This document shows positions 1 through 64,000 of a stretch of DNA of 64,000 bases, piece by piece. Both the position numbers and the translations under genes were made by a program. Position 1 is the first letter of the stretch; each line of letters opens with the position of its first letter. This DNA comes from Siphonodentalium dalli (Eukaryota; Mollusca; Scaphopoda; Gadilida; Siphonodentaliidae). The stretch is from assembly GCA_032622095.1 (NCBI GenBank), contig CP136069.1, forward strand, positions 185,245,122 through 185,309,121. The letters are read 5' to 3'. The notes below the pieces were generated by a model, which ran no database searches, had not been told where the DNA came from, and saw nothing but the letters and a program-made list of their open reading frames with translations.

Positions 1-1574
1 CATTTTGCCTATTTCATCGCAGGCGCTGTAGAAACTATTGTTTCTTGGGGAAATGTTACCCATACAGTTGTGGACTAACGATAAGACGGTCTAATATCGG
101 TTCCTTTGTGGACCGGACAAGTTTTAATTCTGCGAAAACCGGCTTAATCATTGATATTTTCCACTAAATTGTGACAACTGGGCCGTGTTCGAGGTCTTCT
201 AAAAGAGGTCGGCTGTGACCTGACTTCATTCAACTCAGTGTTGATGTTGAAATTGACAGTGCTATGACTATCAAAACACTGGCACATTTACTGACACAAG
301 AGGATACAGGTACAATTAAAACGATCTTCGATGTCAACCACTAGTGACAATAATACCAACAACAACAACGTAGCAGGCATTAGAATGTTGACAGTGTTGT
401 ACAATTCCAACTTACAAGTACAACTATTACAATTACACGGACCCATGTTCATCAATTGTTATTGAAACGTGTGGATATGAGACATTTTCGCCATGTTATC
501 GCCCAATTACATGTATTACGACAATTTACGGACCGGGAGTCCACTATTGGTTGGATGTTCTTATCAAATTATATTTGGCTGACTCACTGATATGGATACT
601 AAGTGTCGTGAAACCAGTATACACAGTTGGATGCATCATGCTGTCGAAAAATGTGCGACTATAGGAGAACATTTATTACGGGATCTGCTGTTGTCTTGAA
701 TATTTCAATCCCAACTAGCTGATATATTGATACACTGATATATTGTCATGATGTACGGATTCACCTGTTAAAACAAAAACTGTGTTTACAAGTGACTGGA
801 CAATTTGACGCCTTACATGTTACCAAAAAGTATGCCATTTAGATGTTTTACTTTTATATTTACATAAATTTGATATTTAACTGTGATAAATGTAGCTTTG
901 TTCTTTTATGTCCTAAAATGGCACGCCGATTCATATGTTTTAGAATGGTCGAAATTAGTATTACTCGTAACTGAATACTGATGGGTTGGCTTTTCGGCTA
1001 TTACTAGTATCGTTTTGTTATTTACAGCCATATATTTATACAGTAGTTAGTGAAAGGCGAACACATCATGCGTGCGCAGTCTTTTTCCGGAGTAAATTCC
1101 ACGAGGCAGATAACAAGTTTGATCCTCTGCGAACTGCAAAGTTTCATAAATATTGTCTATCACTTTATGCATTGATGATTTATGTTTCATCAAATCTATG
1201 ATCGTAATAGTAGAACTAAGATGTATCAGTTACGAATAATACTGTAGTTTAGACCATTCTAAAACATATGAATCGTAATGCCCACCGGGAAATGATATTG
1301 TCATCATGGGAACTCGGTTAATTCTACGGTAAATTAGCAAATAAAGAGCAAAAGAATGGTGATGACACGTGAAAAATACCATTGGTCTGACCTTTATTAG
1401 TTACGGTCTTGATATTAATTAAATGGTGTTGAACCGTAAAAAATACAACGGTCTGACAGTTACTGGTTACAGACTGCCAGTTACTTAAACGATTTTGTAC
1501 CGTGGAACATGCTACAGCCTAACCGTATGCTTAACGGTCCAATGTTGGCTGCGATGTTGCGCTGTATGACACCG
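1..1574. other. Intergenic DNA, no gene seen
   Basis: AT-rich sequence with only short random ORFs (longest about 71 codons, without recognisable motifs or plausible exon boundaries). No repeat structure was recognised apart from short similarities around AAAACATATGAATCG (about 930-945 and 1260-1275, in inverted orientation), which may be the ends of an old small inverted-repeat element. Confidence 0.5.
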
Positions 1575-1947
1575 TTAACCCTTTCAGTGCCAAGTCCGAT
1601 TTTTGTATCAACCCATATACCCTGTGCCAATGCATTTTCTTATATATGCGAGTCGACCATAGGTCGCCTCGCATATATAAGAGAATGCATTGGCCTAACA
1701 ATTTTTCATCATTTGTTATTATTTTTTACAATTTTAATAATTTGTTCTTATATTCTTTAACAGACTTATTTTGTAGGTTTAGTGCCAGGGAATATTACGT
1801 TCTTCATGGGCATCAACATTATTAATATGAATACTTGATGATAGCTTTGAGTTATAACATGCCCCTAAGGTTTTATCCAGTTTGTTTTTAAATTTGCTAT
1901 AGAATGCTTAAGCATACCCAAAAAATATTCAACCCCAAAAAAATAAC

Positions 1948-1982
<35 letters not shown>

Positions 1983-2057
1983 TTATTTTTTTAGGGCCGA
2001 TATTACAGACCGTAAATTAGGGCCGATGAGATCGACCCCTGGCACTGAAAGGGTTAA
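1575..2057. mobile_element. TTAA-flanked MITE (TTAACCCTTTCAGTGCC family)
   Basis: The ends read TTAACCCTTTCAGTGCCA (1575) and its reverse complement, ending at 2057, so the terminal inverted repeats begin directly inside TTAA. TTAA targets with CCC-starting ends are characteristic of piggyBac-type elements; the assignment is inferred because no transposase is present. Inside is one 67-bp hairpin (1627-1693) with 26-bp arms (one mismatch), followed by the T-rich spacer typical of the hairpin core described elsewhere in the window, then a poly-A run (about 1957-1980). The second hairpin of the core is missing in this copy. Confidence 0.75.
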
Positions 2058-2379
2058 AGTGGCGGGCATTTTTCTAACAGTGTAATTACAAGAATAAAAC
2101 ATTGTTCACAACGCATTTGTGGTAATCCATGTTCGCATTCCAACAACTTCTCTTCGTGGTACATGTACTTATTAATTAAATCCGTCGTTAAGTAAGACAG
2201 TTTGGCAACATTTCAGAAATAAATTGTTTATCTTCTACAACACAATTATCGTCTTACTTGCAGCACGACTTTGTCGTGTGATCGTCACGGAAGCGTTTTC
2301 TTTCAGAGTATGGTTAATACATTGCCGCCGGTGAAGTGTATTCTCGGATAAGAAACAAATAGGCCTATGCTGAGGGCAG

Positions 2380-4600
2380 AAACTAAAGTTGCGAGAGGCA
2401 CCCCTGGTTGAGTGTGGGATATTTGGCACTCGAGACTTGGTTAGAGGGTTTTCGTTGGGGTGGTCTCCACCTTGGAATTTCCAAATGCACCCCACCCCAT
2501 TGAACCACACCAAACTCATAAGTTTGCGTAAATCAATTTGCACCCCCCCCCCTTTGCTTTTTCCCAAATGTTCCCTCACAGACTACCAGATGGTAGACTA
2601 TTCCAAATGAACCAGTAATATTGTGGCCACTTGTCGTGCGGGGGGGGATGCAAAAGATGGTTCGGCCCAGTATGAGATTAAAACATCTTAACATCTAGTG
2701 GTATAACACCACACAAATTTACACCCCGATCTATTTTTTCTTAAATTAATTAGCGAGTAACTACTGGCAAGGACACAGAGCACACGCACGGGTCGGCCGA
2801 TGGTTAGGCCCGATGTGAGAACATTTTTGAAATATGAACATGAACATTTGACAATCCTATAGCATAGACGGGCCTCAAGTTTTCCAATTCTGGGAAATTA
2901 TTAACCTGACACTCACCCATAGGTTTCAAAACTGCCAACTGATGGACATTTGAGTCCATAATTTTGCAAATGAAAGGGAAATATGCAAATGTTGGTCTAA
3001 AAACAACAAATTCGCCACTAGGAAAGTGTTGGAAAATCAAACTACGAGAACAATTTCAACCTAATTTTGGTGTGAATTTTCCAATTAATTTTGCTCGGGG
3101 TATTAGGTATGACTACAATTGGGGGGTAAAACCCCTGCATAACCACCCCTGTCGACAACTCCCTACTTGACACCCCATGCTAAATAATCGATACTAAGTT
3201 ATGTTGGGTGGCACCTGGGGGGGGGGTCAGGGGCTACATCCCAGCCCTGTCGGGGAGTCGTAGCCATCCCCCGTCGGTGAGTTATGTAATGGTCAACCCG
3301 GCAGCTAAAGCCTCCCCCCCCCTGTCGGGGATATCCTGGTGCCACCCCCGTTTGAAATCATATAAAACTTTTAAAGAAGAAGACCACATATTGAGCCGAA
3401 ATCAGGGGGAAACGAGCTCTCGTAACCACAAAAGTGCACTAAAGACATCCCAAGAAATGCAAATTAAATGCAACCGCATATTGTATATATATGGTATCGT
3501 TCTGTTTGCCTCTCTATATCCAGGGACGTGGCTATATGGTTTCCGTTAGGGGGTGTCCACCATGGGAAATTCCAACTGCACCCCCTTGAATCAGAATCAC
3601 CCCAAACACAAATTCCATTTGCACCATCCCCCTTGTACATCAGTGCTCACGCCTAATATCCTATATATATTTTTTTTAAACATGGTTCTATATTCCAGGT
3701 TTGAAAATTCAGATAGTTTAACCTGAACAATTGCATAAATCATAACATATAATTGTCTAACTCCAAACAAATTCCCACGGATACGGGCAAGAGGCGGGGA
3801 CACACCGGGTTGACCATGGTTCTTCGGCCCGGTGTGAGAAAATTTTTAAAACTATAAAAGAAAATATTAAATCCTAGCATGCATCTAGACTGGCCTCAAC
3901 TGAACCTTTCCTGGTGTTGGAATTTTCAAACCTCATATTCCCCCTCAGGTTGGAAAACTCTCCAACTGATGACTATTTCAGTCCACAAGTTTGACCAAAT
4001 GAAGTAAAATATTGTTTTGTTAAACTAATTAGCAGTTTTGTATTGGCCACGGGGGAAGGTACAATGACAACGATAGTCGGCCCGGTGATTTTTTTTTTTT
4101 TAATCTGAACAAGAAAATCTCAAAATCCTAGCATTTAGACTAGCCTCAAACCTTCCTAGAGTTGGACATTTCAAACCCGACACCCCCACTTAGGTTGGAA
4201 ATTTTCAACTGATGACAATTCCAGTGACAATGTTGACCAAATGCATGATAATATTATTTTTTTAAATTAACTAGCAGTTTTTTGACTGGCCACGGGGGAG
4301 GGACCAGGACACAAATTGTCCAAGTGTTGGAAATTTCCAACCTGTCACCCTCCTAAGGTTGGAAATTTCCGACTGATGACCATTTCAGTCCAAAATATTT
4401 ACCAAAAATAGGAAAATATGCAAATAAATTGTTTGAAAATCAAACTACAAGAACATTTTCAACTTAATGTTGGTGTGAAATTTCCAACTAATGTTTTGGC
4501 AGGTATGACATTTCCAACTGTTGAACATTTTGACCAAAGTTGGGGGGGGGGTGTGAGACACCCCAACCCCTGTCGGCACGTCTCTGCCTATATCATATAA
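2380..4600. repeat. Two degraded copies of a dispersed repeat related to foldback II
   Basis: The blocks 2380-2600 and 3520-3660 resemble 24281-24440: a CCACCTTGGAATTTCC-like stretch, runs of C, then TTCCCTCACA. The blocks 2640-3170 and 3790-4600 resemble 24470-24830, with a CGGCCCGGTGTGAGAA-like motif followed by A-rich text with GGAAATTTCCAAC motifs. Both copies lie in the same orientation. Poly-C and poly-G tracts are frequent. The short ORFs here have no recognisable product and are treated as chance. Confidence 0.6.
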
Positions 4601-5015
4601 ATACTTTTTCTAAAAACCCTTAAACCAACTCGACGTGCCATTTCCCATGCGCTCCTGTTGCGCAAATTCTAGTATAAAAAGTGCGTCTTTTCAGACAAAG
4701 TTCAAACAGTAAATGTGACCAGACAAGACATAGAAACCGCTAATCTCATATTACCAATATGACAACACCAGTCGAACATGATTACCTTTCAAAGCAATAA
4801 CACCGGGCACCAACTTACGGACAACCACAGGCACGCACACCATGGATAAATACACGGTAAAAAGAACGGCGTTTTTTGTGTACGGTTATATCTGAACGGG
4901 CTACGAGCATCTGACTGTAGTTCTTTCGTGTTCGTGTATATCTAAACGAGATGTAAAGGTTGATGTACGTAAGATAGTACAGAGAAAAATCATCTACTCT
5001 GAAATTCAATAGAGT
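4601..5015. other. Intergenic DNA, nothing recognised
   Basis: Spacer between the degraded repeat and the left target duplication of foldback I. No coding or RNA signal was recognised. Confidence 0.4.
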
Positions 5016-5023
5016 ATCAAGAA
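5016..5023. repeat. Left target-site duplication of foldback I
   Basis: ATCAAGAA here and again at 10321-10328 directly flank the inverted repeat. The match extends to 10 bp (ATCAAGAAGG) if the first two bases of the element are counted. Confidence 0.8.
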
Positions 5024-5929
5024 GGGACATGACAATCTGCGGGATGGGATGGGATATGGGACAAAACGACAATCTGCAGGACAGAATTTCAAATTGCTAG
5101 GGACGGCCGATATCTCGAGGAATACAAGGCGTAGGGGGCTCATTGTGGTGCTCATTATTTGATCAACAACTGATCTAACATGGGGTGGAATTTGGTGATA
5201 GAATGACAATCTGCGGAACAGGATTTTCAAATTGCGTGGGACGGCCGATATCTCGAGGAATACAGCGCGTAGAGGGCTCCTTTTGGTATCTCACGAAAGT
5301 TCCACATTCGCCCTATCCACACATATTAACCCCGTCACTGACCGGACACCGGAAGTTACATTATTCGGTCGACAACTGACCTAACATAAAATGCCACAAA
5401 CACGAAAAACTGCGTTCGACATTAATGTTTAGAATTTAGATTTCTCGATGAATACGGTAGCAAACAACAAGTTTGGGTATCAAATAACGCAGTGGAATAC
5501 TGTGCATTCGTTTTTAGCTACAATATGGCTGTTTTATTGCGAATATTGTAATGGCGAACACGCAAACACGTGCCGATAAAACAGCTAAAAATAGACTCGA
5601 TGTTTACAATTACAGGATCGATTTCAGATGGTATATTCAATAGAATGGGGCGAATAGTATATCAAAATGTAGGATTAGACACAGGGAATGTATTTTTTTT
5701 AAATGGGTCCCACCAGGCGGTGAAATTGTTGCAGAAATTCGCTCCAAGATATTCGAACTTATGTTTATTTCAGTTGTGACTAAAAGCCCAGATGCCAGAG
5801 CCAGGCGACTAAAAGCCAAGTTACAAAATAGATCAACTGGTTTGAACGAATGAATATGTCAATAGTAAGACTATTCAAAAGAATATTCAAATCAAATAGT
5901 GTGTATAGACTTAAAAACTTATGTGTCCG

Positions 5930-7795
5930 CCATTCATATGCGGTGGAAGTTCTCATATTATCTGCCAGTCATACGCGGGGGAGGTTCTCATATGAATATA
6001 TTATCTGCCGGTCATATGCGGTGGAGGTTCATATTATCCGCCGGTCATACGCGAGGGAAGTTCTCATATTATCCTCCGGTCATACGCGGGGGAGGTTCTG
6101 ATATGAACATATTATCCGCCGGTCATACGCGGTGGAGGTTCATATTATCCACCGGTCATACGCGAGGGAGGTTCTCATATTATCCTCCGGTCATACGTTG
6201 GGAGTTTCTCATATGAACATATTATCCGCCGGTCATACGCAAGGGAGGTTCTCATATTATCCACCGGCCATACGCGAGGGAGGTTCTCATATTATCCTCC
6301 GGTCATACGTAGGGGAGGTTCTCATATGAACATATTATCCGCCTGTCATACGCGGTGGAGGTTCATATTATCCGCCGGTCATACGCGAGGGAGGTTCTCA
6401 TATTATCCTCCGGTCATACGTGGGGGAGGTTCTGATATGAACATATTATCCGCCGGTCATACGCTGTGGAGGTTCATATTATCCACTGGTCATACGCAGG
6501 GGAGGTTCGCATATGAACATATTATCCGCCGTTCATACGCGGTGGAGGTTCTCATATGAACATATTATCCGCCGGTCATATGCGATTGAGGTTCTCATAT
6601 TATCCACCAGTCATACGCGAGGGAGGTTCTCATAGTATCCTCCGGTCATACGTTGGGGAGTTTCTCATATGAACATATTATCCGCCGGTCATACGCGAGG
6701 GAGGTTCTCGTATTATCCACCGGTCATATGCGAGGGAGGTTCTCATATTATCTTCCGGTCATACGTAAGGGAGGTTCTCATATGAACATATTATCCACCG
6801 GTAATACGCGGTGGAGGTTCACATTATCCGCCGGTCATACGCGAGGGAGGTTCTCATATTATCCTCCGGTCATACATGGGGGAGGTTCTGATATGAACAT
6901 ATTATCCACCGGTCATACGCGGTGGAGGTTCATATTATCCACTGGTCATATGTAGGGGAGGTTCTCATATGAACATATTATCCGCCGGTCATACGCGGTG
7001 GAGGTTCTCATAAGAACATATTATCCGCCGGTCATATGCGAGGGAGGTTTTCATATTATCCACCGGTCATATGCGAGGGAGTTCTCATATTATCCTCCAG
7101 TCATACGTGGGGGAGGTTCTCATATTATTCTACGGTCATACGTGGGGGAGGTTCTCATATGAACATATTATCCACCGGTCATAAGCGGTGGTGGTTCTCA
7201 TATGAACATATTATCCGCCGGTCATACGTGAGGGAGGTTCTCAATGAGAACTTCTCATATTATCTGCCGGTCATACGCGAGGGAGGTTCTCATATGAACA
7301 TATTATCCGCCGGTCATATGCGGGGGAGGTTCTCATATGAACCTATTATCCGCCGGTCATACGCGAGGGAGGTTCTCATATTATCCTCCGGTCATACGTA
7401 GGGGAGGTTCTCATATGAACATATTATCCACCGGTCATACGCGGTGGAGGTTCATATTATCCGCCGGTCATACGTGAGGGAGGTTCTCAATGAGAACTTC
7501 TCATAGTATCCTCGGGTCATACGTTGGGGAGGTTCTCATATGAACATATTATCCGCCGGTCATACGCGAGGGAGGTTCTCATATGAACATATTATCCGCC
7601 GGTCATATGCGGGGGAGGTTCTCATATGAACCTATTATCCGCCGGTCATACGCGAGGGAGGTTCTCATATTATCCTCCGGTCATACGTAGGGGAGGTTCT
7701 CATATGAACATATTATCCGCCGGTCATACGCGGTGGAGATTCATATTATCCGCAGTCATACGCGAGGGAGGTTCTCATTCTCATATTACCTCAAA
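5930..7795. repeat. Minisatellite array in the left arm of foldback I
   Basis: About 50 units of 33, 35 or 43 bp share the core TATTATCCGCCGGTCATACG followed by a purine-rich GAGG. The 43-bp form carries an extra CATATGAACA. Because these lengths are not multiples of three and the units have few stops, ORFs appear in all frames with recurring VIRGGGSHMNILSAGHTRWR-like peptides. These should not be read as genes. Confidence 0.9.
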
Positions 7796-7799
7796 TCAA

Positions 7800-9350
7800 A
7801 CGAGGATAATATGAGAACCTCCACCGCGTATGATCGGCAGATGATATGTTCATATGCAAACCTCCTCCGCGTATAACCGGCGTATAATATGAGAACCTCC
7901 CTTGCGTATGACTGGCAGATAATATAAACCTCCACCGAGTATGACCGTCGGATGATATTTTCATATGAGAACCTCCCCCGCATATGACCGGCAAATAATA
8001 TGAGAACCCCCCCCCCCCCCCCGCGAATGACCGCAGTTAATATGAGAACCTCCCTTGCGTATGACCATCAGATAATATAAACCTCCACCAGGTATGACCA
8101 GCGGTTAATATGAGAACCTCCCCCGCATTTGACTGGCGGATAATATGTTCATATGAGAACCTCCACCGCGTATGACCGGTGGATAATATGTTCATATGAG
8201 AACCTCCCCCAGGTATGACCGGAGGATAATATGAGAACCTCCCCCACGTATGACTGGAGGATAATATGAGAACCTCCCTCGCGTATGACCGGTGGATAAT
8301 ATGAGAACCTCCCTCGCATATGACCGGCGGATAATATATTCATATGAGAACCTCCACCGCGTATGACCGGCGGATAATATGTTCATATGAGAACCTCCCC
8401 TGCGTATGACCGGTGGATAATATGAACCTCCACCGCGTATGACCGGCGGATAATATGTTCATATCAGAACCACCCCCGCGTATGATGGGGGATAATATGA
8501 GAAATTCCCTCGCGTATGACCGGCGGATAATATGAACCTCCACCGCGTATGACCGGCAGATAATATGTTCATATGAGAACCTCCCCCACGTATGACCGGA
8601 GGATAATATGAGAACCCCCCCCACGTATGACTGGCGGATAATATGAGAACCTCCCTCGCGTATGACCGGTGGATAATATGAGAACCTCCCTCGCATATGA
8701 CCGGTGGATAATATGTTCATATGAGAACCTCCACCGCGTATGACCGGCGGATAATATGTTCATATGAGAACCTTCCCTGCGTATGACCGGTGGATAATAT
8801 GAACCTCCACCGCGTATGACCGGTGGATAATATGTTCATATCAGAACCTCCCCCACGTATGACCGGAGGATAACATGAGAACCTCCCTCGCGTATGACCG
8901 GCGGATAATATGAACCTCCACCGCGTATGACAGGCGGATAATATGTTGATATGAGAACCTCCCCTACGTATGACCGGAGGATATTATGAGAACCTCCCTC
9001 GCGTATGAACGGTGGATAATATGAGAACCTACCTCGCGTATGACCGGCGGATAATATGTTTATATGAGAAACTCCCCAACGTATGACCGGAGGATAATAT
9101 GAGAACCTCCCTGGCGTATGACCGGTGGATAATATGAACCTCCACCGCGTATGACTGGCGGATAATATGTTCATTTCAGAACCTCCCCCGCGTATGACCG
9201 GAGGATAATATGAGAACTTCCCTCGCGTATGAACGGCGGATAATATGAACCTCCAACGCATATGACTGGCAGATAATATATTCATATGAGAACCTCCCCG
9301 CGTATGACTGGCAGATAATATGAGAACCTCCACCGCATATGAATGGCGGA
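7800..9350. repeat. Minisatellite array in the right arm of foldback I (inverted)
   Basis: The same units as 5930-7795, but reverse-complemented (TATGACCGGCGGATAATATG core). Unit order differs from the left arm in detail and the array is about 300 bp shorter. A C-run of about 18 lies at 8007-8024. Confidence 0.9.
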
Positions 9351-10320
9351 CACATACGTTTTTAAGTCTATAAACACTATTTGATTTGAATATTCTTTTG
9401 AATAGTCTTACCATTGACATATTCTTTCGTTCAAACCAGTTGATCTATTTTGTAACTTGGCTTTTAGTCGCCTGGCTCTGGCATCTGGGCTTTTAGTCAC
9501 AACTGAAATAAACATAAGTGCGAATATCTTGGAGCGTATTTCGGCAACAATTTCATCGCCTGGTGGGACCCATTTAACACAAATACATTCCCTGTGTCTA
9601 ATCCTACATTTTGATATACTATTCGCCCCATTCTATTGAATATACCATCTGAAATCGATCCTGTAATTGTAAACATCGAGTCTATTTTTAGCTGTTTTAT
9701 CGGCGCGTGTTTGCGTGTTCGCCATTACAATATTCGCACTAAAACAGCCATATTGTAGCTAAAAACGAATGCACAGTATTCCACTGCGTTATTTGATAAC
9801 CAAAACTTGTTGTTTGCTAGCGTATTCGTCGAGAAATCTAAATTCTAAACATTAATGTCGAACGCAGTTTTTCGTGTTTGTGGCATTTTATGTTAGGTCA
9901 GTTGTCGACCGAATAATGTAACTTCCGGTGTCCGGTCAGTGGCGGGGTTAATATTTGTGGATAGGGCGAATGTGGACCTTTCGCGAGACACCAAAAGGAG
10001 CCCTCTACGCGCTGTATTCCTCGAGATATCGGCCGTCCCACGCAATTTGAAAATCCTGTCCCTCAGATTGTCATTCTATCCCAAATTCTACCCCATGTTA
10101 GGTCAGTTGTCGATCAAATAATGCAACTTCTGGTGTCCGGTCAGTGGTGGGGTTAATATGTGTGGATAAGACGAATGTGGGCCTTTCGTTAGACACCAAA
10201 ATGAGTTCCCTACGCCTTGTATTCCTCGAGATATCGGCCGTCTCACGCAATTTGAAATTCTGTCCCGCAGATTGTCGTTTTGTCCCATATCCCATCCCAT
10301 CCCGCAGATTGTCATGTCTC

Positions 10321-10328
10321 ATCAAGAA
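10321..10328. repeat. Right target-site duplication of foldback I
   Basis: ATCAAGAA(GG) matches 5016-5023 and follows directly on the GTCATGTCTC end of the element. Confidence 0.8.
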
Positions 10329-10599
10329 GGCGTTTACAATACCGGTATATCTCATAATCAACAACGCTACTGTCACGGGATTGTACTTAGCCCACGCCCT
10401 TGTTTTATCCGTAATGTCCATTGATTTTCACAAGCCGTTAAGATGACAGAGATATGCTAATTTATTTTCATAACCACGGGCATTCAATTGCGCCTCGATG
10501 TAGGATTCCGTTCCGAGAAATGATACTCTGCCAAATCGGCACGCTACGTTTCACTTTTGGTTTACACAGTTGTTTTGATCAATATTTTTAAACAAAGAG

Positions 10600-10745
10600 A
10601 GAGAGTCATAAAATGGGGGCGAGCCTTATTCAAGCGCCTCTCGTTCTATCATTCCGCGACAGCACTCGTGCCGTATCGACAAACCCATTTACACATCGTG
10701 TCGTTCTGTGTATATGTGCAATAAAACTACTTGACTTGACCTGAG
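10600..10745 (+). mobile_element. Probable 3' tail of a truncated non-LTR retrotransposon
   Basis: The segment ends in GTGCAATAAAACTACTTGACTTGACCTG. The AATAAA-like signal followed by a short TTGAC(T) repeat resembles 3' ends of LINEs in invertebrates. No coding sequence is attached. The call rests on the tail alone. Confidence 0.35.
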
Positions 10746-11074
10746 AATACGGCATCGAGATCCTTCAAGGAAATACTAAATGACACCGTTCAACATTTTA
10801 TTCGTCCAACCGACGAGTAACTTTCCTGTACCGAAATAACCACTTCATCTGTGGGGTGTGCCTTTGCTTTATGCAAGAATTTCTGGCGGGCCGTGGCATG
10901 TTTTATGAACATATATAGCATATGTATATACCGTATGTAAAACGCAGAGAAATACGTTTAGTCTGGTCTCCCATATACATCACCGACACCGTATAAGCAA
11001 CTAAACATATGCGAACACAAATACAATCTCATTAGGAATCGAACCCTGCAGCTCCGCTATACACATGTAGGACT
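10746..11074. other. Intergenic DNA
   Basis: No gene was recognised. On the minus strand near 11035-11055 there is a GGTTCGATTCC-like stretch resembling a tRNA B box, but no matching A box or cloverleaf was found. Confidence 0.4.
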
Positions 11075-11756
11075 GAGTACATGTGTCAGGGCATAAACAA
11101 ATGATTGCGGTTACAAACTGCACAATATATCGTTTACATTATTAAGAAATGATCATAAAACGACACGAGATACAAAACTAGACCAGTTTATGAGCTAGTT
11201 AGAAAAAATTGCGATAAATATTTTGAAATCGCCAAAAATGACTTGGATTTTGAAAACAATTGTCACATATAAATGGCTATAACTTGTGAACCACATGGGC
11301 TATTGATCCGCAACATGGGTCAACAATTGCCCCATTGACATATCATAACGTATTGCTGTGAAAATGTTATATGAGCGTAAACTTAACCCCACCCCATAAA
11401 ATATAACTTTTGCAGAAAAACGAATTATGTAGTTAACACGTAGAATGCTGCATGTCAAGTTGTTTTAGAAGCATAAACCGAAACGGTGTATAGAGTGATG
11501 AAGGGGATTATAAATAACGGTGTCTAAACGTGATCTAAGATTAAAATTTGAAAACAATTTATGAAAAATGAGAATTTTAACTAATTTCTGTAAAATTTAC
11601 AACATTGTCATTAAATTTTGATGGGCTATGGTATATAATCACGAGAACACTGGCCTAGATTTAGTAAGTTCATAAAACCTCATACGATCACCTCTCTGGC
11701 AACTATTTTATATAATTTTCAATTTTTACTTGAATTTTTATGGAAATATTATATAC

Positions 11757-11784
11757 CGGTATATATATATATATATATATATAT
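11757..11784. repeat. (AT)n microsatellite
   Basis: A run of about 14 AT dinucleotides after ACCGGTAT in the left arm of foldback III. Confidence 0.9.
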
Positions 11785-12540
11785 TTCAACTGAACACATA
11801 TGGTTTTAATGGTTTATGAGTGAGACTTGCGTTATACAGAATGGTATTTTCTTATTTGTGCCGCGCATGTCAGGACAGTGGTCACAATTGACAATAGATA
11901 TGGCATTACATGCGATACATATTTGACAATAAGTTTAGGATGGCATCCCAAACGGCCAACAAAATCGAAGTTTCTCACACTTTCCACCACAAACGTGACT
12001 GAGTTCGTTATCTTGGGACAAGGGAATTGTTAATGATGAGTTAACTGGTAACCGTAAACAAACCGAATAACCCTAATATTGTTTCAATTACTTTAAGCTA
12101 ATGAGTAATTGATTATCTTAGCTACTCATTTATTGTGGGAATACTTGATAAAAAGATATAGAAAGATTAAAACAATCATCACTAACATGTGCTTTTTGGA
12201 TCAGTTTAGATAAGTAATATCAATTTATATAAGTTATCTGAAGAAAATTTAAATTGTATGCCCAAATTACCAGCCTCCAGTTTCAAGTTGCCTATCTCTG
12301 ATGTAAACATGTATTCATGTAAAATGCATTATAATAACGAAATTAGTTGCTATACAGAGGATTTTTTTGTCAATAAAGAAATGACTTTTGCAGTATATAA
12401 TATTGTGTTGCCAAACAGTTTTCAAGACATGCTACTACTTCCTGTTCTATAATTTGAGTATATATAGTCCTTAAATGTTCTCTCACTCTGCTCATCCTAT
12501 CAGTCGTCAAACTTTACACTCTTTCCGTTATTGTAGACAT

Positions 12541-12640
12541 TCTCACATACAAGGTTACATACATACATCGTTACATACATACATCGTTACATACATACAT
12601 ACATACATCGTTACATACATACATACATCGTTACATGGTC
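12541..12640. repeat. Tandem ACATACATCGTT microsatellite
   Basis: Four irregular copies of CGTTACATACATACAT. The ORF across it (12475-12801) owes its length to this repeat and has no recognisable domain. Confidence 0.8.
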
Positions 12641-14959
12641 AGTCTGCATTGAAACAAGATCATTTGTTAGATTCACATGAATCTTTGCATCCAAAGCTCA
12701 GTAGTCACAGTAGATCGGGAGGAAATATAATCCGACTGGTTTGTATGACTCAACCAAAGAGCGACCAACCATGGCTGTCAGAACATGGTACACAGCGCTG
12801 AGGAGTCAGTATGATGTGCCAATCACTGATACAGTTCGCACGAAGATGTGTTAATGTGATTTCTTAAGGAGTCTGTGGCTGCTGGTGGTAGAAGGTGTGT
12901 TCCAGTGTTCGGTTACACAACATAAAAACGTGTGCGTTAATTTGTCTAATTGACGACATTATAGCTCACCATAATTTATGCAAACCCTTGGTGGGATATA
13001 AAGTGGCATCGTCAATATTAATAGATCGCCATTGACGGACCGTATCACGTGACATTCGACCCCATGGCAAACATAATTCAGTTATTTTGAAACAGCACTC
13101 GACCATTCGCGAAAAAATAGAAGCCTGTCAAGGAATCTTTGTTCTCACCACCAGATAAATAGTTGGCATTGTCTGGAAATGTGTCATGGACACGGGATAT
13201 GTGAAGCCTTGCCTGAATACCAGGATTGTATTCTCGGGTTGCAGGAAAAAGGTAGCATAATGACTTATTATGAAAAAGAGGTGCAATGTATCATACTATG
13301 CAACAACTTCAACAATATACTAATATCGATGACCTACTTACATCCTGCTTTATGTGACAAGCCGACATGTATTCAAGTCGATGAATTACGATAAATTTTC
13401 TCCTGTTGTAAAACGAGAACAATAACACCAAATGCAGACTTCTTAAACAACACATTTTTCGTGCAAACTATCAGGCAATTACTTGGCACAATAACTCACA
13501 CCCATTCTGGAATGCCACGTCCTTATAACCCTATGCAACCTGGGCTCCATATATTGGCATACCTTGTATGGCATATATAACCATAGCCCTGTCTCTAGTG
13601 CACGAGATACATGTTTATGATTATATGATAACAACACTAGGCATAGTGACATGAGGTGTCCCTAAAGTATGCCCCTTTACCTATATGCCCGTTTGAGTGT
13701 AATGTAAATAGTCTGGTCGGAAAAGCTACATTTGTGGAATACTAGAACCCTAGAGGCATTTTTGGGGAAAAGCATGAAACTAAGTTTTCTAGCATAATTC
13801 AAGTATGCTGAATCCAACGAGGGTGCCTGTCGCTGCCTGTGGCCCATAGTTCACCCATAAAATCAACTTAAAGTCACATACTGTTTTTATTGCCGCGAAA
13901 ATACAGTAAGTCAATATCGAGACATATATCACACTCGTTATACATATAATCTCATGAACATGGGAATACTTTGTTATTTGAATCACCCCTCGTGACCTTT
14001 CTGTCATAACTATCTCATCATCTGCTATACATATATGGACAAGTATGTTATTTAATAAATAAACGCTCTTCATGAAATCACACCCGGTTGAAAGTTCTGT
14101 GAATCAGGATTAAGTTGAAAATATGACGTTTTTTCACAAATATCTTCTAGACCAGTTCATGCTGTTTAGAACTGCTTGAGTAATGTGACTTTATATTGTG
14201 TTTTGTATATGAACTGATCATTGGATCAATTAAATATGCAATTATTGGAACACGGTATAAAATTTCACAAAAAATCACAATTGTGATTTTAGTCATATTT
14301 CAACAAGAAATGAACAGAACTTTGTAATGTAAGTGAGGCATAGCATTACCTATGAATATTCCAACTCATTGGAACCAACATTCTTACTTTGGCTCAAAAT
14401 GGCTGCCAAAATGGCCGCCAAAATATGGAAAATGGTAAATATTGCCCCAGCGTGTCCTGCAATCGCTTACAAGTTGTGGTTGATGTATAAAATTGGCTAT
14501 TCTGCCTCCTATACATTGAATACTAACATATCTGATGCACCATGGTTATTTGTTAATATTGTTACCACTGACATCACCAAAAATATTGGACTTTTCTCTC
14601 AAAAACTTGACTTAAATATCGGCAAAAATTAACTTTTCAGATATAGACCATTTTTTCAAGTAAAATGCAACTATCATTGGTAAAATGTAACTGTCTCTGG
14701 ATTCAAATGTGTTTATTGTTTTGGTCTCTCTTAAATGTGTCACACTACGGTGTCTATAGACCAAATTGCTCAAGATGGCTTCCAAAATGGCAACCAAATT
14801 TGTAAAAAGTTTTTTTTACATATATCCTGAACATTATTCTCTGTGTTATCCGAAAAGGTAGTAAATTGTGACTCACTTTGTTATTATACGTGTTAGTTAA
14901 TTAACTGACAAATATATGTTCTATTATGGTTGTCCCAGTTCCGTATGGGGCATGACAAA

Positions 14960-16420
14960 TTCATTTTAAAGTATGGAATTTTGGCGAGAACCCCATACAT
15001 GGTCATCTATGTGTTGATTATGTATATATGGAGTGACTGTAAGGTCATGGGTGGGATGTACATGTGTTGTCTGTATGATCATGGATGGGGTGTGTGGATA
15101 AATAGGGAGTTATTTTATGGTTACGGGTAATGTGTATATGTATACATGGAATGACTGTACGGTCATGATTGAAGTGTATATGCATACCTGGAGTAAGCTG
15201 GGTGGACATTATCGAGCGTGTGGGTATATATGGAGTGTCCTTGTTGTATATATTGATATATCTCGTGGATGTATTATCATTGGTGGGTGTATAGGGATTA
15301 GCTGTATGATCATGGATGGCGTGTATGATTATACAGTGAATTGTCATGTGTGAGGTGTATATGCAAGTATGTAAGGTATGAGTGGTCGTGTGTGCAGGGT
15401 TTTTGTATATCTGGAAGGGCTGAATGGCCGTTGGTGATGTGTATATGTATACCTGGAGTGACTCTATGGTCTAGGGTGGGCTGCATATGTATATATCGAG
15501 TGGTTATATGACTATGTGTGTCGAATAGGTATACATGTAGTGACTCTGTGGTCAATGGTGATATGAATACATGTAGTTATACAAGGAGTGGGTGTATGGT
15601 CATACATGTAAAGAATATATATACAGGGAGTGACTAAATGGTCAGGTGTCAGGTGTATGAGTATACCTGGTGTTCCTGCTTGGTGACTCGTGGCGGTATG
15701 GTCATGTGTAGGTTATACGGGTACACACACGTGTTGCTATATGGTCATGGGCGAGGGGTATGTGTATATAGCGAGTGGCTATATGGCCATGGGTGAGGTG
15801 CATATGCATACATGAAGTGACTTTTCTGACACAGCTGGGGTGTATTAGTATATCTTGTGTCGCTATTCGGCTATGGTGCGACACATAGGGATACTAGTGA
15901 CATGGCCAATGGTGAGGTGAATATGTATACAAGGATTGACCATGATCATGTATGAATGTTTTGAATATGTACACACGGGGTGACTATATGGACATATGTC
16001 AGGTGAAGGAGTATACCAGGTGGCATGGGTGAGGGTATGTGTATGAAGCGAGTGGCTATATGGCCATTGGTAAGGTGCATATGTATACCTGGGGTGACTC
16101 TATGGTCATTGTTGTGGTGTTGATGTATATATTGAATGTATATTTGACCATCTGTGTGGAGAATAGGTATACAGGGGATTACCGTATGGCCAATCGTGAG
16201 GTGAAAGCATGGGTATACACGGAGTGACTATATGGTTATGGGTCATGTTTAGGAGTATACCCGGTGGGCCTCCATTGTGACTCATGGATGTATGGTCATC
16301 CGTGGTAATGGGTCAGGTGTACGTGTAAACATTGGGTCACTATAGTGTTGTGTCTGTGGTGTTTATGTATATATGGAATGACTGTGTGATAATGGGTGGC
16401 TAACGCTTTCCACGTTTAAC
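14960..16420. repeat. Degenerate tandem array, forward half, in foldback III
   Basis: Irregular units of about 60 bp are built from GGTGAGGTGTATATGTATAC, CTGGAGTGACT and ATGGTCATGG motifs. Spacing varies and many units are rearranged. Short ORFs in this zone consist of MVMG/YTWSD-like repeats and are not taken as genes. Confidence 0.8.
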
Positions 16421-16429
16421 GTTTCCCCA

Positions 16430-17020
16430 TGTACATAAACACCATCAAGATGGAGAACTCTCTGACATGACCTCTCTATTGATTAACATATCCTTGAGTT
16501 ATTGTGGAAAGCGATAGCCACCCAAGGTACACGTGCACAACCCACCCATTAACCTCAGTCACTCCATATGTACATAAACACCGCACAAATGACAATATAG
16601 TCACCCACTTTATACACGTACACCTGACTATACAGCCATACTTGGTTATACCCGTACATACCACAAATGACGATACAGCCACGATTCACCATGCATGAAC
16701 ACCAGGTGTACTCCTACACCTGACACATGACCATATAGTCACTATATGTATACATATGCACCACATTCACGATCATACATTCACTCAGTGCATACATATT
16801 CATCTCACTATGGACCATACAGCCACTACATATATACCTGTTCGCCATACCCATGACCATAGGGTCAATCCAGGTATACATATACACCTCACCAATGGTG
16901 AGCCCTTCCAGATATACGAATACCCACACACACGACCACTTATACCTTCCCTACTTGCATATACATCTCACACATGACAATTCAGCAACTCACTGTATAC
17001 TGTATTCATACACGCCGCTC
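16430..17020. repeat. Degenerate tandem array, inverted half, in foldback III
   Basis: The same motifs as the preceding array, but reverse-complemented (CCATGACCATAGGGTCA, GGTATACATATACACCTCACC). This half is shorter than the forward half, so the element is asymmetric around its switch point. Confidence 0.8.
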
Positions 17021-19710
17021 CAATGATCAGTTAATATACAAAACACAAAATAAAGTCATATTACTCAACCAGTTCCAAACAATATGAACTGATCTAGAAG
17101 ATATTTGTGAAAAAACGTCATATTTTCAACTTCCGGCGGCCATTTTGGCGCCCATCTTGGAGGGTGAGTTTAAATTTTGCGCCAAAAAATGTGTCATTAT
17201 GTTTTAGCTTCAAGAAAATATATACATTTGTATACATTTTACTAGATTTTCCCGCTATAATTTGCATAAAACTGACTTAGGGTCTGATCTGAAAAATGGC
17301 GGCCAGGATGGACGCCATCTTGTCTGAAGTCTACACGGCCACTTTTGTTTCTTATTAACATTGCTTAAAAGTTGAAGGACATAATAAGGAACAAAATGAG
17401 TTGGGTGAAGTTAAGTCCCATGCATGGGGCGGGTGCAAGGGTACCCCTATTGGCCCCCGGACTATAAGAGAATTCTTACGAGAATCGTCGATAAATATAC
17501 AAAACAGCAATGTCTTACCGTAGGTACCTGATTAATATGATGTTAATGTTTCAGAATTATTACTGTGATGATAGTATCACGATACAACGCGGCTTTGAAC
17601 GTTCCGCGAGGAGTATATAAGTTTGAGTATGTTCAAGGCTAGTTACGTGATTTCATATGACGTTGTACGGTGCCGTATCAACAACCCTCCAGCGAAGAAA
17701 ACACGAAGATTTTAAAAGCCTTTTATTGAACCCTATGTTCATCCAATCGGGCGACAGGCAGTCTTTTTTTCATGTTCGGCACCTTCGAATTATGGTAAAA
17801 AAGTTGGTTTGACACTTTTCCGAGGAAATGCTTCTAGAAATGTCTTTTCTGAGAATTACGACTAGACTAAAATAATGTTATAACATCGACGCAGAGCGGG
17901 AATAGTCAGAACCCAGATGGACATGCATAAGAACGAATCTGTAACCAATGATGAAGCAAGATTCAGGCGTAATCATGACCAGCCAGTCCAATCTCATTGT
18001 CCCTTTCATGCCTGTCGGCTTCATAGCATAGATAAACACCATGCTACTATTATAATCTTCGTATTGTTAACAAATTCAAATGATTTCAGTTAACCCAGAA
18101 TATATACCCACAAGCTAGGAAGAAACATAACAGCTAAATAGAGTACACAAATTCCTAAAAATCCTGAAGTACTGAACCTTTTGACATGCAGTGTATCTGA
18201 TCGCCCCGATGGCCCGGTCCGTCCCCCAGCGCTAATATATAATCAAGCCATGGGCGTTCTGCTTGTCTAACTCAAGCTTGAAAATAGGCATGGCTAACAT
18301 GACTCCGCAACAGAAGTACCGGTACTGAAAGCATAGTTACCGTGCATGAGATATATGGGTGCATGGGATTATGTGGGATTGGTTTTCCATGACGGCCATC
18401 GGTGGTCGCTTCGTGAGGGGCCCGGAAGTCATACACATTAACAACGCATTTAGGGCACTTCATCCATATCCAAATGCAGTTATGGAACTTCTGTGATTTG
18501 CAATTGGCTACAATGATTCATGTGAATTGTTGTTATTTGGCTGCCGACATGTCAGAATGTACTGGTGTATGAAATGAAATGCATGGAATAACCGAAGTAG
18601 TGCCAATTTTTACTTAACTGGCTACCACGAGGATGAGCAGAGTTATTGGGCATTATCGTAAATCAATTACTCATCACAATAAATGAGTTGAGACAAGATA
18701 TTAGAGTTCTTTAGTTTGTGGAGGAGCACCAGTGAATGCATTTCTTAATGACTAATTCCCTTATCCGCATATGACAAACCCAGTTTAATTTGTGTCGGTC
18801 AGATTGAAAATATTCGATGTTGGTGGCCGTTTTGGACGCCATCTTAAAACAATTATCAAACATGAAGTGTCCGATGCTGTATGCGTAACTTGTGTCTAGT
18901 GTCACAAAATGCGCCAGAAAATAAGAAAATATCTCCCTAAAAATGTGAGTCTCACTCATCAGCCTTTGGTAGTCATATGTGACTAGTTGAAATATAAAAA
19001 TATATAATCGGCTTTGTACAAAGATTCAAATACAAATTGAAAAAATATGAAATAGTTGACAAAAAAGTGATCATGTGAGGTTTTATGAATTTACAAATTC
19101 CGGACCAGTATCCTCGTCTGATTTATCCATACCCATATCAAAATTTAATCACAATGTTGTAAAATTTTGAGAAATTAGTAAAAATTACCATTTTTCACCA
19201 TTTCCCCCCAAATTGTCATCTTAGAACACGTTCGGACAATGTTGTTTATCATTCCCCTTCATCAATCTCTACACTGTTCCATTTATGCCCCTAAAGCCTT
19301 CTTTGCATGCGGCATTCTAAGTGTAAACTGTACACTTAATTGTTCTGAGAAAATTATATTTTAGGGGGTGGGGTTATTTTTATGCTCACAGCGCATTTTC
19401 ACAGAGATATAATTGACATTCCATCATCCAAATTGTATTGCTATGTTTCTGGGGCAATTTTTGAGATATGTTGAGCGTCAATAGCCCATGTGTTTCACAA
19501 GTTATAGCCAATTATATGTGACACTATTTTTCAAAATCCAAGTAATTTTTCGCAATTTCGAAATATTTATGACATTTTTTTCGAACTAGCTTATACATTG
19601 GTCCAGTGTTGTATCTCATGTTGTTTTATGGTGATCTATAATTAATATAAACAATGTCTTGTTCACTTTATGACCGCAGTCTTTGTTTTTATACGCTGAC
19701 GCTTGTACTC

Positions 19711-20540
19711 GATGAAATTTTTATTTTATTTTAGGGTTACGAGTTGTCTTCCCTGTAAAATCTATTTTGGGACACATTATGAAGCGGGCAACAAGGAAAA
19801 TCGGATGCGTCATATAGCGATCTTCAATTTGGTATATTAAAACCTTTGTTGGAGGGGGTGCAGCCAACTTCTAAACTAGAGGCTTTCTGAGTATTGGCCC
19901 ACGGACTAAATGTCGTCTCAGTTTTCTTAATTCGACTTCAATGCATCTACTGCATTCATCGTCGACGTATCTCGTGCCGGTTGGTGGAATATAACTACGC
20001 TAATTAGGTTACAAACAACTATTTATTTCCAATAGGCGACAGTGATAACTGAAATTCCCGCCGGCGATGGGTTAAGCCTATCTGAACTTAAAGTGGTCAA
20101 TGTTCACTTAGAACATCCTCCGATTTACCATTCGATGACAAAAAAACGCACCCTTCACGGTATTGTTTAAAACTATAATCTTGCATTTCCACAACTACCA
20201 CAATTACTGCATACAAATCAGCAGCATAAAAATACTCAGACTTCCTGGACATCTAAACAAAAATGATCGCCATTTTTACGTAAAGGCTATATATGATCTT
20301 CTGTTCCTATTCGGGGAATTTTCCCCTCAAAGATAACCAGCCAATCAGCAGCCAGAATCGCCCCCCCCCCCCTCCCCCGGGCACAAATTCAGGAAGCGTA
20401 ACTCTATATAATAGTTGTTTGTAACCATTAGCATTTAGCAGCGACTATGCAGGGGATGTAACTCTAATGCTACAACATTCGAATCACATAAAGTTATCTC
20501 TATTTGAGTTATGAGTACTCGTTTTTTGTCACTGTGGGCG
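19711..20540. other. Intergenic DNA with dispersed-repeat fragments
   Basis: No gene was recognised. The stretch around 20188-20205 (TGCATTTCCACAACTACCAC) recurs near 58480-58500, so part of this interval belongs to a dispersed repeat. A poly-C tract lies near 20361. Confidence 0.4.
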
Positions 20541-20825
20541 AAATACTGCTGACGATTTGGTTGTTCTATTGTCATTCTCTGCTGAATACAGTTTCCGATT
20601 CTTTGCATTTTTGCTCATTTTCGTGTCATCACCATACTCAAGGAAATCTTTCTGTCATGCGTTTCCTCGCATCATTCCAAAAGAAGGAGCAATGGTTGCA
20701 CAAGTGAAGGTTTGTACATGTACTATTTGCATTTGGATTATGACCTTTGTCACCAGCCAGGTGCTACACGCATTGAGTGGTTTCCACTCGGCCCATTGTG
20801 TGCGTTGGACTGTCCATGCATATAA

Positions 20826-21698
20826 TGGTCGGTGGAAGTGGCTCTGGGGTATGAGGTCGCACCCTCTAACAGCTGCGGCCCAGTCAAGATCACAGGCGGA
20901 GGAGCTACTCAGGCCGAGAAGAAAGGCCCGGGACACCGTCGCAGGTATGCTGAAGCAAGGGCTAGGTGGATCACGAGGAATGATGAGAGACGCCCAACTA
21001 CCTCCCATCTGGTTCCTCCCCCTGGACATGATCAACATCCCGGTGCTACATCCACTGAAACAACATTTCAGAGGCCAACTGACGACATCCAGACTGCCTC
21101 TGCAGTGGATAAGCAAATTGCACATCAATATCACCCTCTTAACCCTTTACCCAACAGAACGGCCCTGTGCCAATGCATTCTCTTATATATGCGAGTCGAC
21201 CATAGGTCGCCTCGCATATATAAGAGAATGCATTGGCTTAACACATTAATAATTATAAAATTGTTAAAGAATGTAAGAAAAAATGGTAAAAAGTGTTAAA
21301 AAAAGATTTTTTTTAGGCCAATGCATTCTCTTATATATGCGAGGCGACCTATGGTCGACTCGCATATATAAGAGAATGCATTGGCACAGGGCATAACTGT
21401 AACTATCACAATGTGGTAAAGGAGCCGGTTCCAATGATATCCATATTTGTATGGTTCTATTGAGACAGACCGAAGATATTTTAGGCTGTTGAAGCTTTAT
21501 TTGGCCGGTTTTGGCCGTTTTGTTGGGTAAAGGGTTAATCTTCTGCCACCGGTGGAAACTACAGGGACGCCGACCTTATGGTCCAAGCTGAAATTGGACT
21601 CGTTCCTAGCGCTCAGACTCCACTTCCGGTGGAAGCGTTACATCGTGGAACTGGACGGAACAGTGAGCGGAGTGTCTGAGCCAGGTACGAGACTATAG
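20826..21698 (+). pseudogene. Possible broken ORF interrupted by a TTAA MITE
   Basis: One plus-strand frame is open from 20826 to the TTAA at 21139-21142. If the 400-bp MITE and one TTAA are ignored, the same frame stays open from 21539 to a TAG at 21696, about 158 codons in all. There is no ATG at its start, and an upstream TAA lies at 20823. The region is richer in GC than its surroundings, which alone makes stops rarer, and long ORFs exist in other frames too (20557-21249 plus, 20655-21134 minus). No domain was recognised. It could be an exon remnant, a decayed retroelement gag-like piece, or chance. Confidence 0.25.
21139..21538. mobile_element. 400-bp TTAA MITE with double hairpin core
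   Basis: The ends are TTAACCCTTTACCCAACA and its inverse. Hairpin A is at 21170-21236 and hairpin B, the exact reverse complement type, is at 21318-21384. They are separated by a T/A-rich spacer and bounded by CCCTGTGCC/GGCACAGGG. One flank has a longer subterminal region with AAAGCTTCAACAGCC-like text (inverted here). TTAA on both sides indicates piggyBac-like targeting; no coding capacity. Confidence 0.9.
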
Positions 21699-22029
21699 GC
21701 TGAAATGAACCAAGAACCACCCGGGCATTTCACCACATCAAACACCTTCGGAATACTATTAGCCGGAGACTTCTGGATCATCCTTGTCACCAAGAACAAC
21801 AGAAATTCTCCGGAATGCACAAGAAGAAATTGCAATAGCAATGTAGTACGGGCAGTGCATTTAGAGACAAGATAGACCATCGAGAACTACAACAAATAAA
21901 CAGCTGTCAATGAAACACCATCAGCCGAGAAACACCCGAACAAGCGACAGAAGAAAAAGAAATAATTTGACCAAAAAAAAAACTAAACTGCGCTTCTGTT
22001 GTTTTACCAAGAAACCAACGGACAAACAT

Positions 22030-22340
22030 TCGAGCATTCAACTACATTTAACAATTTTTATATATTTTTTTATCATTTTTTCTTACATTCTGTAACAATT
22101 TTTATCATTTTTTCTTATATTCTTTAACAATTTTATCATTTTTTATCATTTTTTCTTACATTCATTATCATTTTTTTATCATATTTTCTAACATTCTTGA
22201 ACAGTTTTTATCATTTTTTGATTACTTTCTTTAACAATTATAAAAAATATTATCAAATTTGTTAGACCAATGCATTCTCTTATATATGCGAGGCGACCTA
22301 TGGTCGACTCGCATATATAAGATAATGCATTGACACAGGG
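22030..22340. mobile_element. Partial hairpin MITE with expanded AT spacer
   Basis: Hairpin B alone survives (22267-22333, mutated at its last positions) with the following ACACAGGGTTA. In front of it the usual spacer text (TTTTTATCATTTTTTCTTACATTCTTTAACAA-like) is tandemly repeated about six times. Hairpin A and both outer ends are gone. Confidence 0.7.
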
Positions 22341-23656
22341 TTACATAATATGAAACGGGAATTTATTGTTTTGTATTGACTTCTTTATAATAAACGCTGT
22401 AAATGAGGGGTTAGGGATGACCACTCACTGTAACACCTTTTGACCTAAATCGGTCAAGAAGGCTATCCCGAAATTTCGACATATCATCTCTAAATTTCGA
22501 CATAACTTCACATATAAACGTTCCTTGGAGTAAAGACATATTATGGACTTGTTCTGGAGTGTGGAACTCACAGTTCGCAGTCGGACGCTGTGCCAACAGG
22601 AGGAATGTAGCATTCTACTAATATCGCCGATAATATCAAGCAAAGCGACCATAACACTCCATAGAAAACATCGTCCGAACTCAGCCCAATTGTAAATATT
22701 TACTTCTCGATTCGGGACGCAACTATCGGCAATAAACTAACGAAAACGATTTCGCCACCGAGAGTAACTTAAGTATATATATAAGAATGACAATTTGGAT
22801 ATACTATTTGTAAAAGTAACTACTTTGACAAAGATTATTCTATCTGGCCACCCTATATAAACCGGAGTGCTTCACATCACTTTAATATGTCGCAAACTCA
22901 CCGTTATAAGTTAGGGACTGGCTAGAGTGCCGTATACGTCACTTTAACCAAACTCCTAACGCCATGCGTTGCTTGCATGACGTCATCTGTCACGTCAAAT
23001 ACGCGCGTTCTTTACAACAATGGCGGCGCCCGGGTGCTGGTTTATTCAGCGCCGAATCAACGGACACATGTATGCTCGTTAGACGGCACGAGGTAATTGG
23101 GGATTTGAATCCACGTAGGTTGATCCATTTCCAAAATCTAAATCACGTGCCTGGTTATACGGGTATGCATATAGTGTGGACTCCAAAGAGACTATATATA
23201 TAGTGCCATGTCGAACTACCATTACCGTACCAAACAATTTGTGCATGGCTCCAGACCAGCCGTCATCACGTAGCCAAGTTCATATATACGAATTAAAGAA
23301 TCATTACTCAAAACACAATTATGTATGTATAATCGCGTGGCATGTGAATAAAATATATCTGATAGAGAGGTTTCGCATATCACTGAAAAGCAACGGATAC
23401 GTTTATGGCGACGGTTAGGTACTATATACGTAATCAAATTATGCGCACCTTTTAGCCGTAGACGTAGTTTTGTAACCCAGCGACGGATAGTGTATATATA
23501 ACATTCTTCGGTGTGTGTATACCAAAAATACAGACACTCTGTTAATTTGTTTTGATGTGACCATGCATGAAGCCATTATTCGTCAGGCCTTGGACAATTA
23601 TCCCCAATAGGCCGATTGGTAAGACAATTGTCGTTCTCGCTGTATATATTATGCAT
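22341..23656. other. Intergenic DNA, no gene recognised
   Basis: The short minus-strand ORFs at 22411-22652 have no recognisable motif. The stretch CCGGAGTGCTTCACATCACTTTAA (22863-22886) resembles 37219-37245, suggesting another dispersed repeat. A GC-rich spot with GGCGGCGCCCGGG lies near 23022. Confidence 0.4.
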
Positions 23657-24110
23657 GCTAGATCGTAAGTCGGGATTTTTTTTACCCTGTACCAATGCAT
23701 TCTCTTATATATGCGAGTCGACCATAGGTCGTCTCGCATATATAAGAGAATGCATTGGCCTAACAATTTTTTATCATTTTTTTTAAATAAATGTTTCTGA
23801 CAATTTTTAGGACATAAAATAAAAAAAACATCCATTACCGTGCAGGGAGCCCCACACATATATAGAAGCATATAGAAGAGTGTCGTCTGCTCATGTTTGT
23901 CTGGGGCTCTGTATGGGTGAAATTATAAAATTGTTAAAGAATTGTTAAAGAATACAAGAAAACATTATTAAAATTGTAAAAAATTGTTAGGCCAATGCAT
24001 TCTCTTATATATGCGAGGCGACCTATGGTCGACTCGCATATATAAGAGAATGCATTGGCACAGGGTAAAAAAAATCTCTACTTACGACTGGATTTGATAT
24101 GGCGGGTCAC
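23657..24110. mobile_element. GTGACCCGCC-family MITE, left end lost
   Basis: The right end finishes with GGATTTGATATGGCGGGTCAC (24090-24110). The left end starts only at ATCGTAAGTCGGG, so about 25 bases of the TIR are missing. Hairpin A is at 23692-23758 and B at 23992-24058. The interior contains TAGAAGAGTGTCGTCTGCTC, a stretch found only in this family. The host text ATGCTAGATCGT occurs directly on both sides of the element (see findings). Confidence 0.8.
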
Positions 24111-24280
24111 ATATATTCTGTATGCTAGATCGTGCGAAGCGGAAACTCACTGCATGGACAACTATTCCTTGCTTTGCATTTGATAAATCCGTTCCGTTGG
24201 TCGACTTAAAAGGAGAACTTATTTGTCGGGATATATTCGAACCATGCATCCATCCATCACATTCTCCGTCTGCAGGCAGG

Positions 24281-26150
24281 GACGTGGCTATAGTGTTTCC
24301 GTTGGGCGGGAGGAATGTCCACCTTGGAATTTCCATACCAAACTCGCGGGTTTGCGTAATTACATTTGCACCCCACCACATTGGGCTTTGATTTCCCCAA
24401 ACTGTTTCCTCACATGCCTGGGTGGTAGCCTATTCTGAATAGAGCAGTAGTCGTGTAGCCATGCATGTGAACAGTTTGAGATTAAAACCCGAAAATTGCA
24501 TGATTCGGTCCGGTGTGAGAAAGTAACATTTTGAATCTGAACATGAACATTGCAATATCCTAGCTACTGGACTGCATGGCCTCAAGCTTTTCAAGTGTTC
24601 ACAATTTCCAACACGATGTCCCACTATAAGTATGGTTGGAAAATTTCCAATAGATGACCGTTTCAGATTAAAATTTTGACGGAAGGTAGGAAAATATGCA
24701 AATGTTGGTCTAAAACAACTAATGTTGTGCCAGGTATGAGATTTCCAATTACTGAACATTCTGACAAAAGTTGGGGAGGGGGAGGGGGCTGAGACACCAC
24801 CAAAAGAAATCCAGTCGCCACGTCCCTATCTGAAGGGCAATATACATGCTAATTAATTTCGCTTCCGTGCAATCTCGATAGGTATAATAATTCTAAATTA
24901 CGAAACTGTTCAATAATCCTAAATGTAGTCGTCATGTTTAGCGAAACGAAATTTACGGATACAAATAGCTAAAAGTATGCGATACTCTATCCGCGTCACA
25001 TGCGAAACCTCTCTAATAGAAAGGATTCGCAACTCACGGATAGAGAAACGGATACATTTAGATATTCGTATCCATAAAATTCGTTTCGCTAAACATGACG
25101 ACTACATTTAGGATTTGTATTTTGTACTTTAGAATTAACATACCGATTGAAATTGCACGAAGTGGCAAATGAGTTAGCATTATATCGTCTGCGGACAGAG
25201 ACATGGCCACAGGGACGTCGCGATAAGGAAGGTTGGGATGGGGGGGGTATCTCATCCCCAACTTTGGTCAAAATTTCCCAACAGTTGGTAATTTCATACA
25301 TTGTACCTGACACAACATTAAATGGAAATTTCACACTAGCAATAGGTTGAAATTCTCTCGCAGTTTGATTTTCCTACTATTCATAAGTGGGGAATTTGTT
25401 GTTTTTAGACAAACAATTGCATATTTTCTTACTTTGAGTAAAAATATTGGACTAAAATAGCCATCTGTTGGAAATTGTCCGACCTTAAGGGGAATATCGG
25501 GTTGAAAATTCCAACACTTGGAAAGCTTCTGGTCAGTCTAGATAGGATTTTGCAGTTTTCATGTTCAGATTTCAAAATGTTCTCACACCGGGCCGAACCA
25601 TGCAATTTTCAGGTTTCCATTTCAAATGTGACCCGTCATATCAAATCCCGTCGTAAGTCGGGATTTTTTACCCTGTGCCAATGCATTCTCTTATATATGC
25701 GAGTCGACCATAGGTCGCCTCGCATATATAAGAGAATGCATTGGCCTAACACTTTTTTATCATTTGTTTTTTTATAAATGTTTCTTACATATTTAGAAGC
25801 ATATAGAAGAGTGTCGTCTGCTCATGTTTTTCTGGGGCTCTGTATGGGTAAAATTATAAAATTGTTAAAGAATACAACAAAAAATTATTAAAATTGTAAA
25901 AAATTGTTAGGCCAATGCATTCTCTTATATATGCGAGGCGACCTGTGGTCGACTCGAATATATAAGAGAATGCATTGGCACAGGGTAAAAAAATCCCGAC
26001 TTACGACTGAATTTGATATGGCGGGTCACAAATGTTCTCATGTAGAGCCACACCACTAGTGATCCATTCAAAACAGGATACCGCCCTTGTCTGCGAGGGA
26101 CAAGTTAGGAAATTCAATGTCCAAGGGGGCGGGTGTGTCATGGTTACATA
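24281..26150. mobile_element. Foldback element II
   Basis: Text from about 24281 to 24830 reappears reverse-complemented at 25190-25627 and 26030-26100. An inner pair (about 24895-25010 and 25020-25130) matches around a centre near 25015, with GTCGTCATGTTTAGCGAAAC opposite its inverse. The right arm is interrupted by a GTGACCC MITE (25628-26029). Related unpaired copies occur at 2380-4600. Ends and target duplication are not resolved, and no transposase is present. Confidence 0.7.
25628..26029. mobile_element. GTGACCCGCC-family MITE nested in foldback II
   Basis: The ends are GTGACCCGTCATATCAAATC and an inverse GGCGGGTCAC. Hairpin A is at 25678-25744 and B at 25912-25978. AAAT lies on both sides. 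The opposite arm of foldback II (about 24460-24480) provides the uninterrupted equivalent of this site, which supports a 4-bp target duplication. Confidence 0.9.
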
Positions 26151-26151
26151 T

Positions 26152-26607
26152 GTGACCCGCCATATCAAATCCAGTCGTGAGTCGGGATTTTTTTACCCTG
26201 TGCCAATGCATTCTCTTATATATGCGAGTCGATCATAGGTCGCCTCGCATATATAAGAGAATGCATTGGCCTAACAATGTTTTACAATTTTAATAATTTG
26301 TTCTTGTATTCTTTAACAATTTTATAATTTCACCCATACAGAGCTCCAGACAAACATGAGCAGACGACACTCTTCTATATGCTTCTATATATGTGTGGGG
26401 CTCCCTGTAGGGTAATGGATGTTTTTTATTTTATGTCCTAAAAATTGTCAGAAACATTTATTTTTAAAAAATGATAAAAAATTGTTAGGCCAATGCATTC
26501 TCTTATATATGCGAGGCGACCTATGGTCGACTCGCATATATAAGAGAATGCATTGTCACAGGGTAAAAAAATCCCGACTTACGACGGGATTTGATATGGC
26601 GGGTCAT
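26152..26607. mobile_element. GTGACCCGCC-family MITE, interior inverted
   Basis: The left end is GTGACCCGCCATATCAAATC; the right end is GGCGGGTCAT with a mutated last base. ATAT flanks both sides. Hairpin A is at 26203-26269 and B at 26490-26556. The single-copy interior (GAGCAGACGACACTCTTC) runs opposite to the copies at 23657 and 25628, as expected for insertion in the other orientation of an otherwise palindromic element. Confidence 0.9.
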
Positions 26608-27486
26608 ATATAATAGACGCAGTGTAATCGTAACTGCTAACCGTGACTTTGCGAAACTCTCTAATGTATGTTGTTTACACATGGACTTGGACATGCTTTC
26701 ACATGAATGTATAAACTCAAAATAATGACTGAATTTTATTTCAAAGTGATCGACATGACGAACTGAGTGTTTTCTTCATGATTTGACGTCGATTTGATGT
26801 TTACGTCATGGCGCAGGAACTTTTCTTCTGATTTTTTGTGAATATAACTGCCCAAAGGTGTTCCCTGCTGCCCGTCATTGCAGATCTGTTTTCATCTGGT
26901 GGAATGTCGACTATTTGACGACTGAAATATAATACGAACTTATAGTTTTATCCGTTATGTATCCACAGCAACGGGGAAGCCTGTTCTAACCCAAGTATGC
27001 ACGGATTTATGATTAAGGCAGTGTGAAGGTAACCGCATTAGTTTATTTGTGAAAGTTAGTCAGATCCTTCACGGGCCAGGTCATATGCATGATGCTGGTG
27101 TGTCCTCCGAATTGTTATGGTGCTGTTTGGGGCCAATGTGTGCAGTTTAGAAAATGTACCTTTACCAAGTGAATTGAGATAATGCCTTTAAGAGACATCA
27201 TGAAGATACCTATTTCACAATATGTTGTATAATGTTGTTTTCCTCCATTCGATTAGGCCGCAAAAATTATAAATTATGAAAAAATAACAGTATCATACCA
27301 ATTTAGCAGGGCCCACAAACACCGTTGAAAAGCAGGACCACTTAACCATGCAGGGTGTGCATGATTTTCCAGTGAGATGCAGCTCTCTATGGGTACACGG
27401 CCTCTCCTACACCCATGAAACTTTCGATATACATAAACCACAATAAACCATACCAAATGGAACATTAGAACAGAACTGACACTTAC
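26608..27486. other. Intron or downstream flank of the cysteine-rich gene, no exon seen
   Basis: No further cysteine-rich exon with phase-1 boundaries was recognised below 27487 on the minus strand. The gene may continue through exons that cannot be seen, or beyond the left edge of the repeats. Confidence 0.35.
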
Positions 27487-27624
27487 CACAATCATTATTT
27501 CCGGCTTTCTCATACCCATCTGCACACCCACAGGTTGATTTTCCATCCTTGGCGACACATTCCGCGTTTTCTGCGACACACTCATTCTCTCCGTTGTGGC
27601 TGCAGGTTCCACCAAGTGGAATTT
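27487..27624 (-). CDS. Cysteine-rich secreted protein, exon 4 (EB/EGF-like module)
   Basis: Reading the minus strand, the exon follows an acceptor ending TTCCACAG and ends at the donor GTAAGTGT. It is 138 nt, phase 1 at both ends, and encodes one module: GGTCSHNGENECVAENAECV, then C-G-C before ADGY and a final DC. The C-x(n)-C-x-C-x-x-GY arrangement is that of EGF-like or EB (nematode/arthropod-type) modules, which usually lie outside the cell and are held by disulphides. All four exons of this gene are phase-1 symmetric, the usual sign of module shuffling. The ligand or function is unknown. Confidence 0.65.
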
Positions 27625-27651
27625 CTGTGGAACGAATGTGTTGTGTGAAAT

Positions 27652-27783
27652 ATGATTGGTTGGCACTGATATATATATATATATATGTATTGTGTGGAAT
27701 ATGATTGGTTGGCACTGAGGCCTGAGGGTGTGGAATATGATTGGTTGGCACTGAATGTGTGGCATATGATTGGTTGGCACTGA
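27652..27783. repeat. Short tandem repeat next to the exon 4 acceptor
   Basis: Four copies of ATGATTGGTTGGCACTGA with irregular spacers (an AT microsatellite between the first two) start only about 28 bp upstream, in gene sense, of exon 4. Confidence 0.8.
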
Positions 27784-27959
27784 TGTTATTGAATTTTGAA
27801 ACAGATTATAAACGGACATGCATGTACATTATTTTGTGTATGAAATGTTATAGTGCGAAAATCTAGGTCGATAACTACCAGTAAGCACATAATGCCCTCT
27901 TCGTACCCGGAAAAAGTTACTGCAGTCATGGACTTATAAACAAAGTTGTCTAATACTAT

Positions 27960-28283
27960 GTACGGGTTATAACCTTAGTATCATATGTACGGGTTATAAC
28001 CTTAGTATCATATGTACGTGTTATAACCTTAGAATCATATGTACGTGTTATAACCTTAGTATCATATGTACGTGTTATAACCTTAGTACCATAGGTACGT
28101 GTTATAACCTTAGTATCATATGTACGTGTTATAACCTTAGTATCATATGTACGTGTTATAACCTTAGTATCATATGTACGTGTTATAACCTTAGTATCAT
28201 ATGTACGTGTTATAACCTTAGTACCATAGGTACGTGTTATAACCTTAGTATCATATGTACGTGTTATAACCTTAGTATCATAT
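27960..28283. repeat. 27-bp minisatellite, 12 copies
   Basis: The unit is GTACGTGTTATAACCTTAGTATCATAT-like. Twelve exact-length copies fill 324 bp with very few differences. Because 27 bp equals nine codons, a minus-strand ORF of 135 codons (27956-28363) runs through it as a repeated TYDTKVITR peptide. It has no other coding support and lies in an intron of the cysteine-rich gene. Confidence 0.95.
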
Positions 28284-28839
28284 GTTTTATCAGTTATCAA
28301 CATCGGGTGATTAATATCATGATTGATAACACGGTAAACAACATTCACCATGGGAACTGACATGTTAAATTCGGGTGATAAATACAGTCAATTTCATTTA
28401 ATTACATAGCACCACATGGTCTTTAATGCAATTAACCGAATAGGTATTATATACCCGAAATCACGTAATACTCCCACATATGGTGTTGTTTACAGAACCT
28501 GTCTAGATATATATACCAGTCTAGTTGTTTGTTTCGATTGTTTTATTTGCGGTGCCGGTAGTTACGGTCTATTGGTCGTATTTTTGATTGTTTTTAAATA
28601 TATTGCCACATAACGAGCCCAATCTATATTAATATTTCTCAAATTAAGGTTATATCATGTTATATCATCATCTAAAATTCAGTAATGTTCAAGAATAAAA
28701 CTATTTTCTCGCCGGCAGCCCCATTCTAAACACTGCACCCATGCGTACATTCATAATTTATTCAACACAAAACATATAAGAAATGTATACCACCAACTGC
28801 CATCACCGTAATATAATAAACAAAAACCAAACATTTATC

Positions 28840-29260
28840 GGCACCCAACCTCGTCCAACAATCTGGTCATACAGTGGAATGAACTCTTAGATGACCTCAT
28901 TACTCCTAATGATAAATATACGATTTTACAATGTCTGAATGAGATGTCTCATTCCCCGAAGCCCCCTTCTTATTTCAATGTCATAAAACGCGAGACTATG
29001 CCATTCTTATGGATAGATTGCGTAACAACTGTAGCAATTCGAACTTTGACGATAAATGTATACCTGATTCACCGATGTGCTTGTGTGGTGCACCTAATGA
29101 AACTGCTTACCATTTCTTTTTTGAATGCTTCCACTACAAGCAGGTTTAACCGTTTTGATAGTGCAACGCGGGTTGGCATCCCCCAACTAACAACTGAAAC
29201 CATACCACGTGAGAGACTAATGAAACCAACATAAGAGTATTCCTTCTGCTCAGAGTTGCA
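28840..29260 (+). pseudogene. 3' fragment of a non-LTR retrotransposon ORF2
   Basis: The plus-strand frame around 28983-29145 reads RDYAILMDRLRNNCSNSNFD and then CLCGAPNETAYHFFFEC. The C-x-C-x8-H-x4-C knuckle with a preceding LR-x-x-CS is the usual terminal motif of LINE ORF2 proteins. A stop and frame break follow, and no reverse transcriptase core is present. It sits in the large intron between exons 3 and 4 of the cysteine-rich gene. Confidence 0.7.
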
Positions 29261-29721
29261 TTAAGACAAATAACCGATCAGGTCAAATTATGAATTTAGA
29301 TTTTCTTTGGCCCGTGGCGAAAAATGGCGAGAAATTTAACATGGTATATTTCTCTCTTCTTTCTCCGTGACATAATGCATTTTACCCTATGATCTTATCC
29401 TTATTCCATTCTATAAATTGTGATACTAAACGTTCGTTTCATAACAGGAAATAGTGCCAGATGACTTTTGACTTCCGGTTTTTCGTCTATTTACATTCCG
29501 TACGCTATGTGTCAAAATACTATGGCTTCCAATATTTGTCCAACAAACTATGACGAATGAAGAGTTTGAAAAGTGATTTCATTAAATATACGCCTATTTC
29601 TTTACGCGGGCAAACAACGCATAGTTACGTGAAAGGTCATCGCAGTTCTTATAGAAGTTGTTGTTAGTTTCACGTGCCATTTGTTGACTTAAGTATGTTT
29701 TAAGGAGGTTTTGGGTCATGT

Positions 29722-29882
29722 AATAAATAGAATCAACAACTCGTCCCCAGATTATAGTGGAATTTATAAAACTCCTCCAGTAAATTAGGTATGGAACAAA
29801 GGCTCGGTCCGTTCCTAATTTACTGGACTCGTTTTGTAAATTCCGTTATCAACTGGGGACTCCTTGTATGTCCTCTATTTAT
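29722..29882. repeat. Inverted-repeat element of about 160 bp
   Basis: ATAAATAGA...CAACTCGTCCCCAGAT on the left pairs with AACTGGGGACTCCTTGTATG and CTATTTAT on the right. The inner part CCAGTAAATTAGG pairs with CCTAATTTACTGG. The arms are imperfect. It is probably a small MITE. Confidence 0.7.
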
Positions 29883-30028
29883 CCTGCTGTTAATTGTAAG
29901 TTCATTTGCCCACTTCTAAGTACTGCCTGCGTACCCTCTCCCTGCCCTTTCCCCTCATCTGAGCTTTAATATTCGACGAATAGCTTGTTATGAACATATT
30001 ATTTAATATGTTTTAAACACAACATTCG

Positions 30029-30180
30029 GTTTTGGGTGATAAATATCATGTTAAATTGCATGACGTATAACATGTTAAAACAATGTTTATTCACCATGTT
30101 ATTCATCATGTTATTCATCATGTTGTTCGTTATATTTATCATGATGAATAACATGGTCATGACATGTATCACCCAAAACC
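30029..30180. repeat. Inverted-repeat element (GGTTTTGGGTGATA ends)
   Basis: GGTTTTGGGTGATA at 30029 pairs with TATCACCCAAAACC ending at 30180. Between them CATGTTATTCATCATG repeats occur. The text CGGGTGAT(T/A)AATATCATG also appears near 28303 and 28371, suggesting related fragments. Confidence 0.7.
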
Positions 30181-30215
30181 ACATATTGTGATTAATAACA
30201 TGCTAAATAACATGT

Positions 30216-31300
30216 CGACATTTTATAAGGGTAAACATGTAGGGTGGATGCTATGCTTTCGAATGATATAAAATACGTAACATGTTGTCACGTGGAATGC
30301 GATATCTATGTTCCTGTACCCATCACCAGGAATAGTCATTTGTTACTCGGAACCTGTCCTGTTCCTGTTCCTCTTCCTCTTTCCGTCTCTGTTACTCGGA
30401 ATGTTAAATCCCCACTATAACGCTATGGTGCGGATAGGTCCTACTTACTTTGATGTGAAATTTTAGTGGGGCAAAGACAATGAGAAAAATATCCGCTTCG
30501 TTCCGCACATCAAATTGACATTTTCAAGTTCTTCGACAAATCAAAATATTTCAAGATAATGCCATTATCTGCAGAATTGAAACTTGTACATAGTTATCTG
30601 AAAATATTTTAAAGATGGATTATCTCTTCCTGAATACTTTTTATATAGTTCCGGGGGAATAAAATAATAAGACGCCATCGATTAATATTGATTTGTATCG
30701 ATATTTGCTTTTATATATATATATATATATGCGATACTCAATTGGGAAATGTTTTCGTCACTATTTGTCAGAACAGACCGTCATGAAACTTTCAGCTATC
30801 TCAGACAGAGATTGAGTTCTCCCTCTTCCTACATTCCGAACGTTTCGGCGAGCCGGAGAATGTCCCAAATTGATTGTATGTATTATACCAGAACATTTGA
30901 AATAAAATCAATATTAATTAGTTTTAGATTCATGTTTATTATTTATACCATGGAAACTATATAAAACCTATTATAAGAAGAGATAGACATTCTGTAACAG
31001 TGGGTGAATGACTTGATATTGAAAAATGACCCCAATCATCATTATACTATAGTCTATTTTGCAGGAGCCAATACAACCGCGTTGTTATAATAGTTTCATT
31101 GTCTGTGTTATCGAATGTTCCAAACAGTTAGAAAGCTTATTTGTCAATGACTACGAAAATTTACACTTTGTGGAAATCTTTCGGAACTCTGCCTTAACAT
31201 CATCGCTTTATACCACCAACATCATAGCTAAATTAGCAGCGACTTACACCCACTGCAGAGAAATGTCTTCAATTTAATTGAGAAAGTGATTCACATCACT
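30216..31300. other. Intronic DNA, nothing recognised
   Basis: No exon-like segment was recognised. An (AT)n microsatellite of about 8 repeats lies near 30713. Confidence 0.4.
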
Positions 31301-31700
31301 TTAACCCTTTACCCAACAAACCGGCCATAACCGGCCAAATAAAGCTTCAACAGCCTAAAATATCTTCGGTCTGTCTCAATAGAACCATACACATATGGAT
31401 ATCATTGGAACCGGCTCCTTGACCACATTGTGATAGTTACAGTTATGCCCTGTGCCAATGCATTCTCTTATATATGCGAGTCGACCATGGGTCGCCTCGC
31501 ATATATAAGAGAATGCATTGGCCTAAAAAAAATCTTTTTTTAACACTTTTTACCATTTTTTCTTACATTCTTTAACAATTTTATAATTTTTAATGTGTTA
31601 AGCCAATGCATTCTCTTATATATGCGAGGCGACCTATGGTCGACTCGCATATATAAGAGAATGCATTGGCACAGGGCCCTTCTGTTGGGTAAAGGGTTAA
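31301..31700. mobile_element. 400-bp TTAA MITE beside exon 3
   Basis: TTAACCCTTTACCCAACA ends on both sides, hairpin A at 31455-31521 and hairpin B at 31603-31669. It is exactly 400 bp including both TTAA, as in the other complete copies. The right end lies 20 bp from the splice donor of exon 3 of the minus-strand gene. Confidence 0.92.
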
Positions 31701-31722
31701 CAAACATTGCTGCCATAGTTAC

Positions 31723-31902
31723 CTTTCACACATATCCCGTCTCTATCGACGTAGTATTCCTCGACGCATTTGCACACGCAGGTTACACAGCCTACGTGGA
31801 CTTTTGTTCTGCACGCGGCGTGGTATGTGCATTGATCGTCACCGACGTCACATTCGTCACACGTGGCCTTGCTGCAGGCGCATAGTTCATCGAGATCGAT
31901 AC
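31723..31902 (-). CDS. Cysteine-rich secreted protein, exon 3
   Basis: On the minus strand the exon follows TTTTTTCTAAG and ends before the donor GTAACTATG. It is 180 nt, phase 1 at both ends. The product segment has about twelve cysteines: LCACSKATCDECDVGDDQC, AACRTKVHVGC, CVCKCVEEYY and a final ICVK. It is denser in cysteine than the other three modules and may be a fused or diverged EB-like unit. The GC content is markedly higher than in the surrounding introns, as expected for a real exon. Confidence 0.65.
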
Positions 31903-33235
31903 CTTAGAAAAAACGTGACCAGATGTTATGAGCAAGCTAAATCACCCGGGAGACCAGTTGGCATGTGGTACCCTGTAGGACGTGAATTTCGGAGCGCAAT
32001 ATATTCGCATTTTCTGCACTGTACTGTACTTTATATGGTTGAACACCGCTGCCACTATGTGCAAAATGATCTAATGGACAATCATATTTGTTCTCGTTCT
32101 TTGGTTTTATCTCTTAAATGTAATTTGTAGTTCGCAACCTGTCTATTAGCCAGGCGTACGTGTAACAGAGGAAGTTACCTCACTCAACAGTGCACGATTA
32201 ACTGTTTAGAAGTTGTGTGCATGCCAATGCCATTCACGTATATCATACGAAATGTGTAGAACAAAGGAACAAGAAAACCATAGTCAGAAATATTCACGTC
32301 CTCGGGATCATATTATTAGGCATATATAAATTATATTGAGGCTTGGGATCTACATGTACACCTACAGTGAAACACATTATTAAGCTTGGAACAAATATTA
32401 ACTGAGAAATTTATTACCTTCACTGTTTTTGCAATGTTATAGACTTATAGTTCCCAGGTTTGGAACTAGTGGAGTATGATCTCTGTGTAGAGATCCTTGG
32501 CACAATCTAGGGGATGAGAAACCATGTCGCCACGTTCATGATAACAGGTCCATGTGTAATGGTGCAGTAACAGTAGCCTACTGCCTATACAAGTATAACG
32601 TAAGATCGCACCGAAACTGGTGACCTCAATTCCTCGCTATGTGCAAACGAGGTAAGTGTTTGCCTTCTAGCGTAAATAAGTCTTGTATTTGCCTTCCACC
32701 AATATTTAAGCAGTGTCTACCTTCAAGTACAAGTTTATGTCTTCGTGGTGGCGAAGAGCAACGACTGCCATAGCAAAAAGCCAAACTATTAACGCAAAAG
32801 AAAAGAATTCACCGGGGCAAGCCATGATTAAAAAGAAGCATCAAAATCGTGGGGTGAATTACGGATTAGCGACATCGTATATTATTGACAACGTATATTA
32901 ACAGAAACAGATTCTGATCGCATGACTGATCGGAGCCAAATCACCACGTTAGTGCGACGTCGACTTGTACGTTGTGTTAGCTGGCCGATATTACAGAGAA
33001 CATCCAAAACGAGTACGTTTCTAATCACGTTTATTCTATCCAAGTACGCAAAATAGCGAGTACGCTTTTAATCACATTTGCTCCATCGCTCATACGACAC
33101 GGCAAAATCACCCTGCCAATATACACCCTATCGATAGCGTAATAATCCAATCTTCTAAAAGCGACCAACGCTATACAGTCAGTCAGAAAATGGGTTAACG
33201 TAAACAGACCAATACAGACACACATACCACAGGTC
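31903..33235. other. Intron, nothing recognised
   Basis: No repeat or exon was recognised between exons 2 and 3 apart from the minisatellite that follows. Confidence 0.4.
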
Positions 33236-33680
33236 ATAAGGCGACGACAAATACAAGACGTGGCACGTGACCAGACCAATACAAATAAACCTACGTGGCA
33301 CGTGGTCAGACCAAGACAAAAACAAACACAGTGGGACGTTATCAGATCAAGACAACTAAACTGAGTGGCACGTGATTTGACCCAAGACATACTAAACTTA
33401 CATGATAAGTGATCAGACCAATACAAATAAACTTACGCGGCACGTGATCAGACCAATACAAATACACATACGTGGCACGTGATCAGAAGAAAATAAATAA
33501 ACTTACGCGGCACGTGATCAGAACAATACAAATAAACATACGTCGCACGGGATCAGAAGAAAACAAATAAACGTACGCGGCACGTGATCATACCAATACA
33601 AGTAAACTTACATGACACGTGATCAGACCAATACAAGTAAACTTACATGGCACGTGGTCAGACGAAGACAGATTAACTTA
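33236..33680. repeat. Intronic minisatellite carrying splice-donor-like motifs
   Basis: About twelve irregular units of 36-38 bp built on GGCACGTGATCAGACCAATAC and AAATAAACTTACG. The array abuts the donor of exon 2 (GTAAGT at 33676-33681, minus strand). Most units carry CACGTAAGTTTA or similar in gene sense, close to the true donor CACGTAAGTTAA. Confidence 0.85.
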
Positions 33681-33681
33681 C

Positions 33682-33843
33682 GTGGTACGCATTCTTTTCC
33701 AAGTGGATAGTATCCTTCGTCGCACTCACACTTCTGGGTTGGGTATCCCACTCTGGGGTAGAAAACCTTGCAGGTAGCGGTGGCCACACATTCTTTGCCA
33801 ATGATTTGTTGTTCCATGTTGCAGTGGTGCCCCGGTAACTTCT
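33682..33843 (-). CDS. Cysteine-rich secreted protein, exon 2 (EB-like module)
   Basis: On the minus strand the exon follows an acceptor ending GATTGTAG and ends at GTAAGTTA. It is 162 nt, phase 1 at both ends, with no stop. It encodes EKLPGHHCNMEQQIIGKECV, ATATCKVFYPRVG, then C-E-C-DEGYYPLGKEC. The C-x(n)-C-x5-C pattern followed by C-x-C-x-x-GYY closely parallels exon 1 and exon 4, so these are repeated modules of one protein. An extracellular matrix, shell-matrix or secreted defence role is possible, but nothing here decides. Confidence 0.7.
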
Positions 33844-34840
33844 CTACAATCGACAGGAACACAGTGTTATGTATAATCCACTGCCAATTCACATATGTAG
33901 TATTATCTCACACAAGTGCTGTCATGTTATTACATTAGCATTACGGCTTCATTGGTTCATGTATCGCATAAAAGTCACATAGTACAATAGAACAAGGCTA
34001 AACGAATATATATATACACACACACAATATGTAACATTGTGTTAAATAATTGAAAACAACAAATTTGAAACTGGTTTTAATGGCCCACTTAATTTTCGAG
34101 TCACCGATTATTTTGTTTATAGTGACTTGATATACGGTTTTAGTAACGATCTAGCTATGCCATACACTATGATTAAAATACTATAATTCATCACCATTTG
34201 AAACATCTGTGTCTCAGAAGATGCCCATAGAGAATTTACTAGAAAAAATGGCGAACACATGCAGATTTTGAAACAAATATTATGTTCCTTATATGACGAG
34301 AAAATTAGGAAATTCTATCTAAAAAACACCATCGATTCGATGAAATCAGAAATAGTAACTTGGGAATCTTACAGGATATAATGAAATCGTCTTAATGAAT
34401 TGAAGAAAAAATCAACCAGGTACTTCTCCTGGGTCCGTTGTGTCGGTGCACTCTAAACCCACACGATTTAGATGGCTACAGGTTAACCTAGTTTTATTGA
34501 GATCATAGGGAAATGTCTCTCTAATGCAGGGATAGTCGCAAATTCCTTCAATGATTTTACTCGATGTTGCCTCGATATTAGAAATTGGGTCAATTGGGTC
34601 AAATATCGGCATACATTCTTCTATCGACATAGTATCAAATGATAGTATGATAGTATGGTTATTATAACTCATCGCTGATTGCTTACTACCTGCAACGACT
34701 GAGCACGAGTATATAGTCGTCAGTTGGCAAAAATTCCAGATAAATTAACGACCTTCGGACATGGCAGTTTGCACAACAGCTAGACTTGCCAGCGTATGAA
34801 CGTATGAGCGCACCCGAAATAAATAAGAGTATTCCGAGAA

Positions 34841-34952
34841 TTACGTTAAATAATTCACTCGAGGCGAGAGACGTTTAGTTAAGGTACTCGTGCGCTAACG
34901 CGCACTCGTTTCTTACCGACGTCTCTCGCTTCTCCTGAATTATTTAACGTAA
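34841..34952. repeat. Inverted-repeat hairpin of about 112 bp
   Basis: TTACGTTAAATAATTCA pairs with TGAATTATTTAACGTAA. The inner part GAGGCGAGAGACG pairs with CGTCTCTCGCTTCTC. The loop has CGTGCGCTAACGCGCACG, itself a palindrome. Probably a small MITE, lying in the first intron of the cysteine-rich gene. Confidence 0.8.
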
Positions 34953-35069
34953 CGATCGGAACCAATTGATTACTCTCTATGTATTTTATACCATATATAT
35001 TTTAATCAACACGAAAAACTCACGGAAGTTATACACCGTCTTTAGTAATGATGGATGGCGTATACTAAC

Positions 35070-35271
35070 CTGGATAGCAATAGTGGTTGTTGTTTACCAT
35101 CTGGTAATATCCGGAGTCGCATGCGCACTTTCCAGTGACGCATGAGGAAGACTTTACGGTGCAGGGCGATGGCTTGGTGCCAATAGGACTGGCGGTACAC
35201 AGGTCACCCAGGTTGGCGGCTTCTGCCAACGCAAGAACCAAACATAAACACTGGAAAGAAACAACAAGCAT
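35070..35271 (-). CDS. Cysteine-rich secreted protein, exon 1 (signal peptide and first module)
   Basis: The ATG at 35271 (minus) opens a typical signal peptide, MLVVSFQCLCLVLALAEA, followed by NLGDLCTASPIGTKPSPC and a module ending C-A-C-DSGYYQM...YCYP. The donor is GTTAGTAT at 35069, leaving phase 1, which fits exon 2. The 201 nt after the first base give 67 codons. The bases before ATG are TTACAG, so the ATG may start directly after a 5' UTR intron; the open frame further upstream to 35352 is then non-coding. Together with exons 2-4 it forms a secreted protein of at least four cysteine-rich modules. No promoter element was recognised. Confidence 0.7.
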
Positions 35272-35518
35272 CTGTAATGATAAGAAGTATTTGCGAATTC
35301 CTCCGTATAATCTTTGTAATGTTCGAACTTGGCCGGCAACATTCCAAAACATACCAAATAGTTAGATATTCACATATTCACGGGCTTGTAGAAAAACAAA
35401 CAGAAAAAAAATATTAAATAAAACTTGCCACTTTAAAGATACGGGCGGCGTTGGCGGTGGGTATGCTGTTAACATATTCACCTCCGTCAAAGACCACCAT
35501 AAACAGAAAGAATAGTTA

Positions 35519-35666
35519 AGAAATAAATACACGGTGTAGAGGTGTGTATGGTCAAGTTGTACCGCACAAAACTGATTGTAGGACGACGCGTAGCGGAGTC
35601 CTACAATCAGTTATTTGTGGTACAACTTGACCATACACACCGATACACCGTGTATTTATTTATTTC
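35519..35666. repeat. Near-perfect hairpin of 148 bp upstream of the cysteine-rich gene
   Basis: The left arm AGAAATAAATACACGGTGTA, TGTGTATGGTCAAGTTGTAC and ACTGATTGTAGGA are mirrored in the right arm with only a few mismatches. The loop is about 15 bp around CGACGCGTAGCGG. It lies about 250 bp upstream of the gene's ATG. Confidence 0.85.
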
Positions 35667-35899
35667 TTTTGTAATACAACTGAAAGTTTATGGTCACAAT
35701 TCGACTGAATAGGCAACGAAATACTGCGCTTTTTCGGTCTCAGGTGAGAAAACATTTCGTGGTGTAATTCGTATTGGGCGTACTCGATTTCTTTGCATGG
35801 AGTACTCTGGTAATTTGTTTGCGTAAATAATCGTTGTGATTGGCTAAAAAGCGATGTGTTTTCAGCGGCGCCCGTGCCTTTCATTTAAATTGTACGGGA

Positions 35900-36060
35900 A
35901 ATACGATTGCGGTCATTGGGGGGTTAGGGAATGGGCCTTTCGGCCCATTCGAGAATCCCGGGGTTAGCCCCCCAAACACTCTCTATATTGCGGTCATTTC
36001 GGGGTGAAGGAGAAGATAACTCGGTCTTTTCGACCATCCCGGGCGATTCGCGGCCATCTA
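35900..36060. repeat. GC-rich hairpin and GCGGTCATT repeats
   Basis: GGGGGGTTAGGGAATGGGCC pairs imperfectly with GGCCCATTCGAGAATCCCGG and GGTTAGCCCCCC. TTGCGGTCATTTC recurs downstream at about 35992 and 36070. The function is unknown. Confidence 0.5.
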
Positions 36061-36554
36061 CTCACTTTATTGCGGTCATTTCTGTGTTGAACGTTGTTGG
36101 GACAACATGAATATGATCATCGACTATGGACCATTTTCCTACACAAAGCGATCTAAATGATCTAGTTTTCTGAACTAATCTTATTCCCCTTCTGTACTGG
36201 TGAACAAACGCTTTCATTTTCAACTTGATTCCGAAATATCGAATATCATCGAGATTCTAATCGACGAATGCACAGCCCGGCCCCATGGATTTATTTTGTT
36301 ATTTAATATACTTATTAAGTAACTTTCTTTGGTCGTAACATATATCAATATACCATAACATCATTTGGACCATATTCATTGGCAACCAAACTGGTTTCAA
36401 GCGACAAATAGCTAGAAAATTCGCAAGATTGTCAAGATGTAGCAAAATTCAAAGGGTTACGGGTGCGGGTGTACTCCGTTAATGCCCCGTTTGCGCGGAG
36501 TTAGAAAAGACGGGAAAAGTCGCGTGCGGCGATCTGAATAAACCGATTTTTTTC

Positions 36555-36587
36555 GTGGTACAATTGTAAAAAGTAGAATTGTACCAC
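36555..36587. repeat. Short hairpin GTGGTACAATT...AATTGTACCAC
   Basis: A perfect 11-bp stem. Its GTGGTACAA tip is shared with the hairpin at 35519-35666, suggesting a common origin. Confidence 0.6.
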
Positions 36588-37360
36588 AAAACTGGAACGA
36601 GATAGCCATGGTAACTCGGGCCACTGGCCAATCAGGACATGGCTTTTAAGCATAGTTAGGCAGGGTCGTATTACAATAAAATATAGACAGACCTTGTTCT
36701 TACACCATCAGAAATATGGCATAAACAGTATGTTATTGTCAATATTTTTCCTTTGTTATGTAAACAAAAGTAAAAAACTTTACGTTGCCTGGCTTTTGTT
36801 TAGATCCGGATATGGTAAACATAAAGAGCGTTATTTGTTATTGTTTTCCTAATATGGAAATACTAAAGAGCGTTTATATCATTTGTGTGTGATTAACCAA
36901 TAGAATTTCGCTGTGTGATGTAAACAGAAGCACAACTTCTGGAACACGATCAGGCTCTTGTTTACGTACATGTACACCATCGTACGTCTTGACGACAATA
37001 TACTATTTACGCGCTGATTATGTTTGGCATATGAACAAAACAATACATATTTTAATATTCCTTCTGTTGATGGCGATTTGAACATAAATGATTATTTCTA
37101 ACGCCGCCTGTGCCTTTAAAGACATATTATTGACTTCTTCGGGTGCGTTGTCAATTAGGATATAATATTTGTAAAAACAACTAATTTGAGCAAGAGGGTT
37201 CTCCGTTTGTATTTGGTTACCCTACCGGAGTGTTTCACGTGACCTTAAAAATCGACTGTCATATTTGATATCATAGATTGCCATTGGTACCTGGCCTGTA
37301 CCTGGGAATTTTCAGCATTTTGAATTTTAGCCATGCAGGGTGGCACAGAATCCAATGATC
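36588..37360. other. Intergenic DNA
   Basis: No gene was recognised. The short ORF at 36879-37085 (minus) has no motif or exon boundaries. Confidence 0.4.
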
Positions 37361-39347
37361 GTCCTTGATACAGGGTGTCCGTGATTTAGTTTCATAATAG
37401 AGTGTGTTCCCACTAAGAGTCGTCTCTGATACAGGGTGTCCGTGATTTAGTTTCATAATAGAGTGTCTTCCCACTAGGAGTCGACTCTGATACAGGGTGT
37501 CCGTGATTTAGTTTCATAATAGAGTGTCTTCCCACTAAGCGTCGTCTCTGGTACTGGGTGTCCGTGATTTAGTTTCATAATAGAGTGTCTTCCCACTAAG
37601 AGTCGTCTCTGATACAGAGTGTCGGTGATTTAGTTTCATAATAGAGTGTCTTCCCACTAAGAGTCGTCTCTGGTACTGGGTGTCCGTGACTTAGTTTCAT
37701 AATAGAGTGTCTTCCCACTAAGAGTCGTCTCTGATACAGGGTGTCCGTGATTTAGTTTCATAATAGAGTGGCTTCCCACTAAGAGTCGACTCTGATACAG
37801 GGTGTCCGTGATTTAGTTTCATAATAGAGTGTCTTCCCACTAAGAGTCGTCTCTGATACAGGGTGTCCGTGATTTAGTTTCATAATAGAGTGTCTTCCCA
37901 CTAGGAGTCGACTCTGATACAGGGTGTCCGTGATTTAGTTTCATAATAGAGTGTCTTCACACTAAGAGTCGTCTCTGATACAGAGTGTCCGTGATTTAGT
38001 TTCATAATAGAGTGTATTCCCACTAAGAGTCGACTCTGATACAGGGTGTCTGTGTTTTCATTTCACAATAGAGTGTCTTCCCACTAAGAGTCGACTCTGA
38101 TACAGAGTGTCGTGTTTTCATTTCACAATAGAGTGTCTTCCCACTAAGAGTCGACTCTGATACAGGGTGTCCGTGATTTAGTTTCATAATAGAGTGGCTT
38201 CCCACTAAGAGTCGTCTCTGATACAGGGTGTCCGTGATTTAGTTTCATAATAGAGTGTCTTCCCACTAAGAGTCGTCTCTGATACAGGGTGTCCGTGATT
38301 TAGTTTCATAATAGAGTGTCTTCCCACTAAGAGTCGTCTCTGGTACTGGGTGTCCGTGATTTAGTTTCATAATAGAGTGTCTTCCCACTAAGAGTCGTCT
38401 CTGATACAGGGTGTCCGTGATTTAGTTTCATAATAGAGTGGCTTCCCACTAAGAGTCGACTCTGATACAGGGTGTCCGTGATTTAGTTTCATAATAGAGT
38501 GTCTTCCCACTAAGAGTCGTCTCTGATACAGGGTGTCCGTGATTTAGTTTCATAATAGAGTGTCTTCCCACTAGGAGTCGACTCTGATACAGGGTGTCCG
38601 TGATTTAGTTTCATAATAGAGTGTCTTCACACTAAGAGTCGTCTCTGATACAGAGTGTCCGTGATTTAGTTTCATAATAGAGTGTATTCCCACTAAGAGT
38701 CGACTCTGATACAGGGTGTCTGTGTTTTCATTTCACAATAGAGTGTCTTCCCACTAAGAGTCGACTCTGATACAGAGTGTCGTGTTTTCATTTCACAATA
38801 GAGTGTCTTCCCACTAAGAGTCGACTCTGATACAGGGTGTCCGTGATTTAGTTTCATAATAGAGTGGCTTCCCACTAAGAGTCGTCTCTGATACAGGGTG
38901 TCCGTGATTTAGTTTCATAATAGAGTGTCTTCCCACTAGGAGTCGACTCTGATACAGGGTGTCCGTGATTTAGTTTCATAATAGAGTGTCTTCACACTAA
39001 GAGTCGTCTCTGATACAGAGTGTCCGTGATTTAGTTTCATAATAGTGTGTATTCCCACTAAGAGTCGACTCTGATACAGGGTGTCTGTGTTTTCATTTCA
39101 CAATAGAGTGTCTTCCCACTAAGAGTCGACTCTGATACAGAGTGTCGTGTTTTCATTTCACAATAGAGTGTCTTCCCACTAAGAGTCGACTCTGATACAG
39201 GGTGTCCGTGATTTAGTTTCATAATAGAGTGGCTTCCCACTAAGAGTCGTCTCTGATACAGGGTGTCCGTGATTTAGTTTCATAATAGAGTGTCTTCCCA
39301 CTAAGAGTCGTCTCTGATACAGGGTGTCCGTGATTTAGTTTCATAAT
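37361..39347. repeat. 61-bp satellite array with higher-order structure
   Basis: About 32 units of GGTGTCCGTGATTTAGTTTC / ATAATAGAGTGTCTTCCCAC / TAAGAGTCGTCTCTGATACA type. Variant units occur in a fixed order: paired units with GTGTTTTCATTTCACAATAG at 38042-38160, 38712-38830 and 39077-39195. A block from about 37731 recurs 670 bp later (11 units), and part of it again 365 bp after that (6 units). The 60-codon ORFs on the minus strand are the same satellite text three times. The array stops in mid-unit at ATAAT, where the retrotransposon begins. Confidence 0.95.
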
Positions 39348-39545
39348 CACCGGACAACCGGACGTGCCGGACGTGTTCTCGTTAGCTCCAGGATTTACTT
39401 ATGCATACCTAATCAAAATGACTATATATAGGATCTAGGATGTTAATGATAGGTGCATTTCAGCAACTCTAATGATTTGAGGAAGATAGTGGTGCATAGT
39501 AATCTGATGGAAATTTCTTGAATATAGCTTAATATTATCACCAGG

Positions 39546-39938
39546 ATGATGAATGACACGGACTTTGATGATTTTGATGACATGTTCGACATTCTGGAAT
39601 CGGACGCTGCTACAAAAGTGGATCCATTAGACGGGTGCACTGCTACAGATTGCGAGAAAGAATATGTTTTGAACGTGGAAAAGGTGATACGGCGGAGAGA
39701 AACGGGTCTTCAACAGGACATTCATAACGCGGAAGGAAGGGACAATGGGAAATGTTTAACTCTTGTGTTGGACTCCAATAAATTCGAGAAATATTTCGAT
39801 GGATTATGTGAGAGGTATTGGGACCCACTGAGTAAAAATGATATCAACAACGCGACGTGGGTGATAGGAAAAGACAAAAAGAATGTTGTTGTGGACGATA
39901 CAATCGAAAGTGCGCGGAACAAGACAGGCAAGGGATGA
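39546..39938 (+). pseudogene. Retrotransposon ORF1, N-terminal part
   Basis: An ATG ORF of 130 codons starts MMNDTDFDDFDDMFDILESD, an acidic N-terminus. No known domain was recognised. It lies about 200 bp inside the presumed 5' end of the element and is followed, after stops, by the coiled-coil segment in another frame. It may be the start of the ORF1 protein with a later frameshift, or a separate small ORF. Its codon pattern lacks internal stops for 390 nt in AT-rich DNA, which favours former coding. Confidence 0.45.
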
Positions 39939-40076
39939 AAGATTGTGGTACACATATACCGCACAAGGAATAAATGCATGGTCCAATGATCTAAAAGGAA
40001 TATGAAGTGGTGGATAGAAAAAGAACTTCCTTTAGTATTCCAGTTGGGATTTGCAAGAGAAGTGCTTCCGATTTAG

Positions 40077-40694
40077 GTATGGTCTGATCCTAATATAATA
40101 ACTGAAAACCAATCTCCCAAAACGCCCGCGACACAAGTTAGGAAACTGCAGGTACCAAAGATCTTCGCCAGTATTCGTACTACAATTTTGAAGAAAAATG
40201 TGCCTACCGTGAACGTCAATTATACCGACAAAATTTCGAACTTTGCAATGAAAATGACTCTATCAGAATTACAAGACATATTGGAAACTATTAAAATCAA
40301 ACAAGCAGATATGGAATATGAACTCACTGGTCGCATCCAACGGTTAGAAAATCAGGTTACAGACTTGAAGCAGGAAAATGCCAAATTACGTAAAAACACA
40401 TCAAAAACAGCAAATAAATCGAAGCTTATTATCGAAACCGCCAATGACGCCCAACTTATTGTTACTGAGAAGCAACAATTAAAGAAAACTCAAAAACGGG
40501 ATAAAATTGAAAACTCGGCAAAAAAATCATCAGAAATAACAATACCGGCGATAAAAACATCAAACAAATATGATGTATTGTCTGACACCGCCTTCACTCA
40601 TTTGGAAACACCTGTGACCAAACAAACTGAACCAGATCTGGATAAACCCGGCTGTTCAACACAACGGTGGCGCAGAAGCAATCAATATGACTAA
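40077..40694 (+). pseudogene. Retrotransposon ORF1, coiled-coil segment
   Basis: The frame is open from about 40077; the ATG at 40188 gives 168 codons. Residues from ELQDILETIKIKQADMEYEL to RIQRLENQVTDLKQENAKLR form clear heptads, a coiled coil as in many LINE ORF1 proteins, where it makes multimers that bind the RNA. A lysine/threonine/serine-rich linker follows. The frame ends in TAA at 40692 just as the esterase frame begins at the A-run CTAAAAAAAG, so a one- or two-base slip separates the two parts. Confidence 0.65.
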
Positions 40695-41341
40695 AAAAAG
40701 TTCACCTGATACTCGGCGATTCGGTGCTTCGTTATGAAAATCCACGCAGACTTGCATTGGAAGATGAATTTGTTCAGAAAATGTCAATTGGGGGTCTGAA
40801 TCTGACTGGGGCTTGCCGATGGCTTAATGACACGCGAAACCGAGTTGATGGATATGTACACAAAGTTACATTACACGTAGGAATCAACTCCTGTCGGAGG
40901 GGCTACACAACTGGATCAGATGAGGTTAAAGACGCCATCAACATTATTCGCCAAATTTATCCCGCAGCTGCAGTAATGATTTCCTCTGTGCTACCGACAC
41001 CCAGCAGATCTGGTGCCATTAGACTGATTTTTGATACCAACGCTTGTTACTCAGCGGTGTGTGCTGAAATGAACTGCATTTTCGTTGACAATTCTGCCGA
41101 TTTTGTTATGCCTCGGGGTACGCGCGTTATTGAAGTCTTATTTCACGACTCGTGGCATCCTAATAATCGAGGTGTAGAACTCCTGGGTGCGAATTTAAGG
41201 TTCGGGAAACATACCGGCAGGACAAATGTTACGCAAGATGATTCGGTTCTACATCAAGGAGACCGATCTCAGTTCATTAAACCGTGCTCCCCGTGGTTTG
41301 GCAATCAACTTTATGTTAAAAGCGGAGCCAATTCCTTCTAA
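40691..41341 (+). pseudogene. Retrotransposon ORF1, SGNH/GDSL esterase domain
   Basis: The domain starts LKKVHLILGDSVLRYENP: GDS is the block I nucleophile motif. HVGINSCRRG contains the G-x-N of block III, and HDSWHPNNRGVELL holds the D-x-x-H catalytic pair of block V. All four family blocks are thus visible in order over about 210 residues, and the catalytic Ser, Asp and His appear intact. ORF1 esterases are known in CR1-type retrotransposons and are thought to act on lipids or membranes during retrotransposition. The frame is offset from the coiled-coil part. Confidence 0.75.
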
Positions 41342-41946
41342 GGCGACCCGACAACGCCAGATTTTATGGCAGTGCGGCAAGAATTGTCGGAACTTGGATC
41401 ACTAATTCGCAACGGGACTTAACTATATATTAATTAATCACACTTGTGTTTATATACCATCTGTTTGCATGCTATTAGAAATGAGTAATTAATCTTCTTA
41501 AAGCTAATTATTTTCTGATAAGAGAATTGATACAAATAACTTACTCTATATATGCGAATGTTCGCACCTTCTAAACGTTTGATATATTTATTTAGTTTAC
41601 TTGAGAGCAAGATAGTACAAACACCCTTTCATGAGAATTGCTCAGTGGGATCTAGTACTCGACGCAAATGCGGTGGCATCCAAGTTCGCGTCAAGTGCAA
41701 CTCACTAACAATTGCCCACGACAGGAAATGTGTTGAAATGAGAGCTCACCCACGCAATCGAAGGGAAGCTCTTCATATATTAACAATGTATTATTATGGA
41801 AACGCTCTTCATACATGAGATAATTAAATAAATAAACAAATAAATAAACCTCTACCAAGACACCTAGCTCCATATATAAATAAACAAATAAATAAACCTC
41901 TACCAAGACACCTAGCTCCATATAGCCGTTCATTGAATGCATATAA
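41342..41946. repeat. Region between ORF1 and ORF2 with a local duplication
   Basis: Between the two ORFs a segment of about 46 bp (AATAAACCTCTACCAAGACA and following) occurs twice in tandem at about 41826-41925. The small ORFs on either strand are not recognised. Confidence 0.6.
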
Positions 41947-42873
41947 ATGACATCCAATGAGAACAATGATACTCAACTCACAATGAGATATACAACATGG
42001 AATGTGCAAGGAGTCTGTCAGAAGCTAACGGACCCTGAATTTATAAGTAAATTAATAGATTATGATATCATAACCTTAGTAGTAACGTGGCATCAAGAAA
42101 TATCTGATATCAAAATACCTGATAACGAATACATACACTTGTTTCGAACAGGTGGTACGAAGAAGAAAGGCGGTATAGCGTTCTACCACCGTTCGAAGTA
42201 TAACAAGTTTTTTCGAGCAAGTAACAAAGTAAATGACTACGCAGTGTGCGCTGAATTTTCAGGAAAATTGCTCAATATGTCTTCTGATATTGTTTTTGTA
42301 TCTGCTTATATACCGCCTAGCAATTTTTCATTTTGAAAATCGAATCATAAAGATGAAAATGCGTTCTCAATTATAGGGAACGGCCTTTCGAAATATAATT
42401 CGAATGAACTGATTATTCTCGGAGGGGATTTGAATGCACGTACAGGAGAACTACCGGACTACGTTGCAATGGACAGTGATAATCATATTAACCTACCTGA
42501 TGATTATTTATTAGATACAGACAAACCAAGACTTAATATGGACAGTGCCGTCAACGCATTTGGCAGGCAACTTTTACAATTATGCCAGAGTACAGGCATT
42601 AGAATAGCTAATGGCAGATCAGCTGGGGATAGGATAGGCCACTTCACAAGTTATCAGTATAATGGTACAAGCGTGGTCGATTATATAATGTTAACGGATA
42701 GATTTCTTCACACAGTAGATTATTTCTGTGTTAAACTACCTTCCGAGTATTCAGACTATTGCCAACTAGCTCTTTACTTTCTGTATCTCTGTTCAACTCA
42801 AAGTCACAAAGCTGTAACTACAAAATTTACTTATGAAAAAAAAAATCAAACTAAAGTGGAATCGCTTAAGTAA
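41947..42873 (+). pseudogene. Retrotransposon ORF2, AP endonuclease domain (inactivated)
   Basis: The ATG at 41947 is followed by YTTWNVQGVCQKL (first motif), GGIAFYHRS, FVSAYIPPSNF, a frame break near 42336-42350, then LGGDLNARTG (42421-42447) and SVVDYIML. This is the order of the APE-type endonuclease that nicks target DNA in LINEs. Two catalytic positions look altered. The usual E-T-W is V-T-W (GTA at 42082-42084). The usual S-D-H near the end is S-D-Y (TAT at 42757-42759). With the frameshift, the domain cannot be active. Confidence 0.8.
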
Positions 42874-43341
42874 ACACAAATCGTGCCATTTAATTAATTC
42901 ACCTTCCGTGAAGCACGAATTGACTCAGTATCGATTACGCACATACTCTAAGGACAAACGGGGAGTAACCGAAGCGTTAGATGATATAATGTGTATTATA
43001 AACAAAATAAACAGGCACGCCTGCTCCAAGGTTACCGTGAAGAAAAGACATGTACGCAAAAGAAAATGGTTTGATAACAGGTGTAAAGACTTGAAAATGA
43101 GTTTCGACAGTATCGCGAGAGAAATTAGCCTTTAATACAAACCTAAGAACCAAATTTTTCATAATCAAAAAATCATATAAGAAGAAATTGAAACGTAAAA
43201 AAAGAAAATTCTACGCGAAACTCCATAATAGTTTTGACGAATTAGAAACAGGTGACCCTCAACAATATTGGCGAATTATAGATGACTTAAGAAATAAAAA
43301 CAATAAACCATCGGATGAGTTGGATGCTGACACAGCTACTG
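42833..43341 (+). pseudogene. Retrotransposon ORF2, linker between endonuclease and reverse transcriptase
   Basis: Frame pieces rich in Lys/Arg (KVTVKKRHVRKRKWFDNRC) and QQYWRIIDDLRNKNN match the linker that precedes the RT in LINE ORF2 proteins. The frame shifts twice (about 42840 and 43135). The last codons run straight into TACTG at 43337-43341, the target duplication of the 4.26 kb TIR element. Confidence 0.65.
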
Positions 43342-46300
43342 CACGCCCGATAACCCTATAGGCTGGTGGCTGTGGGTAGGCATATTGCTGTAGTGATATT
43401 GCGTGGCGGGTTTCTCAACCAAGGTATGTTTTAGATTATAATTGATCAAATACGCTGTAAAAGGTCAGATTTTTTTATCACGTCAGATGCAGTAATGTCT
43501 GATTTATAAGTTGAACCTCTTGGTAACAATTTGGCATTGTAGAATACGTTGATTGAAGACAAAATATCTCGGATTTTGTCGACTTTTTCATACTTTCAAA
43601 GTAAACAGACTCCCAAATTTGCTCAGCATGTCGATTTATAAGTTATTTTCGTTGATACATGTGGTATAGTATCTCAGTGACAAGATAAACATGACTACGA
43701 ACTCAAATAATGCATTTTTCAGTTAAAAAAACCTATTTGACATACTGTCCCGTCAATATTTTGTGGTAGGCATATTGAATAGCCAAACACCGAGAGGATA
43801 GACATATGGCAAACACAGATACGCATGTAGCACAATGATCAATAGTGGTTTTAGTCTGAGAAAAACGCTTTTGTGATGCTATATTATTCACAGTGTTGTA
43901 AATTCACATCGCCAAGAGTCAGGAAACATACACTACTTATTTCCAAGAACTAAATACTGGCAGTTGTAATGTAAAACGTTTTAACTGTGACAAACTTGCA
44001 AAATGGGGTTTTAATTGAAAATGGGGAAAGTATAGCCCAAACTATTCAGCATATTTTAATGTAAAAAAAATGAGCCATGCCAGCTTTGTGCAGTTTTCAG
44101 GCTGAATGGTCATGGTCCACTACATATATTATAGATAATATAACTACCATTTATAGCCGGTTTTATTTTTGGCGTTCTGCGAAAGAATGGCGTTCATATA
44201 ATTGTTTTTTTATCTTCGACCAGAACGAATCATGTTTACGCCGGTTTATGGAATATAAACCGCACACAAATAAATAACAGCATACGATGCTATTAACAAT
44301 AATTCAATGTCCCGCCAATGCTAATGTAGCTAAAAGTTATACATAATTTTATGTGGTATCAATATAGGTAAAGACATTGGGCTCAGAGAAATATCAGGTG
44401 CGAAAATTAGGGTACGCTAGAACCTGTCTAGCTAGAGCATACATATAGTCGACCTGGACCATGACCCAGTTATGCCGCATATACATAAACAGGAGCACCG
44501 AGCAATAATACAAATGTGTGTGGGCCGTTAACTTAATTGACCCTACCGCAATTAGCTGTGTGAGCCAATGAGATAATTGCATTATACAGCCTGGAGCAAT
44601 GATCGCTTCTGCGAACAGGCGGTTAGACAAAAAGACTCATTTTACCGGCTTACTCTATGTCGCTTTGATTTTGTTTTGTATAAAAGAGTATTGGTTTCAT
44701 GTAAGTTGACACAATATAATAATATAACAGTAACAGAATGCGAAAGCTTCGCCCTATGGGCTTTTTGGATTAGTAAATTATGAAGGTTGGATATGTCACG
44801 CTGAGCTAGAGAAGTGACAACTGGAAATATGATGAGGGGATTAGGAAGTGCTAGATAAGCTTATTAGTTAAAACTATCAAATCAAACTATGTACACATTT
44901 GAGATAATGGACCACATAGTGTTGTAATATCCAAGGGATGATTTGTTGGGGAAAGAGGGACACTAAAATGGCCAAAGTATATGACAGCACCTGTTAAATT
45001 CACCTGTTGTCGATTAATACAGGCTGATTAGGGCGCCTCTTCCTGATAGCTTTCGGATTTGTGAAAGTAATGAAAAATAATTTCTCAATATACTGAAACA
45101 TGTTTGTTCTATACGCGTAATGTGCCAATTATGAAGATTATTAATTGTTATTATAACATTTTTTTTTTTAATTTAAATGTCTTTATTAATTCCTTAGATA
45201 TATAAGTCACGTTTTTACATAGCCCATACACACCCACGTGGCAGGGACAAGGGCGTTCTTTTTGTCTGAAATAAAAGGATTATTATATATTGTACAGATG
45301 TTGTTCCATAACGCCCTTCTTGGTAATAGGGTGGTCTGCTCTACGTCATTTGAAAATTGAAAATTATTACAAGTTACAACACACAGAGGCTCCACACACA
45401 CGGCAAACAGTCCCTACATTATTCTAGGACATATATAAACACTATATTGCAATATATGCCGTATGTATTGGAACCTATGTCTATGGAATTGCATACAAGT
45501 CCTCTAATTTTTATCGAAATAGGGAAATTGTATGGTACACCATCGATAAATTGATAGATCGTGTGTCTATTGTGAAGAGATATATCATAATAACATTAAA
45601 TATTTATTATGTGTTACATATCCAGACAAGAACAGTGAATATCCTAAATTATCGAACAATTTATCTCAAAATCGACGCCATGTGCAGGTTCATTTTTCAT
45701 CATGCTTCGGTGGTAATTTGCCCTAATAAAGAGCTTGTCGTCGCAAATAAACATTGAAACTGAATGTATGTAGCCTTCACTAAAGTACTTGTATTCGTGT
45801 CGAATTGAAGAAAAATCCAGCTGCGAATTCATTCTGGTGGTAAGTCCACCAAATTTGAAACACGTCGTTCCTTGTTGTCAGACATATCGGCGTGTGATGT
45901 CTAACCTGCTATAATTCAGTCTGGCAATTTATGGCAGGCGTGGTTATCGCCGCTGGGCAGTAGCGTGAATTGAGTGGGCGCTGTTGTCTCATGGGCTATA
46001 TATAGGATCTCTGAATCGCCGTGAGATGTTCGTGTGCATTTATAGTAGTAAATGTTTTTGTCAATACCGTGGGGCAGGTTTTTGGGTGCGTCGAAAATTC
46101 ACCGAGTACGATATCATATCGGAGAAATGATCACCTCAGAAAAAAAAACACCGAGTTGTCATCGCGGGATGATTTCAGATTTTCTGACATTTAAATCTAA
46201 GATTCTGCTTCTAAATGCAGAAATTAGTCAATAAATCTGATAAAATGTATTAAAACTTAGAAATAATTAGTATTTATTCAGTTTATTATGAAATAATAGC

Positions 46301-47599
46301 ACAAATTTGAGCGGGTTTTGCAACTTCCGTTTAAACTGTAATGCATATCTCAGAAATGGTTGACGTTAGAAGGCCATTAGTGAAAGGGCCGACACTTTGT
46401 ACCTACTTCGTACCCAACCTGCCCCACGGTATTGACAAAAAATGCCAACCATTTATAGTGGTCCAATTGTATTTATATCTGACTCAGGCTCCGCTCAATT
46501 GTCTATTTCAGAAAGAAGCTAAAACAATGTCGGAACCAGAAGAAATAGAGCCCGATCTAGATGAATCTTTGTGTTAATTTTCTTATATTGAGCAGTGTGT
46601 AGCCCATACTTTAAACATCTTTACCAACGTATTCAACACGTATACAATATGGAAAACGTCGACGTCACGAGTCACAAATTACATCAACTTTATCTTTTGA
46701 ACAAGAACTACAAACTTTATTAATAAAGTCGCCTATCAGTTTGATAAAAATGGCTATAAATTACGGCAGAAACGAATAAATAAACGCCAAATCTCGATGT
46801 TGAATAGTTCTAGTGGGTGTGTAATAAAACACAACCACACATTATGTGTGCGTGGTGAGAAAATTAAATTATGCTGCAAGTTACAACTCGCGCCCCATCG
46901 TTGTAACGTTGTAACATTCCGCGTAACAAACTCATGCGTTAATTTTCACGTCATGCACACATAATTATGTGTGGTTCTGTCTATTTTATATGAATGAATA
47001 ATCATTCCAGAGTGTATTTATCAAAGAATATATGTCAGAAGTTGCATATTGTTGGCTTTAAAGTGCTAAATTGGAGCTTGGTCAATATTTACCACGTGCC
47101 TATCAACAATGCCACTTGCCTATCATAACAAGTTTGTGCTTTGCCATGAGCCTATCTGCGGAGGCAACATGCCTGTCATAAATTTGTGATATGACACTCA
47201 GGAAAATCTATATTTTTCCACGAAAAATATGTCTTTTATTGTGGATTTTGGTTTCATTGTATCAATGGAATGTACATCTAGTGACATGTGTACACGAAGC
47301 CTACATATCGAGATTTCTACCATTTATATTAGGTAGTTTCTTTGATAAACGACAAAAACCGGTTGTAAAATTCGACAAATTAAGTAATAAAAAATATATC
47401 TAAAGGCACACGACTATCACAAATGGTGTATGAATACACCATTCATGGTCCTATCTAATGCCATAAGCGTTCTCGCCGGGTGGATTCCAGAATTTATGAT
47501 TTTCCTCAATTTCTGAGCACACGTGTGAAAACCGCCACACAATATCACTACAGCAATATGCCTACCCACAGCCACCAGCCTATAGGGTTATCGGGCGTG
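43342..47599. mobile_element. 4.26 kb TIR DNA transposon inserted in the LINE
   Basis: It begins CACGCCCGATAACCCTATAG and ends with the inverse. The inverted match is about 72 bp with one or two differences. TACTG flanks it on both sides (43337-43341 and 47600-47604), and removing the element plus one TACTG brings the LINE reading frame back together (D-T-A-T-D-F-F-K). CAC ends with 5-bp duplications recall Transib/RAG-like elements, but the rest of the end is not the Transib consensus. No transposase was recognised; the short ORFs inside (44077, 45357, 46341 and others) carry no visible domain, so it is either non-autonomous or decayed. Confidence 0.88.
46039..46460. mobile_element. Small inverted-repeat element inside the 4.26 kb transposon
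   Basis: ATTTATAGTAGTAAATG...TTTTTGTCAATACCGTGGGGCAGGTT on the left is mirrored at 46416-46460. The arms match for about 50 bp. It makes a third nesting level: MITE in DNA transposon in LINE in satellite. Confidence 0.65.
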
Positions 47600-47604
47600 T
47601 ACTG

Positions 47605-48967
47605 ACTTTTTCAAAAATCTATACTGCCCTACTCAACCTAATTCTTCAGGAAGTGGTCCACCAATATGTCGATCTAAAACACCTGATATATCTCTGAATA
47701 ATGGTCCAATCACTGCGGATGAAATTCTGTCCGCCACGTGTGAGCTGAAAACAAGAAAGGCGGTTGGTCCGGATCAGATTTCGAATGAATTTCTCAAATG
47801 TGCAGTACCTCTAATGACTGCCGAATTTGTTCAAACGTTCAATAACATTTTACAATCCGGATATTACCCACCTGAATGGAGTCAGTCTGTTATCAGTTTA
47901 ATACATAAAAGGGAGCAAAAGACGATCCCAATAATGATCGTGCAATAGCATTGAGCTAGTCAGTAGGGAAACTATTCAATAAAATTATTAATCACAGATT
48001 AGCTACATTTATCGATGCTAACAACATAATCAGCGAAAACCAATTCGGCTTTTGTACTGGCAAAAGTACAGCCGATAGCGCATTTGTCCTACATGCGTCA
48101 ATACAGAAATATAAATCCTCTAAGAAACCTGTCTATGGTCTATGCAATATTTGTCGATTTTAGGAAAGCTTTTGATACTGTTAATCGACAAATTCTTTTT
48201 ACAAAAATGGAAACAGCTGGCACTTCAGGATTTTCATTGGAAATATTAAAATCACTATACAGTCAAGTCTTTATAGCAGAAATACAAGCAACGGTATCAG
48301 TCCTTCAGATCTCTCCACATTTGGAGTACGCCAAGGATATATATTATCGCCCTTACTATTTAAAATATTCATTGATGACATTAAGGACATTTTCGATGAC
48401 AAATGTGAACCGTTACGTATTGGATCTAGCGCTCTCAGTCATTTGCTCTTCGCAGATGACTTAGTTTTGGTCTCTGAGAGTCCAGAAGGACTTCAGCGAT
48501 GTTTAGATAAACTCCAGTACTTCACGCGACAAAATGTACTGTCGATAAACACGGAGTAGATGAAATACTTGATTTTCAGATTGAGGAAGCCAAAAGTTCA
48601 CCCACAATATTTCCTCGGAGATAATCCCTTGGATCTGGTTGACGAATATACCTATCTCGGAATGACATTTTCCATTACAGGAAAATTCACGCAGGCCGTA
48701 AATAATTTGAGTGGCAAAGGACGAAAAGCTCTTTATTCAATATCTCGTGCGTGTGCAAATAAAGCGCCCCTCCCTCTAAACACTTCCCTTAAACTGTTTG
48801 ATAAGTTAATCAAGCCTATACTTCTATATGGCAGTGAATTATGGGCAAGTGAATTAACAATCAAAAATCACGAACGTTATCCGTGTGAGAAACTTCATAT
48901 CACACATTGCAAACAAATACTTGGAGTTGTTAAATACGCTTCAAAAATGCAGTCAGAGCCGAATTAG
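47605..48967 (+). pseudogene. Retrotransposon ORF2, reverse transcriptase domain
   Basis: Fragments of one RT lie in shifting frames. Visible are ADEILSATCELKTRKAVGPD, then IHKR, then ISENQFGFCTGKSTADSAF, then AIFVDFRKAFDTVNRQ (motif A with the first catalytic Asp), then STFGVRQGYILSPLLF (motif B), then HLLFADDLVLVSES (motif C, FADD codons at 48449-48460), and YTYLGMTFS. The catalytic aspartates remain, but breaks near 47910, 48130 and 48290 and several stops make it a pseudogene. The order and spacing are those of LINE RTs of the CR1/Jockey type. Confidence 0.85.
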
Positions 48968-49022
48968 GGAGCTACCCGTTATATATTGACGCTTTGTGTA
49001 GAATGGCTTCATATGCGGTTAA

Positions 49023-49296
49023 AATCTCATCCAGTTGTACCAGTGGCATATTAACCCTTTACCCAACAAACCGGCCAAAACCGGCCAAATAAAGCTTCAA
49101 CAGCCTAAAATATCTTCGGTCTGTCTCAATAAAACGATACAAATATGGATATCATTGGAAATCTCATCCAGTTGTACCAGTGGCATATTAACCCTTTACC
49201 CAACAAACCGGCCAAAACCGGCCAAATAAAGCTTCAACAGCCTAAAATATCTTCGGTCTGTCTCAATAAAACGATACAAATATGGATATCATTGGA
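49023..49296. repeat. 137-bp tandem duplication across a MITE/host junction
   Basis: 49023-49159 is repeated at 49160-49296. Each copy contains about 28 bp of LINE sequence (AATCTCATCCAGTTGTACCA) followed by the TTAA end of the MITE (TTAA at 49051 and 49188) and about 105 bp of its subterminal part. Confidence 0.9.
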
Positions 49297-49587
49297 ACCG
49301 GCTCATTGACCACATTGTGATGGTTATAGTTATGCCCTGTGCCAATGCATTCTCTTATATATGCGAGTCGACCATAGGTCGCCTCGCATATATAAGAGAA
49401 TGCATTGGCCTAAAAAAAATCTTTTTTTAACACTTTTTACCATTTTTTCTTACATTCTTTAACAATTTTATAATTTTTAATGTGTTAAGCCAATGCATTC
49501 TCTTATATATGCGAGGCGACCTATGGTCGACTCGCATATATAAGAGAAAGCATTGGCACAGGGCCCTTCTGTTGGGTAAAGGGTTAA
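49188..49587. mobile_element. 400-bp TTAA MITE in the LINE (first)
   Basis: From the second TTAA copy (49188) to the closing GGGTTAA (49587) it is exactly 400 bp. Hairpin A is at 49342-49408 and B at 49490-49556. It splits the region between the RT and the terminal knuckle of the LINE. Confidence 0.9.
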
Positions 49588-49715
49588 ATGATGCAATGCG
49601 CGAACAGCGCAGCGGGGTAGCTGGGAATTCGATATTCAAAAGTCTGGAGTCATTTTGGCTTGACCCTCCGACATTACTAACAACAAGCCTCTAATTAACA
49701 ATCTTCTAAAGTGAT

Positions 49716-50115
49716 TTAACCCTTTACCCAACAGAAGGGCCCTGTGCCAATGCATTCTCTTATATATGCGAGTCGACCATAGGTCGCCTCGCATATATAA
49801 GAGAATGCATTGGCTTAACACATTAAAAATTATAAAATTGTTAAAGAATGTAAGACAAAATGGTAAAAAGTGTTAAAAAAAGATTTTTTTTAGGCCAATG
49901 CATTCTCTTATATATGCGAGGCGACCTATGGTCGACTCGCATATATAAGAGAATGCATTGGCACAGGGTATAACTGTAACTATCACAATGTGGTCAAGGA
50001 GCCGGTTCCAATGATATCCATATTTGTATGGTTTTATTGAGACAGACCCAAGATATTTTAGGCTGTTGAAGCTTTATTTGGCCGGTTTTGGCCGGTTTGT
50101 TGGATAAAGGGTTAA
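49716..50115. mobile_element. 400-bp TTAA MITE in the LINE (second, opposite orientation)
   Basis: TTAACCCTTTACCCAACA at the left, TGTTGGATAAAGGGTTAA at the right with one mismatch. Hairpin A is at 49747-49813 and B at 49895-49961. The long subterminal arm is on the right, opposite to the copy at 49188. Confidence 0.92.
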
Positions 50116-50604
50116 ATGCCATCTTAGAGAAAATCACACTGAAAATTTCAGAACAAGTATGCGCGATGGTGTTTCAAAAACTGGTAAAAATAAATTAAGA
50201 ACATATCGACTTTTTAAAAGAGATATTGTCCTAGAACCCTATCTCTTAAATACAGCGTCGCTAGCTGACCGCTCAGCATTTACACGTCTGAGAATAAGTA
50301 ATCATTCTCTTGCCATTGAAAAGGGTCGTCACGCCCAATCACCGATTCCTTTAGCCAGAGATTATGTGTTATGTGTAATGACGAAGCAATCGACGATGAG
50401 AGGCATTTCCTAATTGATTGTCCAACATTTCTTCCTATACGGAATGAACTCATTAAAATTATGGGTGACAATTTTATCAATTTTCGATTGATGAGTAGAT
50501 TGGACCAACTCACACATATATTAGCCAATAACACAGCTCAGATATGCTCCCAAATTTGCAACGTAGTCAAGCGGTTATTCGAGGCCAGATCACAGCTAAA
50601 CTAG
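50116..50604 (+). pseudogene. Retrotransposon ORF2, C-terminal end with CCHC knuckle
   Basis: KTGKNKLRTYRLFKRDIVLE and LRISNHSLAIEKGRH are followed, after a frame slip near 50358, by RLCVMCNDEAIDDERHFLID and CPTF: C-x2-C-x10-H-x4-C at 50365-50421. This is the usual end of ORF2 in several LINE clades. The stop at 50602 ends ORF2. Confidence 0.8.
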
Positions 50605-50681
50605 ACAAATTACGTGTGTTGAATCATGTATGATAACTCACTCTGCAGATACAAATATACGCAATTAATGAATATATATAT

Positions 50682-53235
50682 ATATACTAGCATGGTTACC
50701 CGGTGTTACCCAGGTTAATGTATGCTGTGGATATTTGTTGGGAATAGAGAATGCTCTTGCTTAAAGTGTTATACGTTTTCTCATAAATTGTATATTCAAA
50801 TAGCATCACAAAACATGATTATTACAGTCATGGAATATAAATAGTGGCTCACCTTGTCATTCTGTTTATCGCGATTAATCCGTTCCACCAATAATGAAGT
50901 ATTTATTTATTTACAACTGCGTATACATTAGACGTTATAATATGATACATGATCATCATAAACACATTAGTTCGATAAAAGATGATAATTGGGTTTTACA
51001 TATTGAGATGTATCAATCAATCTAGTGGGTTGGACTAAGATCTCGAGGACACCTGGCTATCATAAATTATCTCCATGAAGATACAGATGTTTCAAAGAAT
51101 TTACAGGTGCTCTTCTGTTCATGGTGCTATATATTGGCTAAATATTCTTAGTTTAAACGAAATGTTGCTGCGCATAAATATCAGCTACATGTGCCAGGCA
51201 CAGAGCGAGATTTTGAGTTGTTTATGTCAGTCGATGAGTCTGTTCTAAAACCCTTCTCAGATGTCAGTATTGGTAGGATCCTGAAAAGTCTTGTGCTACT
51301 AACTGCATTTTCTTGTATATCAGAAGAAACTATATTTGACTGCACACTGTGACCACTATTTTTGAACATGCCTTCCATATCTCTTGACAAATTGTAACTT
51401 TTTGTAGAAACTGTATTGAATGGAACAGACTAAATTTTGTTATTATATATATGCAATCCTCTGACGGTTCGGGGTCTCTCAGTTTGCACGAATATATGTA
51501 TCTCTTCGATATAATGATAAATATGCGTTTAATGCTTCTTCTAGTTATCTCTTTTTGCTAGCTCATTGTGTGAATGCCTTGATTGCCATTCCCATATAAA
51601 TATGACTGTTAAGAAGATATAATTGTTCAAGTGACTTATGTGGGTCACCATATATCGGGATTGTGAAATGTGAACGCCCAACTACTTATAATGATATGGA
51701 GATGGCCTGGTGACTGTATATAACTTATATGTGGATATAGGCGAATAGCAATGTTATCAATGATAGTGCATATCCGCTCGTCATCCGTGACGCAAACGAC
51801 ACCAAATGTGATTTAATTCATGGTATATCATTAGAGAAAAACGTGTATGGATTTGGTGGAATTTGGTTTCTTAAATTAATTGTTGATGCAACGCTGACTC
51901 GAACAACGCCAAATTGCGAAGGTGATTATGTATTCGTTTGGTGGAAATCAGCGACAAAACTATTTCACCATATTTTTAAAATTTCCCCTCCCACCAACAG
52001 CGTCATTTAAAAATAATTAACCCGCACCATTATCTTCCTTGTAAAAAAGTTACCCCTCTTAGAACGCATTGGTGCCATCTCGATTGTACCGCGTGAAGTT
52101 ATATATAGAACGCACACAGACAGACAAAGAGACAGACAGACAGCACGATTTTATTTCTTGTATCATTTGAGAAGAACGTGTCTGAATTTGATGGTAATTG
52201 GTACTAAAAATATTTTGTATCAGTTTTTGGTGACCCTCCCGTCCCTATTTCGGACTCAAGCTGCACACACTAAGACTCATTAGAGATTAGAGATGCATAT
52301 ATATGAAATTGGTGAAAATTGGCGAGTATACAAATTCGTATCAAATTTAAGGTCCCCATATCTCTCACCCATAGGGCACCAATTTGGTGTATCTAAACCA
52401 CACGATAAGATTCCTCGTATCACGGAGAAGAATATGTATCAATCTGGTGTAAATCGGCACTAAACATATAGATATAATTGTTTGTGTCCCTCTCATCTCT
52501 ATACACCACTGACCCGAATGAGGCCACATTTGACAGATAAAAGCCACACCATTAGACTCCTCGTAACATGGGGATGATTTTGTATAAGTGTGGTGGCAAT
52601 CGGCGACTTATTATAAAATTTAGTGCCCTCCCCCTCCCAATCTCTCATCCAAAAACAACAATTTGGCGTTGTTAAATCGCACAATTAGATTCCTTATATC
52701 ATGAAGAAGAATATATATCAATTTGGTGGAAATCGGCGCTAAAATTAGTTTGATAAATTTTGGTGCCCCTCTCCCCTTCCGTTCATCCCTGACTCAAAGG
52801 ACGCCACTTTTGACATATTTAAACCACACCGTTGGATTCTTCATATCATGGGGATGATTATATGTAAGTTTCGTGGCAATCGGCGACAGAAAAATAAATC
52901 TGCCCCCCCCCCTTCCGGGCACCCCTGAGGCGAACGGCGCGACTTTTGCCATATTTAAACCACGCCATTAGATTCCTCATATTATGGGGGTGATTATATA
53001 TAAGTTTGGTGGCAATCAGCGACAAATGTTTTTTCTGCCCCTCCCCCTTTTCTGCCCCTGACAACAACGGCGTCACTTTAGAAAATTCTAACCCCGACCA
53101 TTATCTTTCTCGTAAAAAACTACTCCTAGTAGACCCCTTTGGCATCATCTAGATGGTCCCCTGTGAATTTCTATAGAACACAGACAGACAGACAGACATA
53201 CAGACAGACATTCGCAAATATAGATATAGATATAT
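50682..53235. repeat. Repeat with internal tandem units of about 150 bp and CAGACAGA tail
   Basis: It begins after (AT)n with CTAGCATGGTTACCCGGTGT and ends with ACAGACAGACAGACA...TTCGCAAATATAGATATAG. Inside, between about 51780 and 53110, units with CACACCATTAGATTCCTC, GGGGATGATTATATATAAGT and GGTGGCAATCGGCGAC recur about every 150 bp. Elements with this kind of head and a CAGA-repeat tail are frequent in invertebrate genomes; the class is not settled here. It may be a further insertion in the 3' UTR of the LINE. Confidence 0.6.
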
Positions 53236-53377
53236 ATATATTATCACTATTATTCAATGTATTTAATGTCAATATATTGTATGATGTCACATGATACACT
53301 CTTAATATTATTATACATGGCAACCTGTCCCTATAATGGGGCGTATTTTGCTGAATAAATCTATCTATCTATCTAAT
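53236..53377 (+). mobile_element. 3' tail of the LINE
   Basis: ACCTGTCCCTATAATGGGGC, then GCTGAATAAA and (TCTA)5 is a typical LINE 3' end with a short repeat tail instead of poly-A. It joins the satellite unit directly. Confidence 0.7.
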
Positions 53378-53406
53378 AGAGTGTCTTCCCACTAAGAGTC
53401 GTCTCT
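53374..53406. repeat. Satellite remnant, right side of the LINE insertion
   Basis: TAATAGAGTGTCTTCCCACT and the following AAGAGTCGTCTCT equal the part of the 61-bp unit that should follow ATAAT at 39347. The array ends about 30 bp later. Confidence 0.88.
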
Positions 53407-53636
53407 TTAAAAAAAACGAAGAATATTCTCAATTATGATCCTTTATACACGTGTTCAACATAAAACTGAATGATGCGTTTAATAGAACTGAATGATGCGT
53501 TTGTGGATTTTCGAGATGCGTGTGTCATGCATACACAGAACGACACGAGTCCATTTGCCAATTGGTGTATTGCTACGGCACGAGTGTCAGCGCGGAAGTA
53601 TAGAACGAGGGGCGCAGCAAAATTATTCAGCCAATC

Positions 53637-54113
53637 ATTACATCGAGTGCCGTACCCAACCATTACATCGAGTGCCGTACCCAACCATTACATCGAGTGC
53701 CGTACCCAACCATTACATCGAGTGCCGTACCTAATCATTACATCAAGTGCCGTACCCAATCATTACATCGAGCGCCGTACCCAACCATTACATCGAGTGC
53801 CGTACCCAACCATTACATCGAGCGCCGTACCCAACCATTACATCGAGTGCCGTACCTAATCATTACATCAAGTGCCGTACCCAATCATTACATCGAGCGC
53901 CGTACCCAACCATTACATCGAGTGCCGTACCCAACCATTACATCGAGCGCCGTACCCAACCATTACATCGAGTGCCGTACCTAATAATTACATTAAGTGC
54001 CGTACCCAATCATTACATCGAGCGCCGTACCCAATCATTACATCGAGTGTCGTACCCAATCATTACATCGAGTGCCGTACCCAATCATTTCATCGAGTGC
54101 CGTACCCAATCAT
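53637..54113. repeat. 25-bp minisatellite, about 19 copies
   Basis: The unit is CATTACATCGAGTGCCGTACCCAAC-like with variants (TCGAGCGCC, ACCTAATC) in a higher-order order of about 5 units (125 bp). Several overlapping ORFs of 80-129 codons are products of the repeat. Confidence 0.93.
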
Positions 54114-54320
54114 TTAAACAAAACTAAGTATGTGCAACTTAAATGGCGGGCAATTATTCTACAAAACATTAACAAAGAAACAAAGTCATAATCAGAATTT
54201 TTTTTTTAAACCCTCAACATTCAAGCTAGTGATACCTGTAATAGATAACAAAACGCACAAGAAAATATCTCGAAAACATGTTCTGGGATTGTACACACGT
54301 TCAAATATTTATCTCATAAC

Positions 54321-54719
54321 TTAACCCTTTACCCAACAGAAGGGCCCTGTGCCAATGCATTCTCTTATATATGCGAGTCGACCATAGGTCGCCTCGCATA
54401 TATAAGAGAATGCATTGGCTTAACACATTACAAATTATAAAATTGTTAAAGAATGTAAGAAAAAATGGTAAAAAGTGTTAAATTGTTTTTTTTTTAGGCC
54501 AGTGCATTCTCTTATATATGCGAGGCGACCTATGGTCGACTCGCATATATAAGAGAATGCATTGGCACATGGCATAACTGTAACTATCACAATGTGGTCA
54601 AGGAGCCGGTTCCAATGATATCCATATTTGTATGGTTTTATTGAGACAGACCCAAGATAATTTAGGCTGTTGAAGCTTTATTTGGCCGGCTTTGGCCGGT
54701 TTGTTGGGTAAAGGGTTAA
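54321..54719. mobile_element. TTAA MITE with double hairpin core
   Basis: TTAACCCTTTACCCAACA ends; hairpin A at 54352-54418 and B at 54499-54565 (one mutation in its first bases). 399 bp. Confidence 0.92.
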
Positions 54720-55045
54720 GAAGTGGACTAGAAGCAACCAGGGGTCAATACTATGAAGCGTTTTCTTTGTAAGAATCTACAATTGTTTGTAAGAAATGAA
54801 TTTTACAATAGACAATATATTTTCGGTATAATGAAAGATGACCACGACAATAACACAACAATTGGGTCAAGTTGCTTGTAATTAAACAGTACATTTATAG
54901 AACACGATTCACCCCATTCAACTATATATCGCTTGCCTCCTTTCTTAGTAATCTTAAATACGGACATCAACGAACGAAATAAACTGCCAAATGCGTCATG
55001 ACTTATCAAGAATTTGAATATAAATGATCCCATCTTTGAAATGCC

Positions 55046-55433
55046 TTAACCCTTTACCCAACAAACCGGCCAAAACCGGCCAAATAAAGCTTCAACAGCC
55101 TAAAATATCTTCGGTCTGTCTCAATAGAACCATACAAATATGGATATCATTGGAACCGGCTCATTGACCACATTGTGATGGTATAGTTATGCCCTGTGCC
55201 AATGCATTCTCTTATATATGCGAGTCGACCATAGGTCGCCTCGCATATATAAGAGAATGCATTGGCCTAAAAAAAATATTTTTTTAACATTTTTTTTACA
55301 TTCTTTAACAATTTTATAATTTTTAATCTGTTAAGCCAATGCATTCTCTTATATATGCGAGGCGACCTATGGTCGACTCGCATATATAAGAGAATGCATT
55401 GGCACAGGGCCCTTCTGTTGGGTAAAGGGTTAA
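55046..55433. mobile_element. TTAA MITE with double hairpin core, opposite orientation
   Basis: TTAACCCTTTACCCAACA ends; hairpin A at 55199-55265 and B at 55336-55402. 388 bp, with a shortened spacer. It lies only about 330 bp from the previous copy and in the other orientation. Confidence 0.92.
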
Positions 55434-56269
55434 GTAAAAACAGCGATCTAAACATTTATCTCACCTAACCGTTCACTCGTTTACATTGCATACGGTTGTC
55501 ATGTAAAGTTATATCCACTATATCCTACTTATTTCAGAGGCCACAAACTTGAATCCATAATCTGTCAAACGTATATTGATTATAGACCGGTAACAAATAC
55601 CATGAAAAGTAATTTCACGATCACAGTGTTACAATCTGACCCGGAAGTCAATGTGAGCGTCAAAAATACCCCCGATCATCGTCGAACCGATAAGCTAAAT
55701 TTGTTTTGAATAATTGTGAATCATCAAAACCGATGATATACGAGATATTTTTTGTAATTTGTGTAACTAAACAACTTTATTTTATAACACCGAATTTGAG
55801 AGAATAATCCTCTCTCAAGAAAGCCAGTAGGCCTGGGTAGAGTGAGTCGGTGGATGGGGGTTTACTCTGCCCAGGACGTGCGAAAGATTGTGTCACTTTC
55901 CTCTTTATTCTTTAGTCACGTCACAACACGACCAAAGTTGGTCCAATTTTGCTTACAAACGACCACCAATTGTAAAAATGTCAAACAATATTACGTGTTC
56001 CGGTATGTTGTATGAGTAAAGTAGTCTGATTTATATTAAACAACAGACTATATTCATATTCCGATTAAATGCATTTATTAAATGACAAACAAATTTTAGA
56101 ACAGCTAACCATAGACTCCCCATTGTCAATAACAATGTAGCTCAACTTGAGAAGGAGTCTATTTTTGCTGAGCAATGAATATAATGACAAAGAAGAAGGA
56201 AAGCCAAAAAGTTTCAGTAAAGGTCTTGTATTGTGTAGATAAAATTTTCATTTGAAACATTTCACCAAT
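55434..56269. other. Intergenic DNA, nothing recognised
   Basis: No ORF, exon or repeat structure was recognised. Confidence 0.4.
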
Positions 56270-57375
56270 ACATGTGGGCTGCAGGGTGTGCGGATGGAAT
56301 CCAAATTTGAAATCCAAGATGGCTGCTGACTGCCATGTTTTATAAGGATTTCGGAAATAATCGATGGCTCCAATCTAGAGGCCATCCCGAAGATTCATAT
56401 GAAGTTTGGTGACGATTAGATGAGGGATATGACCGCCAGGGTGTGCCGAAGGATTTAGTTAGGCAAAGAGTAAAAATCAAATATGACCGTTGGCAGCCAT
56501 GTCATTTAACAAATGTGGGGAATAAGCGATGGCTCCCATCTAGAGTTCACCCGAACATCCATATGAAGTTTGGTTACCATCGGATGAGGGATGTGCCATG
56601 TAGGGTATGCCGAAAGATTTAGTCATGCAAAGAGTACAGTCCAAAATGGCCGCTGGCAGCCATGTTTGTCTACGAATTCTGAAAAACAAATACATGGCTC
56701 CCATCTAGAAGTCACCATGAAGATCCATATACAGTTTTGTGAGGGATGTGGTTTGTAGGACGTGCCAAAGGATTTAATCTAAGATGGCTGCCGGCGGTCA
56801 TGAACATTGTTTAAATTCGATGGCTCCCATCTAGAGGTGATCATAAACATGCCTGCAAATTTCCAAAACAATTATCCAATAAATGAGGGCTGCGGGCAGA
56901 GCCGATGGATTCAAATTTGAAATAAAAGATGGCTGCTGGTGGCCATGTTTTTTTAACGAATTTCGGGGAAAAGTCGATGGCTCCCATCTAGAGGTCACCC
57001 CGAATATATTCCATATGAAGTTTGGTGACGATCGGATGAGGGATGTGGCCTCTAGGGTGCGCCGAAGGATTTAGTCATGCAAAGAGTAAAATCCAAGATG
57101 GCTGTCGGCGGCCATGTTTTTCATCGGCAATCGCTATAATTTGGTAAATATCATCTAGAGGTGAACCTAAACATGCCTGTAAATTTTCAAAACATTTCTC
57201 CAATAAATGCGGGCTGCAGGGTGTGCCGATGGATTCAAATTTGAAATGATAAATGGCTGCCGGCGGCCATTTTTTAAAATGAATTTCGGAAAAAAAAGAA
57301 TAGATGGCTCCCATTAGAGGTCACCCCGAAGATCCATATGAAGTTTGATGACGATAGGATGAGGGATGCGGTATT
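56270..57375. repeat. Tandem repeat of about 165 bp with GGCGGCCATG motifs
   Basis: GATGGCTCCCATCTAGAG recurs at about 56362, 56527, 56692, 56819, 56978 and 57303. Between these lie CCATATGAAGTTTGGTGACG, GGATGAGGGATGTGG, GCCGAAGGATTTAGTCATGC and AAGATGGCTGCCGGCGGCCA. ORFs at 56883 and 57075 are repeat products. Confidence 0.85.
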
Positions 57376-59794
57376 TTTTTTATGCTGACTCGAGTTTCCC
57401 TACACAAATGCCAAGTGGCATAATTTCAATTATTTAGTTGCTTATAACCTATACGCAACCAAAAATGCGTGGATGTTTGCTTAAACATATATCAAATTGT
57501 CACAGAATAATATAATATTAATTAAAAAAACGTGCTAAACAAGAACTAAATTATTTCTCCCTGTATTGGACTGTATTTCACCCCCTTGTTCCAGACATTG
57601 GGTACAAAATAAAACTTCGTCGGAGCCCCTATGTTCCACTTTAACCTACATAACAGCAGACATCACACATTCTCCAGCCACGTATTTTCTGTGTTATGTC
57701 TCACATGACAACGTGTTATTTTTAAACAGAAGTCGTATGGCTGTGAAGTGTACTTAACATAAATAAAAAAAAATTTAAACAACATAAATACCTAAAATAA
57801 ATCGCGATTTTCGAATAAAAAATCGTTAGTTTTGGTCGCGGAAAACATATAGGGAATACAATAACGCCGATTTGACAATGTAACTGGATGTCAGTAATAA
57901 CAATCTTCAAGACGCAAAAAATTCGCATTTCATTTCACAGAAGGAAATGACAAATTTGTGACTTGAATTAACCTCTCCCCACCTCGATTTTACGGACTCG
58001 AAACTGGGGTTCGCTGTGTCCTAAGAATTTCCCGGTCCACTCCCAATAACAAATCGAGAATAGTCGGATCACTAAAAACGACGAGAGGTGGCTGGGCTCG
58101 TTTGTCCACTTTTCGGCATTAAAGGTGCACTATCTGTCCCAAATAATTAATTTTAACAAAACACCCATTTTGGGCATACAATCTTAATTTTATTGCAAAG
58201 GTTTAATTTGCCGGATTGTGTGGCGCTGCGAAACGCTTTGAGTCCCTAATTTTGTTCACTCTTGGATTTGATTTGATTGGTGGCCAAAATCTGCACCCCG
58301 TTGCCCTACAAGCCGATTATAGCACAAAACACGATGTGTGGCTATAGGCTACAATCAACTAATTATTTCACATATGCGACAGGGTTAACCCATGCCCACG
58401 ATTCATTACGGTACTGAGCCAAACATTAAACAATTAAACTACACGTGGGACATATGTTGTCAAAAAAGAAATAAATTGGCATTTCCACAACTACCACCTT
58501 TTGTGCACCAAAATTTCAGTAAAGAAAAATACCCCACCCCTACCAAATTTGGCGACCAACGTAGACGCTAGGGCATTCCATAAAAAACGTCAACACGAAA
58601 ACATAGAGATAAAACAAAAATAACATCAGCAGACGACAGTCAGGGACACAAGGTTGGGACAGATTTAGGGGTGGCGATTTTGCATTTGGTAAATGGTGAG
58701 AGAGGAGAGCTATGTGGATACTACATGTGGGCACGTGAACGGGTATTGGTTTCACCGCAAAACTTAATAACGTTGAATATATATATTATATAATATAGAC
58801 TATCAATGAGGCGAATATATATATCGTATATAGACTATATCTGATTTTGTGACGTCACCAATTATTATCTAATACGACACTGCTGTTATGAATTTTAGCG
58901 AGCACTTTTGTCGCACAGTAGATCGGTGGGCTTAAGCATTAATGTCGTAATCGGAAATAATTCAGTATATATGTTTTTCAATTGCCGGCGTTCCAAAATG
59001 AGGGGAGTTACTATCTGAATTAGGCACATGCAGTGAAGTTCATTCGTAGCGTTTACATTTTATTGAGAACATATGACATTAGCGATAGCACTGTCAAATA
59101 TTTGCATTGGAATGGCCTAAAATCGCGCGTGCAATGGGAAAATCTCAATCACTCTGGCAGGGCGGGAGACAATACTGGAATCGAAATCGAAATTCGTGAT
59201 GCATGCAAATGTTGCGAGTTTATATTCTATAATAATTTGTACAAAAGGAACGGCTTTTAAATATTTGTGTTACTGTTTTAAGTATGTGAGGTGATGAGCT
59301 CGTAGTCTGTTTGCATTGTGAATCTCTGATTTCTCACATGGCGTGATGTATGATTGACCCAAATGAAATGGCTGGCTATAGGACCCACTATGTCGATGAC
59401 CCATGTGCGTGTCTGAAGTGAAATTAATCATAATAAGACCACGATATAAGGCCTAAGTGAATTTTATTTGATGGAATACGTATATATGAAGTTATTTTTA
59501 TAAGATTAGAAAAAGGCCACAGATATATCCTAGCTTGTGCGTGTGATTTAGCTGTGGTTCGTTGATACGCTAGCGTATGGTCATATTAGCGCAGGCTCGG
59601 GATATTTCATGTATAGAGAGTTGTTTATGGTATTGTCATGGGTCGTGTGCGTACAACGCCAAACCTGAAATATCGCGTTTTCCCCATTTCGTCGATCAGT
59701 TATCAGTAGATGTGTTATGTGATATATGAAGCTGAATAATGTAATTTTTATCCAATGAAGAACTGAAGAAGAGATCATGGGCGAAAGCCCTACT
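57376..59794. other. Intergenic DNA, no gene recognised
   Basis: Short ORFs on both strands lack domains and exon signals. 58480-58500 shares TGGCATTTCCACAACTACCA with about 20188. AT-rich repeats lie at 58775-58845. Confidence 0.4.
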
Positions 59795-60065
59795 TAACCC
59801 TTTATATACTAAAGCATCAGTGATGAGTAGCTATCCCATAGGAAATGTTCATATAATAAGTTTTAACCCTTTATATACTAAAGCATCATTGACGAGTAGT
59901 TATCACATAGGAAATGTTCAGATGATAAGCTTAACTCTCTATACACTAAAGCATCATTAATGAGTAGCTATCCCATAGGAAATGTTCGGATAATAAGCTT
60001 AACCCTTTCTATACTGAAGCGTCAGTGATGAGTAGCTATCGCATAGGAAATGTTCAGAAAATAAG
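59795..60065. repeat. Tandem repeat of about 66 bp, four copies
   Basis: Each unit starts TTAACCCTTTATATACTAAA and contains GATGAGTAGCTATCCCATAG and GGAAATGTTC. A CAACAAACGA/TCGTTTGTTG hairpin follows directly (60069-60093). The TTAACCCTTT start recalls the ends of the TTAA MITEs. Confidence 0.88.
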
Positions 60066-60284
60066 TTCAACAAACGACCATCGTTTGTTGAACGTATTAT
60101 GTTAATATTTTATTCAATAAATACATTAAATACGGGTTCTGCACTTTTATTTATGTGAGGTCTGCTTTTATCAAATTAACATCCCTCCAAATGAATAATA
60201 GACAATTCCGATGTACATTTTTTTAACTAACCGGGAGAATCCATTTAGTATAGAACGAGTTAAATGAGCATCGGTGTTACGTTT

Positions 60285-62266
60285 AGTAGGGGCTAAAAAT
60301 GCAAGGGGTGTCCGCAAAAAGGTGTAGCCAAATTTACTTTCTAATGGCATTTTCAATGGTGCCCACTCGATTTTTAGAACTTTTTTGAACCGAATGTATT
60401 TATTTCTTATCACCTTATTCGAAGATTTTATACACAAAAATGCGTTAATATCCACATTTTAGTGACCGGAATTTATAGCTGACTTCAAATCAGACGGTAA
60501 CCGTTAAGAAAACGTAACGATGACCAGTAATAAACATTCTCGTCGATATACCAAATTGAAGGATTTTCGAATGTACTATTGGCCCTATAGTTGGGAATTC
60601 GTATATAAATTTAATATCCCCGTTGACTAGAGTGTATTGGCTATTCAATAAATTAGTAGTTGAGTCCGTGGGATCAAAATTCCCGATTTACCGAGGGAAA
60701 ACTTAACCCTACCCTCAAACGACCAAGAGTGTCCACGAGCAACCGCGTTTCGTATATATTAAATTATATATCTGAAAAAATATAATTGCTATATCTCACC
60801 AAAGACCTTGCACTATCTACAAGAAGTATAATTGACTACTTATTTTCCAAGATGGCCGCCAAAATGGCGTCCATATTTGAAATAATTACATTTTTCTTCG
60901 AAGTTTGAGTCGATCACACTTTTCCCTAGTATATAGCTTAATAACCATCTTCAGTGTGGCTATACGAAACGCGCTTATTCAAGGACACGCCGGGTGATTT
61001 TGAGGGAGGGTTAAGTTTTGTTTTATGTAAAAATCGATAATGTGTCCCCACGGACGCAACCCCGAGCTCATATTATAGCATATAAGCTCTAGTTTACGGG
61101 CATATAAAAGTCGTTTACGGTGGAGTGAAAATGCCATGAAAATCGAAAGTGTGATCAAGCCAAACTTCCAAGAAAAATGATATTATTTCAAATATGGACG
61201 CAATTTTGGCGGCCATCTTGGATAATAAGTGGCCAATTTTACTCTCCTGTACAGTGCAAGGTCTTTAGTGAGCTGCAGTAATGATATTTTCCCAGGTATA
61301 TAATTTAATAACCATCTCCAATGTGGCTATACGAAACACGGTTGCATGTTCGTGGACACGCTGGGTCGTTTTGGGGAGGATTAAGTTTTCCCTCGGTAAA
61401 TCGGGAATTTTTATCCCACGAACAGAACTATTACTTTATTGAATAGCCAATACACTCTAGTCCACGGGGATATTAAATTTGTATGTACGAGTTCCCATCT
61501 ATAGGGCCATATCAAATCCAGTCGTATGTTGGGATTTTTTTACCCTGTGCCAATGCATTCTCTTATATATGCGAGTCGACCATAGGTCGCTTCGCATATA
61601 TAAGAGAATGCATTGGCCTAACAATTTTTTACAATTTTAATAATTTTGTCTTGTATTCTTTAACAATTTTATAATTTCACCCATACAGAGCCCCAGACAA
61701 ACATGAGCAGACGACACTCTTCTATATGCTTCTATATATGTGTGGGGCTCCCTGCAGGGTAAAGGATGTTTTTTATGTTATGTCCTAAAAATTGTCAGAA
61801 ACATTTATTTAAACAAAATGATAAAAATTGTTAGGCCAATGCATTCTCTTATATATACGAGGCGACATTATGGTCGACTCGCATATATAAGAGAATGCAT
61901 TGGCACAGGGTAAACAAAATCCCAACTTACGACTGGATTTGATATGGCGGGTCACATTTCATTAATTTTTAACGGTTACTGTCTAATTTGAAGTCAGCTA
62001 TCAATTCCGGTCATTAAAAAGTGGACATTAACGTCTTTTAGTGTATTAAATCTTCGAGTAAGGTGATAAGAAATAAATACATGCCGTCCAAAAAAGTCCT
62101 AAACAATCGAGTGGGTACATTTGGAAATGCCATTGGAAAATGAATTTTACGACACGCAATTTTGTGCACAAAACGATCCAGAAACTAGAATAATTTTCCA
62201 ATTAAAAATACTAGTCGCATAAATTCACCTTTTTCCGGACACCCCTTGCATTTTTCGTCCCTACTA
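60285..62266. mobile_element. Foldback element IV (about 2 kb) with nested MITE
   Basis: The ends TAGTAGGG...AAAATGCAAGGGGTGTCCG and their inverse lie at 60284-60320 and 62230-62267. Long imperfect arms match to a centre near 61080, for example TATTGAATAGCCAATACACT opposite its inverse and CCAAGATGGCCGCCAAAATG opposite about 61195. The TIR just inside TA could indicate Tc1/mariner-type targeting; this is a guess. A GTGACCC MITE occupies 61505-61955 of the right arm. No transposase was recognised. Confidence 0.8.
61505..61955. mobile_element. GTGACCCGCC-family MITE nested in foldback IV
   Basis: Left TIR shortened to GCCATATCAAATCC; right TIR complete (GGCGGGTCAC). Hairpin A is at 61550-61616 and B at 61836-61903 (one inserted base). 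Interior orientation as in the copy at 26152. Confidence 0.88.
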
Positions 62267-62348
62267 TGTGTTGAGAACCCTGTCCTCATTTGGACAAAGA
62301 ACGCTTATATGGATCTAAACGTGATAGTTTTGGTTGCGGAACACTCAC

Positions 62349-62396
62349 GGAAATCTTCGCTAGAATCATCTTTGCTATGAGCTGCTTTCCAAGAAT
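62349..62396 (-). CDS. Putative small exon (48 nt) of an unknown gene
   Basis: On the minus strand it follows TTTTCAGTTACAG and ends at the donor GTGAGTGT. In the frame that joins with the 20-nt exon upstream it reads DSWKAAHSKDDSSEDF, a hydrophilic, acidic segment without known motif. Both splice sites are strong by eye. It lies 82 bp from foldback IV. Only splice signals and frame support it, so it could be chance. Confidence 0.35.
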
Positions 62397-62503
62397 CTGT
62401 AACTGAAAACGGACGAATAAGTGACTAAACTTGAATTTTTAAAGCAGAAATCGACGGATGTAGTGGTACTTGATGGCCAAATAATCGATGAAATGTCACT
62501 TAC

Positions 62504-62523
62504 CTATAGTGCCTGACGAATTT
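62504..62523 (-). CDS. Putative 20-nt micro-exon
   Basis: On the minus strand it lies between TCTCTCATCATACAG and GTAAGTGAC, both good splice signals. It encodes NSSGTI in the frame that continues into the 48-nt exon 107 nt further on. The product is unknown. Confidence 0.3.
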
Positions 62524-64000
62524 CTGTATGATGAGAGAACACCCGTTTGGTTAATTTATATAATCGGGACGAAACGTTCTGACCAATACCAGCTCGTTGT
62601 ATAATTTACCCGCGCACCTGAGGCATCAAGTTTAATTAGCATAAATCAGATATGTGCCTCAACCAATGCCCACTGAGTCCATATCCTGTTCGTTTGATTT
62701 CTGTTTTCCTGATTGAGAAGATACCTCCTGTTCATGGACAATATTCTACAGCATTGATTTTCTGTATTGTCCTCAACGTTATAGAGACATTACATTAGAT
62801 TCGAACTAAATTCAACATAGTAATCACTCCATTTTGCCCCCGTACGATTCTCGTGTGGATAACTGACTATATGTCCGTTCCAATAGGTGATTCATATGAT
62901 ATATGCCAAAACATTTTGGGTGGACATAACACACAGTTTCTCGGCTTCCATGATAACCATTTTCAAAAATATCACGACGTTGTGTTCCTGGAAGTTAGCA
63001 AATTCCTTTGACAAAAGCTAAATGCAAATACATGTAATTGGACAACATTATTACAAATTTATAAGATAAAAACTCATGATGGAGCATTGTCGGCAAATCG
63101 GCTTGTTTATTGAATGCAGATAGCGCACATTGAAACTGTTTAGTTGAGCAACGACAAACTTCAAACTTTGGTCGGAATCAGCTACAATGTATTCGTCAAA
63201 CGTTCCAAGTGTGTTGTGTCTGGTTTAGACCATTCCAAGTCATTACGATAACTTCGAGCGTGCAGTATAAGCGTGATAATCCAATGCATATATCATCGTG
63301 CATCTCGAAACTGGGGCTAAAGTTATTAGTTTATATGGACATCTGCGGTCTATGTTTTTTCCTTCGTGAATTATGGTGAAAATATAAAAATGACTGTGAG
63401 GCGCTTAAGACGGTTGGTACCTGGACACTGGAAATTGGTCACCTGATATCACGCACTGCCTAGAGCATCCTTATAGCCAAAGTTTAAACCCGAAACGGTA
63501 GATCTAAGTGACGCATTCGTCATCTCTGATTTTGACCCAGTCCAGTCATACCATGGTTTAGCAGTAGTGCTGTTGAGCCAAATACTTGCCTGATGCGGAC
63601 CGCCGCGTTATATAGGCAAGCGACCATAGACAATTATGATAACAAGTATATTTTGATTGGAAATGTATAAGCGAGAAGCACTAAAACCTGTAAAGTGAAT
63701 GATAAGTTATTTATCAATTACTGTTTCGTAGTTTATAACCTTAAGCCGGCAACTATACCATATCAATCGACGGTCCAGCTAAACCCGGTTTAGGAAGCCT
63801 AGACCTGAGTTGAGTTCTACGCCACGGTTACAATTGTAGCTGGGTAATTTGATCGCATGATCATCTCTTCGAATCAGCTAGCTGGGCAGTCAATGTAGGT
63901 TTAAACTCGGAGATTTAAACCTGATATGAAGAATCTGGCCATAGAGATTGTATACATATATCGCGTATGGGTACTGAGAGAGGTGAACGGGGAGTACGGA
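62524..64000. other. Intergenic or intronic DNA, nothing recognised
   Basis: No ORF above 60 codons and no repeat was recognised. It may belong to the intron or 5' region of the putative minus-strand gene. Confidence 0.4.

Follow-up and report, generated by a model that had tools for sequence, protein, structure and literature searches.

Subterminal palindromes and conserved internal regions have been described from several kinds of mobile elements. As judged by description rather than by sequence, the closest precedent for the elements described here are the CMITEs of the coral Acropora (Wang et al. 2010), which are TTAA MITE families of about 100 bp with different TIRs, most of them starting with CCCTTT, and with approximately 1,600 copies (PMC2872659). 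Between families, their 75-bp internal region shows stronger conservation than the TIRs do, and piggyBac-like transposases have been proposed as their movers; TTAA, CCCTTT and a terminal CC[C/T]T motif are the hallmarks of piggyBac-type MITEs (PMC2872659). The piggyBat transposase binds subterminal palindromes via its C-terminal domains (PMC11707139). Kolobok and KolobokP elements, which are present in molluscs, also target TTAA and have termini of the form 5'-RR...YY-3' (PMC9587614).

The elements analyzed here contain a 67-bp hairpin, termed A, of the form CCAATGCATTCTCTTATATATGCGAG-T-CGACC-ATA-GGTCG-C-CTCGCATATATAAGAGAATGCATTGG. It is built of 26-bp perfect arms, an inner CGACC/GGTCG stem and an ATA loop, i.e. 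a 32-bp stem with a 3-nt loop, and hairpin B is its reverse complement. The window, by which we mean the whole 64-kb stretch of Siphonodentalium dalli DNA that was analyzed, contains 22 hairpins, most of which are exact. A first-pass annotation of the window had described the hairpin in the same terms, and all copies that it listed were recovered, including the A followed by B in the F1 and F2 elements and the A without B in the F3 element (Table 1); it had missed the lone B at 22267. When the search was extended to the 2.23-Gb genome (9 contigs), as this annotation had proposed, the 35-bp hairpin centre gave 57,025 + 56,701 = 113,726 exact matches, which is far above chance, as the reversed pattern used as control gave 0 matches in the same genome. 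These hairpins, at least about 114,000 exact ones when counted by the 35-bp centre, lie close to the ends of small mobile elements that belong to at least four families with differing outer ends.

A and B together form a paired core with the edges CCCTGTGCC/GGCACAGGG (CCCTGTG/CACAGGG), which had been recognized before and show scattered point changes. The order A then B, thought to be invariable, is indeed strongly preferred: adjacent hairpin pairs less than 400 bp apart (n = 81) comprise 74 AB, 6 BA and 1 BB, and the single close BA pair of the window (49490-49747) represents the junction between two separate elements. The unpaired T.C mismatch has the same orientation in 220 of 225 hairpins. 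A spacing of about 80 to 230 bp between A and B had been given, which agrees with the values for F1 (about 80 bp) and F2 (about 220 bp), but the range in our sample is wider (56-231 bp). A can pair with B over 76 uninterrupted bp in F1 (computed fold, z -25) and over about 133 bp in F2 if the 51-bp outer repeats are included; the single stem of more than 200 bp that had been suggested is therefore too long for either family. A literature search with the sequences gave no match.

Three families, F0, F1 and F2, carry the paired core, and a fourth, F3, carries hairpin A alone. F1 elements (TTAA+CCCTTTACCC; 400 bp; TIR CCCTTTACCCAACA), whose core begins 27 bp inside the TTAA on the left and 154 bp inside on the right, are young (about 1-2% divergence) and number at least 30,573 by exact end tags genome-wide. 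F2 elements are about 457 bp long and consist of near-identical 51-bp outer repeats starting with GTGACCCGCC and a core with a 220-bp interior; they duplicate 4 bp of the form AWWT (ATAT, AAAT, ATTT) and number at least 9,500 (19,007 exact ends). This duplication can be seen directly at locus L120, where an F2 element nested in the arm of an F0-type hairpin has ATAT on both flanks. F3 elements begin with TTAA+CCCTTTGAGTGCC (in full, TTAA+CCCTTTGAGTGCCAGG or ...CAGTGCC), and there are at least 8,008 of them by exact tags. The older family F0 (TTAA+CCCTTTCATGACGGGAGC; at least 643 copies by exact tags), which was absent from the first-pass annotation and was found via an interior-tag search, has the layout TTAA, CCCTTTCATGACGGGAGCTTCCTGAATTTTTGCGAAAA, core, TCTTTAATGTTGCGCCAGCGCAGCTCCCGTCATGAAAGGG, TTAA, and its two hairpins lie about 45 bp from their respective ends. 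Hairpin A is located 31-51 bp from one end in F0, F1, F2 and F3. Hairpin B is dispensable, being missing from F3 and 154 bp away from the right end in F1.

Complete copies of F0, F1 and F3 have TTAA at their start and end, a putative target duplication, and these families have TTAA+CCCTTT in common, beyond which their outer ends cannot be aligned. The terminal CC[C/T]T motif and TIRs of about 12-19 bp are also present in all three (CCCTTTACCCAACA, CCCTTTGAGTGCCAGG, CCCTTTCATGACGGGAGC), which would thus be classified by the TTAA and CCCTTT hallmark as piggyBac-type TTAA MITEs. F2, which duplicates AWWT and starts with GTGACCCGCC, lacks the TTAA target of this group; it alone among the four families has a foreign target site and foreign ends. 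Because F0, F1 and F3 share TTAA and CCCTTT, the outer ends are not completely different; the earlier view that ends and target sites differ completely holds for F2, and does not hold for F1 and the family of the element at 1575, both of which have TTAA+CCCTTT. The two end types belong to separate elements and are not parts of one larger element. As the interior repeat unit next to the hairpin occurs in all families, the core is homologous across them. The genome contains 128 matches to DDE_Tnp_1_7 (piggyBac transposase), many with long open frames; the downstream 1-kb (3') flanks of 35 of these 128 transposases contained no autonomous piggyBac with F0, F1 or F3 ends.

Table 1. Hairpin-carrying elements in the window (window coordinates)
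Element	Position	Strand	Hairpins	Remarks
F3	1575..2057	+	A only, 1627-1693	TTAA+CCCTTTCAGTGCC ... GGCACTGAAAGGG+TTAA
F1	21139..21538	+	A 21170-21236, B 21318-21384	TTAA...TTAA, 400 bp
Lone hairpin B	22267..22340	+	B, no A	with CACAGGG edge, after AT-rich F0-like repeat interior; no recognised ends
F2	23657..24110	.	at 23692, 23992	left end lost, right end GGCGGGTCAC
F2	25628..26029	.	25678-25744, 25912-25978	AAAT target duplication
F2	26152..26607	.	at 26203, 26490	ATAT target duplication
F1	31301..31700	-	at 31455, 31603	
F1	49188..49587	-	at 49342, 49490	
F1	49716..50115	+	at 49747, 49895	
F1	54321..54719	+	at 54352, 54499	
F1	55046..55433	-	at 55199, 55336	
F2	61505..61955	.	at 61550, 61836	left end truncated

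The copies at 23657 and 61505, which had been assigned to F2 together with the two intact elements, do contain the core, but both have lost their left end. In the window, a perfect 137-bp tandem duplication (49022-49295) takes in the left portion of an F1 copy along with its flank. The long core of F2 contains in its interior, for example at 26337-26416, a stem of about 80 bp (GAGCCCC...GGGGCTC), for which Rfam has no family at gathering score. Satellite-like repeats of 35/43 bp form a large inverted structure in the window (5192-10085; arms of about 790 bp, 96-97%), which also harbors tandem arrays with units of 61, 25 and 27 bp (37237-39485, 53506-54221 and 27903-28361, respectively). Elsewhere in the genome, F1 copies close to the beginning of contig 1 (G000, C1:742000-916000) follow each other at regular intervals of about 14.5 and 11.2 kb, which indicates tandem arrays of large units, and at L111 the right arm of an F1 copy is broken by a different palindromic element, whose CCC...GGG ends lie beside TA. 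L070 (about 870-1160), L148 and the flanks of L120 hold an old subfamily of F0, in which the stem is the alternative CTCCC/GGGAG. Two loci, L115 (C1:4495906-4497790) and L116 (C1:4549483-4551390), have F2-type ends and only the outer arm of each hairpin; between them lies a stretch of about 1.3 kb that contains long inverted GGC/TA repeats together with an open frame. The frame of L116 (605-1138; 177 aa) scores 51.4 bits against the Bcl-2 family of Pfam (PF00452; cut-off 31.4) and has Bcl-xL as its best PDB match. The junctions of this cargo coincide exactly with the two hairpin tips; these loci represent a gene-carrying MITE relative.

The sequence of the hairpin has remained constant over waves of different age. 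The F0 consensus of A and B is identical (134/134) to the canonical 67-mers of F1 and F2, and hairpin A of F3 is exact in several copies. With 9-12% neutral change, 12-16 changes would be expected in these 134 bp, yet none is observed between F0 and the young families, and the adjacent interior repeat unit differs from the F0 unit at 2 (F1), 4 (F2) and 6-7 (F3) positions per 35 bp. Individual F0 copies diverge from the F0 consensus by 12-14% in their outer portions and by 12.7% in hairpin B, which is unbiased in this comparison, as the tag used to gather the copies lies at the margin of hairpin A and biases only that arm. For comparisons within families we distinguish unbiased samples, i.e. 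elements picked by their ends with the hairpin ignored, from loci picked by their hairpin, which are biased for conservation tests. In the unbiased samples of F1 and F2 combined, sites with shared variants are rarer in the hairpins (3 of 268) than outside (38 of 589; Fisher p = 0.0004). Private changes amount to 0.27% in the hairpins versus 0.67% outside in the unbiased F1 sample (p = 0.018), and to 1.75% versus 1.9% in F2. Constraint within families is statistically modest, and some conversion may have occurred among F1 copies. Copies mostly decay normally after insertion, and it is the source lineages that preserve the hairpin.

Where the inner stem does vary, it varies in pairs. In addition to the first type (CGACC/GGTCG), a CTCCC/GGGAG stem accounts for about half of the first 100 listed of 6,259 centres without the G, and a third type, CGCCC/GGGCG, was seen 17 times versus 2 for its one-sided form among the first 100 centres of a separate listing; no CTCCC/GGTCG chimera occurs among the first 100 non-canonical centres listed. 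Within copies, 139 changes are one-sided and 6 two-sided, and on this ground arm-to-arm self-correction of the palindrome was rejected. Since the arms are not mutually corrected and the T.C mismatch is kept, a copying artefact is an unlikely cause of the paired stem changes. These lean towards the folded form, but they could derive from one or two events. Taken together, the constant F0 consensus, the paired stem changes and the normal decay of single copies suggest that the hairpin is under selection in lineages that are active, and the hairpin probably has a task in the making of new copies.

On balance, and with little more than even confidence, we regard the core as an old palindromic module that lies close to the ends in a piggyBac-like MITE lineage inserting at TTAA, and that was kept through the replacement of these ends. 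F0, with a hairpin close to each end, would be the probable first carrier. Later waves would have retained the core or half of it, with the outermost ends presumably being replaced: F3 and F1 have only TTAA+CCCTTT in common with F0, and in F2 the core is enclosed by long inverted repeats of another type, which duplicate AWWT. The transposases that make new copies would read the outer ends; copies with broken hairpins would amplify poorly, and this would hold the hairpin constant. We infer the molecular role of the hairpin, as well as the reason why F2 has the core: most likely it would act in cis as a palindrome or extruded hairpin near the end, either for the transposition machinery or for repair that restores the donor. 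The success of F3 with a single hairpin counts against this explanation, and so do the failure to find an autonomous partner in the flanks of 35 of the 128 transposases and the statistically modest constraint within families. In addition, a piggyBac-specific binding site does not account for F2, because the target site of F2 differs; that F2 carries the core suggests that the role of the hairpin is not tied to one transposase, or that the core is a passenger in F2. A more general possibility, unlikely in our view, is that the hairpin represents a transposase-independent amplification module, which would raise the copy number of any MITE that carries it and would have spread through successive unrelated families, perhaps by promoting copying in replication or break repair, or by shielding its carriers from silencing.

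In some single copies (L135, L149 and the window copy at 23657) an end has been lost at the edge of the core, which shows how an exchange of ends could begin. One-sided losses of this kind, at the edge of the core or adjacent to it, and likewise the cargo joined exactly at the hairpin tips in L115 and L116, would also be expected if palindromes were hot spots of breakage or template switching and end exchange were a by-product of cruciform cutting and not of selection on the hairpin. This accounts for the exchange, but not for the constancy of the sequence or the retained T.C mismatch, and we consider it rather unlikely.

Among elements picked by their ends, at least one full hairpin is present in 19 of 20 F1, 18 of 20 F2 and 9 of 10 F3 copies (in F3 the single A). 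A pattern search for core-less F1 elements returned 5 places with 0 empty sites, 4 of which contain remnants of the core, and a strict pattern search for core-less F2 elements gave 0 matches. Cores with G/C before TA number at most 394 genome-wide, and inspection showed many of them to be mutated copies of F2 or F3; the near-isolated cores inspected (L066, L052, L151, L144) show no clean target duplication. Because hosts without the core were not found and isolated cores are rare and lack a clean duplication, we conclude that the host families amplify the core, which at present is probably no separate MITE. Of the two alternatives offered in the first-pass annotation, movement of the core by itself between families is not supported, as isolated cores are rare and lack a clean duplication, and its retention during the exchange of ends is the better supported, given the separate ends and target sites and the high proportion of carriers. 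Neither of the two outcomes that the annotation had named as refuting its reading was obtained: one larger element with both end types does not exist here, and the core showed no clean target duplication of its own. The core might nevertheless have originated as an independent MITE with CCCTGTG/CACAGGG ends and a TA target, which inserted separately into the founders of F1, F2 and F3 and was amplified as a passenger. The edges are sharp in every family, and TA is found beside the core in F2, where it lies at the centre of the palindrome T7A7, in F3, and at L066, L052 and L151. However, TA is absent from F1 (G/C) and from the older F0 (AA/TC), the few G/C-TA cores, the missing duplications and the failure to find empty F1 or F2 hosts all speak against separate insertion, and a passenger would not remain frozen; we therefore think this origin distinctly improbable.

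We take a similarly sceptical view of a function as RNA, by which transcripts of the elements would fold into hairpins or long double strands that feed or evade small-RNA silencing, thereby favouring carriers under any transposase. The 32-bp stem with its 3-nt loop, the compensated stem changes, the strong pairing of A with B and the occurrence of the hairpin in families with two target types would all suit such a function. However, an Rfam search of the hairpin yielded only look-alikes of miRNA families, all of them sub-threshold and rejected as matches since any long perfect hairpin yields such hits, and the constancy of the perfect 26-bp sequence exceeds what the fold alone would need. Least probable of all is a neutral hitchhiker kept constant through recent waves or conversion between copies, since, although F1 is young and copy numbers are high enough for conversion, the hairpin consensus is the same in F0 despite approximately 13% decay, private changes in F2 hairpins match the rate outside and were not cleaned by conversion, and one-sided decay predominates.

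MITEs contain no genes, and why a few of them reach 10^4-10^5 copies is an open question on which this case bears. One short palindrome has stayed constant while the ends, the interior and even the type of target site changed around it. This might reflect a hidden cis-requirement for amplification, which could be tested directly by altering the 67-bp element, and it also shows that the ends alone do not suffice to classify MITE families.

Palindromes near the ends are also known from Foldback and Helentron-type elements. The present elements differ from these by having ordinary TIRs and target duplications and no rolling-circle hallmarks. F0, F1 and F3 resemble Kolobok elements in their TTAA target, but membership in this group was rejected, as their termini are 5'-CCC and not 5'-RR. 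With piggyBac MITEs and piggyBat they have in common the TTAA target, the CCCTTT termini and end-proximal palindromes; however, the known palindromes are imperfect and about 14 bp long, in contrast to 67 bp with 26-bp perfect arms here. The likeness is closest to the coral CMITEs, in that the internal part is again more conserved than the TIRs, with hairpins identical in the F0, F1 and F2 consensus. In contrast to CMITEs, the conserved part is a paired 67-bp hairpin with three stem types and more than 10^5 exact copies (well over ten times more), one of its carriers, F2, generates AWWT duplications, and the invariance was measured over waves of differing age.
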